DNA of 64,000 bases, taken from positions 1 through 64,000 of the forward strand of contig CACNDI010000001.1 in the NCBI GenBank assembly GCA_902619165.1. Reading direction: 5' to 3'. The translations under genes were made by a program, and so were the position numbers. Source of the stretch: an uncultured Alphaproteobacteria bacterium. Its GTDB lineage: Bacteria > Pseudomonadota > Alphaproteobacteria > Rhodobacterales > Rhodobacteraceae. The notes under the pieces were generated by a model. That model was not told the origin of the DNA, searched no databases, and was given only the letters and a program-made list of their open reading frames with translations. Below, in pieces: positions 1 through 64,000 of this stretch. How positions within the stretch are numbered: the stretch's first letter is position 1; each line of letters opens with the position of its first letter.

Positions 1-662
1 TAATGGAAAAATTGCAAAACCTGATTGTAGTTCCATATTCTTCAAGATGGACGGACCTAGGTGGTTGGGAAGCTGTTTGGTCAGAAAGTGATAAAGACCA
101 AAATGGCAATGCAGTGTCAAAAGGGGCATTTTTGATTGATTGTGTGGATAGTTTAATTCGCACTGAAACCCCTAATCAGAAGATCGTTGGGTTGGGACTT
201 GACAACATCATCGCAGTATCAATGGCTGACGCGGTATTGGTTGCAAATAAAAATAGATCACAGGAGGTTGGTAAAGTCGTCAATTTGCTTAAGTCTTATG
301 AGGTAAAACAAGCAACGACCTATCCGAAAGATCACAGGCCTTGGGGTTGGTTTGAAAGCTTGATCATGGACAAAAAATTTCAGGTGAAGCGGATATTTGT
401 GAAGCCAGGTCAGGCACTTAGCCTTCAAAGCCATCGCCATAGATCTGAGCATTGGGTCGTGGTTGAAGGTACGGCAAGGGTAGCAATTAATGATAAAGTT
501 GAGCTTGTTGAAGAAGGATCGTCTACTTTTGTTCCTTTAGGAGCTAAACACCGATTGGAGAATCCGGGGAGTGAACCGATTGTGCTAATTGAAATTCAAA
601 TTGGGAATTATTTAGGCGAAGATGATATAGTGAGACATGAAGATGTTTACGATCGTCAATAA
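1..662 (+). CDS. manC: Mannose-1-phosphate guanylyltransferase / mannose-6-phosphate isomerase, C-terminal part
   Basis: The window starts inside this gene: the frame is open from base 1, the ATG at base 3 is internal, and it ends with TAA at 660-662. The visible 219 residues hold the end of the nucleotidyltransferase domain (VVPYSSRWTDLGGW near residues 9-22) and the whole C-terminal cupin isomerase domain, with its metal-binding motif QSHRHRSEHW near 142-151. Family knowledge: the bifunctional enzyme is about 470 residues and makes mannose-1-phosphate and then GDP-mannose in the cytoplasm. It would feed GDP-mannose to the glycosyltransferases of this polysaccharide cluster. About half the protein lies outside the window, so an intact N-terminal domain is assumed, not seen. 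Confidence 0.93.
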   Translation, partial: MEKLQNLIVVPYSSRWTDLGGWEAVWSESDKDQNGNAVSKGAFLIDCVDSLIRTETPNQKIVGLGLDNIIAVSMADAVLVANKNRSQEVGKVVNLLKSYEVKQATTYPKDHRPWGWFESLIMDKKFQVKRIFVKPGQALSLQSHRHRSEHWVVVEGTARVAINDKVELVEEGSSTFVPLGAKHRLENPGSEPIVLIEIQIGNYLGEDDIVRHEDVYDRQ

Positions 663-845
663 ATATCGAAATACATATGCAAAAAACAACTTTGTATGTA
701 GAACGGATGCAACTATAAATCTTAACTAGTTTAAAGTCCTAAAGAGAAGAATTTTGAGTAAGTTAGGTCGATAATGGGCAGTTAAGTGTAGATAGGTGAA
801 AATTTTGAGGCAATGTAAAAGGGAAAATTTGAGCAAGTAATTTTT

Positions 846-1673
846 ATGGACAAAAAAATAAGAAAAGCTGTTTTTCCTGTCGCTGGTTATGGCACCCGAT
901 TTCTACCCGCCACCAAGGCGATGCCAAAAGAGTTGTTGCCCATTGTTGATAAACCTTTGATCCAGTACGCTGCGGAGGAGGCAATTGCAGCAGGTATCGA
1001 TACACTGATCTTCGTTACGGGTAGAAATAAGCGTGCGATTGAAGATCACTTTGATTCGAATAATGAGCTTGAAACCGTGCTCCGCGCTAAAGGCAAAGAT
1101 TCGCAAGCTGACATGGTTCGTAACATTATTCCCGTTGGTGTGGAGTGTATCTTTGTGCGTCAGGCGGAGCAATTGGGTTTAGGTCATGCAGTTCTTTGTG
1201 CTGAGCGAGCGGTTGGTGACGAACCCTTTGCCGTATTATTGGCTGATGACTTTTTGACTGATTATGAACCTGGTGTGACTGCAGACTTAGTACGTGCGTT
1301 TGAGGATAGTGGCAGATCACAAATTTCGGTAATGGAGGTTAACGGACCCGACATCTCAAAATATGGAGTTGTCGTTCCAAACCGTCAAGGTGTTGGCGTT
1401 GCAGGTCTTATTGAAAAACCTGATGTGGAGAATGCACCATCGAACCTTGCATCTATCGGAAGATATGTACTTACGCCCGATATCTTTGAAACTTTGTGGG
1501 GCCTAAGCGCAGGATCAGGCGGAGAAATCCAACTTGCCGATGCAATCAACATACAAGCAAAGCGCGGCTCGGTCGGATCTATTCGAATTAACGGGCTGCG
1601 CTTTGATTGCGGCTCAGTGGATGAGTTCATCGAGGCCTCTAATTTTGTATTTAATCAAAGAAAAAGCAACTGA
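846..1673 (+). CDS. galU: UTP-glucose-1-phosphate uridylyltransferase
   Basis: This 275-residue protein has the GalU signature GYGTRFLPATKAMPKE at residues 14-29 and the usual GalU length. It makes UDP-glucose from UTP and glucose-1-phosphate in the cytoplasm. UDP-glucose is the entry point to UDP-glucuronate, UDP-galacturonate and UDP-xylose, which fits the 4-epimerase at 3145 and the UDP-xylose synthase at 23093. It sits alone between gaps of 183 and 149 bases, so it may have its own promoter, though I see no clear consensus. The ribosome binding site before the ATG is weak. The assignment is secure. Confidence 0.95.
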   Translation: MDKKIRKAVFPVAGYGTRFLPATKAMPKELLPIVDKPLIQYAAEEAIAAGIDTLIFVTGRNKRAIEDHFDSNNELETVLRAKGKDSQADMVRNIIPVGVECIFVRQAEQLGLGHAVLCAERAVGDEPFAVLLADDFLTDYEPGVTADLVRAFEDSGRSQISVMEVNGPDISKYGVVVPNRQGVGVAGLIEKPDVENAPSNLASIGRYVLTPDIFETLWGLSAGSGGEIQLADAINIQAKRGSVGSIRINGLRFDCGSVDEFIEASNFVFNQRKSN

Positions 1674-1822
1674 TGGGTTTTGTTATTAAAGACATTGATT
1701 TAGTGATTTTTGGCTAAAAAGAATTGTAAATTGAAAAGCTGGAATGGTAGTATTGATGGCGCTTAGTTGCTAACATTCACTGGAAACGGTAAGCTGCTTC
1801 AATTAAAGAAACTGCTTAAAAT

Positions 1823-3136
1823 ATGACTCAGATATCTACTTTTTTGAAAAAAAATACCATCGTTGCTATCGTTGGTTTGGGTTATGTTGGTCTCCCTCTT
1901 GCCGTTGAATTTGGTAAAAAAATGGATACGATAGGATTTGATTTATCCGTTGAGAAAGTGGAAGGATATCGTCGCCATATTGATCTCACTGGTGAACTGA
2001 GTACTGATGAATTAAAGGCTGCAAGTCATCTTTGCTTCGATACTAATCCCTCGATACTCCAAGAAGCTGACTTTATAATTATTGCGGTACCAACCCCAAT
2101 AACTTCGTCCAATCAGCCCGACTTGACAGCTCTGATTGAGAGCAGCAAAATCGTTGGGCAGTATATGAAAAAGGGTGCTATTATTGTTTTTGAATCTACA
2201 GTGTTTCCTGGAGCAACGGAGGAACTATGTATTCCGGTTCTAGAGGAATACTCTACTCTAAAGTGGAAACAAGACTTTTGGGTCGGTTACAGTCCCGAAA
2301 GAATTAATCCAGGTGATAAAGAGCGGACTGTTTCCAAGATCATAAAAGTGGTCTCAGGTGATACTGAGGCAACTACAGATAAATTAACAGATCTATACGA
2401 AAGCATTATCACTGCAGGAATTTATAAGGCTAGTAGTATTAAAGTTGCCGAAGCATCTAAAGTAATAGAAAACATTCAACGCGATCTAAACATAGCCCTG
2501 ATTAATGAGTTAGCGATGATATTCAAGCTGTTGGATGTTGACACCTTGGAAGTACTAGAAGCTGCTGGCACAAAGTGGAATTTCTTACCTTTTCGCCCAG
2601 GGTTAGTCGGCGGGCACTGCATAGGTGTGGATCCTTATTATTTAACTTACAAGGCGGGAATGCTCGGCTACCATCCCGAAATCACTCTAGCAGGGCGTCG
2701 CATTAACGATGGAATGGCTACCTATATCGCGCAACAAACAATTAAACTGATGATTGAAAACGATATCAACATAAAGGGCGCGAACATAATTGTTCTAGGA
2801 ATTACTTTCAAAGAAAACTGTGCAGACCTTCGCAACACCAAGGTAGCTGATATGGTAAGTGAGTTGCAAGACTACGGCTGTAATTTATATGTGCATGATC
2901 CTATTGCTAAGCTAGAAGATGCAAAGCGCGAATATGGTATAACACTAAATAAGTGGGAAGAATTACCTCAAAATGTTGACGCTATGGTAGCCGCAGTACC
3001 TCATGCAGAATACCTCGCTAAGTCTGAAATTATTTTATTGGATAAATTAAAATCAGGCGGCGTTTTTATCGATATCAAATCTAGTTATTCTCCCGAAGCA
3101 ATAAAGTCTATCGGTGCATCGTTATGGCGATTATAA
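1823..3136 (+). CDS. tviB: UDP-sugar 6-dehydrogenase of the TviB/WbpO type
   Basis: This 437-residue NAD-dependent nucleotide-sugar dehydrogenase has the Rossmann motif GLGYVG at 18-23, the central helix NIQRDLNIALINELA, and the active-site cysteine in GGHCIGVDPYY (Cys about 266). The text matches the TviB/VipA branch, which oxidises UDP-GlcNAc or UDP-GalNAc to the uronic acid, more closely than the Ugd branch, which oxidises UDP-glucose. That preference is family knowledge; the substrate cannot be proved from sequence. The gene lies 8 bases before the 4-epimerase, so the two are probably cotranscribed, much as tviB and tviC are paired in Vi-antigen clusters. If no separate ugd exists, this enzyme may have to supply UDP-glucuronate as well. 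Confidence 0.9.
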   Translation: MTQISTFLKKNTIVAIVGLGYVGLPLAVEFGKKMDTIGFDLSVEKVEGYRRHIDLTGELSTDELKAASHLCFDTNPSILQEADFIIIAVPTPITSSNQPDLTALIESSKIVGQYMKKGAIIVFESTVFPGATEELCIPVLEEYSTLKWKQDFWVGYSPERINPGDKERTVSKIIKVVSGDTEATTDKLTDLYESIITAGIYKASSIKVAEASKVIENIQRDLNIALINELAMIFKLLDVDTLEVLEAAGTKWNFLPFRPGLVGGHCIGVDPYYLTYKAGMLGYHPEITLAGRRINDGMATYIAQQTIKLMIENDINIKGANIIVLGITFKENCADLRNTKVADMVSELQDYGCNLYVHDPIAKLEDAKREYGITLNKWEELPQNVDAMVAAVPHAEYLAKSEIILLDKLKSGGVFIDIKSSYSPEAIKSIGASLWRL

Positions 3137-3144
3137 GGTAAAAA

Positions 3145-4158
3145 ATGAGTTTAAAATACCTGATCACAGGCTCCGCCGGATTTATAGGCTCTGCCCTAAC
3201 TATTCGTTTACTAGAGCGTGGCGACATAGTAATAGGAATTGATAATCATAACGATTACTATGATCCAGCAATAAAACAAGCCCGTTTAGATCGATTTTCA
3301 AAACACTTAAATTACACGCACAATCGTATCGACCTTGCTAATAGAGAAGCGATTGAAGAGGTTTTTGACAAACACAAACCGCAGCGCGTGGTCAACCTCG
3401 CAGCACAAGCCGGTGTGCGTCACTCCATTGAGAATCCGTTAGCCTACATTGACAGCAACATCGTCGGATTTGCACACATCTTGGAGGGTTGCCGTAATTT
3501 TGGCATCGAACATTTAGTTTACGCTAGTAGCTCAAGTGTTTACGGTGCAAATACAGAGATGCCATTTTCGATACATCAGAATGTCGATCACCCATTAAGC
3601 CTTTATGCCGCAAGTAAAAAAACTAATGAACTAATGGCACATACCTATAGCCACTTATATAACCTTCCCACGACCGGCTTGCGATTTTTTACCGTGTATG
3701 GCCCTTGGGGTCGACCAGATATGGCATTGTTTAAATTCACAAAAGCTATTATCGATGGGGATCCGATACAAGTATTCAATTACGGAAAGCACCGACGTGA
3801 TTTCACTTATGTCGATGATATTGTAGAAGGTGTAATTCGTGCTCTAGACAGGCCAGCACCCATCAACCCAAATTGGGATAGTCAATTACCCGATCCTGGT
3901 ACCAGCCTTGCTCCTTGGCGTGTATACAATATAGGAAATAGCAGTCCTGTGGAGTTGATGGACTTCATTGGTGCTTTAGAAAAGGCGTTGGGAAAAACTG
4001 CTATCAAGGAATTGTTACCTTTACAGCCTGGAGACGTGCCAGACACTTACGCCAACGTGGACGATCTGGCTGAGGAATTTCATTATAAACCCGCCACCAC
4101 TGTCCAGAATGGTATTCAACAGTTTGTAGACTGGTATAGAAGCTACTTTAAGGTTTAA
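3145..4158 (+). CDS. UDP-glucuronate 4-epimerase-like SDR
   Basis: This is an extended SDR of 337 residues with GSAGFIG at 9-15 and the catalytic pair Tyr154/Lys158 in YAASK. Motifs such as [10 protein letters not shown] near 34-43 and [14 protein letters not shown] resemble the family that inverts C4 of UDP-glucuronate to give UDP-galacturonate (LpsL/Cap1J type, usually 330-340 residues). It follows the UDP-sugar dehydrogenase by 8 bases, with a short purine-rich ribosome binding site. A TviC-type activity on UDP-GlcNAcA is the main alternative. The 4-epimerase class is firm; the exact substrate is inferred. Confidence 0.85.
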
Positions 4159-4230
4159 ATCGTTCGATATGGATATATCTATTTTGATAGTGTTTATTTA
4201 AGTTTGGTCAACAGAGCTTGACTAGCAGAG

Positions 4231-4410
4231 ATGAGTAACAATGTGATATCCACAGAGAGGAAACAGATCCGAGTTCAAAAATTTGTTGAAATGCCTTCAA
4301 ATATGCGCAGCAAAGTCATTGTGGATGAACGAAACTTGTATCAAGCCTCAAAAGCTTCAAATGGCAGGTTGGAGCTGTTACCATGTGGGACGCGCGGCAA
4401 TAGATCGTGA
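4231..4410 (+). pseudogene. Short ORF, possible remnant of a UDP-glucose dehydrogenase C-terminus
   Basis: In the 291-base gap before the ABC exporter lies an ATG-started frame of 59 codons ending TGA at 4408-4410. Its middle reads KVIVDERNLYQ, followed by PCGTRGN. This loosely recalls the C-terminal motif of UDP-glucose 6-dehydrogenases (VIVDGRNLY, then an IGRG-like ending), but most of the gene is missing and the match is short. I infer a relic of a deleted ugd rather than a working peptide. There is no good ribosome binding site. An unrelated chance ORF is quite possible. Confidence 0.3.
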
Positions 4411-4449
4411 CAGAGCAAATTATAGTGGGAATTTCCGAGATTTTAAATA

Positions 4450-6261
4450 ATGACACATAAGCACTCAGAGAACATCTCCAACTTATTAGGCCGTCTCTGG
4501 CATCACCTTCATCGACGCCGCCGGTTTCAGTTTGGGCTACTGACAGGCTTGATGCTTGTCAGTGCGCTTGCGGAAGTCGTAAGCCTGGGCACTGTATTGC
4601 CTTTTCTTGGAATACTTGTTGCACCCGACCGCGTGCTCAACCATCCTTTAATCGGCGGCATAGTACAAGATTGGGGCATAACATCAGCAGATCAATTGCT
4701 ATTACCCCTCACTTTGGCTTTTATAACCGTTGCGCTGATAGCGGGAGCTATCCGAATTTTTTTGATATGGTCTAGCACACGGCTTGCGTTTACCACAGGG
4801 GCAGACCTGGGAATCGAGATTTATCGCCGCACCCTTTACCAGCCCTATTGGGTGCATGTGTCGCAAAACAGTAGCGAGGTGATAAGCGGCATCACTAAAA
4901 AAACTGACGCTGTAGTTTTCTCTGTATTGGTACCATTGCTGACATTGGTTAGTTCTGCCTTTCTAGTCGTTGCTATCATTATCATCTTGATCGTCATTGA
5001 TCCGATCATGGCCTCTTTGGCGGGATTCAGTTTCGGGTTCAGTTACGCGTTAATCACCTGGGTTTCCCGTCGACAGCTCCGCCGCAACAGCCATTACATC
5101 GCTCGCGAGCAAACTCAAGTCAATAAAGCCTTGCAAGAAGGTTTGGGAGGGATCCGTGATGTATTGCTAGGTGGTGCTCAGTCAGTTTACTGCGATGTCT
5201 TTCGCCGGGCCGACCAAAAATTGCGGCAAGCGCAGGGTAGCGTCATTTTTATTGGCGGAAGCCCTCGTCATGCTTTAGAAACGCTCGGGATGGTGCTGAT
5301 TGCAGCTTTGACCTATGCTCTTAGCCAACAAGTTGGGGGCATTTCTACAGCATTGCCAGTGCTAGGAGTGCTGGCCCTTAGTGCGCAACGTCTGTTGCCG
5401 TCTCTGCAACAGATCTATTACGCATGGTCTAGCATTGCTGGCTATCAAGCCTCTTTGGCAGATACCATAGCGCTGCTCGATCAGCCGCTGCCGGAGAAGT
5501 TTCAAAAATCAAAGACCATTCCATTACTCATTCAAGACAAAATCTGCTTAGAGGACGTGCGCTTCCGCTACATCTCAGAGGGCCCATGGGTTCTAAATGG
5601 TCTCAATTTGGTGATAGCCAAGGGCGCGCGGGTAGGCTTCGTTGGTAGCACCGGCAGCGGCAAGAGCACAACACTTGATCTATTGATGGGATTGTTGTTA
5701 CCAACAGAAGGTAAACTTCTAGTGGATGGTCAGCATATCAGCGGTAATCGCCTCACGGCCTGGCAGAGAAGTATCGCACACGTGCCGCAAAGTATCTTCT
5801 TAGCTGACACAACTCTGGCTGAGAACATTGCATTTGGCGTCCCGGCCGAGAACATTGATATGGAAAGGGTGCAGCAGGCGGCACGGCAAGCACAGATCGC
5901 AGATTTTATTGAAAGGAGTCCAGAAGGATATAAAGCCTTTGTTGGTGAGCGCGGCGTCCGTCTTTCAGGCGGGCAATGCCAACGTATTGGCATCGCCCGC
6001 GCTCTCTACAAGCAGGCGAGCGTGCTTGTGTTAGACGAAGCTACCAGCGCACTCGACAACGCTACCGAGCAGTCAGTTATGGACGCCATTGGAGAGCTTA
6101 ATAGAGACCTGACTATCCTTCTGATCGCACATCGGCTATCCACCGTGCAGCACTGTGACTTAATCGTGGAACTAGAACACGGACGGGTTGTGGCACAGGG
6201 TACGTATAAACAATTGCAGGAGCGCAGCGCCAGCTTCCGCAGAATGGCCAGGGCAATATGA
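4450..6261 (+). CDS. ABC exporter, permease-ATPase fusion (MsbA/PglK-like)
   Basis: This is a 603-residue half-transporter. About six hydrophobic segments fill residues 30-340. The ATPase domain follows, with Walker A GSTGSGKST near 398-406, signature LSGGQ at 505-509, and Walker B VLVLDEA near 525-531. The architecture matches type IV exporters such as MsbA and PglK. In a polysaccharide cluster the likely job is flipping a lipid-linked oligosaccharide across the inner membrane, and no other flippase or two-gene ABC polysaccharide exporter is visible here. Base composition is visibly richer in G+C than the genes at 7-8 kb, hinting at a separate origin. The function is inferred from context; an MsbA-like lipid or peptide exporter is possible. 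Confidence 0.85.
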   Translation: MTHKHSENISNLLGRLWHHLHRRRRFQFGLLTGLMLVSALAEVVSLGTVLPFLGILVAPDRVLNHPLIGGIVQDWGITSADQLLLPLTLAFITVALIAGAIRIFLIWSSTRLAFTTGADLGIEIYRRTLYQPYWVHVSQNSSEVISGITKKTDAVVFSVLVPLLTLVSSAFLVVAIIIILIVIDPIMASLAGFSFGFSYALITWVSRRQLRRNSHYIAREQTQVNKALQEGLGGIRDVLLGGAQSVYCDVFRRADQKLRQAQGSVIFIGGSPRHALETLGMVLIAALTYALSQQVGGISTALPVLGVLALSAQRLLPSLQQIYYAWSSIAGYQASLADTIALLDQPLPEKFQKSKTIPLLIQDKICLEDVRFRYISEGPWVLNGLNLVIAKGARVGFVGSTGSGKSTTLDLLMGLLLPTEGKLLVDGQHISGNRLTAWQRSIAHVPQSIFLADTTLAENIAFGVPAENIDMERVQQAARQAQIADFIERSPEGYKAFVGERGVRLSGGQCQRIGIARALYKQASVLVLDEATSALDNATEQSVMDAIGELNRDLTILLIAHRLSTVQHCDLIVELEHGRVVAQGTYKQLQERSASFRRMARAI

Positions 6262-6355
6262 AAAAACTAGCTTACAGTAAATTATGACAGCTCGAGGTGT
6301 ACAATGAAACAGGCGAACAAAAAAGTGATGAAAATGTCAAATATAGGACCTCATA

Positions 6356-6988
6356 TTGAGATTTTTTTTCAGAGAGTATACCGATATTGATTCAAGTATT
6401 ATCGTTAAAAACCATGTACATAAGACTGGATCCATCATAGAGCAGCAACGCGCAGTTTTTCTCGATAGGGACGGCGTAATTAATGTCAATCATGGATATG
6501 TACATGATCAAGAGAATTTTGAGTTTATTGATGGCATCTTCGAGGTGGCGCGTGCAGCTCATGCCAGTGGTTATAAACTCGTAGTTATTACCAATCAGTC
6601 CGGTATCGGTCGTGGCTATTATTCAGAGAAACAGTTTAATCAACTAACCACATGGATGTGTGGTAAATTTTCGAAAGCCGGTGCACCAATCGAAAAAGTT
6701 TATTTCTCGCCTTTTCATCCGACAGAAGGTTATGGGGCATATAGAAAGGACGATGATTCTCGCAAACCTCGCCCAGGAATGATCCTTCAGGCTCAAAGAG
6801 AAATGAATTTAAATTTAGAAAGTTCTATTTTAATTGGCGACAATTTAAGTGATATTCAAGCAGGCATAGCGGCAGGGGTGGGTCAAAATATCCTTTTTGT
6901 AAAGAAACAGCCTCTTAAGCTAAGCGGCCAATACTATAAAGCCATCACAAATCTTCGCGAAGTTCTACCTTTTATGGATAGCCGTTGA
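6356..6988 (+). CDS. gmhB: D-glycero-D-manno-heptose 1,7-bisphosphate 7-phosphatase
   Basis: This HAD phosphatase has AVFLDRDGVIN near residues 33-43 (nucleophile DxD), VITNQSGIGRG, KPRPGM and ILIGDNLSDIQAG, the four GmhB/HisB-N motifs in order. It removes the C7 phosphate from heptose bisphosphate in the cytoplasm and fits gmhA at 8127 and the HddC-like gene at 16203. The start is unclear: GmhB proteins normally begin close to the first motif, but here the only in-frame start is TTG at 6356, just before a run of eight T, giving an odd 32-residue leader. A TAG closes the frame upstream. The leader may be junk fused by a deletion, or translation may begin elsewhere. Confidence 0.88.
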   Translation: MRFFFREYTDIDSSIIVKNHVHKTGSIIEQQRAVFLDRDGVINVNHGYVHDQENFEFIDGIFEVARAAHASGYKLVVITNQSGIGRGYYSEKQFNQLTTWMCGKFSKAGAPIEKVYFSPFHPTEGYGAYRKDDDSRKPRPGMILQAQREMNLNLESSILIGDNLSDIQAGIAAGVGQNILFVKKQPLKLSGQYYKAITNLREVLPFMDSR

Positions 6989-7179
6989 TAGAATCTAGAT
7001 TAATCAATCGAATTTTGTGTCATCTAAATGCTCCACTGGGCAACAGTTGGAACTAAGAACTTCGCTCGGTGAAGATCGAGGTTGACTAAAGTTAACTAAC
7101 ATGTGGTGTCAACCTAATAACTATGCTAAATAAAATATTTTTTAAATTCACTGATCAATTTAATCTCTAAGGAACTCAA

Positions 7180-8130
7180 ATGAATGTATTTGTTACTGGT
7201 GGTTGCGGCTACAAGGGTACAGTACTTGTCCCTAAATTACTTCAACGTGGCTATACCGTAAATGTGCTCGACACTCAGTGGTTTGGTAATTTCCTTCCCA
7301 CTCACCCCAATCTAAGCATAGTTAAAGGTGATGTGCGTGATATTGACAATATAGATCTTCAACATGTTGATACAGTTATACACTTATCTTCTGTGGCTAA
7401 TGATCCCTGTGGTGATCTCGACCCTAAGCTCACTTGGGAAATTAGCGCTCTCGCTACTATGCAGTTGGCTGATAAAGCCGCGCGCCAAAGCGTTAAGCAA
7501 TTTATCTTTGCTTCTTCTGGCAGTGTTTATGGTATCAAGGAAGAAGATCAGGTCACTGAAAATCTTGAGCTTAAGCCAATCTCAGAATATAACAAAACTA
7601 AAATGGTTTCTGAGAGGGTCTTACTAAGTTATCAGAATGATATGATAGTACAAATCATACGTCCAGCAACAGTTTGCGGAATATCGCCACGTATGAGGCT
7701 AGATGTAGCAGTAAATCTATTAACCATGCAGGCGCTGGAAAACGGAAAAATTACCGTTTTTGGTGGAGATCAAGCTCGACCAAATATCCATATCGACGAT
7801 ATAACTGACGTTTATCTGCACTTCATGGACCACCCTGAGCACACCGGGGTTTTCAATGCTGGTTTTGAGAATATCACAATACTTGATATAGCTAAACTTA
7901 TAACAAAATATGTTCCAGTTGAAATTATCGTAACTGAATCTAATGATCCGCGTTCTTACCGCATTAATTCAGATAAATTGCTGGCTACAGGTTTTAATCC
8001 TAAAAAAACAGTTGAGCATGCGGTCAAGGAAATAATTAAGAGTTATGAAACCGGCGCTCTCAATGACGAGGAACATTTTTATAATCTCAAATGGATGGAA
8101 AAAAGTATTCTAAAAGGTAAACCATTATGA
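7180..8130 (+). CDS. NAD(P)-dependent sugar epimerase/dehydratase (SDR) of the heptose module
   Basis: This extended SDR of 316 residues has GGCGYKG at 7-13 in the nucleotide-binding loop, the serine motif FASSGSVYG, and Tyr137/Lys141 in YNKTK. A good ribosome binding site (AAGGA) precedes the ATG. It overlaps gmhA by four bases (ATGA), so the two are translationally coupled. Family knowledge: related SDRs in Campylobacter-type heptose clusters oxidise or epimerise GDP-heptose, and that role is plausible here. The substrate is unknown, and other nucleotide sugars cannot be excluded. The neighbourhood suggests it acts after heptose activation. Confidence 0.75.
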   Translation: MNVFVTGGCGYKGTVLVPKLLQRGYTVNVLDTQWFGNFLPTHPNLSIVKGDVRDIDNIDLQHVDTVIHLSSVANDPCGDLDPKLTWEISALATMQLADKAARQSVKQFIFASSGSVYGIKEEDQVTENLELKPISEYNKTKMVSERVLLSYQNDMIVQIIRPATVCGISPRMRLDVAVNLLTMQALENGKITVFGGDQARPNIHIDDITDVYLHFMDHPEHTGVFNAGFENITILDIAKLITKYVPVEIIVTESNDPRSYRINSDKLLATGFNPKKTVEHAVKEIIKSYETGALNDEEHFYNLKWMEKSILKGKPL

Positions 8131-8711
8131 ACACAACATTACCCAGCACAGATTTTTTTATTAATTATGGTAACCGCTTGCAGGCATCTCTGGCTGCCGC
8201 TGAGTGGTCTGAAGTTGCCCATCTTGGAGCTGATATTCACGAGTGTTGGCTTGAAAAAAGACAGGTTTTTATTTGTGGCAACGGCGGTAGTGCTGGAAAC
8301 GCGATTCATTTGGCAAACGACTTACTCTATGGTATTGCTAAGCGACCAGGAGGTGGGCTACGCGTAAATGCCCTTTCGTCCAATCCATCTGTTATAACAT
8401 GTTTGGCAAATGACATTGGCTATGATAGAGTTTTTGCTGAACAACTCTCGGTTATGGCAAATCCTAGCGACCTTTTGGTCGTTCTATCAGGAAGTGGCAA
8501 TTCTCCAAATATTATTGCAGCACTGGAACAGGCCAAGACCATGAACGTTAAAAGTTATGCTATTCTTGCCTTTTCAGGAGGTCGATCTAAGCAAATAGCT
8601 GATGTACCTATACACTTTCCAATTGATGACATGCAGGTGGCTGAAGACCTCCAGTTAATTATAGGGCACATGCTTATGCAGTGGTTATATGAAAATCGCC
8701 CTAAAGTCTGA
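8127..8711 (+). CDS. gmhA: Sedoheptulose-7-phosphate isomerase
   Basis: This 194-residue SIS-domain protein has FICGNGGSAGNA near 48-59 followed by HLANDL, and later VLSGSGNSPN, both typical of GmhA. It converts sedoheptulose-7-phosphate to D-glycero-D-manno-heptose-7-phosphate, the first committed step for ADP- or GDP-heptose. The start overlaps the previous stop (ATGA). With gmhB, the HddC-like gene and the kinase fusion, it forms a nearly complete activation route. The nearby split transketolase could supply its substrate. Confidence 0.92.
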   Translation: MNTTLPSTDFFINYGNRLQASLAAAEWSEVAHLGADIHECWLEKRQVFICGNGGSAGNAIHLANDLLYGIAKRPGGGLRVNALSSNPSVITCLANDIGYDRVFAEQLSVMANPSDLLVVLSGSGNSPNIIAALEQAKTMNVKSYAILAFSGGRSKQIADVPIHFPIDDMQVAEDLQLIIGHMLMQWLYENRPKV

Positions 8712-8740
8712 CTCTTTATTTGTTTTTAATAAGATAATTT

Positions 8741-9727
8741 ATGGACACAGTATTTGTAATAGGTAGCAATTCGTTCTCAGGCGCAAGCTTTATTGATTTT
8801 TCTTTAAATAAGGGTGCACGAGTTATCGGAATCAGTCGATCTCCTGAAGCGATACCTGAATTTTTACCCTACAAAAAGTATAATTATGATCACTTCACTT
8901 TTCACCAACTAGACTTGAACAAGGATCTATCTACTATTACTTCGATTATCAACGAAATAAAGCCCGCCTATATTGTAAATTTTGCTGCTCAAAGTATGGT
9001 AGGTGAAAGTTGGATAAAACCCAGTGACTGGTTCACTACAAATGTAGTTTCAACCGTCAAACTTCATGATGAGCTCCGCAAGTGTGACTTTCTTAAGCGG
9101 TATGTTCACATTTCTACCCCGGAGGTGTATGGGAGTTGCTCTGGCTTCGTAAAAGAAGATTTTCCGTTTAACCCAAGCACACCTTACGCAGTGTCACGTG
9201 CTGCAGCTGACATGAGTTTGAAGACTTTCAGTGAAACATATAGCTTTCCAGTAGTAACAACACGGGCGGCCAACGTGTATGGTCCGGGTCAACAGCTTTA
9301 TAGAATCATACCCCGGACAATACTATTTATTCTGTTGGGTCGAAAGTTACAGCTGCATGGTGGCGGTACCTCTACTAGGTCTTTCATTCACATAAGCGAC
9401 GTGTCTGATGCCACCTGGCGTATAATGGTAGAGGGTAAAAATGGAAATACTTACCATATCTCAACAAATGATGTGATATCAATTCGAGATTTGGTATCTC
9501 ATATTTGCGCCCGTTTGAATGTTCTATTTGAAGATCATGTAGAAATCGTTGGTGAGCGCCTTGGCAAGGACTCGGCCTATCACCTCGAAAGCTCTAAGGT
9601 TCGAGCCGAGCTAAAATGGCAGAACCAAATTAACTTTGACAAAGGCCTAGATGAATGCATTGCTTGGGTGACTGAAAACCTTGAAGCACTAAAGGACCAA
9701 CCTTACGACTACGTACACAAACCATGA
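8741..9727 (+). CDS. RmlB-like NDP-sugar 4,6-dehydratase
   Basis: This extended SDR of 328 residues has the loop GSNSFSG at 8-14, PEVYG near the active site, and TRAANVYGPGQQ further on, the last recalling dTDP-glucose and GDP-mannose 4,6-dehydratases. The catalytic tyrosine is Tyr149 in PYAVSRAAAD, where the usual lysine four residues later is Arg153. I believe the PYAVSRAA form recurs in a subfamily of these dehydratases, so it need not mean inactivity, but I cannot check. The product would be a 4-keto-6-deoxy sugar. The stop overlaps the transketolase start (ATGA), so it is cotranscribed with it. The substrate is not known. Confidence 0.75.
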   Translation: MDTVFVIGSNSFSGASFIDFSLNKGARVIGISRSPEAIPEFLPYKKYNYDHFTFHQLDLNKDLSTITSIINEIKPAYIVNFAAQSMVGESWIKPSDWFTTNVVSTVKLHDELRKCDFLKRYVHISTPEVYGSCSGFVKEDFPFNPSTPYAVSRAAADMSLKTFSETYSFPVVTTRAANVYGPGQQLYRIIPRTILFILLGRKLQLHGGGTSTRSFIHISDVSDATWRIMVEGKNGNTYHISTNDVISIRDLVSHICARLNVLFEDHVEIVGERLGKDSAYHLESSKVRAELKWQNQINFDKGLDECIAWVTENLEALKDQPYDYVHKP

Positions 9728-10554
9728 AACAAATATCAGATCCCGCTGAACTTAGAAGTGTTGCACGTAATTTGCGAGCTAAAACTATTGAAACTTCTAG
9801 TCGGACAGGTACACCTCACTTAGCGTCCTGTCTTTCGACTTTGGATTTACTAACCGCTCTATATTTTTCTGTTCTTCGCATTGATCCAAAAAATCCGAGA
9901 GATATCGGCCGCGATCGTTTTATTTTGAGCAAAGGGCATGGTGCAATGGCACTGTTTCATGTTTTAGCGCATCGGGGATTCTACTCTGAAGAGATGCTTA
10001 TAACCTATGGAGAAGATGGGGGTATTTTTGGAGAGCACCCGCCCGCGCCGGATCAGTTACCTGGGATTGAGGCAGCAACAGGTTCTCTCGGGCATGGGTT
10101 GCCAATGTCCCTCGGAATTGCATTAGCTGCTCGAATCCAAAAGCTTAGCTATAATGTCTATGCGTTACTTGGAGATGGTGAGTGCAATGAAGGGTCTATT
10201 TGGGAGTGTGCAATGCTTGCAGCTGCGCAGAGGACGAACAATTTATGTGCCATCGTTGATTTCAACAAGTGGCAAGCGACAGGTCGGAGCCAGGAAATTT
10301 TAGCTCTCGACTCACTAGTTGACAAATGGCGTGCTTTTGGTTGGGATACTCATGAGATTGATGGCCATGACATTAGTGCCATCTTATCAGCGCTTTCCAA
10401 TTTTCCCTCTGCTTGTAGTAAACCCACAGCTATTATTGCACATACTGTTAAAGGCAAAGGTGTTTCTTTTATGGAAGATGACAATAATTGGCACTACCGG
10501 ATACCTACAGAAGATGAAGTGCTGAAATCAAAAGAAGAACTGGGGGTTTTATAG
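9724..10554 (+). CDS. Transketolase, N-terminal (ThDP-binding) subunit
   Basis: This 276-residue protein matches the N-terminal third of transketolase: FILSKGHGAMALFH, TGSLGHGLP, and the thiamine-diphosphate and magnesium motif GDGECNEG at 150-157 with Asn181 in DFNKWQ. The partner subunit follows at once. Split transketolases of this kind move a two-carbon ketol unit between sugars. Here it may make sedoheptulose-7-phosphate for gmhA, or it may add a two-carbon branch to the keto sugar from the dehydratase upstream. Both are inferences. It overlaps its neighbours by four bases upstream and one base downstream. Confidence 0.9.
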   Translation: MKQISDPAELRSVARNLRAKTIETSSRTGTPHLASCLSTLDLLTALYFSVLRIDPKNPRDIGRDRFILSKGHGAMALFHVLAHRGFYSEEMLITYGEDGGIFGEHPPAPDQLPGIEAATGSLGHGLPMSLGIALAARIQKLSYNVYALLGDGECNEGSIWECAMLAAAQRTNNLCAIVDFNKWQATGRSQEILALDSLVDKWRAFGWDTHEIDGHDISAILSALSNFPSACSKPTAIIAHTVKGKGVSFMEDDNNWHYRIPTEDEVLKSKEELGVL

Positions 10555-11474
10555 TGAGGAATGCATTTGCAGACGAGATGACAAAGCTTGCAGTTTTGGA
10601 TCCACGCCTCATACTGCTTTCTGGAGACATTGGTAACAAACTTTTTGACAAATTTAAGGATGTTGCGCCTACACGCTTTTATAACTGTGGTGTTGCTGAG
10701 GGCAACATGATGAGTGTTGCCGCGGGTATGGCTCTGAATAATCTCCGACCCGTGGTTTACACTATTACGCCTTTCACGACGACGCGTTGTTTTGAACAAA
10801 TTCGTGTGGATGTCTGCTATCACAAGGCCCCTGTTATAATTGTGGGTACAGGATCTGGTTTGTCATATGCAAAGCTTGGACCCACTCATCACTCTCTTGA
10901 AGACATCGCAATATTGCGTACCTTACCAGGCATACGAGTTATAGCTCCTTGTGACTCAATAGAGCTTAGGCTAGCTATGCGCGCCGTACTTGAAGACAAT
11001 ATTCCTGCTTACATCCGTATAGGCAAGAAGGGCGAAGTTGATATTCACGCCTCTCCGCCAAAATTTAAAATTGGCGAAGCTATAATCGTCCGCCCTGGCA
11101 ATGATATGGCCTTACTCTGCACCGGAACCCTGATGTACGAAACACTTAAAGCAGCTGATATCTTAGAGAAAATTGGGATCTCTGCGGAAGTGGTAAGTTT
11201 TCACACGGTCAAACCCCTTGATAAAATTTATTTACAAAACGCTTCTACTCGCTTCAATTTATTGGTCACGGTAGAAGAGCACAGCCGCATCGGTGGTTTT
11301 GGCAGTGCCGTTTCTGAATGGCGCTCATCAACAAATTGCAATGTCCAACAGATTAGTTTGGGTACCGACGATGAGTTTATGCACGAGGTTGGCTCACAGG
11401 GTTATGCACGCAAAAAATACGGCTTAACCGCCGAAAACATTGCTGCCCGTGTGGCCGCATCTCTTAAGGCGTGA
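10554..11474 (+). CDS. Transketolase, C-terminal subunit
   Basis: This 306-residue protein carries the pyrimidine-binding and C-terminal transketolase domains. The conserved catalytic glutamate appears as Glu49 in CGVAEGNMM, and GPTHHSLEDIA and EEHSRIGGFG are further family motifs. It begins with GTG overlapping the TAG of the N-terminal subunit by one base, which implies coupled translation and one complex. A full-length housekeeping transketolase is about 660 residues, so this pair looks like a dedicated copy in the sugar cluster. A DXS-like activity is less likely because the halves are separate and the neighbours are sugar genes. Confidence 0.9.
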   Translation: MRNAFADEMTKLAVLDPRLILLSGDIGNKLFDKFKDVAPTRFYNCGVAEGNMMSVAAGMALNNLRPVVYTITPFTTTRCFEQIRVDVCYHKAPVIIVGTGSGLSYAKLGPTHHSLEDIAILRTLPGIRVIAPCDSIELRLAMRAVLEDNIPAYIRIGKKGEVDIHASPPKFKIGEAIIVRPGNDMALLCTGTLMYETLKAADILEKIGISAEVVSFHTVKPLDKIYLQNASTRFNLLVTVEEHSRIGGFGSAVSEWRSSTNCNVQQISLGTDDEFMHEVGSQGYARKKYGLTAENIAARVAASLKA

Positions 11475-11481
11475 GTGGCTC

Positions 11482-12090
11482 ATGCGGATTGGCATTGATT
11501 TTGACAACACAATCGTTAGCTATGATGCACTTTTTCACAAGGTAGCCGTTGAGCAGGCGATCGTCCCAGTTGATTTGCCGAAATCGAAAATGGCAGTGCG
11601 TGATTATCTGCGCAAAAATGATAATGAGCCCATCTGGACTGAATTGCAAGGATTTGTGTACGGGACAAAGATGGAGGATGCTAAAGCCTATCCATTTGTT
11701 ATCGAATTCATGAAATTTGCCCGTGAAGAAGGCATTTCTATGGCCATCGTGAGCCACAAAACCAAGCACCCATTTGTAGGCCCAAAATATAATCTTCATG
11801 AAGCAGCCAGCAGCTGGGTGGCCAACAAATTGATTGATGGAGAAATAAACCTTATTGAACCTGAAAATGTATTCTTTGAATTAACAAAGGAAGAAAAAAT
11901 TGCTCGTATAGCACACATTGGATGTGATTATTTCATTGACGATCTTCCAGAAATTTTACTGATGCCCGGGTTTCCTAAAAACCTCAATCGTATCCTGTTT
12001 GATCCTGAAGGAAACCACAATACTGATAAACTATATACGAAGCTAGTATCTTGGCAGGAAATAAAAACTTTTTTTGAGACAACCAAGTGA
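11482..12090 (+). CDS. HAD-like hydrolase
   Basis: The ATG at 11482 starts a 202-residue protein beginning MRIGIDFDNTI, with the HAD nucleophile pair Asp6 and Asp8. Motif II is probably AIVSHKT and the acidic motif YFIDDLPEIL. An upstream in-frame start at 11440 exists but lies inside the transketolase gene and adds no conserved residues, so I prefer 11482. The stop overlaps the GTG of the kinase-like gene, suggesting a coupled phosphatase/kinase pair. The substrate is unknown; a phosphorylated sugar or nucleotide-sugar side group is a reasonable guess. Confidence 0.8.
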   Translation: MRIGIDFDNTIVSYDALFHKVAVEQAIVPVDLPKSKMAVRDYLRKNDNEPIWTELQGFVYGTKMEDAKAYPFVIEFMKFAREEGISMAIVSHKTKHPFVGPKYNLHEAASSWVANKLIDGEINLIEPENVFFELTKEEKIARIAHIGCDYFIDDLPEILLMPGFPKNLNRILFDPEGNHNTDKLYTKLVSWQEIKTFFETTK

Positions 12091-13091
12091 GCACACTGTT
12101 AAGTTTATCTATCTCAGACTTTCTTTTGGATGCGGGAGTCAATACTGTTGAGATGGATGTTGCTCCTGTAAATGGTGGCGGTAATAATAAAGTTTTTGCA
12201 GTCCACACCAAAAGCGGAAAATATCTAGCCAAGGTTTATTACAGTAATCCATCTGACAAAAGAAACCGTCTCAAGGCCGAATACTCCTTTCTTGAATATG
12301 CCAGAAAAATTGGTATTGATTGTGTACCAAAACCAATTTTCTCCAGCCCTGAAAAAAATATGGGCTTGTACGAATTTGTTCAGGGCAGGAAATTAGCGTC
12401 TTCCGAATTGATGCCGCAACACATCAAGCAAGCAGCTAATTTTGTGCATGCGCTAAATAAGAGATATGAAAAAGACGTCGCCTTACCTATAGCTTCAGAA
12501 GCTTGTTTTAGTATTGAGCAGCATTTTCTACTTACAGATAATCGTATAAAAAAATTGCTCAGCCTACCCGTAGTATCCGAAATTGACCACCAAGCACTTC
12601 TGTTTGTAGGCAAGCTAGATTACGTCTTGAAAAATTTAAAAGACGATATTATTGCTAGGTGTAGCTCAATTTCGAAACAGCTTGATGAAGCCGACCGGTG
12701 TATTTCACCGTCCGATTTCGGTTTTCATAACGCATTACTTATGGATAATGGCAAAATTAGTTTCATTGATTTTGAGTATGCTGGCTGGGACGACCCTGCT
12801 AAGATGATCGGTGATTTTTTTTCACAGCCAGAAATCCCTGTATCGCTTAAACATTTTGATAGATTTATATCTGAGGCGTTAGGTTACTCTAAAAATAGCG
12901 TTGAATTGGCTCAGCGTGCTCGATTACTCTTGCCGTTGTTCCAAATAAAATGGTGTTGTATAATTCTAAATGATTTTTTACCAGATGCTGCAAAGCGGCG
13001 ACATTTTGCTAACCCAACTCTTGAACCACTGCAACGAAAGCAGCAGCAGCTTGCAAGGGCGCAACAGTTTTTCCATACAAGGATTACATAA
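12087..13091 (+). CDS. Aminoglycoside/choline-kinase-like phosphotransferase
   Basis: This protein of 334 residues starts at GTG and overlaps the HAD gene by four bases. It has the APH/choline kinase fold signs: NNKVFAVHTKSGKYLAKVY near the N terminus (ATP-binding lysine), SDFGFHN near 208-214 in place of the catalytic loop HGDxxxxN, and IDFEYAGWDDP around 226-236 for metal binding. The usual HxD is changed to SDF here but the aspartate is kept. It probably phosphorylates a small alcohol or sugar. Its operon place suggests a role in decorating the glycan or activating its precursor. The substrate cannot be read from sequence. Confidence 0.75.
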   Translation: MSTLLSLSISDFLLDAGVNTVEMDVAPVNGGGNNKVFAVHTKSGKYLAKVYYSNPSDKRNRLKAEYSFLEYARKIGIDCVPKPIFSSPEKNMGLYEFVQGRKLASSELMPQHIKQAANFVHALNKRYEKDVALPIASEACFSIEQHFLLTDNRIKKLLSLPVVSEIDHQALLFVGKLDYVLKNLKDDIIARCSSISKQLDEADRCISPSDFGFHNALLMDNGKISFIDFEYAGWDDPAKMIGDFFSQPEIPVSLKHFDRFISEALGYSKNSVELAQRARLLLPLFQIKWCCIILNDFLPDAAKRRHFANPTLEPLQRKQQQLARAQQFFHTRIT

Positions 13092-13093
13092 AA

Positions 13094-13765
13094 ATGGCAC
13101 GTTTAGATTTTCTTTCCTCTGTGCATAAAAGTACCTCACGTGATTATCTGGCGCGAGTTAACGACTCAGCGTACCCAAAAGCGGTTGCTGCGGAGCTGGC
13201 GAAAAGATGGGGGTTTGACTATTGGGACGGTGACCGTAGCATCTGTTATGGCGGGTATTTCTACATGCCGGGACGCTGGGCTCCAGTCGCCAAGGCGATG
13301 ATAGATCACTACCATATCAAGCCAGGAGATAAAATCTTGGATGTTGGTTGTGGTAAAGGGTTTCTGCTTTATGAAATCACTCTTTTAGTTCCTGGCGTTA
13401 AAGTTTATGGATTGGATATTTCTGATTATGCGATCGAACATTCCAAGGAAGAACTTAAAGGTAGTATTCAGCTTGGCAATGCAAACTCTTTGCCGTTTGA
13501 AGACAAATATTTCGACCTTGTCTATTCACTCAATACTCTTCATAATTTCCATAATTATGATTTGGATAAGGCTTTGCGTGAAATAGAACGTGTAGGCAAA
13601 AAAAATAAATATATTTGTGTAGAATCTTATCGTAATGAAATTGAAAAGGCTAATCTCCTCTATTGGCAAGTAACCTGCGAAGCTTTCTGTACTCCCGAGG
13701 AATGGGAGTGGTGGTTTGAGCAAACTGGCTACAGAGGTGATCATTCCTTTATTTACTTTGAGTGA
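13094..13765 (+). CDS. SAM-dependent methyltransferase
   Basis: This 223-residue class I methyltransferase has motif I ILDVGCGKGF near 80-89, an acidic residue after the next strand in YGLDIS, and SLNTLHNF as motif IV. It starts two bases after the kinase stop and so belongs to the same operon. The 75 residues before the SAM domain include aromatic stretches (GGYFYMPGRW) that may bind the substrate. It would methylate a sugar or sugar-linked group. It is followed by a decayed alcohol dehydrogenase. The enzyme class is firm, the acceptor unknown. Confidence 0.85.
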   Translation: MARLDFLSSVHKSTSRDYLARVNDSAYPKAVAAELAKRWGFDYWDGDRSICYGGYFYMPGRWAPVAKAMIDHYHIKPGDKILDVGCGKGFLLYEITLLVPGVKVYGLDISDYAIEHSKEELKGSIQLGNANSLPFEDKYFDLVYSLNTLHNFHNYDLDKALREIERVGKKNKYICVESYRNEIEKANLLYWQVTCEAFCTPEEWEWWFEQTGYRGDHSFIYFE

Positions 13766-13791
13766 GCAAAGCATTTAAGTGCATAATAAAA

Positions 13792-14112
13792 TGAAGGTAG
13801 CTATTTTAGTTGAGCAGTCACTACTGGATTTGGTGTGGTGGAAATAGTGCTATATCGAGGACTGGAGAGACAGTTGTGTTATTTGGCGTAGGTGGCATTA
13901 GCCTTAATATTGCGTACGCTAAATCGCTTGTTAGCACTCATCCTGTTAGCGCGGTTGATTTGCAAGACATCAATCTGGAACTCGCCAAACAGATTGTGCA
14001 ACTAACGTCATAAACAATAGCAAAGTCGATGCAAAACATGCAATCCTTGAAATCTCTAGCACTGCTGGAATCGACACTTCCATCGATAATACCAGTCAAA
14101 CTGATCGGTTTT
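13792..14112 (+). pseudogene. Remnant of a zinc-type alcohol dehydrogenase
   Basis: Three frames together spell parts of a medium-chain dehydrogenase. MKVAILVEQ (from 13792) matches the usual N terminus. TTGFGVVE (from 13820, next frame) is the region before the Rossmann fold. GETVVLFGVGGISLNIA (near 13864) is the NAD loop. After another frame change near 13993, VINNSKVDAKHAILEIS and GIDTSIDNT continue the domain. The catalytic zinc-binding part of about 150 residues is missing, so there has been a large deletion plus at least two frameshifts. Recognisable similarity ends near 14112. From there to 14459 I see only AT-rich sequence that may hold further debris. The ancestor probably belonged to the same sugar module. 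Confidence 0.8.
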
Positions 14113-14459
14113 AACAGCATTGATGCAATACCGCAAAACGGATATTCCTTGCTATCACTAGCTCTTTCGCAATGGTTGCATTCAGTTAAAAAATCTTATA
14201 AGTTTCAAAAAAGGTTTTTAGGGACGTTGAGTTTTCTTCTCTCAAAAAAGCTGTGTAACCATTATCAATGATTTGTCGGGGGATTGGTTTAAAGGATCTT
14301 ATTGATCGATATAGGACTTAACATATCTAGATATCTAACTATTTTGTATATAAGTTAAAGCAACCCTATAGAAAAAAATGCAAAGTCGGTGTAAAGGTAA
14401 TTCAAAGCCAAAAGTGTCATGAAAAGATCTTTATTGAAACAAATTGAGGAGTGTAAGTA

Positions 14460-14777
14460 GTGGACCATTTAGTAGATACTTTTTTACCGACGACTGCGTG
14501 GATACAGCTAGAAGAGTCTCAAAGAATAAAAATTATACAGGATTTCTTGGTAAGCCAAGAGTTAGAGTTTCAAATGCAAGTTACTTCTGCCCCGGATAAC
14601 GGACAGGTTGTACTTACAACTACTGATACTCTACCTCCAGGCCGAAGAGGTTTGTTCTTACTGAGATTAGAAAATACGATTAAGGAGCGTATTGATATCG
14701 GCATTACATTATGGCTGGAGCCAGTTGGTGATAAAAGCAAGCTTAGACAATTGCGGGGAGTAACGATAAACCATTAG
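14460..14777 (+). CDS. Small protein of unknown function
   Basis: This 105-residue protein starts with GTG at 14460, nine bases after a good ribosome binding site (GAGGAG), and ends 31 bases before the radical SAM gene. It has no signal peptide or membrane segment. The text alternates polar and hydrophobic residues in the second half (QVVLTTTDTL, GLFLLRLE, IGITLWLEPVG), which suggests a small beta-rich fold. I do not recognise the family. Its position suggests it may act with the radical SAM enzyme, for example as a partner or substrate-binding subunit, but this is only a guess from spacing. Confidence 0.65.
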   Translation: MDHLVDTFLPTTAWIQLEESQRIKIIQDFLVSQELEFQMQVTSAPDNGQVVLTTTDTLPPGRRGLFLLRLENTIKERIDIGITLWLEPVGDKSKLRQLRGVTINH

Positions 14778-14808
14778 TAGAGTTTAAACATTATTAATAG
14801 GAACTGAA

Positions 14809-15951
14809 ATGACAAATAATTCAATACAGACTAATGAGGGAGCACTCATTCTCGATTCCCACAAATTAGAATATCATTATGATAGAGTTGAAGCTTGGGA
14901 TGCTGGAGAAAAAATAGCGCCCGTCTCTGTTGACATGGCTTTAACCCGCGCTTGTGGCGCAATGTGTTCCTTTTGCTATGCGATGGTCCAGGAACCACAG
15001 GAACGAGCGACAATAAAAGAAAAAGAAGCTTTGCTTCTAGCTGATGACTTTGCCGAAATTGGAGTTAAAAGCGTGTCATTAATTTCGGACGGTGAGAGCA
15101 CACTTTCAAAGGCTTACACACCATTTATTCAGCACGCCCACGGTTTGGGATTGGATATCGGAAATGCAACAAATGGTTGGGAATGGGATCCCGACAAAAT
15201 TGAACAAGTTCTGCCTCACATGACATGGGTAAGGTTCACTGTAGCGGCAGGTTCGCCAGAAGAATATTCTCGAATTATGTTCAAAGGCCCAGAATTTACG
15301 AGCGTGTATGATAGGGCAATGCGAAATATCAAATATGCTGTGGATTTAAAAAGAAAAAATAATCTCAATGTTACGCTCGGCACCCAAATGGTTTTAATGC
15401 CAGAATTTGAAAAAGAGATTATCCCATTTGCAAAGTTGGCGTTGGATCTTGGTGTTGACTACGGAGTTATTAAGCACTGTTCAGATGATGAAGCTGGCTC
15501 GTTAGGTGTAGATTATTCGAAATATGAAAAAATGTATCCGCTGTTAAAACAAGCTGAGGCAATGAGTACCAAGTCAACAAAAATAATTGTTAAATGGGAA
15601 AAAATCAAAGATAAAGGTGTACCATCTTATAGTAGATTTTATGGCCCTCAGTTTCTGTTGCAAGTAAGTGGTAGTGGTTTAGTGGCTCCAGCAGGAATGT
15701 TTTTTAATGCGCGGTTCTCAAAGCTCCATATGGGGAACTTTTGTGATGAAAGGTTTATTGATATCTTCAACTCTGATCGGTATCAAGAAATTATGAATTA
15801 CATAGCGTCACCCAATTTTGATGCAAAGACTATGATGGGCAACATGCCAATTTCGCATTATGCGAGTGTGGCATTAGATAATCATAAACGCGGCATTAAA
15901 AAACTTAAGCGTGCTAATGGCCCTGAACCACTCCATGTAAACTTTCTCTAA
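14809..15951 (+). CDS. Radical SAM enzyme
   Basis: This 380-residue protein has the iron-sulfur motif Cys49-X3-Cys53-X2-Cys56 (CGAMCSFC), followed by a TIM-barrel-like pattern: VSLISDGESTLS holds the SAM-binding GE-type turn. The C-terminal part (GSGLVAPAGMFF, then HMGNFCDERFIDIFNSDRY) recalls the SPASM/Twitch region by text but has few cysteines, so an auxiliary cluster is doubtful. AGGAAC gives a ribosome binding site. In a sugar cluster such an enzyme could do radical dehydration, epimerisation or dehydrogenation of a nucleotide sugar, as DesII does in desosamine synthesis. The actual reaction is unknown. Confidence 0.85.
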   Translation: MTNNSIQTNEGALILDSHKLEYHYDRVEAWDAGEKIAPVSVDMALTRACGAMCSFCYAMVQEPQERATIKEKEALLLADDFAEIGVKSVSLISDGESTLSKAYTPFIQHAHGLGLDIGNATNGWEWDPDKIEQVLPHMTWVRFTVAAGSPEEYSRIMFKGPEFTSVYDRAMRNIKYAVDLKRKNNLNVTLGTQMVLMPEFEKEIIPFAKLALDLGVDYGVIKHCSDDEAGSLGVDYSKYEKMYPLLKQAEAMSTKSTKIIVKWEKIKDKGVPSYSRFYGPQFLLQVSGSGLVAPAGMFFNARFSKLHMGNFCDERFIDIFNSDRYQEIMNYIASPNFDAKTMMGNMPISHYASVALDNHKRGIKKLKRANGPEPLHVNFL

Positions 15952-16202
15952 TGCAATATGTTAGCTATAGCTTTGAAACGCATTGTTTTTGAAATTAGGA
16001 ATTATTCAAGTTTTCTAACAATTTAAATTTTCAAATGCACTGTAAAACTCGAAGCTGAAGGATTAGAAAATTGCTGATTTTAGATATAACGCAGATCTAA
16101 AGTGGTTGAGAAAGAAATCTACAAACTTGATAGCTCGACATAAAGCTTTAGTATGAGATCGGTATTTTACTACACAAGGTTGTGATAATAGATTATTTAT
16201 AA

Positions 16203-16919
16203 ATGATAGCTCTTCTATTAGCAGCGGGCCTTGGAGAGAGGCTCCGTCCAATTACAAACAAAATTCCTAAATGTTTAGTCCCAATTGGGGGTAGACCTTT
16301 ATTAGATTTTTGGATTGAAAGTATGATTAGCATTAACATATCAAAAATAATAATAAATACACATTATCATGCGGAAGCTGTGCATGAATTTATCGAGCAA
16401 CATCAATACAAGGATAAAATTGAAATTTTGTTCGAACCACAACTTGTTGGAACAGGCGGGACGTTGCGTGATGCCGCTGACAGGATCAAAGATGAGGATG
16501 TGCTAGTTGCACATGCAGATAATTTTTGCCGTGCGCCAATGGATGATTTTGTAAATTGTTTCGAAACACGGCGCAACGAAATCGAAATAACTGTAATGAC
16601 GTTCAGAACTGACACGCCATCATCTTGTGGTATTGTTGAAATAGACGAAAGGGGTACTGTTCGGAAATTTCATGAAAAGGTGTCAAATCCAAAAAGCAAT
16701 CTTGCCAGTGGGGCAGTTTTTATTCTAAGCAATGATACCGTTCAGTTTGTTAGAAAACAGAAACCAGTATACATAGATTTTAGTAAAGACGTATTACCGT
16801 ATTACATGGGCAGGATAAATACATGGGAAAATAAAGTTTATCATCGTGATATAGGAACTCCAGAGAGTTATTTACAATGCCTGAAAGATTGGGAAAATCT
16901 GGAAAAACAAGTAATCTGA
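16203..16919 (+). CDS. hddC: HddC-like sugar-1-phosphate nucleotidyltransferase
   Basis: This 238-residue nucleotidyltransferase has the loop LLLAAGLGERLRP at 4-16 with Lys-Pro-type PKCLVPIGGRPLL after it, VAHADNF for metal binding, and the ending YHRDIGTPESY found in HddC and related guanylyltransferases. Family knowledge: HddC joins GTP to D-glycero-alpha-D-manno-heptose-1-phosphate. With gmhA and gmhB in the same cluster, GDP-heptose is the best guess for its product. Mannose- or other sugar-1-phosphate specificity cannot be excluded. It stands between gaps of 251 and 465 bases, so it may be transcribed separately. Confidence 0.78.
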   Translation: MIALLLAAGLGERLRPITNKIPKCLVPIGGRPLLDFWIESMISINISKIIINTHYHAEAVHEFIEQHQYKDKIEILFEPQLVGTGGTLRDAADRIKDEDVLVAHADNFCRAPMDDFVNCFETRRNEIEITVMTFRTDTPSSCGIVEIDERGTVRKFHEKVSNPKSNLASGAVFILSNDTVQFVRKQKPVYIDFSKDVLPYYMGRINTWENKVYHRDIGTPESYLQCLKDWENLEKQVI

Positions 16920-17384
16920 TAAAATATTTAGAAGCTCACCAAGATAACTACTTCAACTCACGCTTAACCCATAGTCTCAGCTGTGATAGCAATCTTGAAA
17001 CAGCACTGTTGTTAAAACATCACTTACACTAAGTCAAATCTGGATAAAGTTGACCAAAAGAAACAGTTAAATTTGCACACGGCCCCAGACTTGGTTCTAA
17101 AAATTTTCGATGGTATTGATGGGGTTGTGGCAGTCGGCAAGTAGCTCAGAATGGTTGATCTAAGTAGTTTAAATCCGATACATCCAACACGTTATAGCCT
17201 CTACAGCACTATTACTGGAATTGGAGTGATGATCGGCTTACCCACCAAATTTCTTACAGAAATAGACTCATGAAGAGAAGAATACGTAGCCAACTTGAAT
17301 ATTACAGAATGGTAAATACTTACTTTTCTCGAGACAAATATTGCTATCTGAAATCATACAAATAATGTAAAGGGGTTTGATACT
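16920..17384 (+). other. Gene-free stretch, possibly decayed
   Basis: No intact gene is visible in these 465 bases. One short frame around 17055-17144 reads LHTAPDLVLKIFDGIDG before a stop, which looks protein-like but which I cannot place. The rest has many stops in all frames. The 3' end holds the ribosome binding site AAAGGGG (17370-17376) for the next gene. The stretch may be the relic of a deleted heptose gene, such as a kinase, but the evidence is thin. Confidence 0.35.
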
Positions 17385-18788
17385 TTGATAACTGGTTTAA
17401 TATATGGAAAATTTGATGTTCTACATGCGGGACATATCCGGCTTTTTCATTTTGCAAAATCCCGATGTGATAGGCTGACTGTTGCGGTTATAGATAATAG
17501 TGAGTTTGATGCATTGAGAGAACTTGATCTGAGAATTAAAGATCTTTCAGTAATTAATTTGATCGATAAAATTTTATCTTACACTGACTTAGAGGATCTA
17601 TTGAAAACTCAAAAACCCGACTTGATTTTTAAAGGTAATGAGTTTAGCCGTAAATATAATGAGGAAAAAAATATTATTGATTTGATAGGTGCAAAGCTTT
17701 CTTTTATGAGTGCTGACGAAAGATATGATGTGCGTTTTAAGGAAACTGAATTTAAAAATAAAAACAAAAGTTATTTACAAAATTTTCGAGAAAAATATAG
17801 CCTCGACGAAAGTCATATTAAAGAAAGCATTAGTCTTTTTAAAAGCCTGAATGGAATTGTTGCTGGAGAGTTAATCTATGATCAGTACATAAACTGCATT
17901 CCAAGGGGTATGTCACAAGAAGATAAAAACATTGTATATGAAAAAGATGGCTTCAAGGAATTTATTGGAGGGGCTGGAATTGTCGCGGCTCATTGTAAAG
18001 GTCTGGGCTCTAAAGCTGAATTGGTTAGTTGCGTAGGTAACGACCAAATGGGACAGAAATCGTCTAAAAGTTTAGAACGCCTTGGTGTAAAAAGTAAATT
18101 TTGGCTGGATGACACCCGTAACACTATTGTAAAAACTCGCTACATTTGGGATAATAAACCAATATTTCGTGTCAGTGTATTAGACAAGGTGAGATTGCCG
18201 GACAATTTGCAAGAAGAATATTTACAGTATATAGACCAAAAATTACAGACCGTCGAGTTCTTAATTATTTCAGACTTTAATTATGGTTTATTGTCTCCTG
18301 AAATCTGTAATCATATTATGAAAAGCGCAAAAAATAATAATGTCCCAGTTACCGTCGACTGCCAAATTTCATCACAAACAGGTGATCTTCAAAAATATCG
18401 TGGAGCAAAACTAGTAACTCCTACTGAAATAGAAGCGAGAACCGCGCTGAAAGATTTTGATAGTGGGGTTGCATATTTAGGAGAAAAGCTCAGAGATAAA
18501 TTAGAAGCTGATCACCTGATATTGAAGCTTGGTGCACAGGGTGCTCTGATATTCACAGAACTTAATGGTATTGTACAGGTTGAAAACTTGCCTGCCTTGA
18601 ATGTTAACCGAGTAGTAGATCCTAGTGGTGCAGGTGACTCAATGTTGGCTGTGGCTACATTAACCCTTTGTGCCTCAGAAAATATATTTTTGGCTTCCTA
18701 CCTCGGAAGCTTAGCGGCTGGAATACAGGTAACCCAACGCGGGAATATCCCCCTCAATCAAGATTTCTGGCAAAGTAGGAAAAATTGA
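17385..18788 (+). CDS. Nucleotidyltransferase-PfkB kinase fusion in reverse HldE order
   Basis: This 467-residue protein starts with TTG about ten bases after AAAGGGG. The N-terminal domain (about 1-140) is a cytidylyltransferase-like fold with GKFDVLHAGHIRL at 8-20, where HxGH is His14-Ala-Gly-His17. From about 155 to the end is a PfkB sugar kinase, with EFIGGAGIVAAH near 200 and DPSGAGDS at 412-419, Asp418 being the catalytic base. Family knowledge: HldE has the same two activities but with the kinase first. The swapped order is plain in the text. It could phosphorylate C1 of a heptose-7-phosphate and then transfer a nucleotide, or serve another sugar. The exact substrate and nucleotide are unknown. 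Confidence 0.82.
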   Translation: MITGLIYGKFDVLHAGHIRLFHFAKSRCDRLTVAVIDNSEFDALRELDLRIKDLSVINLIDKILSYTDLEDLLKTQKPDLIFKGNEFSRKYNEEKNIIDLIGAKLSFMSADERYDVRFKETEFKNKNKSYLQNFREKYSLDESHIKESISLFKSLNGIVAGELIYDQYINCIPRGMSQEDKNIVYEKDGFKEFIGGAGIVAAHCKGLGSKAELVSCVGNDQMGQKSSKSLERLGVKSKFWLDDTRNTIVKTRYIWDNKPIFRVSVLDKVRLPDNLQEEYLQYIDQKLQTVEFLIISDFNYGLLSPEICNHIMKSAKNNNVPVTVDCQISSQTGDLQKYRGAKLVTPTEIEARTALKDFDSGVAYLGEKLRDKLEADHLILKLGAQGALIFTELNGIVQVENLPALNVNRVVDPSGAGDSMLAVATLTLCASENIFLASYLGSLAAGIQVTQRGNIPLNQDFWQSRKN

Positions 18789-18914
18789 AATAATGGTGAT
18801 AGCTGGAGGGATAGTTGAAGTGTAATACTGCATTATTTTTAGCTTCTATTAATTAAATTTTAGCTGAGATTTACGTATGATTGTTAATGCATATTTACAG
18901 ACCTTGGAAATGAT

Positions 18915-20057
18915 ATGAATAAAATCTTAAAAAAAATAAATGATAAAGGTTTATTGTGGTTTATAAAAAGGATTAGGCAAGAACTGAGGAAGCCTTCGAA
19001 AAAACCTATTGAGAAAATAATGGATTTTTTGCTAAGGGTAAAAAGAAGAATGTCGAGCCGTGCTGCTATAGCTATTGAAGATGACTTACTTTATTGCATG
19101 TATGATCTTAACATCTACGACTTAACGTTTATAATGGCTATACGTTTAGTCGAATTTGAAATGGAAGCTAAAAATAATAATAAAAAAGGTTTCATTGTTG
19201 TAATAGTACCATCTTCACTCGATCCCGATCTTGGGTGGAAAGAGTACGACTCAAAAATTGATAAATATAGTAAGCATTGGCGATTTCAAAACATTGTACT
19301 CCCACTAACCTTTCTTTCGCCCTCTTGTAGAGGCGTCTATGTCTTGCCACGCAGATCAGATGCCATAGCCTTCGCAAAGAAGCACGATGTTTATCCCGAA
19401 ATGTATGATGGCGTTAATTTAAGAAAAACTGACGCTTCAGAATTGCTCCACAGAAAATGGGACAGACCTGGTCTATTTGAGGGACTCAAAGCTAATAAAC
19501 AGGGACTCAGGTATGTTAAAGACTGGATACATGCAAAAGGAATTCAGTCCAAGATAATTACTATTACTATCCGTGATAGCCCATTTGATCCAGCTCGAAA
19601 CAGTGATATCAAAGCATGGTCAAGCTTTGCGCGCTACTTGCTTGAAGCGGGGTATAGCCCTGTAATTATTCCAGATACCGACAATGCATTTTGCAAAAAT
19701 TTTGGTTTCGAAGGCATAAATTTTTTCTCAGAATGTGCGTGGAACATAGGTTTGCGTATGGCGCTATACGAAACTGCTTATTTAAACTTTTTTGCCCCAA
19801 ATGGTCCAGTGACTTTGGCCAAGGTTAACCCAAGATGCAGTTATATTGCCATGAATAGTACCCCGAAAGGCGCTATAATAAATATGGATGAAGAAGCATA
19901 TAGAAAATATGGTCACTCGATAGGCGAAAATTTTAAGTTTGCAAACCAAAGACAGCGTCTGTGTTTTGAACCTGATACTTATGAAAATATCAAGAATGAA
20001 TTTGACCGCTTTGTTAAGGACAACCCACCTGTCAACATTACTGTGGAGACCGAGTGA
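18915..20057 (+). CDS. Conserved-looking protein of unknown function
   Basis: This 380-residue protein has a basic N terminus (about 50 residues rich in Lys and Arg, including KKPIEKIMDFLLRVKRR), which may bind membrane or nucleic acid. The rest looks like a two-domain globular protein: VVIVPSSLDPDLGW near 95-108, then IITITIRDSPFDPARNSD near 213-230, and YSPVIIPDTD near 250. The last parts recall GT-B glycosyltransferase-like folds in polysaccharide clusters, but I see no firm catalytic motif. It lies 126 bases after the kinase fusion. A glycosyltransferase or glycan-modifying enzyme is possible. I do not recognise the family. Confidence 0.6.
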   Translation: MNKILKKINDKGLLWFIKRIRQELRKPSKKPIEKIMDFLLRVKRRMSSRAAIAIEDDLLYCMYDLNIYDLTFIMAIRLVEFEMEAKNNNKKGFIVVIVPSSLDPDLGWKEYDSKIDKYSKHWRFQNIVLPLTFLSPSCRGVYVLPRRSDAIAFAKKHDVYPEMYDGVNLRKTDASELLHRKWDRPGLFEGLKANKQGLRYVKDWIHAKGIQSKIITITIRDSPFDPARNSDIKAWSSFARYLLEAGYSPVIIPDTDNAFCKNFGFEGINFFSECAWNIGLRMALYETAYLNFFAPNGPVTLAKVNPRCSYIAMNSTPKGAIINMDEEAYRKYGHSIGENFKFANQRQRLCFEPDTYENIKNEFDRFVKDNPPVNITVETE

Positions 20058-20171
20058 ATGCATACACCCAAAATATGTCCTAAAATAACGCAACAACACT
20101 ATTCGAAAGAAATCTTTGGTCTCCTAGCTTGGCGATCTATATGTCTCGGTGTATTAGGGTTTACTAATTAA

Positions 20172-20903
20172 TTGGATCTTCACGTGAATACAGAGAAAAA
20201 AACCAGAAAATCTACAATCTTAGTTATCGGAGCTAACTCGACTATAGGTATTGCTATGGTTCGAGAATTTATTAACCACGGTGATGTTGTTATTGCTACA
20301 TATTGTAAAAATAATCCTAAATTTGTGCACCAGAGCGTAAAATGGGTTCATTTGGATTTAACTGATGAGAAGAGTATTGAAACTTTCACAAAAGGGCTTA
20401 CCAAGAGCAAGTCCCGAATAGATTCATCTATTTTCGTGTCGGGATACCTTCCTGGGAAATCTCTAGAGAAATATTCACATGAGGAAATGAATACAGTTGT
20501 GGATGTCAATTTTTTAGGCCAAGCAAAATGTTTGCAAGCGCTTTTGCCACTTTTAAATCGCCCTTCTCAAATTTTGATGATTTCATCTGTATCAGGAGAG
20601 CGTGGAAGTTATGACCCGATATATGCTGCATCAAAAGGTGCTGTAATAGCTTTCGTAAAGTCACTTGCAACTTGGCTTCCTCCTCAAGTGAGATGTATGT
20701 CTATTGCACCTGGCCTCGTAGAGGGAAGTGGAATGTATAATGCGATGTCCACGGAAGTTCGGAAAGTACATTTGGATAGGACACCGCTTAAAAAACTTAT
20801 TACAGTCGAAGAATTGGCTAAAATGATTTTAGATTTAACCAAAGATTACTGGGGTCATGCCAACGGCGCTTGTATACGCATCAATGGTGGTGCATATGTC
20901 TAG
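20172..20903 (+). CDS. Short-chain dehydrogenase/reductase (FabG-like)
   Basis: This classical SDR has the NAD(P) loop GANSTIG at 20-26, a catalytic serine in MISSVSGERG, and Tyr151/Lys155 in YAASKGA, with length 243. The start is TTG at 20172 or GTG at 20184; neither has a strong ribosome binding site, and the first 15 residues are not conserved in SDRs. It overlaps the FAD oxidoreductase by eight bases, so the two are coupled and may act one after the other on the same sugar or side chain. The substrate is unknown. Confidence 0.82.
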   Translation: MDLHVNTEKKTRKSTILVIGANSTIGIAMVREFINHGDVVIATYCKNNPKFVHQSVKWVHLDLTDEKSIETFTKGLTKSKSRIDSSIFVSGYLPGKSLEKYSHEEMNTVVDVNFLGQAKCLQALLPLLNRPSQILMISSVSGERGSYDPIYAASKGAVIAFVKSLATWLPPQVRCMSIAPGLVEGSGMYNAMSTEVRKVHLDRTPLKKLITVEELAKMILDLTKDYWGHANGACIRINGGAYV

Positions 20904-22005
20904 AGTGGTGAATGTGGCAGTTATTGGATGTGGAATTTTTGGAGCTGAAATAGCCCTAAAAGCTAGATCGTGTGGGTTATCGGTCACTGTTTATGAAGCA
21001 AACACCGACATTCTTATGGGTGCCTCTAGAAATAACCAGAACCGCCTTCACCTTGGCTTTCACTATCCACGTGACCTAGAAACAGGTAGGCAGTCGATGC
21101 AGGGTTTTGAAGTTTTCAAGAGAAAATACGCCAAATGTATTGAAGCTGGATTTCAAAATGCATATTTTATCGCCAATGAAGGGTCTTTAACGTCTGCAGA
21201 AACGTTTTTTGAGTTTTGCGATCGGTTAGGTGCTCCTTATAAGAAAATCTGTGCAAATCAATTCCCAGTAAATGTTCGGGGCGCAGACAAAGGTATTCTG
21301 TGCGAAGAAGTAGCCTACGATTGTGAAATCTTGCGTAACTTAGTTCGGATGCGTCTACTCCACGAGGAGATTGATGTAGCAATGGGTGAAAGCGTCCTTA
21401 GTATCAAAAAGGTTGGAGAGCGATACCAAATAAATTCCCAGAGTCGAGAACCATTATTTGCAGATGTGATTATTAACTGTTCATACGCGAACATTAATCG
21501 TTTGACAGAACAGCTTGGTTATGAAGTGCCAGAAAGGCTATTCGAATACACGGTTGTACCAATAATTAGGCTTGATATACCAAAAGTTGGTATTACAATC
21601 ATGGACGGTCCGTTTATGACAATTCTTCCTCACGGGAAGACACAAAATTTTCTTTTGTACAACGTGGAAAGTACTGTAGTTGCAAAGAGCATTGCGACTC
21701 AGTTAGATCAGAATTGGCTCTCTACTGGTTCGTCTCCCTTCGCAAACATGGATAGGATTCAATACTTCAGGGAAATGATTGAGGTGTGTAAAGAGTATGT
21801 TCCCGTGCTTGAAAAGGCTAAGTTAGCGGGCTTCCTGGAAGGACCGAGAATGGTTTTAGCGCGAAAAGAAGATACAGACGCGCGCCCTTCCATGATCAAC
21901 GTTTACGGCGATAGTTACTTTACAGTCTTCTCCGGTAAAATTGATCATTGCGTGTGGGTGGCTGATGATATGTACCTCCGGCTCAAATCGCATTTTAACC
22001 TATAG
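20896..22005 (+). CDS. FAD-dependent oxidoreductase (DAO family)
   Basis: I place the start at the ATG at 20896, inside the last codons of the SDR, giving 369 residues. The earlier in-frame start at 20857 adds only SDR-overlapping sequence. The dinucleotide motif is VAVIGCGIFGAEIA (GCGIFG at 11-16), followed by the acidic end of strand 2 in VYEAN. The motif GASRNNQNRLHLGFHYPR recalls DAO-family oxidases and dehydrogenases, in which a histidine near this spot can hold FAD. It probably oxidises an amine or hydroxyl on a sugar or linked group. The family assignment is good, the substrate unknown. Confidence 0.8.
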   Translation: MSRVVNVAVIGCGIFGAEIALKARSCGLSVTVYEANTDILMGASRNNQNRLHLGFHYPRDLETGRQSMQGFEVFKRKYAKCIEAGFQNAYFIANEGSLTSAETFFEFCDRLGAPYKKICANQFPVNVRGADKGILCEEVAYDCEILRNLVRMRLLHEEIDVAMGESVLSIKKVGERYQINSQSREPLFADVIINCSYANINRLTEQLGYEVPERLFEYTVVPIIRLDIPKVGITIMDGPFMTILPHGKTQNFLLYNVESTVVAKSIATQLDQNWLSTGSSPFANMDRIQYFREMIEVCKEYVPVLEKAKLAGFLEGPRMVLARKEDTDARPSMINVYGDSYFTVFSGKIDHCVWVADDMYLRLKSHFNL

Positions 22006-22217
22006 ATTGTTAAGAATATCTTATGTTTTTTGATATAAAATATAAAGTAAGTTGCGTTAAGATATGGCGTGATGCGCTATTATTTTTCGGTATAAAGTGA
22101 CATATAAAGCCAAACGTATACATTTTAAATGATCTAGGCTAAATCTATTTTTTTGCATACCTGCGACAAAGTGAAGGCGAAATAAGAGTAATCCAATTCG
22201 ATTCTCAGGAGATAAGT

Positions 22218-22934
22218 ATGGGACAGAAATTTGCACGTAAAAAGAGACGAAATATCATTAACTCAATCATTTATAAGCTGTCGAAATTTATTTGGGCCAG
22301 TGAAAAAGCCAAGTTCGAGTTTTTTGCGAACCGGGAGTGGATTTTTAATCGGTTGGCTCTCGAATCCTGGATGACAATGTACGCTGACAAGGAGCAGCAT
22401 CCAAGAAGAGAAAGTATGCATGCGTTTATTTGTGACAAACTGCCGGATAAAGCATCAGTGTTGGACATCGGGTGCGGTTTTGGTGAGATATCTGGGATGT
22501 TAGGAAAAATTTGCAAATCGGTCGTGGGCATTGATCTGGATCGCAACAAGTTACAGCATGCACTTGATCATTACAGCAGCAAAAATGTGACTTTCATTTG
22601 TGAAGATGCGCTGACCTTCCTTGAGGAAAACCAACAACATTATGATGTCCTGATTTGTTCGCATATTCTTGAGCACCTTGATGATCCGTCAGGGATGTTA
22701 AGACGTTTCAAAGATTATTTTTCCTATATTTACATTGAGGTTCCTGACTTTGATAATTCTCATATTAATCTTGTCCGGCAAAGGCTTAATATTCCACTCA
22801 ATTACACTGATGATGACCATGTTCAGGAATATGACAGAAATGAAATGGACATGCTCATAACATCATTGAATATGAATATTGCACATGTAGAATTCAGATA
22901 TGGTGTGATGCGCTACTGGGTTAAGGTTGATTAG
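22218..22934 (+). CDS. SAM-dependent methyltransferase
   Basis: This 238-residue class I methyltransferase has motif I VLDIGCGFGEISG near 81-93 and motif II acidic residue in VGIDLDRN, then ICSHILEHLDDP as motif IV. A strong ribosome binding site (AGGAGA) lies six bases before the ATG. A gap of 212 bases with strongly AT-rich sequence separates it from the oxidoreductase, so it may start a new transcript. It likely methylates a glycan or lipid-linked intermediate. The acceptor cannot be read from sequence. Confidence 0.82.
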   Translation: MGQKFARKKRRNIINSIIYKLSKFIWASEKAKFEFFANREWIFNRLALESWMTMYADKEQHPRRESMHAFICDKLPDKASVLDIGCGFGEISGMLGKICKSVVGIDLDRNKLQHALDHYSSKNVTFICEDALTFLEENQQHYDVLICSHILEHLDDPSGMLRRFKDYFSYIYIEVPDFDNSHINLVRQRLNIPLNYTDDDHVQEYDRNEMDMLITSLNMNIAHVEFRYGVMRYWVKVD

Positions 22935-23092
22935 TTTGTCATGTGTGTAGACGACTATCTTTGACTTTAAGAGACTAACACACCAACATAAACAAAATTT
23001 GATACAAATATTAATTAAACAACAACATAATGATTGTTAGTTTATTAATATTTGGTATCCCTTTACCTCAATGTTAAGTAAATAGAAAAAAA

Positions 23093-24028
23093 ATGAGAGA
23101 GAAAATTTTAGTGACAGGCGGCGCCGGTTTCCTTGGATCACACCTTTGCGAGCGGTTGCTGGCGACCGGTCAAGATGTACTTTGTGTAGATAATTTCCTT
23201 ACTAGCAGTAGAGAAAACATTACACACCTTACCAAAAATCCTTGTTTTGAAATACTACGACACGATGTAACTTTTCCGTTGTACGTCGAGGTCGAAAAGA
23301 TCTACAACCTTGCATGCCCCGCTTCTCCTATTCACTATCAAAATGATCCGGTTCAAACTATCAAAACCAGTGTGCATGGAGCAATAAACATGTTAGGTTT
23401 GGCCAAGCGGTTAAAAGCAAGAATATTACAAGCGTCGACATCAGAGGTTTATGGTGACCCAAAAGTTCACCCACAAACTGAGAACTATTGGGGTCATGTG
23501 AATCCAATCGGAACGCGTTCTTGCTACGATGAAGGCAAGCGATGTGCAGAAACACTCTTCTTCGATTACTGGCGCCAGCACAACCTACAGATCAAAGTCG
23601 TTCGTATTTTTAATACTTTTGGGCCAAGAATGCATCCCAATGACGGTCGAGTGGTAAGCAATTTCATCGTCCAGGCACTCAAAAACGAAGACATAACAAT
23701 CTATGGTGATGGTCAGCAGACCCGCAGTTTTTGCTACGTGGATGATTTGATTGATGTTATGATGCTTATGATGAATTCCTCTGCGGACTTTACTGGACCG
23801 ATTAATATTGGCAATCCCGGCGAATTCACTATTTTGGAGCTTGCCAATCATGTACTTAAATTGACCAGGTCTAAAAGTAAATTAGTATTCAAACCGCTAC
23901 CTACAGATGATCCAAAAAATAGACAGCCTGATATATCAATGGTGAAATCTAAGTTGGGATGGGCGCCTAAAGTTTGTTTGGAAGACGGACTAAAAGAGAC
24001 CATAGATTACTTCAAGAGAATATTATAG
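23093..24028 (+). CDS. uxs: UDP-glucuronate decarboxylase (UDP-xylose synthase)
   Basis: This 311-residue extended SDR has GGAGFLG at 9-15, [10 protein letters not shown] near 75-83, TSEVYGDP, and Tyr145/Lys149 in SCYDEGKR. These last three motifs are specific to UDP-xylose synthase. It converts UDP-glucuronate to UDP-xylose with loss of CO2, using tightly bound NAD. UDP-glucuronate would come from galU plus a 6-dehydrogenase. UDP-xylose would be a donor for the glycosyltransferases that follow. The next gene begins 12 bases on, so they share an operon. Confidence 0.93.
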
Positions 24029-24040
24029 CTTGCGAAAATT

Positions 24041-24958
24041 ATGAGGAAAATTGTAAACAATCCTAAATTTTCTGTTGTCATCCCAACCTATAATCGCGCA
24101 AAAGATATACCTCGTTGCCTTGATTCTCTGGTAGCACAAGATTTTGAAGACTTTGAAGTTTTAATTTGTGATGACGGATCAACAGATGATACATTTAACG
24201 TGGTATCAGAATATAGCCATCTGCTGGACATTACCTATAATTATGGAGAGCATTTTGGAGGGCCAGCACGTCCCAGAAATTGTGGTATTTCCTTAGCGCG
24301 TGCTCCCTATATTGCCTTCTTAGACTCTGATGATTGGTGGACACCTTCTAAATTAAGCATTTGCCGGGAGGCGCTAGATGCAGGAGCAGACGTTGTTTCT
24401 CATCACTTATACATTGCCAAGAGACCAGATCAACGAGTGTTCTTGAAGAAAGTCCATAGCCGCAAACTTAGTAGCCCGGTATTCGATGATTTGTTAGCTT
24501 ACGGGAATGGCTTATTGAACTCTAGCGTTGTAGTGCGGAAAAGTTTTTTAATAGAAATAGGTGGTGCATCAGAAGATTTAGATCTACTTGGATTTGAAGA
24601 TTTCGATACGTGGTTAAGAATTTCAAAGTTAACTGATAAATTCAAGCGCATTCCACGTACGCTGGGGTACTATTGGCTAGGGGGGGGCAATATTAGTACT
24701 GAGGATAAATATATGTATATCATACAGGCCATTAAAAAACGTTATGCTTTAGAATTTCGGGCTATGGCACAACATTATAATTTTTATTGGATTAATTTTG
24801 CAATAGGCAGGTATTTTTTTAAACGACGAAATTACAATTTGGCAGCATCGAGTCTATACTTGATTACTTTTCGCCAATCACCAATCCTTGTATATTTGAA
24901 AAGCCAATGGATGTTGCTGTCAATTAAATTTTTGCACACATTGAAAATAAAAAGCTAA
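24041..24958 (+). CDS. Family 2 glycosyltransferase
   Basis: This 305-residue GT-A enzyme opens with FSVVIPTYNRAKDIPRCLDS near 10-29, has ICDDGSTDDT for nucleotide binding and FLDSDDWW (the DxD metal motif) near 92-99. No membrane segments are obvious apart from moderately hydrophobic stretches near the C terminus, so it probably works at the cytoplasmic membrane surface. It transfers one sugar to the growing lipid-linked glycan. The donor is not evident; UDP-xylose made by the gene before it is one candidate. Confidence 0.9.
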   Translation: MRKIVNNPKFSVVIPTYNRAKDIPRCLDSLVAQDFEDFEVLICDDGSTDDTFNVVSEYSHLLDITYNYGEHFGGPARPRNCGISLARAPYIAFLDSDDWWTPSKLSICREALDAGADVVSHHLYIAKRPDQRVFLKKVHSRKLSSPVFDDLLAYGNGLLNSSVVVRKSFLIEIGGASEDLDLLGFEDFDTWLRISKLTDKFKRIPRTLGYYWLGGGNISTEDKYMYIIQAIKKRYALEFRAMAQHYNFYWINFAIGRYFFKRRNYNLAASSLYLITFRQSPILVYLKSQWMLLSIKFLHTLKIKS

Positions 24959-25030
24959 CTTTTACCTTAAAAAAAGTTTGACTGACCATCTAGAAATTCT
25001 GAAAAAAAACTTATTGAAAGTATCAATTTA

Positions 25031-26002
25031 ATGTCCGTAAAGTTAATAAACCCCAAAAACAAACAACCTCTGAAACTGATTGGGACTGATTTTGTTGATG
25101 TGTCTGGCAATAAATTCCCACTCGTTAGAGGTGTTTTACGAATATCACATCAGGATAACTACACTGATAACTTTGGGATGCAATGGAATAAGTTTGACAA
25201 GACGCAGCTAGACCGAGAGGAACTAGGGCACAATCTTAGCAACAAACGTTTTTTTGCCGAAACGAAATGGGATACTCAGGACCTTGCTGGAAAAAACGTG
25301 CTTGAAGTAGGTTCTGGTGCAGGAAGATTTAGTAAAGTTATGCTGGAATCCACATTAGCAAATTTGTATAGCGTTGACTATTCAGATGCGGTCACCGCTA
25401 ACTTTCAAAACAATAGTTCGATTGCTGGAGACCGACTTAACCTATTTCAAGCCAGTATTTACGAGATGCCATTCCCTGATAATAGTTTTGACAAGGTTTT
25501 TTGTTTGGGTGTTTTGCAACACACTCCTAATTTTGAAGCTTCGGTCAGTGCGCTCATCAGTAAGGCTAAGCCGGGTGGTGAGATCGTTGTTGATTTTTAT
25601 CCCATCAATGGATGGTGGACGAAGTTCAATGCTAAATATATGCTTCGTCCAGTTTTCAAACGCTTCGATCACCACCGGCTAATGCAGATGGTGGAGACCA
25701 ATATTGACTGGCTAATGAAAGTAGAGTCGCTTTTGCATAAATTAAGGCTGGGTGTGCTAACACGTTTTCTTCCTGTAGTAGACATTCAGGGTACCCTACC
25801 TAAATACTTGTCTAAAGCTGAACAACGGGAGTGGGCAATTCTGGATACCTTTGACATGTTTTCCCCAGAATATGACAGCCCTCAAAGCATAAATAATGTC
25901 ACATCCATGTTTGAGCGCAATGGTGCAGACGTTACCTTTGCTGGTTTCGAGTATTTTGAGGGATTTTCAGCTGCTGTAGTGCGAGGTATCAAGCGCGCAT
26001 GA
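25031..26002 (+). CDS. SAM-dependent methyltransferase with N-terminal Trm112-like segment
   Basis: This 323-residue protein has a class I methyltransferase core with VLEVGSGAGRF near 90-100 and FCLGVLQHTPNF as motif IV. The first 40 residues (LINPKNKQPLKLIG and VRGVLRI) look like the short Trm112-type segment often fused to methyltransferases of surface glycans, though without the paired cysteines. It overlaps the next glycosyltransferase by four bases (ATGA). A role in methylating a sugar hydroxyl is likely. The acceptor is unknown. Confidence 0.82.
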   Translation: MSVKLINPKNKQPLKLIGTDFVDVSGNKFPLVRGVLRISHQDNYTDNFGMQWNKFDKTQLDREELGHNLSNKRFFAETKWDTQDLAGKNVLEVGSGAGRFSKVMLESTLANLYSVDYSDAVTANFQNNSSIAGDRLNLFQASIYEMPFPDNSFDKVFCLGVLQHTPNFEASVSALISKAKPGGEIVVDFYPINGWWTKFNAKYMLRPVFKRFDHHRLMQMVETNIDWLMKVESLLHKLRLGVLTRFLPVVDIQGTLPKYLSKAEQREWAILDTFDMFSPEYDSPQSINNVTSMFERNGADVTFAGFEYFEGFSAAVVRGIKRA

Positions 26003-27186
26003 ACGTTCTGTATATCTCTTATGATGGCATGTTAGAACCGTTAGGGCAGTCTCAAGTGCTATCTTACCTCAAGCGCTTGGCGTCTGATCGATCGATTCAT
26101 CTCATCAGCTTTGAAAAAGCTGCTGATTGGGCCAACGTTGCCGAACGGGAGCGCCTGGCTGATGAGATTGCAGATTCTGGCGTCATCTGGCACCCACTAC
26201 GCTATCACAAGTGGCCAATGTTATTAGCTACACTCTGGGATATTGCGAATGGCGTGCGTTTAGGCTTGTGGTTGGTGTTGCGCTACCGTTTGCGAATAGT
26301 GCATGCGCGCAGCTATATGCCTTCAGCAATTTCCTTGGTGCTCAAAAGCTTAGCTAGAGTTCATTTTATTTTCGACATGCGTGGTTTCTGGGCTGATGAA
26401 AAGGTGGATGGTGGGTCATGGCGAAAAGGGTCAAGGATCTATCAAGTGACGAAATGGTTTGAGAAGCGCTTTCTACTGTCAGCGGATCACGTTGTGTCGC
26501 TCACCCATAAAGCCGTGCCGATAATACAGCAGTTTCCATACTTGAAAGACCATATGCCACCCGTAACGGTAATACCCACTTGTGCTGATCTAGAGCGTTT
26601 TAAGCCTATTAAGTGCGAAGGTAAGAATAATTCAGGATTAACGATTGGGTACGTAGGGACTGCCGGTAATTGGTATATGTTTGATGAAACGGCTGGTTGT
26701 TTTGCAAAGTTACTGCGCATGCGCCCCGATACGAAGTTTTTGATTATCAATCATGGTGAGCATGACTATATCAACGAAAGGCTCGCCGTGGCTGGAGTGC
26801 CATCAGGCGCAGTTGAATTAACTACAGCCGCACCGGCCCAAATGCCACGCTTAATTGCTCGGATGGATGCCAGTATTTTCTTTATTAAACCGGTGTTTTC
26901 AAAGCAGGCATCAGCGGCTACTAAGTTAGCAGAGCTGCTGGGTTGCGGTGTGCCCATCCTGGGTAATGCAGGAGTGGGTGACATGGCCGAGGTGCTGGAA
27001 GGAGAGTGCGTAGGAGTGGCTATAAAGGACTTTGACCCAGCAAGTGTGTTAGCGGGCTTAGATCAACTGTTGACCTTGGTTGCAGATCCCGATACCTCAT
27101 CACGCTGCGTAGCAACTGCACGCGAGCATTTTTCCCTTGTAAATGGTGTATCTTTGTATAGAGGTATATACGAAAAACTTAGCTAA
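25999..27186 (+). CDS. Family 4 glycosyltransferase
   Basis: This 395-residue GT-B protein has an N-terminal acceptor domain beginning MNVLYISYDGMLEPLGQSQVL (written here up to the first 20 residues or so) and a C-terminal Rossmann domain with IGYVGTAGNW near 216-225 and AELLGCGVPILGN, the stretch that usually holds the donor-binding loop in GT4 enzymes. Its start is coupled to the methyltransferase stop by ATGA. It is richer in G+C than the genes before it, a sign of mosaic origin. The sugar it moves is unknown. Confidence 0.88.
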   Translation: MNVLYISYDGMLEPLGQSQVLSYLKRLASDRSIHLISFEKAADWANVAERERLADEIADSGVIWHPLRYHKWPMLLATLWDIANGVRLGLWLVLRYRLRIVHARSYMPSAISLVLKSLARVHFIFDMRGFWADEKVDGGSWRKGSRIYQVTKWFEKRFLLSADHVVSLTHKAVPIIQQFPYLKDHMPPVTVIPTCADLERFKPIKCEGKNNSGLTIGYVGTAGNWYMFDETAGCFAKLLRMRPDTKFLIINHGEHDYINERLAVAGVPSGAVELTTAAPAQMPRLIARMDASIFFIKPVFSKQASAATKLAELLGCGVPILGNAGVGDMAEVLEGECVGVAIKDFDPASVLAGLDQLLTLVADPDTSSRCVATAREHFSLVNGVSLYRGIYEKLS

Positions 27187-27207
27187 TTTAAAATGAAAGA
27201 GTAAGCA

Positions 27208-28020
27208 TTGAGTAATTTAACTCCCGAAGGTTGGCATGTAGTTCAAAAACCTACATCTAGATGTTATCGGATATGATAGTTGGTTTAAAAGATACTTTCC
27301 GACATAAGGCGATAATATTAGTTTAAACCTTACACGAAATTAGCATGAAATAAGAATTCGAGATTTAGCTCTTTTTGCCGCAGGCGACCTAGTCAACAAA
27401 GACATACTTGATGTTGGATGTGGCGATGGCATGTATGGGCATGCTTTTTTTGGCCGTTAGGCGCATCAACATATTGTGGGCAGGATCTATCCAAAGATCC
27501 TATTTCAATTGGATTAAAAAATGCTAAAAGATTAGGTGTTAAGTTTGATCTTAAAGTCGGAAATGCAGCAAATTTGTTGTTTGAAAATAATTCCTTTGAT
27601 GTTGTATTCTCACGAGATTTTTTTGAACACATTGATAAGGCAACAAAGGCAAAAGTCATTAAAGAAAGCTACAGAGTTTTAAGGTCTGGTGGAATAACGA
27701 TCATTAAAACTCCAAACTTGTCTTATTTGTGCATTGCGATAATCGCAAAACGTATCAAATTATTAATGCGCTTCAAAAGCCCTTTTATATATATCAAACA
27801 CACTAAAAACGATCCCGACAATGATCATTTTGGATTAACTACCAATTCTGAGTTATGTGAAATTATGAATAACACTTTCTCCCATTCTCCAGAAATTTTG
27901 AAGGTGCCCCTTGGCCGCAAAATCCCAAAACTTATAGCGAATGTGATTTATAAATTTTCTTGGGGAAACGAATTTATTATTCTTGTTTCTAGAAAAACAG
28001 TTTTTGTCAATTGCGATTGA
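27208..28020 (+). pseudogene. Broken SAM-dependent methyltransferase
   Basis: The gene seems to begin with TTG at 27208 (LSNLTPEGWHVVQK). After a frame change the text goes on as DVIGYDSWFKRYFPT, stop, GDNISLNLTRN, stop, then IRDLALFAAGDLVNKDILDVGCGDGMYGHAFF, which is motif I of a class I methyltransferase (parts quoted are all in one frame). At the T7 run 27445-27451 the frame shifts by -1, and the remainder (LGASTYCGQDLS to the end, including SFDVVFSRDFFEHI) is open to 28020. Two in-frame stops plus two frameshifts make sequencing error alone unlikely. The intact 3' frame lacks motif I, so it should not bind SAM. Confidence 0.82.
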
Positions 28021-28053
28021 AATTATTTATATAGTTCATTAATAGGAGATTAC

Positions 28054-28827
28054 ATGAAAGCTGTCATATTGGCCGGTGGTCTTGGAACCCGTATTTCCGA
28101 GGAAACACACCTCAAGCCCAAGCCTATGATCGAGGTTGGGGGCAGACCTATCTTATGGCATATCTTAAAGACGTACTCTAGTCATGGCGTCAATGACTTT
28201 GTGATTTGTTGTGGATACAAGGGTTACATCATCAAGGAATACTTTGCCAATTACTTTTTACACATGTCAGACGTTACCTTTGATATGCAACTTAACCAGA
28301 TGGAAGTTCATCACAAAAAGGCAGAGCCTTGGCGCGTCACGTTGGTGGATACTGGTGAAGATACACAAACCGGTGGGCGCTTAAAGAGAGTGGCTGAGTA
28401 TATTCATGATGAAGATGCTTTCTGCTTTACCTATGGAGATGGCGTGGCAGACATTGATATTTCAGCTGAAATCGCCTTTCATCAAAAACATGGCAAACTT
28501 GCAACCGTTGTTGCTGTGCGGCCGCCTGGGCGCTATGGCGCATTAGACCTCTCAGGAAACCAGGTCACTGGTTTTACCGAAAAGCCCCGCGGGGACGGTG
28601 GGCTAATAAACGGAGGTTTTTTTATTTTGTCACCCAGCGTGCTGGACCTCATAGCTGATGATAAAACGAGCTGGGAGTCCGAACCTTTAGCGCAACTGGC
28701 GGCTATGGGCGAATTGATGGCGTTTGAGCATACTGGGTTCTGGCAGCCCATGGACACCTTGCGCGAGAAGAATTTACTTCAAGAACTATGGGTTAATGGT
28801 GAAGCCCCTTGGAAAATTTGGAAATGA
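28054..28827 (+). CDS. rfbF: Glucose-1-phosphate cytidylyltransferase
   Basis: This 257-residue enzyme has LAGGLGTRISEETHLKPKPM at 6-25 (the CTP-binding loop typical of RfbF/DdhA), ICCGYKGYIIKEYF, and DTGEDTQTGGRLKR. It makes CDP-glucose from CTP and glucose-1-phosphate. AGGAGA sits seven bases before the ATG. It overlaps the next gene by ATGA and starts a tightly packed CDP-sugar operon running to 33658. The G+C content is higher than in the flanks, suggesting that this block moved in as a unit. Confidence 0.96.
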   Translation: MKAVILAGGLGTRISEETHLKPKPMIEVGGRPILWHILKTYSSHGVNDFVICCGYKGYIIKEYFANYFLHMSDVTFDMQLNQMEVHHKKAEPWRVTLVDTGEDTQTGGRLKRVAEYIHDEDAFCFTYGDGVADIDISAEIAFHQKHGKLATVVAVRPPGRYGALDLSGNQVTGFTEKPRGDGGLINGGFFILSPSVLDLIADDKTSWESEPLAQLAAMGELMAFEHTGFWQPMDTLREKNLLQELWVNGEAPWKIWK

Positions 28828-29891
28828 CAATCGCTCATCCGGACAGTAATTTCTGGCACGGCAAGCGTGTCCTACTTACCGGCCATACCGGCTTCAAAGG
28901 CGGATGGCTCGCTTTATGGCTTCACCGCTTAGGTGCGCTTGTTACTGGTATTAGCTTGCCACCAATAACTTCGCCAAATTTGTTTGACTTGGCAAAGGTC
29001 AACGAGCTGTCAGACAGTCACTTCTGCGATGTTCGGAATATCGAGGAGCTCACCACGCTCTTCAGAAGCGCTCAGCCGGAAGTGGTTTTCCACCTCGCTG
29101 CGCAACCCCTAGTGCGCCACAGCTATCAAAAACCAGTTGAAACCTTTAATACAAACGTCTTGGGGACTGCCAACGTACTTGATGCCTTGCGCGGCATGCG
29201 TTGTGTAAGGGCTGTCGTGATGGTGACCACTGATAAGGTCTATCGTAATAAAGAGTGGCTCTGGCCATATCGTGAAGACGATATGCTAGGCGGTCAAGAC
29301 CCCTACAGTGCTAGCAAGGCAGCTAGTGAAATAGTCATTGAAAGCTACAGAGATTCTTTTCTCGCTGAACAAGGTGTAGCCGTTGCAAGCGCTCGCGCCG
29401 GCAATGTTATAGGTGGCGGTGACTGGTCAGCAGACCGCTTAATTCCAGACACTGTGCGTTCTTGGCAAAAGAGCGAAACACTAAAAATCCGTCGCCCTAA
29501 TGCCATCCGACCATGGCAACATGTCCTCGAACCTCTAGCTGGTTACCTTATCTTGGCAGAACAACTTTGGAGAAACGCGAGCTTGGCGGGTGCTTACAAT
29601 TTTGGACCTCCCTCACAAGAAGCCTCTACAGTTCGAGACGTAATTGAATTAGCACAAGCAGCTTTTGGTAATGGCACTGTCCAATATGGTGATGGTTGTG
29701 AAGGCCCGCATGAGGCCGGCTCGTTAGCACTGGAAATCTCAAAAGCAAAGCAGACATTAGGAATAGAGCCACGCTTGTCACTCACTAAGGCTATTCAGCT
29801 CACTATGACGTGGTACCGGTCTCAAAATAGTGGTTTAGATGCAAGAAAGCTTTGTGAAAATGATATCGCTACGTATGAGGCATCATATTGA
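28824..29891 (+). CDS. rfbG: CDP-glucose 4,6-dehydratase
   Basis: I start at the ATG at 28824, which overlaps the rfbF stop by four bases; the TTG at 28809 lies inside rfbF. The 355-residue SDR has GHTGFKGGW at 20-28, VVFHLAAQPLVRHSY, and Tyr161/Lys165 in YSASKAASE. The motif KGGWLALWL is specific to this family. It yields CDP-4-keto-6-deoxyglucose, the common precursor for 3,6-dideoxyhexoses and other CDP-deoxysugars. No rfbH (CDP-6-deoxy-glucose 3-dehydrase) follows, so the pathway diverges from abequose or tyvelose. Confidence 0.95.
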   Translation: MTIAHPDSNFWHGKRVLLTGHTGFKGGWLALWLHRLGALVTGISLPPITSPNLFDLAKVNELSDSHFCDVRNIEELTTLFRSAQPEVVFHLAAQPLVRHSYQKPVETFNTNVLGTANVLDALRGMRCVRAVVMVTTDKVYRNKEWLWPYREDDMLGGQDPYSASKAASEIVIESYRDSFLAEQGVAVASARAGNVIGGGDWSADRLIPDTVRSWQKSETLKIRRPNAIRPWQHVLEPLAGYLILAEQLWRNASLAGAYNFGPPSQEASTVRDVIELAQAAFGNGTVQYGDGCEGPHEAGSLALEISKAKQTLGIEPRLSLTKAIQLTMTWYRSQNSGLDARKLCENDIATYEASY

Positions 29892-30448
29892 CTCGTTTCA
29901 GTATCACAGAATTATCACTCTCTGGGCTAAAGCTGATCCACCGTCAGAGCCTCGGTGATGCCCGTGGTTATCTTTCACGCTTATTTTGTGGGAATGAATT
30001 GGCTGCTGCTGGCTGGCACAAGCCCGTCGCTCAAATCAATCACACTAGTACCGCCTTGCGAGGCACTATTCGCGGTATCCATTATCAAACTCCACCCCAC
30101 TCCGAGATGAAATTGGTAACTTGTATCCGTGGTGAAGTGTTGGACGTAGCCGTAGATCTACGCGCCTACTCCCCTACTTTTCTAAGGTGGCAAGCGCAAA
30201 CCCTGTCAGCTGACAATGCAAATGCACTACTTATACCCGAAGGCTTTGGACATGGTTTCCAGACCCTAGAAGATGACTGCGAACTGATCTACATACACAC
30301 TGAGAGTTATGCCCCACAATCCGAGGCAGCTATTCGCTTTGACGACCCCGCACTTGCCATTGACTGGCCTTTATCTATCTCTGAGATTTCAGAGCGAGAC
30401 AAAGCACACCCATTACTGACCGCACAATTTAAAGGGATCAAACTCTAA
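29888..30448 (+). CDS. RmlC-like NDP-4-keto-6-deoxysugar 3,5-epimerase
   Basis: This 186-residue cupin has RGTIRGIHYQ near 59-66 with the catalytic His65, LDVAVDLR, and IPEGFGHGFQTLE, all RmlC-family motifs. It starts with TTG overlapping the rfbG stop by four bases. It probably epimerises C3 and/or C5 of the CDP-keto sugar made by RfbG, rather than the dTDP sugar of RmlC. That substrate is inferred from operon position; no rmlA, rmlB or rmlD pair is nearby. It overlaps the next gene by one base. Confidence 0.88.
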   Translation: MTRFSITELSLSGLKLIHRQSLGDARGYLSRLFCGNELAAAGWHKPVAQINHTSTALRGTIRGIHYQTPPHSEMKLVTCIRGEVLDVAVDLRAYSPTFLRWQAQTLSADNANALLIPEGFGHGFQTLEDDCELIYIHTESYAPQSEAAIRFDDPALAIDWPLSISEISERDKAHPLLTAQFKGIKL

Positions 30449-31671
30449 TGAGATGCCGCTTCTGTGAAACACAACTAAAACATGTTTTTATTGATCTTGG
30501 ATTTGCCCCACCATCAAATGCTTACCTGACATTAAATGATTTAAATCTTCCTGAGAAGTACTATCCACTTAAGATCAAAGTTTGTAGCAATTGTTGGCTA
30601 GTGCAAACTGAAGACTATGCCCAAGCCGATGAGCTATTCAGCCCAGAATATGCATATTTTTCAAGCACATCAACTGGATGGCTATCGCATGCCGCCAATT
30701 ATGCTCAAACCATGATAAATCAACTAGGCCTTACACGGGCCAGCCATGTTATTGAAGTCGCATCTAATGATGGCTATTTGCTGAAAAATTTTTTGGCGGC
30801 TGGTATCCCTTGCCTCGGCATCGAACCCACAGCAAGCACAGCCGCTGCCGCCGAACGGCTTGGTATCTCAGTGTTGTGTAAATTTTTTAGTGAAGCTTTG
30901 GGCAAATCTATCGCAGCAGATGGCAAAAAGGCGGACCTTGTTGTAGGCAACAACGTATTTGCTCATGTGCCTGACATCAACGACTTCACTCGAGGTCTCA
31001 AAGTCATACTCAAATCAGGCGGAACAATAACGCTCGAGTTTCCTCATTTAATGCAGCTATTAGAGCATGTCCAGTTTGACACTATCTACCATGAGCACTT
31101 CTCTTACCTGTCTCTTTACACGGTGAGCCGTGTCTTTCAGTCTGCCGGTCTGCGTTTGTTAGATGTGGAGCAACTCTCAACTCATGGGGGCAGTTTGCGT
31201 GTTTTTGGTTGCCATGAAGATGACGATAGAGCAACAACCATAGCCGTTAATGCACTCCTTGCTGAAGAAATGCAGTGTGGCATGCAAAATATGGATACTT
31301 ACAACAAGTTTCAGGTTCGCGCCAATCGAGTGAAAGACGAACTGCTAGCTTTTCTAATTGAGCAAAAGCGCCGAGGAAAAAAGGTTGTTGCCTATGGCGC
31401 TGCCGCTAAAGGCAACACGCTGCTGAACTATGCTGGCGTCAAGCCCGACCTGCTATCCTTTATCTGCGATGCGGCTCTGTCCAAGCAGGGAAAATTCATG
31501 CCGGGCAGCCACATACCTATCCTGACCCCACAGGCGATGCGAGAGTGTCGACCTGATTTCGTCGTAATCCTACCATGGAACCTTGCCGATGAAATCGTCA
31601 AATCAAATGCCTTCGTTCGTGAATGGGGTGGTAAATTTGTGACAGCGATCCCTAAATTACACATTTTCTGA
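30448..31671 (+). CDS. Sugar C-methyltransferase (TylCIII/NovU type)
   Basis: This 407-residue protein has an N-terminal zinc motif (Cys3, Cys6, Cys46, Cys49), a central SAM domain with VIEVASNDGYLLKNF near 104-118, the catalytic-region text IYHEHFSYLSL, and a C-terminal domain with VVAYGAAAKGNTLLNY. These are the three parts of methyltransferases that add a branching methyl to C3 or C5 of keto deoxysugars. Placed right after RfbG and an epimerase, it predicts a C-methyl-6-deoxyhexose on CDP. The position of methylation is inferred. It overlaps its neighbours by one base each. Confidence 0.9.
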   Translation: MRCRFCETQLKHVFIDLGFAPPSNAYLTLNDLNLPEKYYPLKIKVCSNCWLVQTEDYAQADELFSPEYAYFSSTSTGWLSHAANYAQTMINQLGLTRASHVIEVASNDGYLLKNFLAAGIPCLGIEPTASTAAAAERLGISVLCKFFSEALGKSIAADGKKADLVVGNNVFAHVPDINDFTRGLKVILKSGGTITLEFPHLMQLLEHVQFDTIYHEHFSYLSLYTVSRVFQSAGLRLLDVEQLSTHGGSLRVFGCHEDDDRATTIAVNALLAEEMQCGMQNMDTYNKFQVRANRVKDELLAFLIEQKRRGKKVVAYGAAAKGNTLLNYAGVKPDLLSFICDAALSKQGKFMPGSHIPILTPQAMRECRPDFVVILPWNLADEIVKSNAFVREWGGKFVTAIPKLHIF

Positions 31672-32576
31672 TGAAGGTTCTTCTCACTGGCGCACGAGGA
31701 CACATTGGTCGACATTGTCTTAAGCAACTTCTAATTAAGGGATATGAAGTACATGCGGTTTCTTCTATGCGACAGCCTAACACAACGGGAGTACAATGGC
31801 ATCAAGTCAATCTACTTGATACCTACGAAGCAAAGACCCTCATTCGCGCAGTCAAGCCATCTCATTTGCTTCATTTTGCTTGGTACACTGAGCATGGTAA
31901 ATACTGGACTGCAGAAGAGAACCTAAATTGGATACATGCCAGCTTTGCGCTGATGAATGAGTTTGTGGCTTCGAATGGAAAGCGTTTTGTAGCTGCCGGC
32001 ACGTGTGCTGAATATGATTGGTCTAAAGAGCTTTGCTCTGAGGTCACGACAGCTTGTCGCCCAGCGACACTATATGGTGCTTCAAAATATAGTACGCATT
32101 TATTGCTTGAGGCTTGGGCAAGGCAAATAGGTCTTTCGAGCGCATGGGGCAGGATCTTTATGCTGTATGGCCCCGGCGAGTATTCTTTGCGCTTAGTACC
32201 TTCAGTTATTAACTCGTTGTTGTGTGGTGAGCCGGCGCTTTGCACTCATGGTAAACAAGTGCGCGACTTTATGTACGTTGAAGACGTAGCAGCGGGGTTT
32301 ATTGCCTTGCTGGAAAGTGACGTGAAGGGGGTAGTAAATATTGCATCGGGTGTGGGAGTACCACTAAAGGCCCTTGTGTATAATATTGCCAATCAATTGG
32401 GTCGAAGAGATTTAGTTAAGCTGGGCGCAATTCCCACTAGTGCAAATGAACCAGCTAAACTGATTGCGGACGTGGGCCGATTACGTGATGAAGTTGGGTT
32501 TAAGCCCTCTTACAATTTAGAAAATGGTATCTCTTTAACTATTGAATCAATAAAAAAAATAATTAACGCTGGATGA
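31671..32576 (+). CDS. NDP-sugar 4-ketoreductase/epimerase (SDR)
   Basis: This extended SDR of 301 residues has TGARGHIG at 6-13 and Tyr135/Lys139 in YGASKYS, with the acceptor-side text QVRDFMYVEDVAAGF. In the CDP-sugar operon it most likely reduces the C4 ketone after C-methylation and epimerisation, completing the CDP-deoxysugar, as CDP-abequose synthase does in a related pathway. The identity of the product depends on stereochemistry, which cannot be read here. It overlaps the preceding gene by one base and the following glycosyltransferase by four (ATGA). Confidence 0.82.
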   Translation: MKVLLTGARGHIGRHCLKQLLIKGYEVHAVSSMRQPNTTGVQWHQVNLLDTYEAKTLIRAVKPSHLLHFAWYTEHGKYWTAEENLNWIHASFALMNEFVASNGKRFVAAGTCAEYDWSKELCSEVTTACRPATLYGASKYSTHLLLEAWARQIGLSSAWGRIFMLYGPGEYSLRLVPSVINSLLCGEPALCTHGKQVRDFMYVEDVAAGFIALLESDVKGVVNIASGVGVPLKALVYNIANQLGRRDLVKLGAIPTSANEPAKLIADVGRLRDEVGFKPSYNLENGISLTIESIKKIINAG

Positions 32577-33658
32577 TTTTGTCGTCAATGCAATTAAAAA
32601 ATTTACAGCATGCTCGAATTGGATACGTACCCATGAGTAACTCCTTAAATAGTCCTGGGGATAAACGTAGGTTTGCCTATTATGCGAGCAAGCGAAACCT
32701 TACTTTTGAAATTGCTGATCCATTGAGGAAATATGATCTGATCGTCCTCACCCAAAATGCAGATTTGAGCATTTGGAGCCAATATGAGAGAGGTGGTGCA
32801 AAAATTATTTATGACTTTATTGACTCTTATCTAGCCCTTGCTAAGGTCAATATCAAAGGCTGGATGCGTGGATTTGCAAAATACCTCTCAGGCAAAAGTC
32901 GATATTTGAAGCTTAATCATTGGAAAGCACTTGAAGAGATGTGTTCTCGTGCTGACGCAGTAGTATGTTCAACACAAGAGCAGCGATCTGACATTTTGAA
33001 GTTTTGTAGCAATGTGCATATCATCCTTGATGCTCACATGGGTGTAGCACGCAATGCGAAAATAGAATTTGGTGCCAGTCGACCATTTCGCTTGGTATGG
33101 GAAGGATTGCCTCAAAATATTGGCTCTCTCCAGATTCTCGGCTTTGTTTTAAACAGGCTACGTACCCAGTATCCAATTGAGATACATATTGTAACCGATC
33201 CATATTATTATAAATATCTTGGAAAGTACGGCAAAACTAATACTTTGAGTGAAGCCGAGAAAATCCTTTCTGATGTTCATTTTCACGAATGGAAAGAAGA
33301 AGACTTCGCAGATATTATCTGTTCGTGCGATTTGGCAGTTATTCCATTAAATTTGAATGATACATTCGCCTACGGTAAGCCTGAAAACAAATTACTTTTA
33401 TTTTGGAGAATGGCAATGCCGGTTGTTACATCACCAACCCCAGCTTATGTTCGAGCAATGCGCTTGGCTGGCATGAATTACACGGCAAGAAATGAAGCTG
33501 ACTGGTTGTCTATGCTCGAAAGTCTGATCGGTGACGCCACTGCCCGCGAGCAGGCTGGGCTTATGGGGAAGGCATATGTAGAGAGCGAGTTTTCAGAGGC
33601 CATTTTTCTGGCACGCTGGGACACTGTATTTGAGTCTCTGGGCTGGCAATATCAATAA
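32573..33658 (+). CDS. Glycosyltransferase-like protein (GT-B)
   Basis: This 361-residue protein starts in an ATGA overlap with the ketoreductase. The text has a GT-B pattern: an N-terminal half with ADAVVCSTQEQRSDI and a C-terminal half with FRLVWEGLP near 177-185, CDLAVIPLN, and GKPENKLLLFWRMAMPVVTS, which stands where family 4 enzymes bind the donor phosphate. As the last gene of the CDP-sugar operon, it is the likely transferase for the CDP-linked C-methyl sugar. That pairing is inferred from operon order only. Confidence 0.75.
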   Translation: MILSSMQLKNLQHARIGYVPMSNSLNSPGDKRRFAYYASKRNLTFEIADPLRKYDLIVLTQNADLSIWSQYERGGAKIIYDFIDSYLALAKVNIKGWMRGFAKYLSGKSRYLKLNHWKALEEMCSRADAVVCSTQEQRSDILKFCSNVHIILDAHMGVARNAKIEFGASRPFRLVWEGLPQNIGSLQILGFVLNRLRTQYPIEIHIVTDPYYYKYLGKYGKTNTLSEAEKILSDVHFHEWKEEDFADIICSCDLAVIPLNLNDTFAYGKPENKLLLFWRMAMPVVTSPTPAYVRAMRLAGMNYTARNEADWLSMLESLIGDATAREQAGLMGKAYVESEFSEAIFLARWDTVFESLGWQYQ

Positions 33659-34246
33659 TCAATAGATTTGCTTATTTTACAAGATATCTGCGTAAAGATA
33701 ATTAAATTCGGGTAAGTAAAAGTTCCTGCAGCTTTTTGGCTTTGATCGTATATTCTTTGACAATTTATCCCTGAGGATCGAAGCTTTTTCTTAGTTAGCC
33801 GCTCTGGTTAATATGTTCGATTTAACATAAATTGCAGGCCTTAAAACACGTGATGCGATCGACCAATACTAAGCCATGTTCGGAAAATTTTACCTAATTT
33901 CGGAGTGCAGGTTCTAGTAGTTGAAAAGCAGGTATAATGATAAAAAATGGTTAGCTGAAGATTTGAGCTACTACATGGTGTTTATGAATTTCTGGGCTGT
34001 GTAATCGTACTGAAGGCTTAGTATGATCAACTCATATTCGTTTCCCTACATAGAGGCTTGTGCTTAAAAATTGAAAATCTCCGATCGTTTAATCTGTTAT
34101 TATGTTCAGAGAGTTCAGCAGTGGAAAACCTAACCCAACATTTATTTCTGAAAGTAACTCAAGAATTATTTTAGTTCATTTTACCCAGTCTTAAGGGCAA
34201 GTATAACTGAATTTCCAAGTGGTTTAGAATAAAAGGTGAGAGCCGT
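33659..34246 (+). other. Gene-free stretch of 588 bases
   Basis: No intact gene is visible on either strand. A few short frames look protein-like (for example KWLAEDLSYYM near 33950), but I could not link them to a family or join them across frames. The stretch is AT-rich and may be decayed coding DNA or a promoter region for the next glycosyltransferase. The last 15 bases contain the ribosome binding site AAGGTGAGAG for the gene at 34247. Confidence 0.4.
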
Positions 34247-35398
34247 ATGAAGTACAAATTATTGTTTGTCGTGAATGTTGATTGGTTTTTTTTGTCACAT
34301 CGTTTACCCATAGCATTAGAAGCATTGCGTCAGGGCTATGAGGTACATATAGCAACTGCACTCACTGATAAACTCACGGTGCTTCAAGACCATGGTTTTG
34401 TGGTACATCCTTTGTCCCTAGATAGAAGTGACATGGGTTTATGGGCTAATTGGATATCATTTCGGCAAATATACTGCGTATTTAAAGACGTAAAACCTGA
34501 TATTGTTCACTTAGTAACAATTAAGCCAGTATTGTTAGGAGGCCTTGCAGCACGTTTGTCACGCGTACCCGCCGTTGTTTCAGCTATATCTGGCTTAGGT
34601 TTTGTGTTTGTTTCAAAGGGTGTTAAGGCAAAAATTAGGCGTTGGCTAGTCAGTATCCTGTACCGTTTGGCATTAGGTCACTACAATCTGAAAGTAATTT
34701 TTCAGAATCCAGATGATCTTTCTTGCTTGGTAAGACTTGCATGTTTGGCAGAAAAAAAAGTAACTATCATTCGTGGGTCAGGTGCTGACCTAACTCAGTA
34801 CCGCTTGACGCCATTTCCGACCGGTATACCGGTCGTTTTAATCGCAGCACGCTTGTTAGTTGACAAGGGAATACGCGAGTTCGTTCAATCTGCCCAAATA
34901 CTCCGCCAGCGTGGGCTTTCAGCACAAGATGCCAGGTTTGTGATAGTGGGTAAGCCCGATCCAGCCAATCCGGCCAGCCTGCGTCCAGATGAATTGGCAC
35001 AATGGTCCGAGGAAGGTGTAGTCGAGGTGTGGGGTCATCGCACAGACATGCCTCAAGTTTTGGAAGCTGCACATATAATAGTACTGCCGTCCTATTATGG
35101 CGAAGGCCTCCCAAAAGTATTGATTGAGGCCGCAGCATGCGGCCGAGTCGTAATTACTACAGATCACCCTGGTTGTCGCGATGCTATTGAACCGAATAAA
35201 ACGGGTTTACTAGTGCCTATAAAAAACTCCTCAGCATTAGCTGATGCGATTTATTATCTCATAAAGAATCCAGATGTGCGAAAAATAATGGGTGCCTCCG
35301 GTCGAGCTCTAGCTGAGAAGGAGTTTGCCATTGAAAAGGTAGTGGCCGAACATATGAAAATTTATCAAAATCTTCTAGATATAGTAGGGCTCAAGTGA
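34247..35398 (+). CDS. Family 4 glycosyltransferase
   Basis: This 383-residue GT-B enzyme begins KLLFVVNVDWFFLSHRLP, a start seen in several O-antigen GT4 proteins. It has GLGFVFVS near 122-129, VVLIAARLLVDKGIREF near 195-211, and YGEGLPKVLIEAAACG near 284-299 with the E-x7-E motif for donor binding. The gene has a clear ribosome binding site (AAGGTGAG). A possible terminator lies about 85 bases after it. The transferred sugar is unknown; transferases of this subgroup often use GlcNAc, galactose or deoxyhexose donors. Confidence 0.9.
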   Translation: MKYKLLFVVNVDWFFLSHRLPIALEALRQGYEVHIATALTDKLTVLQDHGFVVHPLSLDRSDMGLWANWISFRQIYCVFKDVKPDIVHLVTIKPVLLGGLAARLSRVPAVVSAISGLGFVFVSKGVKAKIRRWLVSILYRLALGHYNLKVIFQNPDDLSCLVRLACLAEKKVTIIRGSGADLTQYRLTPFPTGIPVVLIAARLLVDKGIREFVQSAQILRQRGLSAQDARFVIVGKPDPANPASLRPDELAQWSEEGVVEVWGHRTDMPQVLEAAHIIVLPSYYGEGLPKVLIEAAACGRVVITTDHPGCRDAIEPNKTGLLVPIKNSSALADAIYYLIKNPDVRKIMGASGRALAEKEFAIEKVVAEHMKIYQNLLDIVGLK

Positions 35399-35481
35399 GG
35401 GTTCTTAAAACAGGTGTAACTGGTCTTGTAGAGCAATGTAATTGAGAAAGCTGATAGATTGTATTTTAACAACTTTAATTA

Positions 35482-35511
35482 GAAAAAATGCCAAACCTCG
35501 GTTGTTTTTTC
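35482..35511 (+). terminator. Possible rho-independent terminator
   Basis: A run GAAAAAA (35482-35488) is matched by TTTTTTC (35505-35511), with an inner CAAAC/GTTG pairing around a CTCG loop. The T-run follows the stem on the + strand and the structure could work in both directions. It lies between the family 4 glycosyltransferase and asnB. The inner stem has a bulge, so its strength is uncertain. Confidence 0.4.
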
Positions 35512-35672
35512 TTATAAAATCATGCTCCAATATTATTACTATGATGACTTTTGACCATGAATTCCAGGCTAAAAAAAGAGCTCTCTTTTAACAACGTGTA
35601 AGCTAATTACATAGGATTTACAGTACGATGCTTTGTGTCCAGCTTAAACATTTATTCAAGGATTATACATAA

Positions 35673-37733
35673 ATGTGCGGTATTACAGGTTTTTGGGATG
35701 TGTCTAAAAGACCCGAGGGTGAACTTAACCAGATTGCTAGGGGAATGGCGAATGCCATTTCACATCGTGGCCCAGACGACTCAGGTACCTGGGCTGACCC
35801 GCTGGCTGGCATTGCACTAGGGCATCGACGTCTTTCCATTATTGACTTATCATCTGCTGGGCACCAACCCATGATTTCAAGCAGTGGGCAGTTTGTAGTT
35901 GCATTCAATGGTGAAATTTATAACCATTTGGAATTAAGAGATGAATTGGATAATTCTCTAAATCTAAACAATCTCCGCGGTTCGACGGCGGCTACACTGA
36001 AATGGCGAGGGCATTCGGATACTGAAACCTTGCTAGCAGGATTTGAGCGCTGGGGTGTGGCTACCACATTGGCAAAAACAGTGGGTATGTTTGCTATCGT
36101 TTTGTGGGATGTTCAACAGCGCACACTTCACCTGGCGCGCGACCGTTTTGGCGAAAAACCATTATATTACGGTTGGACAGGCAGTGGTGCTAGGAATGCA
36201 TTTGTGTTTGGCTCAGAGTTAAAGTCTTTGCGTGCCTTTCCAGGTTTTTCTAATCCAGTATGCAGAAGGGCATTGGCTCAGTACATGCGATTTATGTATG
36301 TGCCTGCGCCACGCAGCATTTACCAAAATATTTATAAGTTGGAGCCGGGTTGCCTGCTCAGCATCAAGGGGGCTGCGCCCGTGGTTGCACCCTCGGAGCC
36401 GCTGCGCCCACCAGCAATTTATGAAAGCATTAAGCTAAGTCGATGGTGGTCGTTAGCCGATGTGGTGCAAGTTGGAGAGAACAACCAGATCAGCGATGAG
36501 GTGGATGCTATTGATGAGTTAGAACATTGCCTATATGATGCTGTTAAGTTGCAGTCGCTGGCTGATGTGCCTCTTGGGGCGTTTTTATCGGGCGGGGTGG
36601 ATTCATCTACAATTGTCGCACTCATGCAGCAGCAGGCAACGAGCCCTGTCAAAACGTTTACTGTCGGGTTTGAAGAATCGGGGTTTGACGAAGCACCTCA
36701 TGCGCGTTCTGTAGCCAAGCATCTAGGCACTTTTCATACCGAGTTGTTCGTAACGGCTGCCGAGACGCAGGAGGTGATAGCTCAACTGCCTAGTATGTAC
36801 GATGAACCGTTTGCAGACTCATCTCAAATTCCAACGCATCTGGTGTGTCGCGCAGCGCGAGAGCATGTTAAAGTGGCGCTCTCGGGCGATGCGGGCGATG
36901 AGTTATTTGGCGGCTATAACCGCTACTTTTGGGGACCAAGAATCTGGTCCAAACTTGCGTGGCTGCCTTATCCAGTGCGGCAAGCGCTAGGTGTGGCCAT
37001 CAGAGCTATACCATTAGCTGGATGGGACGCTCTGGGTCTCCCAGTCAATACTTTGCTGCCAAGTAGTAAGGGAATTATTAATGTTGGTGACAAAGCCCAT
37101 AAGCTGGCCGCCCGCCTGCGCGATGTGCGCGATTTAGATGGTCTTTATAAGAGTTTGGTATCTGAATGGCAAGACCCGGCTCAAGTGGTGCGTGGTGACG
37201 ATGGTTGCACTGTGTCGGAGCCAAGCAGCCTGTTGGAAGATACATTGCCTACCAGCGGTTTTATGGGTGTTGTCAACAGCCCTCACCGAATGATGTATAG
37301 AGATAGTTTAACCTATTTACCTGACGACATTTTGTGTAAAGTGGATCGAGCCGCTATGGCGTGCAGCCTCGAGACGCGCGTTCCATTTTTAGACCACCGA
37401 GTGGCTGAATTAGCTTGGCGGTTTCCACTTGGGTTGAAGATTAGGGGTCGGCAGGGCAAGTGGCCACTGCGACAAGTGCTTAATAGGCACGTACCGCGCG
37501 AGCTAATTGAAAGGCCCAAGGCGGGTTTTGGTATTCCAGTTGGCCAGTGGCTGCGTGGGCCACTCCGGCCTTGGGCTGAAAACCTGCTAGACCAAAATCG
37601 ATTGAGTGCTGAGGGCTATTTTTATCCAATACCTATTCGGAAAAAATGGGCCGACCACTTATCCGGTCGGCGCGACCACACCGCCAGCCTTTGGGCTATA
37701 TTGATATTCCAGGCTTGGTTACAACAACAGTGA
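35673..37733 (+). CDS. asnB: AsnB-type glutamine-dependent amidotransferase
   Basis: This 686-residue protein starts MCGITGFWD, so Cys2 becomes the N-terminal nucleophile of a class II glutamine amidotransferase. SHRGPDDSG and FNGEIYNH are glutaminase motifs. The synthetase domain has SGGVDSS at 306-312 (ATP pyrophosphatase loop) and SGDAGDELFGGYNRY. Such paralogues in polysaccharide clusters often amidate sugar uronic acids (WbpS-like) rather than make asparagine. The UDP-sugar dehydrogenase at 1823 would supply a uronic acid to amidate. Plain asparagine synthesis remains possible. Its stop overlaps the next start. Confidence 0.9.
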   Translation: MCGITGFWDVSKRPEGELNQIARGMANAISHRGPDDSGTWADPLAGIALGHRRLSIIDLSSAGHQPMISSSGQFVVAFNGEIYNHLELRDELDNSLNLNNLRGSTAATLKWRGHSDTETLLAGFERWGVATTLAKTVGMFAIVLWDVQQRTLHLARDRFGEKPLYYGWTGSGARNAFVFGSELKSLRAFPGFSNPVCRRALAQYMRFMYVPAPRSIYQNIYKLEPGCLLSIKGAAPVVAPSEPLRPPAIYESIKLSRWWSLADVVQVGENNQISDEVDAIDELEHCLYDAVKLQSLADVPLGAFLSGGVDSSTIVALMQQQATSPVKTFTVGFEESGFDEAPHARSVAKHLGTFHTELFVTAAETQEVIAQLPSMYDEPFADSSQIPTHLVCRAAREHVKVALSGDAGDELFGGYNRYFWGPRIWSKLAWLPYPVRQALGVAIRAIPLAGWDALGLPVNTLLPSSKGIINVGDKAHKLAARLRDVRDLDGLYKSLVSEWQDPAQVVRGDDGCTVSEPSSLLEDTLPTSGFMGVVNSPHRMMYRDSLTYLPDDILCKVDRAAMACSLETRVPFLDHRVAELAWRFPLGLKIRGRQGKWPLRQVLNRHVPRELIERPKAGFGIPVGQWLRGPLRPWAENLLDQNRLSAEGYFYPIPIRKKWADHLSGRRDHTASLWAILIFQAWLQQQ

Positions 37734-38884
37734 GAATTTTAATACCAAATAAATCTTCTCGTGGTCTTTTGATTGGGCTGATTACTGCACATGTTTTTGG
37801 GACCCTTATTGCCTATACTGTATATATTAATTTTACAACTCTTGGAGACGGCTATCGACCAGAAGAGTATCAAAGTATCAAGGAACTGTACGATGGTGAA
37901 TTTTTTATTTCAACACTATTCGTTTGGTTTATTTATTACGTTATTGGTAATTTACTCCCTTTTTTTCTTGCGCCGATGTTTTTAGGAATAATCATAGCTA
38001 TTTTAATTTGGCACGCCTTTCGTGATGTATATATTCACTTGGGTCGAAAATTTTTTTGGGTCTGTAATTTATTTCCGCACTTTTTGATTTGGTCCGGCGT
38101 GTCGTCCAAAGAACAGATCGTAATTATTTGTGGTGTTATTATAATCAGTTTTGTTGCTCGCCGCTTATTTAGCGGAAGAAAATCAAACGTCAGCCTGTTT
38201 TTTACTATCATAGCGTTAGGAGTTGTATTCATTGTCAGGCCAAACTATTTTGTGATTTATTTTACAATATTTATAACTGCATTTAGTGCACCATTGATAA
38301 ACTCAATAATTTCCGAGCGATTATCAATTGGAGTTTGGTTTGTAACATTTATATTATTAATTTCTCTGCTGACGATTGTTTTATCTTTGCACGAGACCTT
38401 TTTTAGTTCAGACGTCGTCAATTGGATGATGGGAGTCCAATATTCGTTTCTAGCTTATGAGGATGCCGGGTCAAATCGAACTGATATTCAGTGGAATGAT
38501 TTATATGATTTTTTTTATAATTCTTTATGGGGGATACCTCAGGGATTTGTAGGTCCTACATTTAAAGAAATATTATCAAAGCCAATACAAGCACCGGCAT
38601 TTTTGGAGGGCGTTGTTTACTTTACAATAACATTATATTTGCTGTACAGACTAATTCAATTAGCAAAATCTTCTCGTTCCCTGAGGGTACACATCTTACC
38701 GTTTATATTTGTCGGATTCTGCATCATATTTGCGAGCTATCCATATTTAATATTTAACCCCGGATCCGCGATAAGGTACAAGCAAGCTCTGCATCCATTA
38801 CTGATTTTCTACCCACTACTAATTTTAGCATATAGTAGAGCGAACAATTTTAGAAATATCAAAGGAGAAACTGATAGGCGTTAA
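37730..38884 (+). CDS. Polytopic membrane protein, candidate glycan polymerase
   Basis: I start at the GTG at 37730, overlapping the asnB stop by four bases, which gives 384 residues; an upstream in-frame ATG at 37646 lies inside asnB. There are about nine hydrophobic segments. Loop text includes WSGVSSKEQIV near 118-128, VFIVRPNYF, and NPGSAIRYKQALHP near 344-357. The Lys-Glu and Arg-Pro motifs recall membrane glycosyltransferases and some Wzy-like proteins. As no other polymerase is visible, this is my best candidate for Wzy. The family is not certain. Confidence 0.7.
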   Translation: MRILIPNKSSRGLLIGLITAHVFGTLIAYTVYINFTTLGDGYRPEEYQSIKELYDGEFFISTLFVWFIYYVIGNLLPFFLAPMFLGIIIAILIWHAFRDVYIHLGRKFFWVCNLFPHFLIWSGVSSKEQIVIICGVIIISFVARRLFSGRKSNVSLFFTIIALGVVFIVRPNYFVIYFTIFITAFSAPLINSIISERLSIGVWFVTFILLISLLTIVLSLHETFFSSDVVNWMMGVQYSFLAYEDAGSNRTDIQWNDLYDFFYNSLWGIPQGFVGPTFKEILSKPIQAPAFLEGVVYFTITLYLLYRLIQLAKSSRSLRVHILPFIFVGFCIIFASYPYLIFNPGSAIRYKQALHPLLIFYPLLILAYSRANNFRNIKGETDRR

Positions 38885-39303
38885 AGAATATCAATTATCC
38901 AGAAGCTTACAATAGATTACTTCATAAATAACTGGCTCACGAGAGTTATAAAATTATTAGGTATTGCTACTACGCTAAACCAATTGAAATTGTATTTAAA
39001 ATAGCTAGTAACAATTAATTTTGAACAACTTTTCAATATTTAACCATGTTCTACAAACTTCCATTTTTGCTGTATTGCCGAGAAGTAACTTAGGCTATTT
39101 AGGGTTCTTATGTGCTGCGGTTGTAATAGTTCGTAGTAATTAAGCAGTATTGTGGAATTATAACCCCTGCCCGGTTTGGGTTTTTTATCTGCTATCTTTT
39201 CTATAGATATTTTGCGCAGATACTGCTTTTGTAAAAATATTGTTGCCGATATGATTTTTTTACATCGTAATAACTAAATAAAATATTTTCGGATTTTAGA
39301 AAA
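38885..39303 (+). other. Junction between polysaccharide and catabolic regions
   Basis: These 419 bases hold no gene that I can support. They are AT-rich, contain many stops in every frame, and include one probable terminator at 39162-39186. To the left all genes are on + and belong to glycan synthesis; to the right gene content, spacing and codon style change. I see no tRNA, direct repeat or integrase that would mark an attachment site. Confidence 0.6.
39162..39186 (+). terminator. Possible rho-independent terminator after the polysaccharide cluster
   Basis: AACCC (39162-39166) can pair with GGGTT (39178-39182) over an 11-base loop, and the stem runs into six T (39181-39186). This fits a + strand terminator 280 bases after the last polysaccharide gene. 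The stem is only five pairs, so it is a moderate call. Confidence 0.45.
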
Positions 39304-39522
39304 ATGGATGCTAACAAAATCTCGAACTTAATTTCAAAGTATTTGGAAAATTTGTCAAGTAGTAAAAATGAGAAAAATGAGCTGTATACATTTATTACCC
39401 AAAATGCAGACCAGTTTTTTGAAATAAGTGAAAGAATGGTTGTTGAAGTAAAGAAAATAAAAGATAGACATCCAAATAACTGGAAAGAGATGGTGGCGAT
39501 GACCATGTTTTCAACTCTTTAG
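39304..39522 (+). CDS. Small protein of unknown function
   Basis: This 72-residue protein starts with ATG and lies six bases before the cupin gene, so it is likely in one operon with it. The text is charged and helical, with heptad-like spacing in NLISKYLENLSSSKNEK and ISERMVVEVKKIKDRH. It has no cysteine, no signal peptide and no membrane segment. I do not recognise it. Its start lacks a strong ribosome binding site. Given the operon spacing I think it is real. Confidence 0.55.
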   Translation: MDANKISNLISKYLENLSSSKNEKNELYTFITQNADQFFEISERMVVEVKKIKDRHPNNWKEMVAMTMFSTL

Positions 39523-39528
39523 TAAAAA

Positions 39529-39924
39529 ATGAAAAACACGGATAAAGAAAAAATTGTTGTATCTCATTTGAAGGATCAAGCTTGGATTGAGGATAAAAAG
39601 CAAGGTAACCTTAGGTGGAAATATATCGCTGATAGTACACAATTAATGAGCCATGGACTTTCGTGTGGAGTATTAGTTTTACCACCTGGAGAAGAGCTAC
39701 CCCTTCATCACCACTCACCTCAGGAAGTTTACATCATTCGGCAAGGAGAGGGACTGCTTCTAAGCTCTTTGAGTTCAAAGAAGGTTTGTAAAGATAGTTT
39801 TGTGTATATTCCTAAAAATGTTGATCACGGATTGAAAAATACCAGTGAGGAAGATTTAGAAATATTATGGATTTTTCCTACTGACTGTTGGGAAGAAGTA
39901 GAATATATTTTTCAAAGGAAGTAA
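39529..39924 (+). CDS. Cupin-domain protein
   Basis: This 131-residue protein has a single cupin fold. Motif 1 is PPGEELPLHHHSPQEVYIIRQG near 58-79 (metal-binding His-His-His and Glu; quoted parts overlap), and motif 2 is FVYIPKNVDHGLKN near 97-110 with another His. Such small cupins bind a metal and act as dioxygenases, isomerases or storage folds. Being next to the homogentisate operon but on the other strand, a role in aromatic breakdown is possible but not shown. The substrate is unknown. Confidence 0.8.
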   Translation: MKNTDKEKIVVSHLKDQAWIEDKKQGNLRWKYIADSTQLMSHGLSCGVLVLPPGEELPLHHHSPQEVYIIRQGEGLLLSSLSSKKVCKDSFVYIPKNVDHGLKNTSEEDLEILWIFPTDCWEEVEYIFQRK

Positions 39925-39970
39925 GTTTAATTTCCTGTAGTGTTACACCAAAAATAGAAAGTATCTTTTT

Positions 39971-40258
39971 ATGGTTCGCCTTATTCTTTTTTTAGTTTTA
40001 ATTTTATTCATAATATGGATATTACTGCCGTTTTTAAAAACAAAAAACGGAGATGGAAAAAACAACAAATTAGAAAATATTATGAACTCTAATAAAAGTA
40101 CCTTTAGGCAGCCAAATACTATTTTTATAGTTATTTCAGTTGTGCTTTTATTTGCTTTATTTTTGTGGCTTTTACCAAAACTTGGGATAAACCTTCTTTC
40201 ATTATTTCAAAAGATCGTTCCACTGATATCGACTTTGCGCGGAATTTTACCCTTTTAA
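39971..40258 (+). CDS. Small membrane protein of unknown function
   Basis: This 95-residue protein has two hydrophobic segments, about residues 2-22 (LILFLVLILFIIWILLP) and 48-68 (TIFIVISVVLLFALFLWLLP), joined by a loop rich in Lys and Asn. It ends three bases before the stop of the DUF2783-like gene on the other strand. I do not recognise a family. It may be an inner-membrane accessory protein. The clear hydrophobic pattern supports it as a real gene. Confidence 0.6.
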   Translation: MVRLILFLVLILFIIWILLPFLKTKNGDGKNNKLENIMNSNKSTFRQPNTIFIVISVVLLFALFLWLLPKLGINLLSLFQKIVPLISTLRGILPF

Positions 40259-40261
40259 AAG

Positions 40262-40459
40262 TTATTCTTGAGAAAGTGAATTGCTAGTGATTTTGTGTTC
40301 AGTTTCTATTTGATCAATAATTTTTTTTATAACTAGTGGGTCTGATATCTCCTCTGATAAAAGTAAAATTAGTCTTGCATTTAACTGATGAATTTTTTCG
40401 TCATCTAGACCTTGGTAAAGATTTACAAGTCTTGAGTAGAGTTGATCGTTTAGAGTCAT
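40262..40459 (-). CDS. DUF2783-like small protein
   Basis: This 65-residue protein has LYQGLDDEKIHQLNARLILLLSEEI across residues 14-37 (quoted piecewise: YQGLDDEK, QLNARLILLL), which matches my memory of the DUF2783 family, small helical proteins found next to FAD monooxygenases and metallo-hydrolases in aromatic pathways. It starts 29 bases after the FAD monooxygenase stop on the same strand. Its function is unknown; a helper or stabiliser of the monooxygenase is a guess from constant neighbourhood. Confidence 0.7.
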   Translation of the reverse strand: MTLNDQLYSRLVNLYQGLDDEKIHQLNARLILLLSEEISDPLVIKKIIDQIETEHKITSNSLSQE

Positions 40460-40488
40460 GAGTTATTTTCTTTCCAAAGCCTAAATAT

Positions 40489-42117
40489 CTACAGCATACA
40501 TTCTTCTAATGCACTGATATTTATCTCCTTAAATATTCCCACGATATACCCATCCGGTCTGATGAGGTAATTTAGATCCGCTCTGTATCTTTCTAACCCC
40601 TTACCTTCAAAATCTAAGAAATCAAAATCTTCATTATTTTCTTCACCAACGCTTATTATGTTTAAATTAAAGGGAAACTCGATTTTTATTTTTGAAAATG
40701 ACAGCAAATTATAGCTGTTAGCAATGACATCAGTAACAAATAGTCGGTTTCCTTTCCTATCAAGAATTGGAAAATCTACATAAATCGATCCAAGCAGAGG
40801 ATCATCTCTATACTCATTATCTAGCTTTAAACCGCTCAGCTTAAATGGAACAGAGAGCCTACCTGAATTAATTAGATTTCTAAAAAATTGATTGTTTACG
40901 GATAAATCGAGAACCTGATCACGAAAGGCTTTAGCCATCTTATTTTTTGGAGTCATAAAATTAGTTGCTCTAGAGGAATTTGCTATATTCTCTTCTGCAG
41001 CTTCAATCCGTTCCTCATTATAAGTATTTAAGATATTGTTTGAGGTATCATCGTTGAATATAGAAGCCAGTTTCCATCCTAAATTATCGACATCATGTAT
41101 CCCGCCATTACCTCCCCTAGCGCCAAAAGGACTGACTACGTGTGCGCTATCTCCAACAAAAATAATCCTATCAAATACCATTCTATCCAAAGAGGCACAT
41201 TTAAATTTATAAATACTCATCCAGTCAATTTCAAAACTGTCGGACTTAACAACTTTTTTTATTCTCTTTCTAACCCTCTCCGGATCAAGCTCACTTTTTC
41301 TGTCAATATTCTCACCAAGCTGTAAGTCTATTCTATAAATATTCTCAGCTTGCTTATGCAATAATGCAGATTGCCCTTCATGAAATGTAGGTGCGAACCA
41401 AAACCATCGCTCGGGATTATCGCTCTCAAAAGGAGGCTTTTCCATAAAAATATCAACTATCAAAAAATGTTCGTCGAAAATCTCACCTTCAAAAGAAAGG
41501 TTCATACGTTTCCTAGTTGGGGAGTCTGCACCATCGCAAGCAACCATGTAACATGATCTCAATAAATATTTTCCTTCAGGACAACTTACGGTGATTTCTA
41601 CGTTGTCTTTATTTTGAGCGTGACTAATAACTTCGTTACTAAATCTAAGATCAATATAATCTTCGAGTTGAAAACATCGTTCAATTAAATACTCCTCAAC
41701 ATAATATTGCTGTAAATTAATAAATGCTGGGAACTTTTGACCTTTATCCGGGAGCAAGTTAAATGAGAAAACTTCCTTATCTCCGTTGAAAAGTCTTCCT
41801 GTTTCCCAAGTAATTCCCTTTGCCATCATTTTTGAGGCAACCCCTAGTCGATCAAAAATTTCTAAAGTTCTCTTAGCCCAACAAATTGCTCTTGAACCGG
41901 TTGAAACAATGTTATTGTCGTCCAAAAGGACACTTTTTACACCTCTTTGAGCTAAATCAATTGCTAAGGACAAACCAATTGGTCCAGCACCCACAATGAC
42001 CACAGGATATATTTCTTGACTTCCCTCCGCAATCTCAGGAGGTATTTTAAAGGGAAATTCCTTATAGTTATAGTTTTTTGAAAAGTTCGCCGCACGATTC
42101 ACTGTAATAAATCCCAC
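40489..42117 (-). CDS. FAD-dependent aromatic monooxygenase (MhpA-like)
   Basis: This 542-residue class A flavoprotein has the FAD loop VVIVGAGPIGLSLA (GAGPIG at 43-48), the second motif CDGADSPTRK, and the third motif FVGDSAHVVSPFGARGGNGG near 319-337. A C-terminal thioredoxin-like domain of about 120 residues follows, as in phenol and MhpA-type hydroxylases. It would hydroxylate an aromatic ring using NAD(P)H and oxygen. In this operon the substrate may be a hydroxyphenyl acid leading into homogentisate. It overlaps the metallo-hydrolase gene by 19 bases, suggesting strong coupling. Confidence 0.88.
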   Translation of the reverse strand: MGFITVNRAANFSKNYNYKEFPFKIPPEIAEGSQEIYPVVIVGAGPIGLSLAIDLAQRGVKSVLLDDNNIVSTGSRAICWAKRTLEIFDRLGVASKMMAKGITWETGRLFNGDKEVFSFNLLPDKGQKFPAFINLQQYYVEEYLIERCFQLEDYIDLRFSNEVISHAQNKDNVEITVSCPEGKYLLRSCYMVACDGADSPTRKRMNLSFEGEIFDEHFLIVDIFMEKPPFESDNPERWFWFAPTFHEGQSALLHKQAENIYRIDLQLGENIDRKSELDPERVRKRIKKVVKSDSFEIDWMSIYKFKCASLDRMVFDRIIFVGDSAHVVSPFGARGGNGGIHDVDNLGWKLASIFNDDTSNNILNTYNEERIEAAEENIANSSRATNFMTPKNKMAKAFRDQVLDLSVNNQFFRNLINSGRLSVPFKLSGLKLDNEYRDDPLLGSIYVDFPILDRKGNRLFVTDVIANSYNLLSFSKIKIEFPFNLNIISVGEENNEDFDFLDFEGKGLERYRADLNYLIRPDGYIVGIFKEINISALEECML

Positions 42118-43043
42118 ATTTCTTTATCTCGTTCAGCCGTCCAAATTCTAGGATGATCAATACCTTTTGCCTCATCAAAAGCTCTTGAGACATTAAAAGG
42201 TAAACAATGCTCATAAATAGCATAACCGGAAAACTTTTTATCACACTCATCTCTACAAGAAGACATGGCTTCTTTTAAATCGCCGCCTGCATAAGCTATT
42301 TTTGAGACTGATTCAAACGTTGACGTAACAAAGTCTTCTGTCAATTCAATTGCTTCATTTATTTGTCTTGGATCTGTAAGAGCATCACCCCTTCCTGGAA
42401 CTAAAGAAACAGCCTGAAATTTTGCAATTTTTCCTAACGTTTTCGGCCAATCCTGTAAATGCGCATCACCACAGTAACAAGCCGACTTATATTCAACAAT
42501 ATCGCCAGTGAATAATACATTTGAGTCTGGTACATGAATAACTATATCTCCAGCAGTATGCGCTCTACCTAAAAAATATAAATCAACCCGTCGTTTACCT
42601 AAAAATAGTGACATTTTTTTATCAAATGTTGTTGTTGGCCAAGTAAGCCCTGAGATCTCTTCATGTCCCTTGAATAGTCGGGGAAACCTATCAAACTCAC
42701 TATCCCAATCTTCTTGTCCTCTTTCTACAACCATTGATCTTGCTTTGCTACTCATTATGATATTACTTGCCTTATACTCAGCTGCACCTAGCACCCTAAC
42801 AGCATGATAGTGCGACAAAACTAAGTGCGATATAGGTTTATCAGTAACAGACCTGACTTTTTGGATTACCTGTCTCGCTAAGGTTGGTGTTGCCTGAGCA
42901 TCAATGACCATTACGCTATCATCACCAACTATTATGCCTGAATTTGGGTCACCTTCAGCTGTAAAAGCAAAAAGATCATTACCTATTTCTTCAAATGAAA
43001 TTTTTTTCTCATCTAAATCATTTTGTGACGCAAATTTCTTCAT
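42099..43043 (-). CDS. Metallo-beta-lactamase-fold hydrolase with altered HxHxDH motif
   Basis: This 314-residue protein has the MBL fold: VMVIDAQATP near 45-54, LVLSHYHAVRV near 74-84, GRAHTAGD and FTGDIVEYK. The standard zinc motif HxHxDH reads His78-Tyr-His80-Ala-Val-Arg83, so Asp and the third His are missing. I recall the HYHAVRVLGA form in a conserved subfamily of aromatic-pathway clusters, so this is probably a subfamily trait. It lies ten bases after fumarylacetoacetase. Its reaction is unknown; a lactone or ester hydrolase role is likely. Confidence 0.82.
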   Translation of the reverse strand: MKKFASQNDLDEKKISFEEIGNDLFAFTAEGDPNSGIIVGDDSVMVIDAQATPTLARQVIQKVRSVTDKPISHLVLSHYHAVRVLGAAEYKASNIIMSSKARSMVVERGQEDWDSEFDRFPRLFKGHEEISGLTWPTTTFDKKMSLFLGKRRVDLYFLGRAHTAGDIVIHVPDSNVLFTGDIVEYKSACYCGDAHLQDWPKTLGKIAKFQAVSLVPGRGDALTDPRQINEAIELTEDFVTSTFESVSKIAYAGGDLKEAMSSCRDECDKKFSGYAIYEHCLPFNVSRAFDEAKGIDHPRIWTAERDKEMWDLLQ

Positions 43044-43053
43044 TTTTTTCCTA

Positions 43054-44292
43054 TTATTTTATAATTCTTCCAGAGCACGAACTAAATCCTATTTTAAACT
43101 TTTTAGCAGATGCAGTTCCGTTCAAAACAACGGTATCGTTATCTAGTAGGAAATCACGATTTTCCCCAGAGCTCAAAGCTATTTTTTCTTTTCCACCCCA
43201 CGATAACTCTAGCATGCAACCAAAACTTCCTTTTTCTATCCCTGATATTGTTCCCGAACCCATCAAGTCTCCTGTCGAGATACCACATCCAGCTGATGCA
43301 TGGTGTATAATCTGTTGAACTGGCGAGTAATAAAGCTCTTTTGCATTGGTTTCCACTATATCAGTTTCCATACCACCATCCTCAATTAAGGTTACTGTCA
43401 GGTCAATATCAAATACAAACGCTTTATCGTCCTCAAAATGTGGGAGTAGTTGAAAGTCCCTCTCGGGAGGAGTTGTTTTAAACGGCTCAAGAGCTTCCGG
43501 AGAAACTATCCAGGGACTAATACTTGTTCCAAATGACTTTGAGAGGAATGGACCTAGAGGTTGATATTCCCACGCTTGTATGTCTCTGGCAGACCAATCA
43601 TTTAGCAAAACATACCCAAAAATTAAATTTTCAGCTCCCTCAAAATCTAATGTTTCGCCTATTGGCAAACTGCCACCAATTACTGTGCCCATCTCAAGTT
43701 CAAAATCAAGCTTCCTGGTTGGCTCAAATTTTACAATACCATTGGTTTGTTCATAAATTTGTCCAGTTGGCCTTCTAATATCACTATCGGATGTCACTAC
43801 AGATGAAGCACGTCCATTATAGGCAACAGGTAAAGTATACCAATTTTTTGATAATTCAGTATTTTCCCCTCTTATAATTTTACTTGCATTGAGCGCATGA
43901 TTTTTGCAAGAGTAAAAGTCAGTATATTCTGAAATTTCAAACGCTTTACTATTGTAACAATTGTTTAAAGGTACAAGGCATTTCTTTACTTCACTTCTTT
44001 TTTTTGAGTTTTCTGCTAATAACTCCTGCAAAAATTTACGAATTTCTTTTCGAGAAAATGATCCCTTTGACATAAAGCAGTTCAATAAAACGTGTTTAAA
44101 TCCGAGGTCCGGTATAAGACCTAATTCCTCAGCATAAGTGAGGTTAAGAACCTGATCGCCAATTGCAGTAGCAGAAAAGCACTTCTTTTCGCTTTTTTCG
44201 AAACAAACACCAAAAGGAAGATTATTTAGAGGGAAGTCACAATCTCTATTATTCGCTGTCTCAACGAATGACTTAATTAAATCGAGCGACAC
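43054..44292 (-). CDS. fahA: Fumarylacetoacetase
   Basis: This 412-residue protein starts with GTG overlapping the hmgA stop by one base. Motifs LDFELEMGTVIGG (metal-binding Glu), NDWSARDIQAWEYQPLGPF, and GDLMGSGTISG are those of fumarylacetoacetase, and the length agrees. It cleaves fumarylacetoacetate to fumarate and acetoacetate, the last step of tyrosine and phenylalanine catabolism. No maiA (maleylacetoacetate isomerase) is in the window, so the isomer must come from an enzyme elsewhere or form without one. Confidence 0.95.
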   Translation of the reverse strand: MSLDLIKSFVETANNRDCDFPLNNLPFGVCFEKSEKKCFSATAIGDQVLNLTYAEELGLIPDLGFKHVLLNCFMSKGSFSRKEIRKFLQELLAENSKKRSEVKKCLVPLNNCYNSKAFEISEYTDFYSCKNHALNASKIIRGENTELSKNWYTLPVAYNGRASSVVTSDSDIRRPTGQIYEQTNGIVKFEPTRKLDFELEMGTVIGGSLPIGETLDFEGAENLIFGYVLLNDWSARDIQAWEYQPLGPFLSKSFGTSISPWIVSPEALEPFKTTPPERDFQLLPHFEDDKAFVFDIDLTVTLIEDGGMETDIVETNAKELYYSPVQQIIHHASAGCGISTGDLMGSGTISGIEKGSFGCMLELSWGGKEKIALSSGENRDFLLDNDTVVLNGTASAKKFKIGFSSCSGRIIK

Positions 44293-45650
44293 TACCAGTT
44301 GCCTTCTGGAGTTCCATTAAACTTTTTCTCAAGCCCGGTCCAACATTCTGCATAATCATCCTGCAGTGGCGCTTCTTTTGCTGCGAATTCGGTAAGGTGT
44401 TGAGGAAACCGTGACTCGAACATGAAAGTCATCGTGTTTTCTAATTTTTGAGGTTTCAAATCCGCGTTTGAAGCCCCTTCAAAAGCATCTTTATCTGGAC
44501 CATGAGGTAGCATCATATTGTGAAGACTTATCCCCCCAGGCATAAATCCAGTAGGTTTTGCATCATATTTACCTACAATATTTCCCATCAATTCGGACAT
44601 AACATTTTTATGATACCAAGGTGGTCTAAACGTATTTTCAGCTACATTCCATCTGTCCCTAAATAAAATAAAGTCTATATTTGCTGTTCCTTCAATTCCT
44701 GAAGGTGATGTTAAAACTGTATAAATAGATGGATCGGGATGGTCGAATAATACAGCACTTACAGGAGAGAAATTTCTAAGATCATATTTCCATGGTGCGT
44801 AATTTCCATGCCAGGCAACAATGTCCAATGGTGATCTTGATAAACGACACGAGTGAAACGAACCACACCATTTAACTGTAAGGTTACTGTTTTCTTCTTT
44901 ATCCTCGAAATAAGCTTGTGGAACCTTAAAATCTCTAGAATTTGCAAGACAGTTAGCCCCAATAGGGCCTCTGTTAGGAAGAATAAACTTTTGACCATAG
45001 TTTTCGCAAACAAAACCACGGCAGATCTCGTCTTGAAGTAATACTGAGAAAACAAGTCCGCGTGGGATTAGCGCTACTTCACCTGGCGCAATGTCAATTA
45101 ACCCAAGCTCTGTCTTAAAGACTAAACCGCCTAATTGTGGAACAACTAATAACTCACTATCAGCTGAATAAAAATAGTCTTTATCCATTGATTTATCAGC
45201 AACGTAGACATGTGATGCCATTCCCGTCTGCATACTGACATCACCTGTGGTTGTAATAGTACGCATTCCAGTAATAAAAGTATGTCCAGTTTTAGTAATA
45301 GGAATTGGATCCCATCGATATTGACCAAGGCTAATAACATCATCATTTATGCTGGGCGCACTTTTCCAATATGGGAGACTAATTTTTTCTAACTTATTGA
45401 GATGCTTGACGGACGGATGTATCCTATAACACCAAGTTCTTTCATTTCGAGAACGAGGAGCTGTAAAAGGCGTACCTGATAATTGTTCAGCATACAAACC
45501 ATAAGCACATTTTTGTGGGCTGTTCATACCCAGTGGTAATGCACCAGCGAGAGCCTCAGTTTCAAAGTCATTACCAAAGCCTGGCATATATTTAAATTTT
45601 AAATTAGTTTCTAATGATTTATTTTTAGATTTTACGCTACCATCTGGCAT
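44292..45650 (-). CDS. hmgA: Homogentisate 1,2-dioxygenase
   Basis: I place the start at the ATG whose complement is 45648-45650 (452 residues), which has GAGA upstream; a TTG at 45689 would add 13 unconserved residues. Motifs are [19 protein letters not shown] near the N terminus, [14 protein letters not shown] (iron-binding His and Glu), and NMMLPHGPD (third iron ligand). It opens homogentisate to maleylacetoacetate using iron(II) and oxygen. It is the first gene of a minus-strand operon that continues with fahA, the MBL protein, the monooxygenase and DUF2783. A gap of 76 bases to the divergent SnoaL gene probably holds the promoters. Confidence 0.96.
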
Positions 45651-45726
45651 TATTATCTCGATCTGATATTTTATATGAGTAATATACAAAATACCATAAC
45701 ATAACTCGTTAAAAATATAAAATTTT

Positions 45727-46146
45727 ATGCATTCATACCACCCAACAATCGAAAGTTTTTTTAAAGCTATAAAATCAAATAATGTGGATCAACTTGAATC
45801 TATTTTTGATGAAAATATACTCTTCAAGCCACCAACTTACTGGAAGGAATGGCAAGGAAAAGAAGTTGTTGCAAGGATATTAAGCCACGTAGGTTCCGTA
45901 TTCAAAAATCTGGAGTACAAGCGTGTGTTATGTAATGACTTAGACTATTTTCTCGAGTTTAACTGTAAAATTGGTGATCTGGATGCAACTGGGGTGGACA
46001 TGATCACTCTAAATAAAAGAGGCTTAATTGAAAAATTTGAGGTTGTCATGAGACCATATAAGTCTGTAGGAAAACTAAGAAAGTCTATGACTTTGCTTAC
46101 CTCCAATGATCCTTTTTTCAAAAGCTTACAAGTAAAAGAAAAGTAA
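45727..46146 (+). CDS. SnoaL/NTF2-like protein
   Basis: This 139-residue protein fits the NTF2-like cone fold: an N-terminal helix [20 protein letters not shown], then [20 protein letters not shown], strands with [15 protein letters not shown], and [13 protein letters not shown] at the end. Such proteins are small isomerases, hydrolases or binding proteins. It is divergent from hmgA with 76 bases between, so the two may share control. Its substrate is unknown. It stops three bases before the opposing small gene's stop. Confidence 0.75.
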
Positions 46147-46149
46147 GTT

Positions 46150-46392
46150 TTAGATAACTTTTTTCTTTGTATCTAATTGAATTTTCTGTGCGAGGTGACT
46201 TACCAAAACTGAGCGCATGGAAACAGCTCTGTCCCTATTGGTAAAGGAATATTCTCTAACATCATCTCCTGCCACTCTTAAAGAGAATACATAAAAAGCG
46301 CCTATTTTGGTAATTGGCGATGCAGATCCTTCTGAAATTCTTTGCAGATCAACTTTTTTACCAAGGTTCGTCTCAATAATATTATTGCTCAT
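46150..46392 (-). CDS. Small protein of unknown function
   Basis: I choose the ATG at 46392 (80 residues) since GGAG lies eight bases before it; an upstream in-frame start at 46428 would add 12 unlikely residues. The text has a possible beta-rich centre (KIGAFYVFSLRVAGDDVREYSF) and a basic C terminus (LDTKKKVI). No known domain is apparent to me. Convergent with the SnoaL-like gene. It may be a regulator or a small structural protein, with no evidence for either. Confidence 0.55.
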   Translation of the reverse strand: MSNNIIETNLGKKVDLQRISEGSASPITKIGAFYVFSLRVAGDDVREYSFTNRDRAVSMRSVLVSHLAQKIQLDTKKKVI

Positions 46393-46872
46393 GTCATATA
46401 CTCCATAATTTATAACAAATAGTAACACACAATTACGTAGCGTAAAGCAAATTAATATAAAAAAACGGACCTAACGAAAAATTTTAGAGACGTACGATTG
46501 ATGGGGAATTGAACCGCGCCCGCAGTCCCCCCACGGACGCAGCCGACCTATCCAGAGGATGTAATCTGAATAAAGGTGGTTCGATTATATAGAGTATAAA
46601 GTGAAAAACAATCTTTAATTACAAAAAAATGCTTAAAAATCAGTTACTTACTGTAATATAATATTTACATAATGTAATATTTTTCTTACATTCTTAAAAT
46701 TAATTTGATGGGATTTTTTAAGCATTCGAATTATTTCGCCAATAATTTTTAATAGGCTGAAACATACCATTTTTACCTATAATTAATAATAGACAGATTA
46801 GAAATAACTAATAATAATTACTCATATGAATAACTTTGCAAAACATATAAAACTGTATTGGGAGCTCAAAAA
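46393..46872. other. Long intergenic region
   Basis: About 480 bases without a protein gene. Most is very AT-rich, with TAATATAATATTTAC-like repeats of A and T near 46650-46690. A GC-rich island at 46495-46575 stands out and is listed separately. The last 15 bases hold GGAG, the ribosome binding site of the acyl-CoA synthetase. The region probably carries promoters for that gene on + and for the small gene on -. Confidence 0.6.
46495..46575 (-). other. GC-rich island, possible structured RNA (tRNA/tmRNA-like)
   Basis: Within AT-rich DNA this block is strongly GC-rich. On the minus strand it contains GCGCGGTTCAATTCCCC, which looks like a T-loop (TTCAATT) although the five-pair stem is only partly formed, and upstream GGATAGGTCGGCTGCGTCC, which can form a small D-arm-like hairpin. 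I cannot fit a whole tRNA cloverleaf or a tmRNA with a tag frame. A piece of a two-part or split tmRNA, or another small RNA, are options. Confidence 0.3.
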
Positions 46873-48504
46873 ATGCATGGAATGATGATGGATCGGCCTT
46901 TAAGAATTGCCGATATAATAACACTAGCCGAAAAAATTCATCCAAATGAAGAAATAATTTCAAAAACGCTTCAGGGAACTCTCCATACCACGAATTATGA
47001 GGAGATAGCGCTAAGATCGAGGCAAATGTCTAAGGCACTCATATCACTAGGTGTAAGAATGGGTGATAGAATTGCTACATTGGCCTGGAATGGCTTTAGA
47101 CATTTAGAATTGTATTTTGCTATCTCCGGAATTGGTGCTATTTGTCATACTATTAATCCACGCCTCTCAAGCGAACAAATGACTTATGTAGTCAATCACG
47201 CAGAGGACAAACTAATTTTCCTAGATTTAACATTTATTCCAATAATTGAGGCACATTTGGATAAATTTCCTTCCTCAACAAAATATGTTTTGATGGCTGA
47301 CAAAGAGCATATGCCTGAATGTAAAATTCCGAATGTTATTTGCTATGAAGATCTAATTGAAAAAGAAAGTTCAGACTTTGAATGGCCTGAATTTGATGAA
47401 AACACTGCATCTGGCCTTTGTTACACATCTGGTACTACCGGAAATCCCAAAGGTGTACTTTATTCTCACAGATCAACTGTTTTACATGCCTTAATACAGT
47501 GCTTTTACAACGCTGGTTCATTTTCACCAAAAAAGAAAATCTTACCGATAGTACCCCTTTTCCATGCAAACGCTTGGGGAATACCTTACAGTGCCCCGAT
47601 AAGCGGTACTTCGCTCGTTTTTCCAGGAGCAAACCTAGATGGGAAAAGCGTATATGATTTACTTGAAAGGTACTCTGTTGATTCAGCTTGGGGTGTTCCG
47701 ACGGTTTGGATGGGATTACTCGAAGAAATTGCACAACGAGGAGGAAAAAAGCCGGATGGTTTAGAAGAAATGCTAGTTGGTGGTTCGGCTGCCGCCAAAT
47801 CGCTGATTGAAGCTTTTGAAAATATGGGTGTAAGAGTGATCCATGCCTGGGGCATGACGGAAACAAGCCCATTAGGTACCTCTGGTCGCCTTATATCACC
47901 GTTTTCTGAGCTACCTGTTGAAGAACAAAGGCATCTTCAGACATCACAGGGGAGAAAGATTTTTATGGTTGACTTAAAAATTGTTGACGATGATGGAAAA
48001 AGATTGCCTGAAGATGGGAAGAGCATAGGTAACTTGTACATTCGAGGAAATACGATCGCGGGCGGTTATTACAATAATGAAGAAGCTAGTAAAGCTGCTA
48101 TAGACAACGAAGGTTATTTTGGTACGGGAGACGTTGCCTCAATTGATGAACAAGGCTTTTTGAGATTAACTGACCGCGCAAAAGACTTAATCAAATCAGG
48201 TGGGGAGTGGATTAGTTCAATTGATTTAGAAAACAGAGCTATGTCACATCCAGATGTAGAAAATTGTGCTGTGATTGCTATTCCTCATGAAAAATGGGAT
48301 GAAAGACCATTATTAGTTGTCGTTCCCGCGGAAGGCAAAAAACCGTCAAAGGAAGAGTTAATTAAACATTTGGAAGGGCATTTTGCAAAGTGGCAAATGC
48401 CTGACGATGTAGTGTATGAAGATGAACTACCTCTCACAGCTACAGGTAAAGTATCAAAGCTTACACTTAGACAAAAATACGAAAATTACACTCTAGCTTC
48501 GTAG
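46873..48504 (+). CDS. Acyl-CoA synthetase (AMP-binding)
   Basis: I start at the ATG at 46873, eight bases after GGAG, giving 543 residues that begin MHGMMMDRPL, as in long- and medium-chain acyl-CoA ligases. A TTG at 46858 is upstream but less likely. The AMP motif is YTSGTTGNPKGV near 190-201; GWGMTETSP-like text (HAWGMTETSP) and GYFGTGDVA follow, and TATGKVSK near the end holds the catalytic lysine. It activates a fatty or aromatic acid with ATP and CoA. It is nine bases from the amidase gene, which could release the acid it uses. Confidence 0.93.
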   Translation: MHGMMMDRPLRIADIITLAEKIHPNEEIISKTLQGTLHTTNYEEIALRSRQMSKALISLGVRMGDRIATLAWNGFRHLELYFAISGIGAICHTINPRLSSEQMTYVVNHAEDKLIFLDLTFIPIIEAHLDKFPSSTKYVLMADKEHMPECKIPNVICYEDLIEKESSDFEWPEFDENTASGLCYTSGTTGNPKGVLYSHRSTVLHALIQCFYNAGSFSPKKKILPIVPLFHANAWGIPYSAPISGTSLVFPGANLDGKSVYDLLERYSVDSAWGVPTVWMGLLEEIAQRGGKKPDGLEEMLVGGSAAAKSLIEAFENMGVRVIHAWGMTETSPLGTSGRLISPFSELPVEEQRHLQTSQGRKIFMVDLKIVDDDGKRLPEDGKSIGNLYIRGNTIAGGYYNNEEASKAAIDNEGYFGTGDVASIDEQGFLRLTDRAKDLIKSGGEWISSIDLENRAMSHPDVENCAVIAIPHEKWDERPLLVVVPAEGKKPSKEELIKHLEGHFAKWQMPDDVVYEDELPLTATGKVSKLTLRQKYENYTLAS

Positions 48505-48513
48505 TATAAAGCA

Positions 48514-49932
48514 ATGCCAAAGAATGACTATTGGAAACTTAGTGCTTATGAAAGTGCTAAGCTAATGAAGGATGGCAGCATATTAGCGGAAGATCTTGTT
48601 TCCAGCTGTATTGAAAGAGTTACTCAAATTAACAATAAAATAAATGCAATAGTTGATGATTTAAGTGCGTCTGCTCTAGAAAAAGCAAACGAATTGGACA
48701 AGCTTACAAAAAAAGGAAAGTTTAAAGGACCATTACATGGGGTTCCAATTACAATCAAAGAAAATATAGATCAGAAGGGATATGCAACACCAAATGGATT
48801 GGAAGCTCTAAAAAACTTAATTGCACCGGGCAATGCACCGGTGGTTGATAATTTAGAAAAAGATGGAGCAATTGTTATTGGAAGAACCAACACCCCTGAA
48901 TTTTCTATGAGAGGAACAACCGACAATGTTTTACATGGAAGAACCTTCAACCCATGGAATGATTGGGCAAGCCCTGGTGGCTCGTCGGGAGGCGCTTCAG
49001 CAGCCGTAATGAGCGGCATGGGAAGCTTAGCCCATGGAAATGATATCGCAGGCTCATTAAGAATTCCTTCAACAGCAACCGGTGCCTGCACGGTAAAGCC
49101 AGGGTTGGGGCGCGTCCCTGCTTATAATCCTAGCCAAACGCAAGAGAGAGGGCTTATCGCTCAGCTAATGTCTGTACAAGGAGTGATAGCAAGGGAAATA
49201 AAAGACGTCCGTCTAGGAATGCAATCGCTAATCAATTATGATCCTCGCGATCCTTGGATGGTAGATATGCCTTTCCAAAGCAAGGAAATAAAGGCCCCGA
49301 TAAAAGTTGGCTTTACAAAAGAAACATTAGGCGAACCTCTGCATCCAGCAATTAATAAAGCTCTAGAAAATGCAATTGATGCATTAAAGGATGCTGGTTA
49401 TATTCTTGAAGAAATTGAATTACCCGAATTTGAAGATGCAGCAACCTTTTCTGCTAAAACTCTTTTTGGAGAGATAAAAGCTCTGCATGAAAAAGATTAC
49501 AAAAACCTAGGAAGTGAAAACTTTAACTTAGTGGCAGAAAATTATTTTCAAATAATCTCTCCGTTTGAGGGAGAAGATTTACTACTTGGGATGGCAAAAA
49601 GGTCATATTTCTTCCGAGAGTGGAACCTCTTTTTTAGAAAATACCCCCTAGTCCTGACACCTTTTCTTCTCTACCCAACCTACGAGTGGAATCGAGATAC
49701 TCAAGGGATTGAAGGCACTAAGGAGGCTCTTGCAGGGATGTTTTATGCACATACAATGAACTACATGGGAATTCCCGCGGGAGTTGTAAGTGCGAACTAC
49801 AATGAGGGACTTCCTGTAGGTGTTCAAATAATTTCTACTAGATTTCGTGAAGATATTATATTGAATGCTTGTGAAGAAATTGAAAAGAGAGTAGGAATTA
49901 TGGCAGAAAAATTATTTGAACGAGGTATATAA
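48514..49932 (+). CDS. Amidase-signature hydrolase
   Basis: This 472-residue protein carries the amidase catalytic triad: Lys82 in ITIKENID, Ser157 in PGGSSGG, and Ser181 in DIAGSLRIPS. The 24-residue spacing between the serines agrees with known family members. It hydrolyses a carboxamide to an acid and ammonia. The acyl-CoA synthetase upstream could activate the acid, suggesting an amide breakdown pair. GatA-type transamidation is unlikely because gatB and gatC are absent. The substrate is unknown. Confidence 0.92.
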   Translation: MPKNDYWKLSAYESAKLMKDGSILAEDLVSSCIERVTQINNKINAIVDDLSASALEKANELDKLTKKGKFKGPLHGVPITIKENIDQKGYATPNGLEALKNLIAPGNAPVVDNLEKDGAIVIGRTNTPEFSMRGTTDNVLHGRTFNPWNDWASPGGSSGGASAAVMSGMGSLAHGNDIAGSLRIPSTATGACTVKPGLGRVPAYNPSQTQERGLIAQLMSVQGVIAREIKDVRLGMQSLINYDPRDPWMVDMPFQSKEIKAPIKVGFTKETLGEPLHPAINKALENAIDALKDAGYILEEIELPEFEDAATFSAKTLFGEIKALHEKDYKNLGSENFNLVAENYFQIISPFEGEDLLLGMAKRSYFFREWNLFFRKYPLVLTPFLLYPTYEWNRDTQGIEGTKEALAGMFYAHTMNYMGIPAGVVSANYNEGLPVGVQIISTRFREDIILNACEEIEKRVGIMAEKLFERGI

Positions 49933-49936
49933 TACC

Positions 49937-50347
49937 TTAGTTCCTTTTATTTTCACGGTTATATAATTTGAAAATACTTCTACCAGAGGCAATTAGTGTC
50001 TTACCTTCATCAAAAATTTCTGCTGTACAATAAGCAATTGACTTACCCTTCTTTGTAATTTTTCCTTTTGCTATAAGAATTCTTGATGACGGTGGCGCAA
50101 TATAATCAACGGACAAATTTAAAGTGACTGAGTCTACCTCTCTTCCCGAACTATCCGGAAAGCTTGCCGCCGTTCCCATAGCTATGTCTAATAGGGTGGC
50201 ATGAACCCCTCCATGCGGAATTCCGTATAAATTAAAATGGTGATCTTTAAGTTCCAATTGCAGTACTGACTTACCTCCTCCCAATTTCAGTACCTCGATA
50301 CCAACAAAATGTTGAAAGGGATTATTACGAAGTTTTTTCACATTCAT
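49937..50347 (-). CDS. PaaI-type hotdog thioesterase
   Basis: This 136-residue protein has a single hotdog domain with GIPHGGVHATLLDIAMGTAA near 54-73; the HGG and Asp/Ser region form the active site of the PaaI group. It would hydrolyse acyl- or aryl-CoA esters, often clearing stalled intermediates. It is convergent with the amidase, with four bases between their stops. Its own promoter must lie in the 73 bases before the serine hydrolase, which is divergent from it. Confidence 0.85.
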   Translation of the reverse strand: MNVKKLRNNPFQHFVGIEVLKLGGGKSVLQLELKDHHFNLYGIPHGGVHATLLDIAMGTAASFPDSSGREVDSVTLNLSVDYIAPPSSRILIAKGKITKKGKSIAYCTAEIFDEGKTLIASGRSIFKLYNRENKRN

Positions 50348-50420
50348 AATTTTTCTATTTCACTCCAGAATACGGTGCTATTATTTAATTAATTAAAAAA
50401 TAAAGACAAGGAAATATTTA

Positions 50421-51581
50421 GTGGATCAATTTTCTCGAGTGGCAAAAAAATATGTAGATAAGGGTCTTATAGCCGGTCTTGAGTGGGAAATAAGGCATTT
50501 CAATAAAGTTGTGTCAAAGGACGTATATGGCTATAGTGACATCGAAAATAAAACCATTTTGAAGCCAGGTCAGATATACCGTATATATTCTATGACCAAA
50601 CCAATAGTTTCCGTGGCAGCAATACGGCTGATAGAAGCTTGTAAACTAAGCTTATACTCAAATATTCAAGATTTTATTCCTTCTTTCAAATATTTAAAAG
50701 TATTGAGAGCCGACGGAGAATTAGAAAGGTTAAAAAGACCAATTATCTTAGCTGATCTACTGACCCACACGGCTGGCCTTTCCTATAATTTTAATATGGG
50801 TTGTTCAGTCGCTCAGTTTTATCAACAAGAAAATATTTTAAATGATTCAAATATTTCTTTAGAAGAAATGGTAGATAAAATTGCAACTTTACCCTTAGCT
50901 TTCCAGCCAGGAGAGTCGTGGAGGTACTCGGTAGCCACAGATGTCATTGGAAGGCTCTTAGAAGTTGTTGAGAATAAAAAACTCAATGAGATTTTGTGGG
51001 AACAAATTTTAGCCCCCTTGGAAATGAAAGATACAGCGTTCAGCGTAAGCAAGACAAATGCTACAAAGATCATGCCTATGCATGGTGACACAGATGCAAA
51101 CAAACTGATATCATTTCAACAAGCTCCTTTAAAGTTGGTTGATGCTGAAAAAAGCCATCCCTCAAAAGGTGAATTTATAAACCTAAGAGGGGGAACTGGT
51201 CTTTTTTCAACAATTGACGATTATCAACTTTTTTGTAATTTCCTGTTAAGCGGAAAAGATAAAAACGGTACACAATTGATCTCAAAAACCATGCAAGACT
51301 TCATGTTAACGAATAGAATTTCTGACCAGATGCTACCGTTAAGACTCGGGCCAATAGCATTATCCGGGTACGGATGGAACCTTATCGGTAGAGTTATGAC
51401 TGATAAAGGACTCGCTATGAGCCTTACTGAAAATGGAGAGTTTGGTTGGTCTGGTGCAGCGAGCACTTATTTTTGGGTCGACAGAGAAAATCATTTGACC
51501 GGTATTATCATGACCCAATATATCGGTGGTTATGTAACGATTGCAGATGATTTTAGAGCAACATCTTACTCGTTAATTTAA
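50421..51581 (+). CDS. Serine hydrolase of the class C beta-lactamase/EstB family
   Basis: This 386-residue protein starts with GTG after AAGGAAA. It has the motif Ser57-Met-Thr-Lys60 (YSMTKP), a YSVATDV stretch where the conserved Tyr motif sits, and GWSGAASTYFWVD near the C terminus in place of the KTG box. No signal peptide is visible, so it is likely cytoplasmic and an esterase rather than a true beta-lactamase. It is convergent with the liv operon with a gap of three bases. The substrate is unknown. Confidence 0.88.
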   Translation: MDQFSRVAKKYVDKGLIAGLEWEIRHFNKVVSKDVYGYSDIENKTILKPGQIYRIYSMTKPIVSVAAIRLIEACKLSLYSNIQDFIPSFKYLKVLRADGELERLKRPIILADLLTHTAGLSYNFNMGCSVAQFYQQENILNDSNISLEEMVDKIATLPLAFQPGESWRYSVATDVIGRLLEVVENKKLNEILWEQILAPLEMKDTAFSVSKTNATKIMPMHGDTDANKLISFQQAPLKLVDAEKSHPSKGEFINLRGGTGLFSTIDDYQLFCNFLLSGKDKNGTQLISKTMQDFMLTNRISDQMLPLRLGPIALSGYGWNLIGRVMTDKGLAMSLTENGEFGWSGAASTYFWVDRENHLTGIIMTQYIGGYVTIADDFRATSYSLI

Positions 51582-51584
51582 CAG

Positions 51585-52286
51585 TTATACTTCAAGCCAC
51601 TCTTTTCTAATATCTTCTCTTTTGTCTAGCTCCTTCGGAGTTCCCTCAAAAACAATCTGTCCATGACCCATCACATACACGCGATGACTGATTTTCATCG
51701 CAATAGCGAGTTTTTGTTCAACCAATAGTATTGACACGCCCCTGCTACTGATTTCGTTTAGTAAATCTGCTACTCTTGTTGTCATTTGAGGACTTAAACC
51801 CTCTGTAGGTTCATCGATCATTATAACTTCTGGGTCACCCATCAATGTTCTACACATAGTAAGCATTTGTTGCTCACCTCCAGATAGAAAAGATGCCTCA
51901 ACATCAGCACGATTTTTAAGGTTTTCAAAAAGATTAAACATATCATCAATTGACCACCTGGAGTTCGCCATATCTTGCCCTGATTTTATTCCTAACTCTA
52001 AATTTTGCCGCGTTGTTAAGCCAGGAAAAATATCTCTATTTTCAGGAACATAGCCAAGCCCCGCATTGGCTACTTCAAAGGCTTTTTTGCCAGCCAGTTC
52101 GGTGCCATTGAACTTGATTGAACCTATGGGCTCAACTTCACCCATTATGGCTTTGCATGTCGTTGACCGCCCAACACCATTCCTTCCAAGCAAAGAAACA
52201 ATTTCGCCATTTTCTATTTTTAAGTTTACGCCCCTAAGAATATGGCTTTTCCCATAATATGCATTTAGATCAGTTACTTCTAACAT
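51585..52286 (-). CDS. livF: ABC transporter ATP-binding protein LivF-like, with an altered Walker A
   Basis: This 233-residue ATPase has the LivF order: Walker A GRNGVGRST at 34-42, signature FLSGGEQQM, Walker B VIMIDEPTEGLSP. In Walker A the usual lysine is Arg40. I recall GRNGVGRST in other liv-type ATPases, so it may be a lineage feature. It pairs with LivG on the cytoplasmic face of the importer to energise uptake. It overlaps livG by one base and is the last gene of the operon. Confidence 0.93.
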   Translation of the reverse strand: MLEVTDLNAYYGKSHILRGVNLKIENGEIVSLLGRNGVGRSTTCKAIMGEVEPIGSIKFNGTELAGKKAFEVANAGLGYVPENRDIFPGLTTRQNLELGIKSGQDMANSRWSIDDMFNLFENLKNRADVEASFLSGGEQQMLTMCRTLMGDPEVIMIDEPTEGLSPQMTTRVADLLNEISSRGVSILLVEQKLAIAMKISHRVYVMGHGQIVFEGTPKELDKREDIRKEWLEV

Positions 52287-53044
52287 TAGTGTTCTTCCAT
52301 TGCTGCGCCTAAATAGGCTTCTTGAACCGCTTGGTTCTCTTTAACTTCAGTTGGTGTGCCTGTGGCTATGATTTCCCCGTATACAAGAACGGAGATCCTA
52401 TCAGCTAGATCAAAAACAACACCCATATCGTGTTCCACTACTAATAAGGTTTTTCCTTCCGTAACCTTACGAATAAGCCCCACTATATATTCTGTCTCAG
52501 ATACACTCATTCCAGCAGTAGGTTCATCTAATAATATTACCTCGGAACCGCCGGCAATTGTTATACCAATTTCCAACGCACGCTGTTCCGCGTAACTAAG
52601 TACTCCCGCTAAAGTATCCCTTCTATTCTTTAGGTTGAGTTCCTCAATAATTTTTTCTGCATCCTCATTAAGTGCCGTTTGATTTCCAACCAACTTCCAA
52701 AAAGAATATTTGTACCCCATTGCCCAAAGTAAAGAACACCGAACATTCTCAAAAACAGACATCTTAGGAAAGATATTTGTTATTTGAAACGAACGGCTAA
52801 GACCCTTCCTTTTTACCTCATAAGGTTCGAGGTTGGTAATGTCTTCTCCATTTAAAAAAACTTTTCCAGACGAAACCTGATACCTTCCTGTTATAAGATT
52901 ATAGGCGGTAGATTTGCCAGCTCCATTTGGGCCAATTACAGCGTGCCTTTCATTTTTCGCCACGGACAGATTTAGCCCTCTTATTATTTCAGTACCGGCA
53001 AAGTTCTTTTTAACGTTATCAAGTTTAAGTGCTTCATTCGCCAT
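52286..53044 (-). CDS. livG: ABC transporter ATP-binding protein LivG-like
   Basis: This 252-residue ATPase has Walker A GPNGAGKST at 38-46, signature LSYAEQRALEIG and Walker B VILLDEPTAGMS. The LSYAEQ form and the C-terminal HDMGVVFDLADRISVL are typical of LivG. It works with LivF, LivM and LivH to import an amino acid or related acid. It follows livM by two bases. The lysine of Walker A is intact here, unlike in LivF. Confidence 0.95.
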   Translation of the reverse strand: MANEALKLDNVKKNFAGTEIIRGLNLSVAKNERHAVIGPNGAGKSTAYNLITGRYQVSSGKVFLNGEDITNLEPYEVKRKGLSRSFQITNIFPKMSVFENVRCSLLWAMGYKYSFWKLVGNQTALNEDAEKIIEELNLKNRRDTLAGVLSYAEQRALEIGITIAGGSEVILLDEPTAGMSVSETEYIVGLIRKVTEGKTLLVVEHDMGVVFDLADRISVLVYGEIIATGTPTEVKENQAVQEAYLGAAMEEH

Positions 53045-53046
53045 AA

Positions 53047-54312
53047 TTACCTCCTCTCGCCCTCAACGAAAGTTGCTTCTCCCCATGCCTCAGCAACTTC
53101 TTTAGCAAATGCTCGTGAAACATAAAATCCAACAGCCACCATTATTAAAAATAAAGCCCATGGCAGGAAGGAGGTGGTATCAAATTCAATCCAGAACAAC
53201 GTCATAAATTGTTCTTCTGCATGGTGCCGAACATGATTGATCAACTCAATTAAAGCAATTGCACCAACAACGAAAGCTAGGCCAGGAACGAAAATTTTTG
53301 CATAGGGTTTTATCAACATACCCAACCTCCCTAACTGTAACGGGATTAAATGCATTGCGAATAGACCAGTTAACCCTGTAGGAAGAAACATAACCATAAG
53401 TACAAACACAATGCCCGTATATAATGCCCATAAATCCGTTTGTAGGCCTATTACAGTTTGTAATATAGTGAACAAAATAGCACCAAAAACAGGTCCCAAG
53501 AAAAACCCGACTCCTCCAATGTAGGTCGCTAGTAGAACTTGAAACGACATCACTGTATTTAAATTTTGTTCCGTAAGTATCTCATAATTTATAGCAAAAA
53601 GTGCTCCGGCAACCCCAGCAAAAAAACCTGCACCACAAAAAGACACATAGCGTACCCAGCGCTGTGAATATCCAACAAACTCGGCTCTTTCAGGATTATC
53701 TCTAACAGCATTTGCCATCTTTCCAACAGGTGTTTGCGTAAAGAGATACATCACAAAAATTGATAGTAGAACCCAAAACGCTATCAGAAAATAAACTTCC
53801 TTCTGAGATATGAACTCGATGCCAAATGTCGGAGGCGCCATGGTTCTGTCTCCCGAAATTCCTTCCTCACCACCAAAAAAAACGGTTATAATGATACAAC
53901 AGGCTGCTATTAGCTCACCGATACCTAAACTTATCATTGCAAAAACAGTTCCTGCTTTTCTCGTTGAAAAACTACCAACAATAGTAGCAAACCCAAGCCC
54001 TACGAGACCTCCAACTAGCGGCAAGAAAGGCAATGGTAGCCACAAATATTCATTTTCTACAATATTCATTACGTGAACAGCGACAAATCCGCCGATCCCC
54101 ATGTAGACAGCATGTCCAAAACTTAACATGCCACCCTGACCTAGCAGCATATTATAGCTCATAGCCAAGACTATTGTTATACCTATCTGGTTCATAATTG
54201 TAATCGAACCGCCTCCTGTAAATATAAAAGGCAGGACTATTAAAATGGCCGCAGCAAATATCCAGGGCAAAGCTGAAGTAAAAACACTTTTTTGCATAGA
54301 AGTACTACTCAT
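53047..54312 (-). CDS. livM: ABC transporter permease LivM-like
   Basis: This 421-residue inner-membrane protein has about ten hydrophobic segments. MLLGQGGMLSFGHAVYMGIGGF near 54-75 (quoted in part) is the LivM hallmark, and AVRDNPERAEFVGY is the loop that contacts the ATPase. It is longer than the Escherichia coli LivM core by a C-terminal part of about 90 residues with two more membrane segments, seen in some proteobacterial systems. It forms the channel with LivH. It starts 11 bases after livH. Confidence 0.93.
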   Translation of the reverse strand: MSSTSMQKSVFTSALPWIFAAAILIVLPFIFTGGGSITIMNQIGITIVLAMSYNMLLGQGGMLSFGHAVYMGIGGFVAVHVMNIVENEYLWLPLPFLPLVGGLVGLGFATIVGSFSTRKAGTVFAMISLGIGELIAACCIIITVFFGGEEGISGDRTMAPPTFGIEFISQKEVYFLIAFWVLLSIFVMYLFTQTPVGKMANAVRDNPERAEFVGYSQRWVRYVSFCGAGFFAGVAGALFAINYEILTEQNLNTVMSFQVLLATYIGGVGFFLGPVFGAILFTILQTVIGLQTDLWALYTGIVFVLMVMFLPTGLTGLFAMHLIPLQLGRLGMLIKPYAKIFVPGLAFVVGAIALIELINHVRHHAEEQFMTLFWIEFDTTSFLPWALFLIMVAVGFYVSRAFAKEVAEAWGEATFVEGERR

Positions 54313-54323
54313 TTTTTTATTCC

Positions 54324-55280
54324 CTAAGTCTCTCGTTTACCGAATAACCCATTGGGCCTGAAAACCAATACTAGTATCAATAAAATATACGGCAATATAG
54401 GTCCAATTTGAGGGAGAGTTAGTGTCCATAAATCTCTCCATGGATGATAGTACACATCTTTTGGATACTCGTAGCCAAAAGCAATTAGTATGTCTGCAGC
54501 ACCTATATTGTATGAGGCGGCAAAAGTTTGCAGCCATCCAATTAATAGTGACGCGACAAATGCTCCGAATAATGACCCAAGTCCACCTACCACAACACAC
54601 ACAAATACTATTGATCCTAGTAGAAATGCCATGCCTGGAAAAGTTGTAAGTGATGGACCTGCTATCACTCCTGCTAAGCCGGCCAAACCGGTACCTACTC
54701 CAAAAACTCCCATAAACACCAACGGCACATTATGACCGAGGGCCTCAACAGTTTTGGGATAACTCAGAGCAGCCTGAATTATCATTCCGACGCGTGTCCT
54801 AGCCAATACGTAGTACAGGGCTAGGAATATACCTACAGACACCAATAACATAAACACCTTATAGGCAGGAATTGACCCTCCCGCTAAATTGAAAGCAATA
54901 AAATCTAAAGATTCAGGACTATTGTAATTTACCATACTTCGTCCCCATATATATTGCACTAATTCCTCTATTACAAAAAACAGACCAAACGTAAAAATAA
55001 GCTCCGGTACGTGCCCGTACTGATGCACCCTCCTTAAGCCATACCTTTCCACAGCAGCTCCAAGAATTGTGACCAATATCGGAGCAACAATCAATCCAAC
55101 CCAAAAACCAGTATAAACACTGATCTGGTAAGCTAGATAAGCACCGAGCATGTAAAAAGCAGCATGTGATAAGTTAAGAACTCCCATCATTGAAAAGATA
55201 AGAGTTAACCCACTCGATAACATAAACAAGAGTAATCCATAGATTAAGCCGTCTATCACATTGATTATAAATAGATCCAT
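54324..55280 (-). CDS. livH: ABC transporter permease LivH-like
   Basis: This 318-residue permease has about eight hydrophobic segments and the LivH motifs GLTLIFSMMGVLNLSHAAFY near 24-43 and VVVGGLGSLFGAF. GAGG lies eight bases before its ATG (complement of 55278-55280). A strong hairpin at 55301-55333 separates it from the binding-protein gene, which should lower its expression compared with the binding protein. It pairs with LivM to form the channel. Confidence 0.95.
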   Translation of the reverse strand: MDLFIINVIDGLIYGLLLFMLSSGLTLIFSMMGVLNLSHAAFYMLGAYLAYQISVYTGFWVGLIVAPILVTILGAAVERYGLRRVHQYGHVPELIFTFGLFFVIEELVQYIWGRSMVNYNSPESLDFIAFNLAGGSIPAYKVFMLLVSVGIFLALYYVLARTRVGMIIQAALSYPKTVEALGHNVPLVFMGVFGVGTGLAGLAGVIAGPSLTTFPGMAFLLGSIVFVCVVVGGLGSLFGAFVASLLIGWLQTFAASYNIGAADILIAFGYEYPKDVYYHPWRDLWTLTLPQIGPILPYILLILVLVFRPNGLFGKRET

Positions 55281-55300
55281 TTTTTGAGCCTCAAATAAAA

Positions 55301-55333
55301 TAAATGCCCCACCAATAGTGAGCAGGGCATTTA
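55301..55333 (-). terminator. Hairpin between binding-protein gene and permease genes
   Basis: TAAATGCCC (55301-55309) pairs perfectly with GGGCATTTA (55325-55333) around a 15-base loop. On the minus strand it follows the binding-protein stop and is trailed by a T-rich run. Such intercistronic hairpins in liv-type operons act as partial terminators or mRNA end protectors so that the binding protein is made in excess. That role is inferred from its position. Confidence 0.8.
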
Positions 55334-55349
55334 ATTAATAGTTTACGTT

Positions 55350-56588
55350 TTACGGTCGCTTCATCTTACAAGTTGTAGGACTGTCCATTGACGCCATTTT
55401 CACAGTTTTATACATCTTGATTCCGTAACCAGAGTTATCAAAGTCAATGTCTACGTCATCAGTATGCATGCCAACGTGAACATCTTGAATAGCCTGGTGA
55501 TCAGAAGTTCGCATTACAACTTTGGTCTGGAGAAGTTCATTTTCGAATTCCATACCTTCAAGTGCGTATGCGATAGCTTTCATGTCAGTCGCAGACCCAG
55601 CTTCGTTTATCGCCTTTGCAACCATTTGAACCGCATTGGTAATTCTTGGCTGAGACATATCGGCTTCAGGATATTTTGCCTTTAAACCCTTATTATATGC
55701 TTCTAATGCAGGATTCATAGGATTGAGTTTCCCTTCTCCAACGATATTTAGCATTCCTTTTCCAGTTTCACCGAAAGTTCTAGTGATACCTGCGGTCGCG
55801 CAATAATAGCAATAAACAGGACCGTCAAAGCCGGATTCTTTGAGAGAACGACCCAAGTTTACCATATCGGCTCCCCAGTTTCCTGTGATAACAGCATCGG
55901 CTCCTGATGCAAGGATCTTTCTAGCATATGGAGTGAAATCTTTTACCCTTCCAATTGGGTGTAGCTCGTTACCTACGATTTCTATAGACGTTTTTTGCGC
56001 CAAATATTTTTCAGCCGCCGCCGCAACAGCCTTACCAAATGAGTAATCTTGGCCGATTAGATACATTTTCTTTATACCCGACTCGCCTGCTATAACATCT
56101 GTTATAACGTCCATTTTTATGTCAGCGTTGGCATCAAAACGAAAATGCCAGAATTGGCACTTGTCGTTTGTTAAAGCTGGGTCAACAGCTGAATAGTTTA
56201 AAAAGATAACCTGCTTATCAGGGTTCCTTTTGTTGTGCTTTTTAACCATATCAGTTATCGCGTTAGCAATACCTGATGAGTTACCTTGCGCGATAAATCG
56301 AATGCCTTGGTCAATGGCAACTTGTACTTGAACAAGTGACTCTTTTCCATCCATCTTATTATCTAGTGCTACAACTTCCATTTTTTTTCCACCAAGAACA
56401 CCGCCTTTTTCGTTGACGAGCTTCTCAACAGCATATTTCCATTCCGCCAAACCTATTGTTCCAGTCGTAGCAAAAGGTCCAGACAATGGATCGATAAATG
56501 CGATTTTTATAGTATCAGCAAAAACTGAGGAGCTAAAAAATACCCCAGTTGCCAACACGAAACTCGCGATCTTATTAAAAAGTTTCAT
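55350..56588 (-). CDS. livK: ABC transporter periplasmic substrate-binding protein
   Basis: This 412-residue protein has a signal peptide: MKLFNK, a hydrophobic stretch, then SSSVFA with cleavage expected after Ala24, leaving DTIKIAFIDPLSG as the mature N terminus. No lipobox cysteine is seen. FIDPLSGPFATTG is the type I periplasmic binding fold of branched-chain amino-acid receptors. The first gene of the operon, it captures substrate in the periplasm. Being near amidase and aromatic genes, its ligand may be an amide or aromatic acid and not a branched-chain amino acid. Confidence 0.92.
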   Translation of the reverse strand: MKLFNKIASFVLATGVFFSSSVFADTIKIAFIDPLSGPFATTGTIGLAEWKYAVEKLVNEKGGVLGGKKMEVVALDNKMDGKESLVQVQVAIDQGIRFIAQGNSSGIANAITDMVKKHNKRNPDKQVIFLNYSAVDPALTNDKCQFWHFRFDANADIKMDVITDVIAGESGIKKMYLIGQDYSFGKAVAAAAEKYLAQKTSIEIVGNELHPIGRVKDFTPYARKILASGADAVITGNWGADMVNLGRSLKESGFDGPVYCYYCATAGITRTFGETGKGMLNIVGEGKLNPMNPALEAYNKGLKAKYPEADMSQPRITNAVQMVAKAINEAGSATDMKAIAYALEGMEFENELLQTKVVMRTSDHQAIQDVHVGMHTDDVDIDFDNSGYGIKMYKTVKMASMDSPTTCKMKRP

Positions 56589-56833
56589 GAATACTTTCCT
56601 CCCAAAAGTAGTTTTAATTTATTTAATCGTTCAATATTTAAATGATAGATTAAATTTTTTTAAGAGGTCAACCCTAAAGTAAGGTACCGGTATTACATAG
56701 CGTCAATTAATCACATTTCGATACGTCATTTGATAATTAAATCAAAAAAACTCTACTTTTGCTAAAAAAAACAAGGTAAGACAGGTCCTTAATCTATTAA
56801 TATGAAGCCAAACCGAATCGTGGAGGCTAAAAA

Positions 56834-57325
56834 ATGAACAAGGTAAACAACGAGGGAGCTCTTACAAAGTTGAGTTTTGACGAGGTATCCGAAAAACTAG
56901 GGAAAGTAGTAGGGAAATCAAAGTGGTACTCTATAGATCAAGCCATGATTGACAGTTTTGCTGATCTAACTAAAGATCATTTTTTTATTCACGTGGATCC
57001 TGAAAGAGTAAAGAGAGAAACACCTTTAAATTCGACAATAGCGCATGGGTTTCTGTCCGTATCGCTACTTTCTGCAATGTCCTACGATTGTGTCCCAGGA
57101 ATAGAAGGGGCGCACTTTGGCCTCAATTATGGATTTAATAAGCTAAGGTTTGTATCGCCTGTACCAGTAAACTCAAGAATAAGGGGGCATTTTACTTTAA
57201 AGGATATCGAAAAGAAAGACACAGGGGAGATAACGATGATCTACGATGTGATTGTAGAACTTGAAAATCAAGAAAAGCCTGTTCTGGCAGCAGAGTGGAT
57301 CACAAAAGCGTTTGTTAAACCTTAA
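56834..57325 (+). CDS. MaoC-like (R)-hydratase
   Basis: This 163-residue hotdog protein has DLTKDHFFIHVDPERVKRE near 47-65, giving the Asp and His of the hydratase, and STIAHGFLSVSLLS near 72-85, the conserved overhang region. It adds water to enoyl-CoA in fatty-acid or side-chain oxidation. GTGGAGG precedes the ATG. It is first in a + strand operon; the 245-base gap to the divergent binding-protein gene should hold both promoters. The acyl chain it handles is unknown. Confidence 0.88.
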   Translation: MNKVNNEGALTKLSFDEVSEKLGKVVGKSKWYSIDQAMIDSFADLTKDHFFIHVDPERVKRETPLNSTIAHGFLSVSLLSAMSYDCVPGIEGAHFGLNYGFNKLRFVSPVPVNSRIRGHFTLKDIEKKDTGEITMIYDVIVELENQEKPVLAAEWITKAFVKP

Positions 57326-57419
57326 AAGTCTTAAGTTTAAAGATTGTACGAAAAAATTTGTGTGATAATATTGAGCATACTTAACACAAAAGTTTTCATT
57401 TAATTATCGGAGAAAAGAA

Positions 57420-58622
57420 ATGCGAGAAGCTGTAATAGTATCAACTGCGAGAACACCTATAGGAAAAGCTTATAGAGGAGCTTTTAACGACACATCCGCC
57501 CAAGAGTTGGCCGGTCATGCAATTGAGAAGGCAGTTGAAAGGGCTGGAATAGACTCGAGTGAAGTTAGTGACGTTATTATCGGAGCTGCTTTGCAGCAAG
57601 GGTCAAGTGGAGGTAATATTGCACGACAAGCGGCTATAAGAGCCGGGTTACCTGTTACAGTTCCTGGCATGTCTATAGATCGTCAATGTGCAAGCGGTAT
57701 GATGGCCATTGCGACAGCAGCAAAACAAATTATTAATGACGGCATGGATATCACTGTGGGTGGAGGAGTAGAATCCATAAGCCTTGTTCAAAACGATAAA
57801 ATGAATGGATACAGGGCGTACGATCCATGGTTTAAGGATCATCAGCCAGATATGTACATGACTATGATTGAGACTGCTGAGACTGTTGCTTCTCGATATA
57901 ATATTAGTCGAGAATATCAGGATGAATATTCTCTTCAATCTCAACAGAGAACGGCATCAGGGCAACAAAGAGGAGCATTCGATGATGAAATTGTGCCCCT
58001 CAAAACGATCATGAAAGTGCAAGATAAAGAAACAGGTGAAATAAGTGATAAAGAAATAACGCTCGAGAAAGATGAAGGAAATAGACCAAGCACAAACATC
58101 GAAGGGCTGTCTTCGTTGTCACCGGTGTTTAAAAATGGACTGACTATGTCTGAAGGTGGTTACATAACTGCAGGCAATGCAAGTCAGCTGTCGGATGGTG
58201 CATCTGCATCTGTGCTTATGGAAGCCAAAATTGCAGAAAAGAAAGGGTTAGAGCCCTTAGGACGATATGTAGGGATGATGGCAGCTGGTTGCGCTCCTGA
58301 CGAAATGGGTATTGGGCCTGTTTTTGCTGTTCCAAAACTACTTGAAAAACATAATTTAAAAATGGATGATATTGATCTTTGGGAGTTGAATGAAGCCTTC
58401 GCTGTACAAGTTTTGTATTGTAAAGACAAGCTAGGTATTCCAGATGAAAATCTTAATGTAAATGGAGGTGCAATCTCTATCGGCCATCCTTATGGAATGT
58501 CTGGAGCTCGTATGGTTGGTCACGCGCTAATTGAGGGAAAGCGAAGAGGTGCGAAATATGTCGTATGCACCATGTGCATTGGAGGGGGAATGGGAGGCGC
58601 TGGCCTTTTTGAGGTTCTCTGA
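57420..58622 (+). CDS. Acetyl-CoA acyltransferase (thiolase)
   Basis: This 400-residue thiolase has nucleophile Cys90 in DRQCASGMM, His356 in [10 protein letters not shown], and Cys386 in [10 protein letters not shown], all three catalytic residues. GGVESIS and NEAFAVQ are further motifs. It either cleaves 3-ketoacyl-CoA or condenses two acetyl-CoA; in this operon with a dehydrogenase and a hydratase, cleavage in beta-oxidation is likely. Its stop overlaps the next start by one base. Confidence 0.95.
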
Positions 58623-59617
58623 TGAATATACATAGTAGCACAAATCTTCCGGCGGTATTGACAGCCGGAAAGCTTCCAGTGGTAGCGGCCCCACTATTTA
58701 TTATATCGGTACCGGATTTGGTAATCGCACAATGTAAAGCTGGTGTTATTGGTAGCTTCCCAGCCTTAAATGCCCGCGAAAAAGATGGTGAACCCATCGA
58801 GCTAGAGAGATGGCTCAAACGTATAACAGAGGAACTTGATCGACATAACCAAGAAAATCCAGATAATCCTGCGGCCCCTTTTGCCGTAAATCAAATAGTG
58901 CATAGATCAAATCCACGATTGATGCGAGATATCGAGATTTGTGTGAAATGGAATGTACCTGTTTGGATTACTTCACTTGGAGCTCGACCAGAGGTTAATG
59001 AAGCGGCTCATTCATGCGGTGGCATTGTTTTACACGATATAATAAATAATACTTTCGCTAGAAAAGCTATCGAAAAGGGAGCCGACGGGCTTATCGCAGT
59101 GGCAGCCGGTGCCGGCGGACATGCTGGACCTCAATCACCCTTTGCTCTTATTCAAGAAATCAGAGAATGGTTTAAAGGACCATTATTGCTTTCAGGCTCC
59201 ATTGCAACCGGACGAGCTTTGCTTGCTTCACTAATGATGGGAGCAGACATGGGATACATCGGTTCACCATTCATTGCAACAAAAGAGGCAAATGCCACTG
59301 ATGCATATAAAAATATGATCGTCGACTCCTCTGCTGAAGATATACTTCTTTCATCACTTTTTACTGGGGTTTCTGGAAATTACTTAAAACCATCCGTTAT
59401 CAATGCTGGCATGGACCCAGACAACCTTCAGGAGGGATCGGTCAAAGATATGAACTTTGACCCTTCTTCTGAAAAGCCAAAAGCGTGGTCACAAATTTTT
59501 GGATGTGGGCAAGGCATTGCGTCAATTAAAGCAATTGAAACTGTTTCAGAGTTTGTTCATAATTTAGATTCGGAATTCAAGACAGCTGTTTCAGAGTTTA
59601 AATTAAAATTTAGTTAG
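58622..59617 (+). CDS. Nitronate monooxygenase-like flavoprotein
   Basis: This 331-residue FMN protein of the 2-nitropropane dioxygenase family has VVAAPLFIISVPDLVIAQCK near the N terminus, and AAGAGGHAGP near 160-169, where the conserved His sits in the active site. GSIATGRALLASLMMGADM binds FMN phosphate. It may detoxify nitronates or act as an enoyl reductase-like enzyme; in fatty-acid operons of proteobacteria it is often seen with acyl-CoA genes, role unclear. It overlaps the thiolase by one base. Confidence 0.88.
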   Translation: MNIHSSTNLPAVLTAGKLPVVAAPLFIISVPDLVIAQCKAGVIGSFPALNAREKDGEPIELERWLKRITEELDRHNQENPDNPAAPFAVNQIVHRSNPRLMRDIEICVKWNVPVWITSLGARPEVNEAAHSCGGIVLHDIINNTFARKAIEKGADGLIAVAAGAGGHAGPQSPFALIQEIREWFKGPLLLSGSIATGRALLASLMMGADMGYIGSPFIATKEANATDAYKNMIVDSSAEDILLSSLFTGVSGNYLKPSVINAGMDPDNLQEGSVKDMNFDPSSEKPKAWSQIFGCGQGIASIKAIETVSEFVHNLDSEFKTAVSEFKLKFS

Positions 59618-59630
59618 TTAGGAGAAAGAC

Positions 59631-60857
59631 ATGGATTTAGGCGTTACCGACAAAGTAAAACCGTTAATTGATAAAGTAAGGCAGATGGTTTCAGATGACA
59701 TAGAACCACTTGACCAAGAGTTTCATGAAGAAGTTGGAAAGCATCCGTCCGGGAGCAGATGGCAGTTCACCGAACGACAAATGGAAATATTAACCCATCT
59801 GAAGTCTCTTGCTAAAGAAAGAGGGCTTTGGAACTTCTGGCTTACCGACTCAGAGAAAGGCTACGGTTTATCAACCGTTGAGTATGCTTATCTCGCAGAA
59901 GAGATGGGAAAAGTTGGTATTGCGGCTGAAGTATTTAACTGCAGCGCACCAGACACTGGAAATATGGAAGTAATTGAGCGCTATGGCAATGAAAACCACA
60001 AAAAGAAATGGTTAGCAAAGTTACTAGAAGGAGAGATCCGGTCTGCTTATTTAATGACGGAGCCCGACGTTGCTTCTTCAGACGCTACAAATATATCGCT
60101 CGAAGCAAAAAAAGACGGAGATCATTGGGTATTGAATGGTCAAAAATGGTGGTCTTCCGGTGTTGGAGATCCTAGGTGCAAAGTATTTATTGTTATGGCG
60201 CTAACTGACCCAGATGCAGCAAAGCATTCGAGGCATTCAATGTTTTTTGTAGATGCCGATTCTGAAGGATTCGAAGTACTCAGATATATGAATGTCTTCG
60301 GTGCAGACGACGCTCCGCATGGGCACGGCCACTGTAAATTCACAAATGTGAAAGTTCCTGCTGAAAATCTTATTCTTGGAGAGGGCCGTGGTTTTGAGGT
60401 GTCACAAGGGAGGCTAGGACCTGGAAGAATTCATCACTGTATGAGAGCTATTGGGCAAGCAGAGAAAGCTCTTGAGTTGATGATAAGGCGCTCTAAAACA
60501 CGAACAGCCTTCGGAAAGGAATTAACAGAACTCGGAGCAAACTACGATATTATTGCAAACTGCCGGATGGAAATAGAGCAGAGCAGGTTACTTTGCTTGA
60601 AAGCAGCTTGGATGATGGATACCGCAGGTGTGAAAGCAGCACAACCATGGATTAGTCAGATAAAAGTTGTAGCACCTTTGATGGCGTTAAAGGTTATTGA
60701 TGAGGCAATACAAATGCATGGTGGAATGGGGATCAGTCAAGACACGCCTCTTGCTCATATGTGGACACATGTTAGGACATTACGACTTGCGGATGGCCCA
60801 GATGCCGTTCACAGAAGACAGGTCGCAAGAGCCGAATTAAGACGATACTCAAACTAA
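59631..60857 (+). CDS. Acyl-CoA dehydrogenase
   Basis: This 408-residue flavoprotein has AYLMTEPDVASSDATNI near 142-158 (FAD and substrate binding), WWSSGVGDPRCK, and IQMHGGMGISQDTPLAHMW near 363-381, where the C-terminal helices place FAD. In the acyl-CoA dehydrogenase 10/11 branch the active base lies in a loop and is not easily seen by eye. It oxidises acyl-CoA to enoyl-CoA. The APH-like kinase at 61525 resembles the kinase domain fused to ACAD10 in eukaryotes, which supports this branch. GGAG gives its ribosome binding site. Confidence 0.93.
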   Translation: MDLGVTDKVKPLIDKVRQMVSDDIEPLDQEFHEEVGKHPSGSRWQFTERQMEILTHLKSLAKERGLWNFWLTDSEKGYGLSTVEYAYLAEEMGKVGIAAEVFNCSAPDTGNMEVIERYGNENHKKKWLAKLLEGEIRSAYLMTEPDVASSDATNISLEAKKDGDHWVLNGQKWWSSGVGDPRCKVFIVMALTDPDAAKHSRHSMFFVDADSEGFEVLRYMNVFGADDAPHGHGHCKFTNVKVPAENLILGEGRGFEVSQGRLGPGRIHHCMRAIGQAEKALELMIRRSKTRTAFGKELTELGANYDIIANCRMEIEQSRLLCLKAAWMMDTAGVKAAQPWISQIKVVAPLMALKVIDEAIQMHGGMGISQDTPLAHMWTHVRTLRLADGPDAVHRRQVARAELRRYSN

Positions 60858-60872
60858 GTGTTTTAGCTCTTT

Positions 60873-61520
60873 ATGAGTGAGCTAATTCTAATTAGACATG
60901 CCCAGGCATCTTTTGGTCATGAAGACTATGATAACTTATCCGAGTTAGGTCATAACCAAGCAACTCTTTTAGGTTCCTTGTTCGACAAACTAAATATAGC
61001 CCCTGACAGAGTCGTTATAGGGACCCAAAAGAGACATCTGCAAACACTGGAAAATTTTAATTTGAAATGCCAGGTTGATAAGCACCCTGGCTGGAACGAA
61101 TATGACTTTAGAGACTTATTATTAGCAGAGTTTGGCCCCAACATCCCTAAGGAAATTTTCACGGACAGGAAGACGCACTTTAAAACTCTTCGATCAACGG
61201 TAACTAACTGGATGAATGCAAAACTACCAAATGCGACTGAAAGCTGGGAAGACTTTTCTTTAAGAATAAGTAGTGCACTCAAGTTTAGTTGTGATCTTGA
61301 TTGTAAACAAGTGGTCGTTGTGACATCAGGAGGACCAATAAGTAGAGTGGTAGCGACAACCCTCAATGCTCCTAAAGAAGAAATGATGACATTAAACTTA
61401 CAAATAAAAAATACGTCAGTCTCAAAGTTCATTTACACTCCCAAAGCCTTTTACCTTCACAGCTTTAACTGCACACCGCAATTTGATGGAGACAACGCTC
61501 ATTTGCTGACTTATAGTTAG
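60873..61520 (+). CDS. Histidine phosphatase (phosphoglycerate mutase-like)
   Basis: This 215-residue protein has the phosphohistidine motif LILIRHAQASFG near the N terminus (Arg8, His9) and the second His region as VVVTSGGPISR near 149-159, where His is not obvious. It hydrolyses a phosphate ester. It is found between the acyl-CoA dehydrogenase and the kinase-like gene, an arrangement that recurs in my memory of proteobacterial fatty-acid operons. A phosphorylated hydroxyacyl intermediate would explain a kinase/phosphatase pair. Confidence 0.82.
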   Translation: MSELILIRHAQASFGHEDYDNLSELGHNQATLLGSLFDKLNIAPDRVVIGTQKRHLQTLENFNLKCQVDKHPGWNEYDFRDLLLAEFGPNIPKEIFTDRKTHFKTLRSTVTNWMNAKLPNATESWEDFSLRISSALKFSCDLDCKQVVVVTSGGPISRVVATTLNAPKEEMMTLNLQIKNTSVSKFIYTPKAFYLHSFNCTPQFDGDNAHLLTYS

Positions 61521-61524
61521 GAAG

Positions 61525-62550
61525 ATGTTTAAAGATCCATTAAACAAAAAAAAACTTCTCCCCTATCTAGCAAGCAACATTGACGGGTTTTCACATTTAA
61601 AAAATGTAAAAAAATTTTCTATTGGCCAATCGAACCCAACCTTTTTACTGGAGACAGATACGGCTAGTTATGTTATTAGGCGAAAACCAGATGGACCCTT
61701 ATTAAAATCGGCACACGCCATAGACCGAGAATATAGAGTGCAAAAGGCTTTATATGATACACCCGTACCCGTGGCAAAAATGCTTCATTATTGTGATGAT
61801 CAATCTATTTTAGGCGTTGATTTTTATATAATGGAATTCGTTGATGGAGTAGTTTATGAAGACCCCTCTTTACCAAGTTTAGCTAAAAACGATAGAGTAA
61901 AGGTTTATAGCGAGATAAATAGGGGATTGTCTTCGTTACACGAAGTAAATATCGATGCGGTGGGTTTAACAGACTTTGGTGCGGACGGAAACTACTATGA
62001 AAGGCAGATAAGCAGGTGGGCAAAACAATATTTGTCATCGGAAACGCAAAAAATTAGTGAAATGAACGAAATGATGGAAGAGCTTCCAAAAAAGATACCT
62101 TTGGATAACTCTTCTCGTTCACTAGTTCATGGTGACTTTCGACTTGATAATATGATATTTGATAAAAATGAGGCAAAACTACTGGCAATTATAGACTGGG
62201 AGATTTGTACAACTGGACATCCCATTGCTGACCTCGCTTCTTTAATCATGCAGTGGGAACAAACAGCAGGAAAAATTAGTAGGGGACTACAAGGTGTTGA
62301 AAGAGAGCCTCTCGGAATACCAAGCGATGAAAATTTTATTAAAGAATATTGCGAGTTAAGAAACATCGACTACATAAAAGATTTCAATTTTTATCTCGCA
62401 TTCTGTTTTTTTCGAATGGCATGTGTTATACAAGGCGTAAAAAAAAGAGCTTTGTCTGGAATTGCCGCTAATCCTGAACGCTCAAATCGTGAAACATTAT
62501 CTGTTCCAAAGCTAGCTGAGCGTGCGTATGAACTAATGAAGGCACTATGA
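61525..62550 (+). CDS. APH-family phosphotransferase (ACAD10 kinase-like)
   Basis: This 341-residue protein has FSIGQSNPTFLLET near 31-44 (ATP loop), VIRRKPDGPLLKSAHAIDRE near 50-69 with the ATP-binding Lys, SLVHGDFRLDNMIF near 202-215 (catalytic HGDxxxxN) and AIIDWEICTTGHPIADLA near 223-240. This is the aminoglycoside phosphotransferase fold. Family knowledge: relatives fused to ACAD10/11 phosphorylate 4-hydroxyacyl-CoA so that it can be oxidised. That is the best guess here, given the neighbouring acyl-CoA dehydrogenase. It overlaps the TesB gene by four bases. Confidence 0.9.
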   Translation: MFKDPLNKKKLLPYLASNIDGFSHLKNVKKFSIGQSNPTFLLETDTASYVIRRKPDGPLLKSAHAIDREYRVQKALYDTPVPVAKMLHYCDDQSILGVDFYIMEFVDGVVYEDPSLPSLAKNDRVKVYSEINRGLSSLHEVNIDAVGLTDFGADGNYYERQISRWAKQYLSSETQKISEMNEMMEELPKKIPLDNSSRSLVHGDFRLDNMIFDKNEAKLLAIIDWEICTTGHPIADLASLIMQWEQTAGKISRGLQGVEREPLGIPSDENFIKEYCELRNIDYIKDFNFYLAFCFFRMACVIQGVKKRALSGIAANPERSNRETLSVPKLAERAYELMKAL

Positions 62551-63416
62551 AGGAAAAAATAGAGAAGCTTCTTGATATTGAAACTTTGGACCGCAATCTT
62601 TTTCGAGGGCGAGGCGAAGGTGGTGAGGTCGCCTCACGAGTGTTTGGCGGTCATGTTATTGCGCAGGCACTAGCAGCGGCCTACAAAACCGTTGAGGAAC
62701 GGCTTTGCCATTCTCTTCATGCTTATTTTATACGACCCGGAGATCCTTCGACACCCATTATTTACGAGGTTGATAGAGCACGAGATGGTGGAAGCTTTAC
62801 AACGAGAAGAGTAGTTGCTATCCAAAATGGCAAACAAATATTCAATATGGCTGCGTCATTTCATATTGAAGAAGAGGGCTGGTCTCATCAGCATAAAATG
62901 AAAGAAGTTAAAGGTCCTTTGGGAGTTCTTAATAGAAATGAACAGAGAAAACTAATTGCGGATAAAGTTCCTGAGAAAAGGCGCGCAAATTTTTTAAACC
63001 CCAAGCCGATTGAAATAAGAGATGTTGATCCACCTGATTTATTTAAACCTGAACCAACTTCAGACAAAAATTTTTTGTGGTTTAAAGTGGATGGGACCCT
63101 TGATACTAAAGATCAATGGGTACATCATTGCTTTCTTGCATATGCCTCTGACGTATCCTTGTTGGGCTCTGGTAATCGTCCTCACGGTGTATCAGCTTAT
63201 TCGGGAGACGTTATGCTAGCAAGTTTGGATCACGCCATGTGGTTTCATGAAAAAATAGATTTTAACAATTGGTACTTATATGAAATGGACAGTCCATTCT
63301 CTGGAGCTGCAAGAAGTCTAAACAGAGGAAAAGTTTTTTCACAGGATGGAACTCTGGTTGCCAGCGTAGCTCAAGAAGGACTTATGCGACCTTTAAAACG
63401 GAAGCCTAATACCTAA
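62547..63416 (+). CDS. tesB: Acyl-CoA thioesterase II
   Basis: This 289-residue double-hotdog protein has VFGGHVIAQALAAAYKTV near 30-47, CHSLHAYFIRPGDPSTPIIYEV near 53-74, and ASLDHAMWFHEKID near 227-240, with the Asp of the TesB triad. It hydrolyses medium- and long-chain acyl-CoA to free acid and CoA in the cytoplasm. It is the last gene of the operon and its stop overlaps the convergent SDR gene by 11 bases. The match to TesB is good. Confidence 0.95.
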   Translation: MKEKIEKLLDIETLDRNLFRGRGEGGEVASRVFGGHVIAQALAAAYKTVEERLCHSLHAYFIRPGDPSTPIIYEVDRARDGGSFTTRRVVAIQNGKQIFNMAASFHIEEEGWSHQHKMKEVKGPLGVLNRNEQRKLIADKVPEKRRANFLNPKPIEIRDVDPPDLFKPEPTSDKNFLWFKVDGTLDTKDQWVHHCFLAYASDVSLLGSGNRPHGVSAYSGDVMLASLDHAMWFHEKIDFNNWYLYEMDSPFSGAARSLNRGKVFSQDGTLVASVAQEGLMRPLKRKPNT

Positions 63417-64000
63417 ATCTATCGTTTAATTTCGCCATGCCAGCAAGCCATCCATCATAATCGGACGTCTTATATTGAATATATTTTTCAACTACAGGGT
63501 GTGGCAGTACTAAGAAACGCTCCTCATTAATAGTTTTAACACATTCCTCAGCAACCTCGTCAGGTTCAAGCATTCCATCTTTCATAGCGACAGCGAGCTC
63601 TGGATCCAATCCATCAGTCATTGCAGTTCGTACACCCTGGGGACACAACATAGATACCTTTATCCCCTTTCTCGCGTAGGAAAAAGCAAGCCATTCTCCT
63701 AAACCAATTGCAGCATGTTTGGTAGTCGAATAGGAGGCATCACCAACTTGTGACAATAGACCAGCAGCGGATGCCGTATTTAGCAAGTATCCCTCTCCTC
63801 GTTTCTCCATTAAAGGGACCAAGTGTCTGGCTGCCCAAACATGTGCCATTAGATTAATTTCCCAAATTTTTTGCCAATCATCATTCGGAACCTCGATCCC
63901 TCCAAGATGACCAATGCCTGCATTTGAACAAAAAATTGATATTGGACCAATTTCTCTTTCTGTTGTTCTTATAACTTTTGCAATATCCCCTTCTCGACTA
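63406..64000 (-). CDS. Short-chain dehydrogenase, N terminus outside the window
   Basis: The frame on the minus strand runs from the window edge to TAG at 63406-63408, so the gene is truncated at its 5' end; the ATG at 63849 is internal. Upstream text in the same frame reads IFCSNAGIGHLGGIEVP, the NAG motif of SDRs. Further on LLNTASAAGLLSQ holds the catalytic Ser and YSTTKHA the Tyr/Lys pair. About 198 residues are visible of an expected 260-280. It oxidises or reduces an alcohol with NAD(P). Substrate unknown. Confidence 0.9.
   Translation of the reverse strand, partial: SREGDIAKVIRTTEREIGPISIFCSNAGIGHLGGIEVPNDDWQKIWEINLMAHVWAARHLVPLMEKRGEGYLLNTASAAGLLSQVGDASYSTTKHAAIGLGEWLAFSYARKGIKVSMLCPQGVRTAMTDGLDPELAVAMKDGMLEPDEVAEECVKTINEERFLVLPHPVVEKYIQYKTSDYDGWLAGMAKLNDRFRY

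Follow-up and report, generated by a model that had tools for sequence, protein, structure and literature searches.

A nucleotide-sugar cassette with a split transketolase, apparently homologous to the Bradyrhizobium gdh cluster, as a candidate source of higher-carbon sugars

The window analysed here is a 64,000-nucleotide stretch from an uncultured Rhodobacteraceae bacterium (GCA_902619165.1, contig CACNDI010000001.1, positions 1 to 64,000), with a module of sugar-related genes at 6356-22005. Each gene named in the initial annotation corresponds to a + strand open reading frame, with coordinates equal or close to those given there; the decayed alcohol dehydrogenase and the short radical-SAM partner gene were absent from that annotation. 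Family scores come from Pfam and NCBIfam models, the NCBIfam scan covering 22 window proteins, and the features are these:

6356..6988, + strand: gmhB-like heptose-1,7-bisphosphate 7-phosphatase, a cassette accessory (TIGR00213, 192.4 bits, cut-off 149.6)
7180..8130, + strand: SDRa, an NAD-dependent SDR of the NAD-epimerase type (best PDB relative 6vo6/6vo8, E 6.7e-41)
8127..8711, + strand: GmhA-like SIS isomerase, sedoheptulose/ketose 7-phosphate isomerase (SIS_2, 8e-20)
8741..9727, + strand: RmlB-like SDR, Bradyrhizobium gdh homologue (210 bits, under the cut-off of 365)
9724..10554, + strand: transketolase N half (TKN), ThDP domain (Pfam)
10554..11474, + strand: transketolase C half (TKC), with an altered acceptor site (Pfam)
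11482..12090, + strand: HAD phosphatase (motifs DxDNT, in 94/94 rows, and SH[KR])
12087..13091, + strand: APH-family small-molecule kinase (PF01636, 1e-8)
13094..13765, + strand: MT1, a SAM-dependent methyltransferase (Pfam)
about 13790-14270, + strand: decayed zinc alcohol dehydrogenase (ADH), fragments in three + frames
14460..14777, + strand: short homologue of c18, the radical-SAM partner (c18 profile C-terminal positions 293-390, 28.7 bits)
14809..15951, + strand: radical SAM enzyme (PF04055, 9.5e-11)
16203..16919, + strand: HddC-like sugar-1-phosphate nucleotidyltransferase (NTP_transferase PF00483, 7.8e-38)
17385..18788, + strand: CytT-PfkB fusion, nucleotidyltransferase plus heptose-7-phosphate-kinase-like domain (Pfam/NCBIfam)
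18915..20057, + strand: putative GT-B glycosyltransferase, GT9/heptosyltransferase-like fold (predicted structure)
20172..20903, + strand: SDRb, a FabG-type SDR, lineage-specific (Pfam)
20857..22005, + strand: DAO-type FAD oxidoreductase, lineage-specific (PF01266, 1.6e-14)

Family matches of gmhB, the SIS/GmhA-like protein, the HddC-like protein and the CytT-PfkB fusion bear out the initial annotation's claim that a heptose-type sugar is supplied and activated here. The SIS/GmhA-like protein scores 108 bits against the gmhA model, under its cut-off of 209, and the HddC-like protein 90.7 bits against the HddC model (cut-off 300). As three other nucleotidyltransferase models outscore the latter, the HddC-like label is weak on family score alone; the gene accompanies the fusion gene in cassettes. 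The kinase half of the fusion has the heptose 7-phosphate kinase 4e84 as its best PDB match (2.1e-15). Compared with HldE-type ADP-heptose synthase the domain order is reversed, and both halves stay under the NCBIfam cut-offs (174 bits against 345 with the heptose-7-phosphate kinase model, 39 against 181.5 for the transferase). We propose SDRa, whose best PDB relative we take to be Campylobacter Cj1427, as a candidate GDP-heptose C4-dehydrogenase, and MT1 as a candidate C-methyltransferase. The HAD gene gave no Pfam match at E≤0.001; its AlphaFold model (pLDDT 94.8) has deoxyribonucleotidase-type HADs as top folds, and on this prediction we assign the HAD phosphatase fold with confidence. In the APH kinase the D, H and N of DFGFHN and the D and E of FIDFE are invariant across 91 rows. 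At the site where RmlB carries TDE, RmlB-like proteins scoring at least 250 bits carry [ST][ST]PE, with the P in 64/65 and the E in 65/65. As far as the accessible part of the account of C. jejuni GDP-heptose pathways extends (PMC10680097), these share GmhA, GmhB, an HddC-like protein and an SDRa-like C4-dehydrogenase with the window. They differ in their GHMP-type HddA kinase, a family without a match among the 29 proteins scanned here (3 to 30448), where PfkB and APH kinases stand instead, and in that nothing in that part of the account corresponds to the window transketolase, APH, HAD or MT1.

The core of the cassette is real and recurs beyond this locus, in very different bacteria. We took a census of loci chosen by the HAD protein, comprising 80 named loci, 42 of them with full flanks. 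Among these 42, TKN, TKC, APH and MT1 were each present in 41, SDRa in 40, the RmlB-like gene in 39, ADH in 37, the fusion in 33, gmhA in 25 and HddC in 16; TKN, TKC, APH, MT1, SDRa and the RmlB-like gene occurred all together in 37, and all eleven families in 14 of the 80 named loci. Nine of the 80 (L085, L086, L092, L103, L109, L121, L126, L127 and L138) are without both transketolase halves, eight of them on stretches shorter than 20.5 kb. Within the host's class the same holds for two loci of 20, L056 (HAD alone) and L051 (contig end). The RmlB-like gene is found in 2/20 of these class loci and ADH in 3/20, ten of the 20 having SpoChoClust genes instead, so that several products fall under the name 'the cassette'. 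What is conserved as the core spans about 7180-13765, to which the HddC-like and fusion genes are added. A check for separate, independent occurrence of the genes in other genomes thus found the core together, and the initial annotation's single gene set stands for these genes; it does not extend to gmhB (close to the cassette in 5/80 named loci), the radical SAM gene, the SDR/FAD pair or MT2, which lie outside the core. Since the last three do not accompany the core at the loci examined, they say little of the conserved pathway.

The radical SAM enzyme and its upstream partner belong mainly to an E1-type sister cassette. Relatives of the enzyme are 46-50% identical in L011-L014 and 48.5% in an Azospirillum oryzae plasmid (L059); c18 lies directly upstream in 6/6 loci with a close relative and is absent at L015 and L060, two loci with more distant ones. 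The E1-type ThDP cassette of Azospirillum oryzae plasmid NZ_CP054615.1 shares fusion-type, SIS and SDRa genes with the window, which also has the radical SAM gene with c18 upstream, but E1-alpha/beta ThDP subunits and two DegT genes replace the transketolase/HAD/APH part; the family census found neither E1-alpha/beta nor the DegT pair in the window. The GT-B candidate had no Pfam match up to E 1, and its model (pLDDT 79.5) has GT9 3tov and WaaF 1psw as top folds (query-normalised TM 0.44-0.48). Its gene is close to the cassette in 3/80 named loci and comes directly after the cassette on the same strand in L069 and on the other strand in L096. Neither SDRb nor the DAO gene was seen at the 80 named loci, and the DAO gene occurs in 7/385 genomes of the class, host included (E≤1e-20). 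NCBI curators already have models, named 'sporadic carbohydrate cluster' (SpoChoClust; TIGR04323/TIGR04324), for two proteins of related clusters. These clusters have the fusion, SIS, SDRa, HAD, APH, TKN, TKC and MT1 families in common with the window; the two models themselves gave no match among the 22 window proteins, nor did a phmmer search of six-frame segments from the entire window find either protein.

Disruption of gdh abolishes the bradyrhizose O-antigen, and gdh lies within an eleven-gene cluster to which Busset et al. (2016, PMC4743980) gave a provisional bradyrhizose assignment; they note that the disruption may have acted through polarity. At the B. aeschynomenes locus L101 all eleven cassette families stand in one row on a single strand, and the published gdh primers map within its RmlB-like gene at 1 and 2 mismatches, no such match being expected in shuffles. 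One published rfaL primer, matched in one of four Bradyrhizobium genomes tried, has a single exact match on this contig at a distance of about 43 kb, where Busset et al. give '40-kb' (PMC4743980). The matched strain is not among their six, so the identification of gdh rests on primer placement.

Comparison with L101 argues strongly that the window module is homologous to the gdh cluster. Ten of the eleven families are intact in the window, with SDRa-gmhA-RmlBl-TKN-TKC and HAD-APH-MT1 as common gene order and identities of 73% for SDRa, 63% for TKN, 60% for gmhA, 58% for TKC, 57% for MT1, 56% for the RmlB-like protein, 47% for HAD, 43% for HddC, 42% for APH and 35% for the fusion. The RmlB-like gene of the window operon is the gdh homologue and has the same STPE motif as the L101 gene. 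The window differs in that its HddC-like and fusion genes, only 43% and 35% identical, lie downstream, HddC-like first, and in its additional gmhB, radical SAM gene with partner, SDRb, DAO and GT-B genes. The eleventh gene, ADH, is decayed, so that not all eleven are intact; the remnant lies after MT1, where L069 and L096 have an intact ADH, whereas the L101 gene lies between TKC and HAD. The remnant was matched by 70/70 cassette ADH queries (best piece 13843-13995, 59% over 51 aa), and the search of the host genome (88% complete) gave distant ADHs only. The window, without ADH, probably makes a variant product. The initial annotation knew no described heptose pathway with this gene set, a view that is not supported in that form, given a gdh cluster that appears homologous (PMC4743980) and the two TIGR models already in existence.

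The split transketolase keeps the ThDP catalytic residues H26, H66, H261, E411 and H473 (E. coli numbering), both in the window and in every cassette row covering the column. At the acceptor site, the window TKC has S385->K, H461->G, D469->L and R520->K. Cassette transketolases have H461->G and R520->K in 94/94, D469->L in 89/94 and S385->R/K/G in 89/94, whereas housekeeping transketolases retain H461 and R520 in 12/12 and D469 and S385 in 11/12. A further acceptor-site residue, R358, is kept in 92/93 cassette rows and in the window, and H100 is Gln in 16/90 cassette N halves. S385 and H461 have been associated with substrate phosphate in published work, from which changes at S385, D469 and R520 are also known as a means of shifting E. 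coli transketolase toward non-phosphorylated acceptors. Judged by alignment, the cassette transketolase is without most of the usual acceptor phosphate ligands. Were the product an ordinary-length modified heptose, such as a 4-keto-derived, methylated GDP-heptose, this enzyme would have the sole task of providing the SIS isomerase with sedoheptulose 7-phosphate or one of its stereoisomers. The SIS, heptose-7-phosphate-kinase-like, gmhB, HddC-like and Cj1427-like genes do make up a heptose set, and C. jejuni makes many GDP-heptoses by such genes, according to the accessible part of PMC10680097. We nevertheless consider an ordinary heptose unlikely, given the lost phosphate ligands, the ordinary full-length transketolase also present in 9/9 genomes checked, and the tie of the homologous Bradyrhizobium cluster to a ten-carbon sugar. 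The idea of a higher-carbon sugar built by two-carbon transfer, already raised in the initial annotation, is supported.

Bradyrhizose is a ten-carbon, inositol-fused bicyclic sugar, and the O-antigen is a homopolysaccharide of it only. Its C10 is a methyl group. We deduced the skeleton from review text placing the hemiacetal at OH-4, -5 or -9, by which C4 would be bonded to C3, C5 and C9, so that C8-C9 would form a bridge across the C1-C7 chain, with one further carbon besides. The module is probably a diverged member of a conserved nucleotide-sugar cassette that would turn GDP-heptose into a ten-carbon sugar through oxidation, addition of two carbons, ring closure and C-methylation (7+2+1=10); we infer each reaction, the order of the steps and the bradyrhizose-like nature of the window product. 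Housekeeping transketolase would provide sedoheptulose 7-phosphate, to be isomerised by SIS, phosphorylated at C1 by the fusion's kinase domain, freed of its C7 phosphate by GmhB or HAD and activated by the HddC-like enzyme to GDP-heptose. SDRa would then oxidise C4 to a ketone. An alcohol dehydrogenase could open C7 as an aldehyde, to which, or directly to the C4 ketone, the split transketolase would add a two-carbon ketol unit (C8-C9). An intramolecular aldol joining C9 to C4 (or C8 to C7) would close the carbocycle, MT1 would add the tenth carbon beside the ketone, and RmlB-like/SDR enzymes would finish the sugar. APH and HAD may handle a transient phosphate, roles that are not secure. The proposed pathway does not account for two nucleotidyltransferases.

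The transketolase might instead extend a 4-keto sugar to an open 4-C-branched higher sugar, with no carbocycle in many hosts, the ADH-less window included. Yersiniose- and eurekanate-type pathways form such sugars by two-carbon addition to a 4-keto sugar; the C4 ketone could come from SDRa, and sister cassettes swap the transketolase for E1-type ThDP subunits and DegT aminotransferases. ADH and SpoChoClust genes are mutually exclusive, occurring together in 0/82 loci, which implies that end products differ. This reading is nonetheless improbable, with ADH present in 51/58 RmlBl-type cassettes and the sole relative of known product tied to a bicyclic sugar. It is very unlikely that the gdh link is circumstantial, the O-antigen having been lost through polarity (polar effects of gdh insertions cannot be excluded according to Busset et al., PMC4743980) or a block of another sugar while the cassette makes a different component, since an eleven-gene sugar operon needed for a bradyrhizose-only O-antigen has no other obvious product, although a primer or linker sugar is still conceivable.

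In 2016 the route to bradyrhizose was described as not known, and we found no later account in the open-access literature searched. Primer placement now names a probable bradyrhizose gene set, for which the GDP-heptose route gives a carbon-count pathway open to isotope labelling. The cassette enzymes also bring to light a transketolase lineage whose acceptor site is altered. We suggest, tentatively, that a re-tooled split transketolase, a C4-dehydrogenase, an ADH and a C-methyltransferase could build inositol-fused decoses from GDP-heptose. Such chemistry would not be confined to Bradyrhizobium but would extend to many phyla, cyanobacteria, Verrucomicrobia and planctomycetes among them, and exchange of finishing and ThDP modules would give rise to a family of higher-carbon surface sugars, either carbocyclic or branched. 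Environmental bacteria may commonly make sugars of this related, higher-carbon kind.

The open reading frames and domains proposed by the initial annotation for 6356-22005 were borne out by ORF calling and domain scans, and the sugar genes form a run on a single strand. Within it, the genes from SDRa to MT1 overlap or almost abut, an operon-like spacing. The features referred to here are as follows.

7180-13765, + strand: cassette core, in the order SDRa (an SDR, 7180-8130), GmhA-like SIS protein, RmlB-like protein, transketolase N half (TKN), transketolase C half (TKC), HAD, APH and methyltransferase MT1
about 13790-14270, + strand: remnant of an alcohol dehydrogenase (ADH)
14460-14777, + strand: short homologue of the c18 protein family
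14809-15951, + strand: radical SAM enzyme
16203-16919, + strand: HddC-like nucleotidyltransferase
17385-18788, + strand: CytT-PfkB fusion
18915-20057, + strand: unk380, putative GT-B protein
20172-20903, + strand: SDRb
20857-22005, + strand: DAO

Upstream lie a mannose-6-phosphate isomerase C-terminal-type gene, a nucleotidyltransferase, a UDP-glucose/GDP-mannose dehydrogenase-type gene, an epimerase and an ABC exporter; downstream are an epimerase/dehydratase, glycosyltransferases, rfbF, rfbG (CDP-glucose 4,6-dehydratase) and an RmlC-like gene. Taken more broadly, the region resembles a surface-glycan locus. The source genome comprises 51 contigs (2.28 Mb), and neither Rfam nor tRNA scans gave a hit in the window. 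No 16S gene was detected in this genome; as the same search also missed it in four of five other genomes, the absence carries little weight. A second nucleotide-sugar set at 28054-31671 encodes a glucose-1-phosphate cytidylyltransferase (476 bits), a CDP-glucose 4,6-dehydratase (484 bits), an RmlC-like epimerase and, by inspection only, a 407-aa C-methyltransferase-like protein; the set would make a CDP-6-deoxy hexose, possibly C-methylated. Next to the glycan locus, at 40489-46146 and 51585-56588, the same inspection pointed to a cluster for homogentisate/aromatic catabolism and an ABC transporter of the branched-chain-amino-acid/urea type.

For the HAD family, which lacks a Pfam match at E<=0.001, relatives turned up in 23 of the 385 genomes from the window's class, with the window's own genome counted. 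Among 20 class neighbourhoods fetched, both transketolase halves were found in 18, APH in 17, SDRa and the CytT-PfkB fusion in 16 each and MT1 in 12; the exceptions were L056, with HAD alone, and L051, a stretch that stops shortly past HAD. A HAD profile (A1) built from 20 sequences was searched against a collection of 84,980 species, and the best 80 of at least 320 relatives, which are the named loci here, by their labels span proteobacteria, Verrucomicrobia, planctomycetes, cyanobacteria, Elusimicrobia, Chlamydiae and others. Counts in these best 80 were TKC 74, APH 73, TKN 71, ADH 68, MT1 67, RmlB-like 63, SDRa 61, fusion 49, GmhA 35 and HddC-like 21, all lower bounds, as HAD itself was recovered in just 73 of the 80 HAD-selected loci. 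All eleven families were present in 14 of these 80, and both transketolase halves were out of view in nine, eight of them shorter stretches. TKN, TKC, APH, MT1, SDRa and the RmlB-like gene occur together in 37 of the 42 loci with full 10-kb flanks (stretches of at least 20,500 bases), the other five being L076, L080, L126, L133 and L139; like all the co-occurrence figures, this one is conditional on HAD selection and comes from loci that are not phylogenetically independent. On these counts, the core is a real module common to several phyla. In the same best 80, gmhB (5 loci), unk380 (3), the radical SAM (1), and SDRb, DAO and MT2 (none) are accessory. Transfer of the core between lineages is likely. 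Two planctomycete-labelled loci (L095, L112) each carry two TKN-TKC pairs inside 20 kb, and a tblastn search of phages with TKC returned 50 records, every one below 60% identity. A literature search of titles and abstract openings found no paper on this gene set.

A complete row of the eleven families is found in Bradyrhizobium aeschynomenes 83002 (L101), on one strand at 2072-12330, in the order fusion, HddC-like, SDRa, gmhA, RmlB-like, TKN, TKC, ADH, HAD, APH, MT1. Its likely neighbours, read from sequence, are an upstream gene on the opposite strand and an acyltransferase-like gene about 660 bases downstream; the operon ends are judged rather than annotated, with short open frames in G+C-rich DNA. 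In a study of gdh, a Bradyrhizobium gene tied to the bradyrhizose O-antigen, Busset et al. 2016 called the genes for bradyrhizose synthesis unknown and left polarity of the gdh insertions possible (PMC4743980). The published gdh primers each have one match in L101, at 6235-6257 (1 mismatch) and 6592-6615 (2 mismatches), with 0 expected in shuffles, and both sites fall within the RmlB-like gene (6100-7107). The predicted amplicon is 381 bases, against the stated 300-400 (PMC4743980), and equal primer spacing was found in three further Bradyrhizobium loci (1-4 mismatches per primer). One published rfaL primer has a single exact match in the L101 genome, on a contig as long as the one with gdh (570,436 bases) and about 43 kb away from it; this primer had no match in three other Bradyrhizobium genomes. 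Identities between ten window proteins and the L101 operon range from 35 to 73%, and homology argues strongly that the window module belongs with the Bradyrhizobium cluster. The set, put forward in the initial annotation as a candidate undescribed pathway, is to that extent not wholly undescribed; within the bradyrhizose literature covered by our search, no biosynthetic pathway was found.

The split transketolase is altered at its acceptor site. With E. coli TktA (L147) as the ruler, its numbering checked and gap rows excluded from residue counts, cassette C halves, including that of the window, keep E411 and H473 (94/94) and R358 (92/93) and carry H461G and R520K (94/94 each), D469L (89/94) and Arg, Lys or Gly for S385 (89/94). 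The housekeeping transketolases of nine genomes (n = 12 of 13, L148 excluded for extraction in a wrong frame) keep H461 and R520 in 12/12 and D469 and S385 in 11/12. The N halves keep H26 and H66 (91/91) and H261 (93/93), with H100 replaced by Gln in 16/90. According to the available text of PMC5073344, S385 touches the substrate phosphate, and an S385Y/D469T/R520Q enzyme was evolved by stepping its acceptor away from aldehydes with a phosphate towards non-phosphorylated and aromatic aldehydes; that of PMC3657141 links H461 normally to phosphate binding. The cassette shows that split transketolases extend beyond the archaea and some thermophilic bacteria to which a 2020 study, in the text available, restricts them (PMC7661550). 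All nine genomes, that of the window among them, also encode a full-length transketolase, so the cassette enzyme need not be the source of sedoheptulose 7-phosphate.

The nearest solved structure to SDRa in a PDB search was 6vo6/6vo8 (E 6.7e-41; next 2.8e-26), which we take to be Cj1427, the GDP-heptose C4-dehydrogenase of C. jejuni. The reaction of the C. jejuni GDP-heptose C4-dehydrogenase is described in the available part of PMC10680097. The kinase half of the fusion most closely matched heptose 7-phosphate kinase 4e84 (2.1e-15). RmlB carries a TDE motif; the RmlB-like family has Pro at the position of its Asp (P 64/65, E 65/65), and simple 4,6-dehydration is therefore not assured. The predicted HAD structure has a confident phosphatase fold with deoxyribonucleotidase-like top matches, and PDB searches with APH and HAD at E<=0.01 gave no match. 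The best folds for the moderate model of unk380 were GT9 and the heptosyltransferase WaaF (TM by query 0.44-0.48), a weak but fitting indication that it may transfer a heptose-derived sugar. Plain HldE was ruled out by scores under cut-offs and a reversed domain order, and the HddA-type GDP-heptose pathway as such because no GHMP kinase was found in domain scans.

Bradyrhizose is a ten-carbon bicyclic sugar in which ring closure of the C1 aldehyde involves OH-4, OH-5 or OH-9, and it is described as inositol-fused in the title of a cited reference (available text of PMC9912281). For a six-membered hemiacetal ring to form through O5 as well as O9, C4 must be bonded to C3, C5 and C9; given an inositol ring, C4-C9 then make up the carbocycle, C1-C3 form an arm and C10 lies outside. 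We infer a skeleton of a heptose chain (C1-C7), a two-carbon bridge (C8-C9) from C7 to C4, and one further carbon. In the plausible chemistry that we propose, the heptose activation set would supply seven carbons, the transketolase with its changed acceptor site two, and a methyltransferase the last (7+2+1=10); the C4-dehydrogenase-like SDRa would also act, the ADH could make the C7 aldehyde, and an aldol would close the ring. The whole mechanism is put forward conditionally, including the aldol, its order, the stereochemistry and the parts played by APH, HAD and the RmlB-like protein. The initial annotation had suggested a higher-carbon sugar built by two-carbon transfer, which gains real support.

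ADH was never found with genes of the NCBIfam 'sporadic carbohydrate cluster' (TIGR04323/TIGR04324; 0/82 loci, Fisher p 2.6e-9, relatedness ignored), pointing to alternative endings of the cassettes. That cluster was considered as the identity of the window set: although the core is shared, its marker proteins were not found in window scans. Near cassettes of this or related type, a protein of about 900 aa from one sequence cluster was seen in L043, L044, L045, L046, L047, L049, L050, L053, L054 and L057. The member in L044 shows SBBP repeats (LipL53-family match), and its start by eye appears flagellin/FlaEY-like; a tie to flagellin glycosylation is a guess. A sister cassette on Azospirillum oryzae plasmid NZ_CP054615.1 (L059) reads PfkB fusion, SIS, SDR, E1alpha, E1beta, DegT, DegT, c18, radical SAM, and would be a sugar pathway with ThDP and radical SAM.

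In the window, ten of the eleven cassette genes are intact. The ADH survives as fragments in three frames, matched by 70/70 cassette ADHs with a best identity of 59% across 51 aa. It lies after MT1, a position occupied by an intact ADH in L069 and L096 (Thalassospira); the Bradyrhizobium ADH falls between TKC and HAD. Elsewhere in the window's genome there are only distant ADHs. Past the remnant come the short c18 homologue and the radical SAM. A central role of the radical SAM in the module was ruled out: the contexts of its close relatives differ, three being E1-type sister cassettes (L011, L012, L059), and it occurs in one of the best 80 of at least 320 HAD-selected loci and 0/20 class loci. 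c18 lies immediately 5' of the radical SAM in 6/6 loci with a close relative (L011-L014, L059, L107), and not directly upstream of the more distant enzymes of L015 and L060. Members scanned had no NCBIfam match (L059) and no Pfam match (L014, L059), and c18 is a possible partner of this radical SAM. The combination recurs in Omnitrophota L107, where TKN, TKC, HAD, APH, ADH and MT1 occur alongside c18 and the radical SAM. The product of the window module may be a related yet different sugar.
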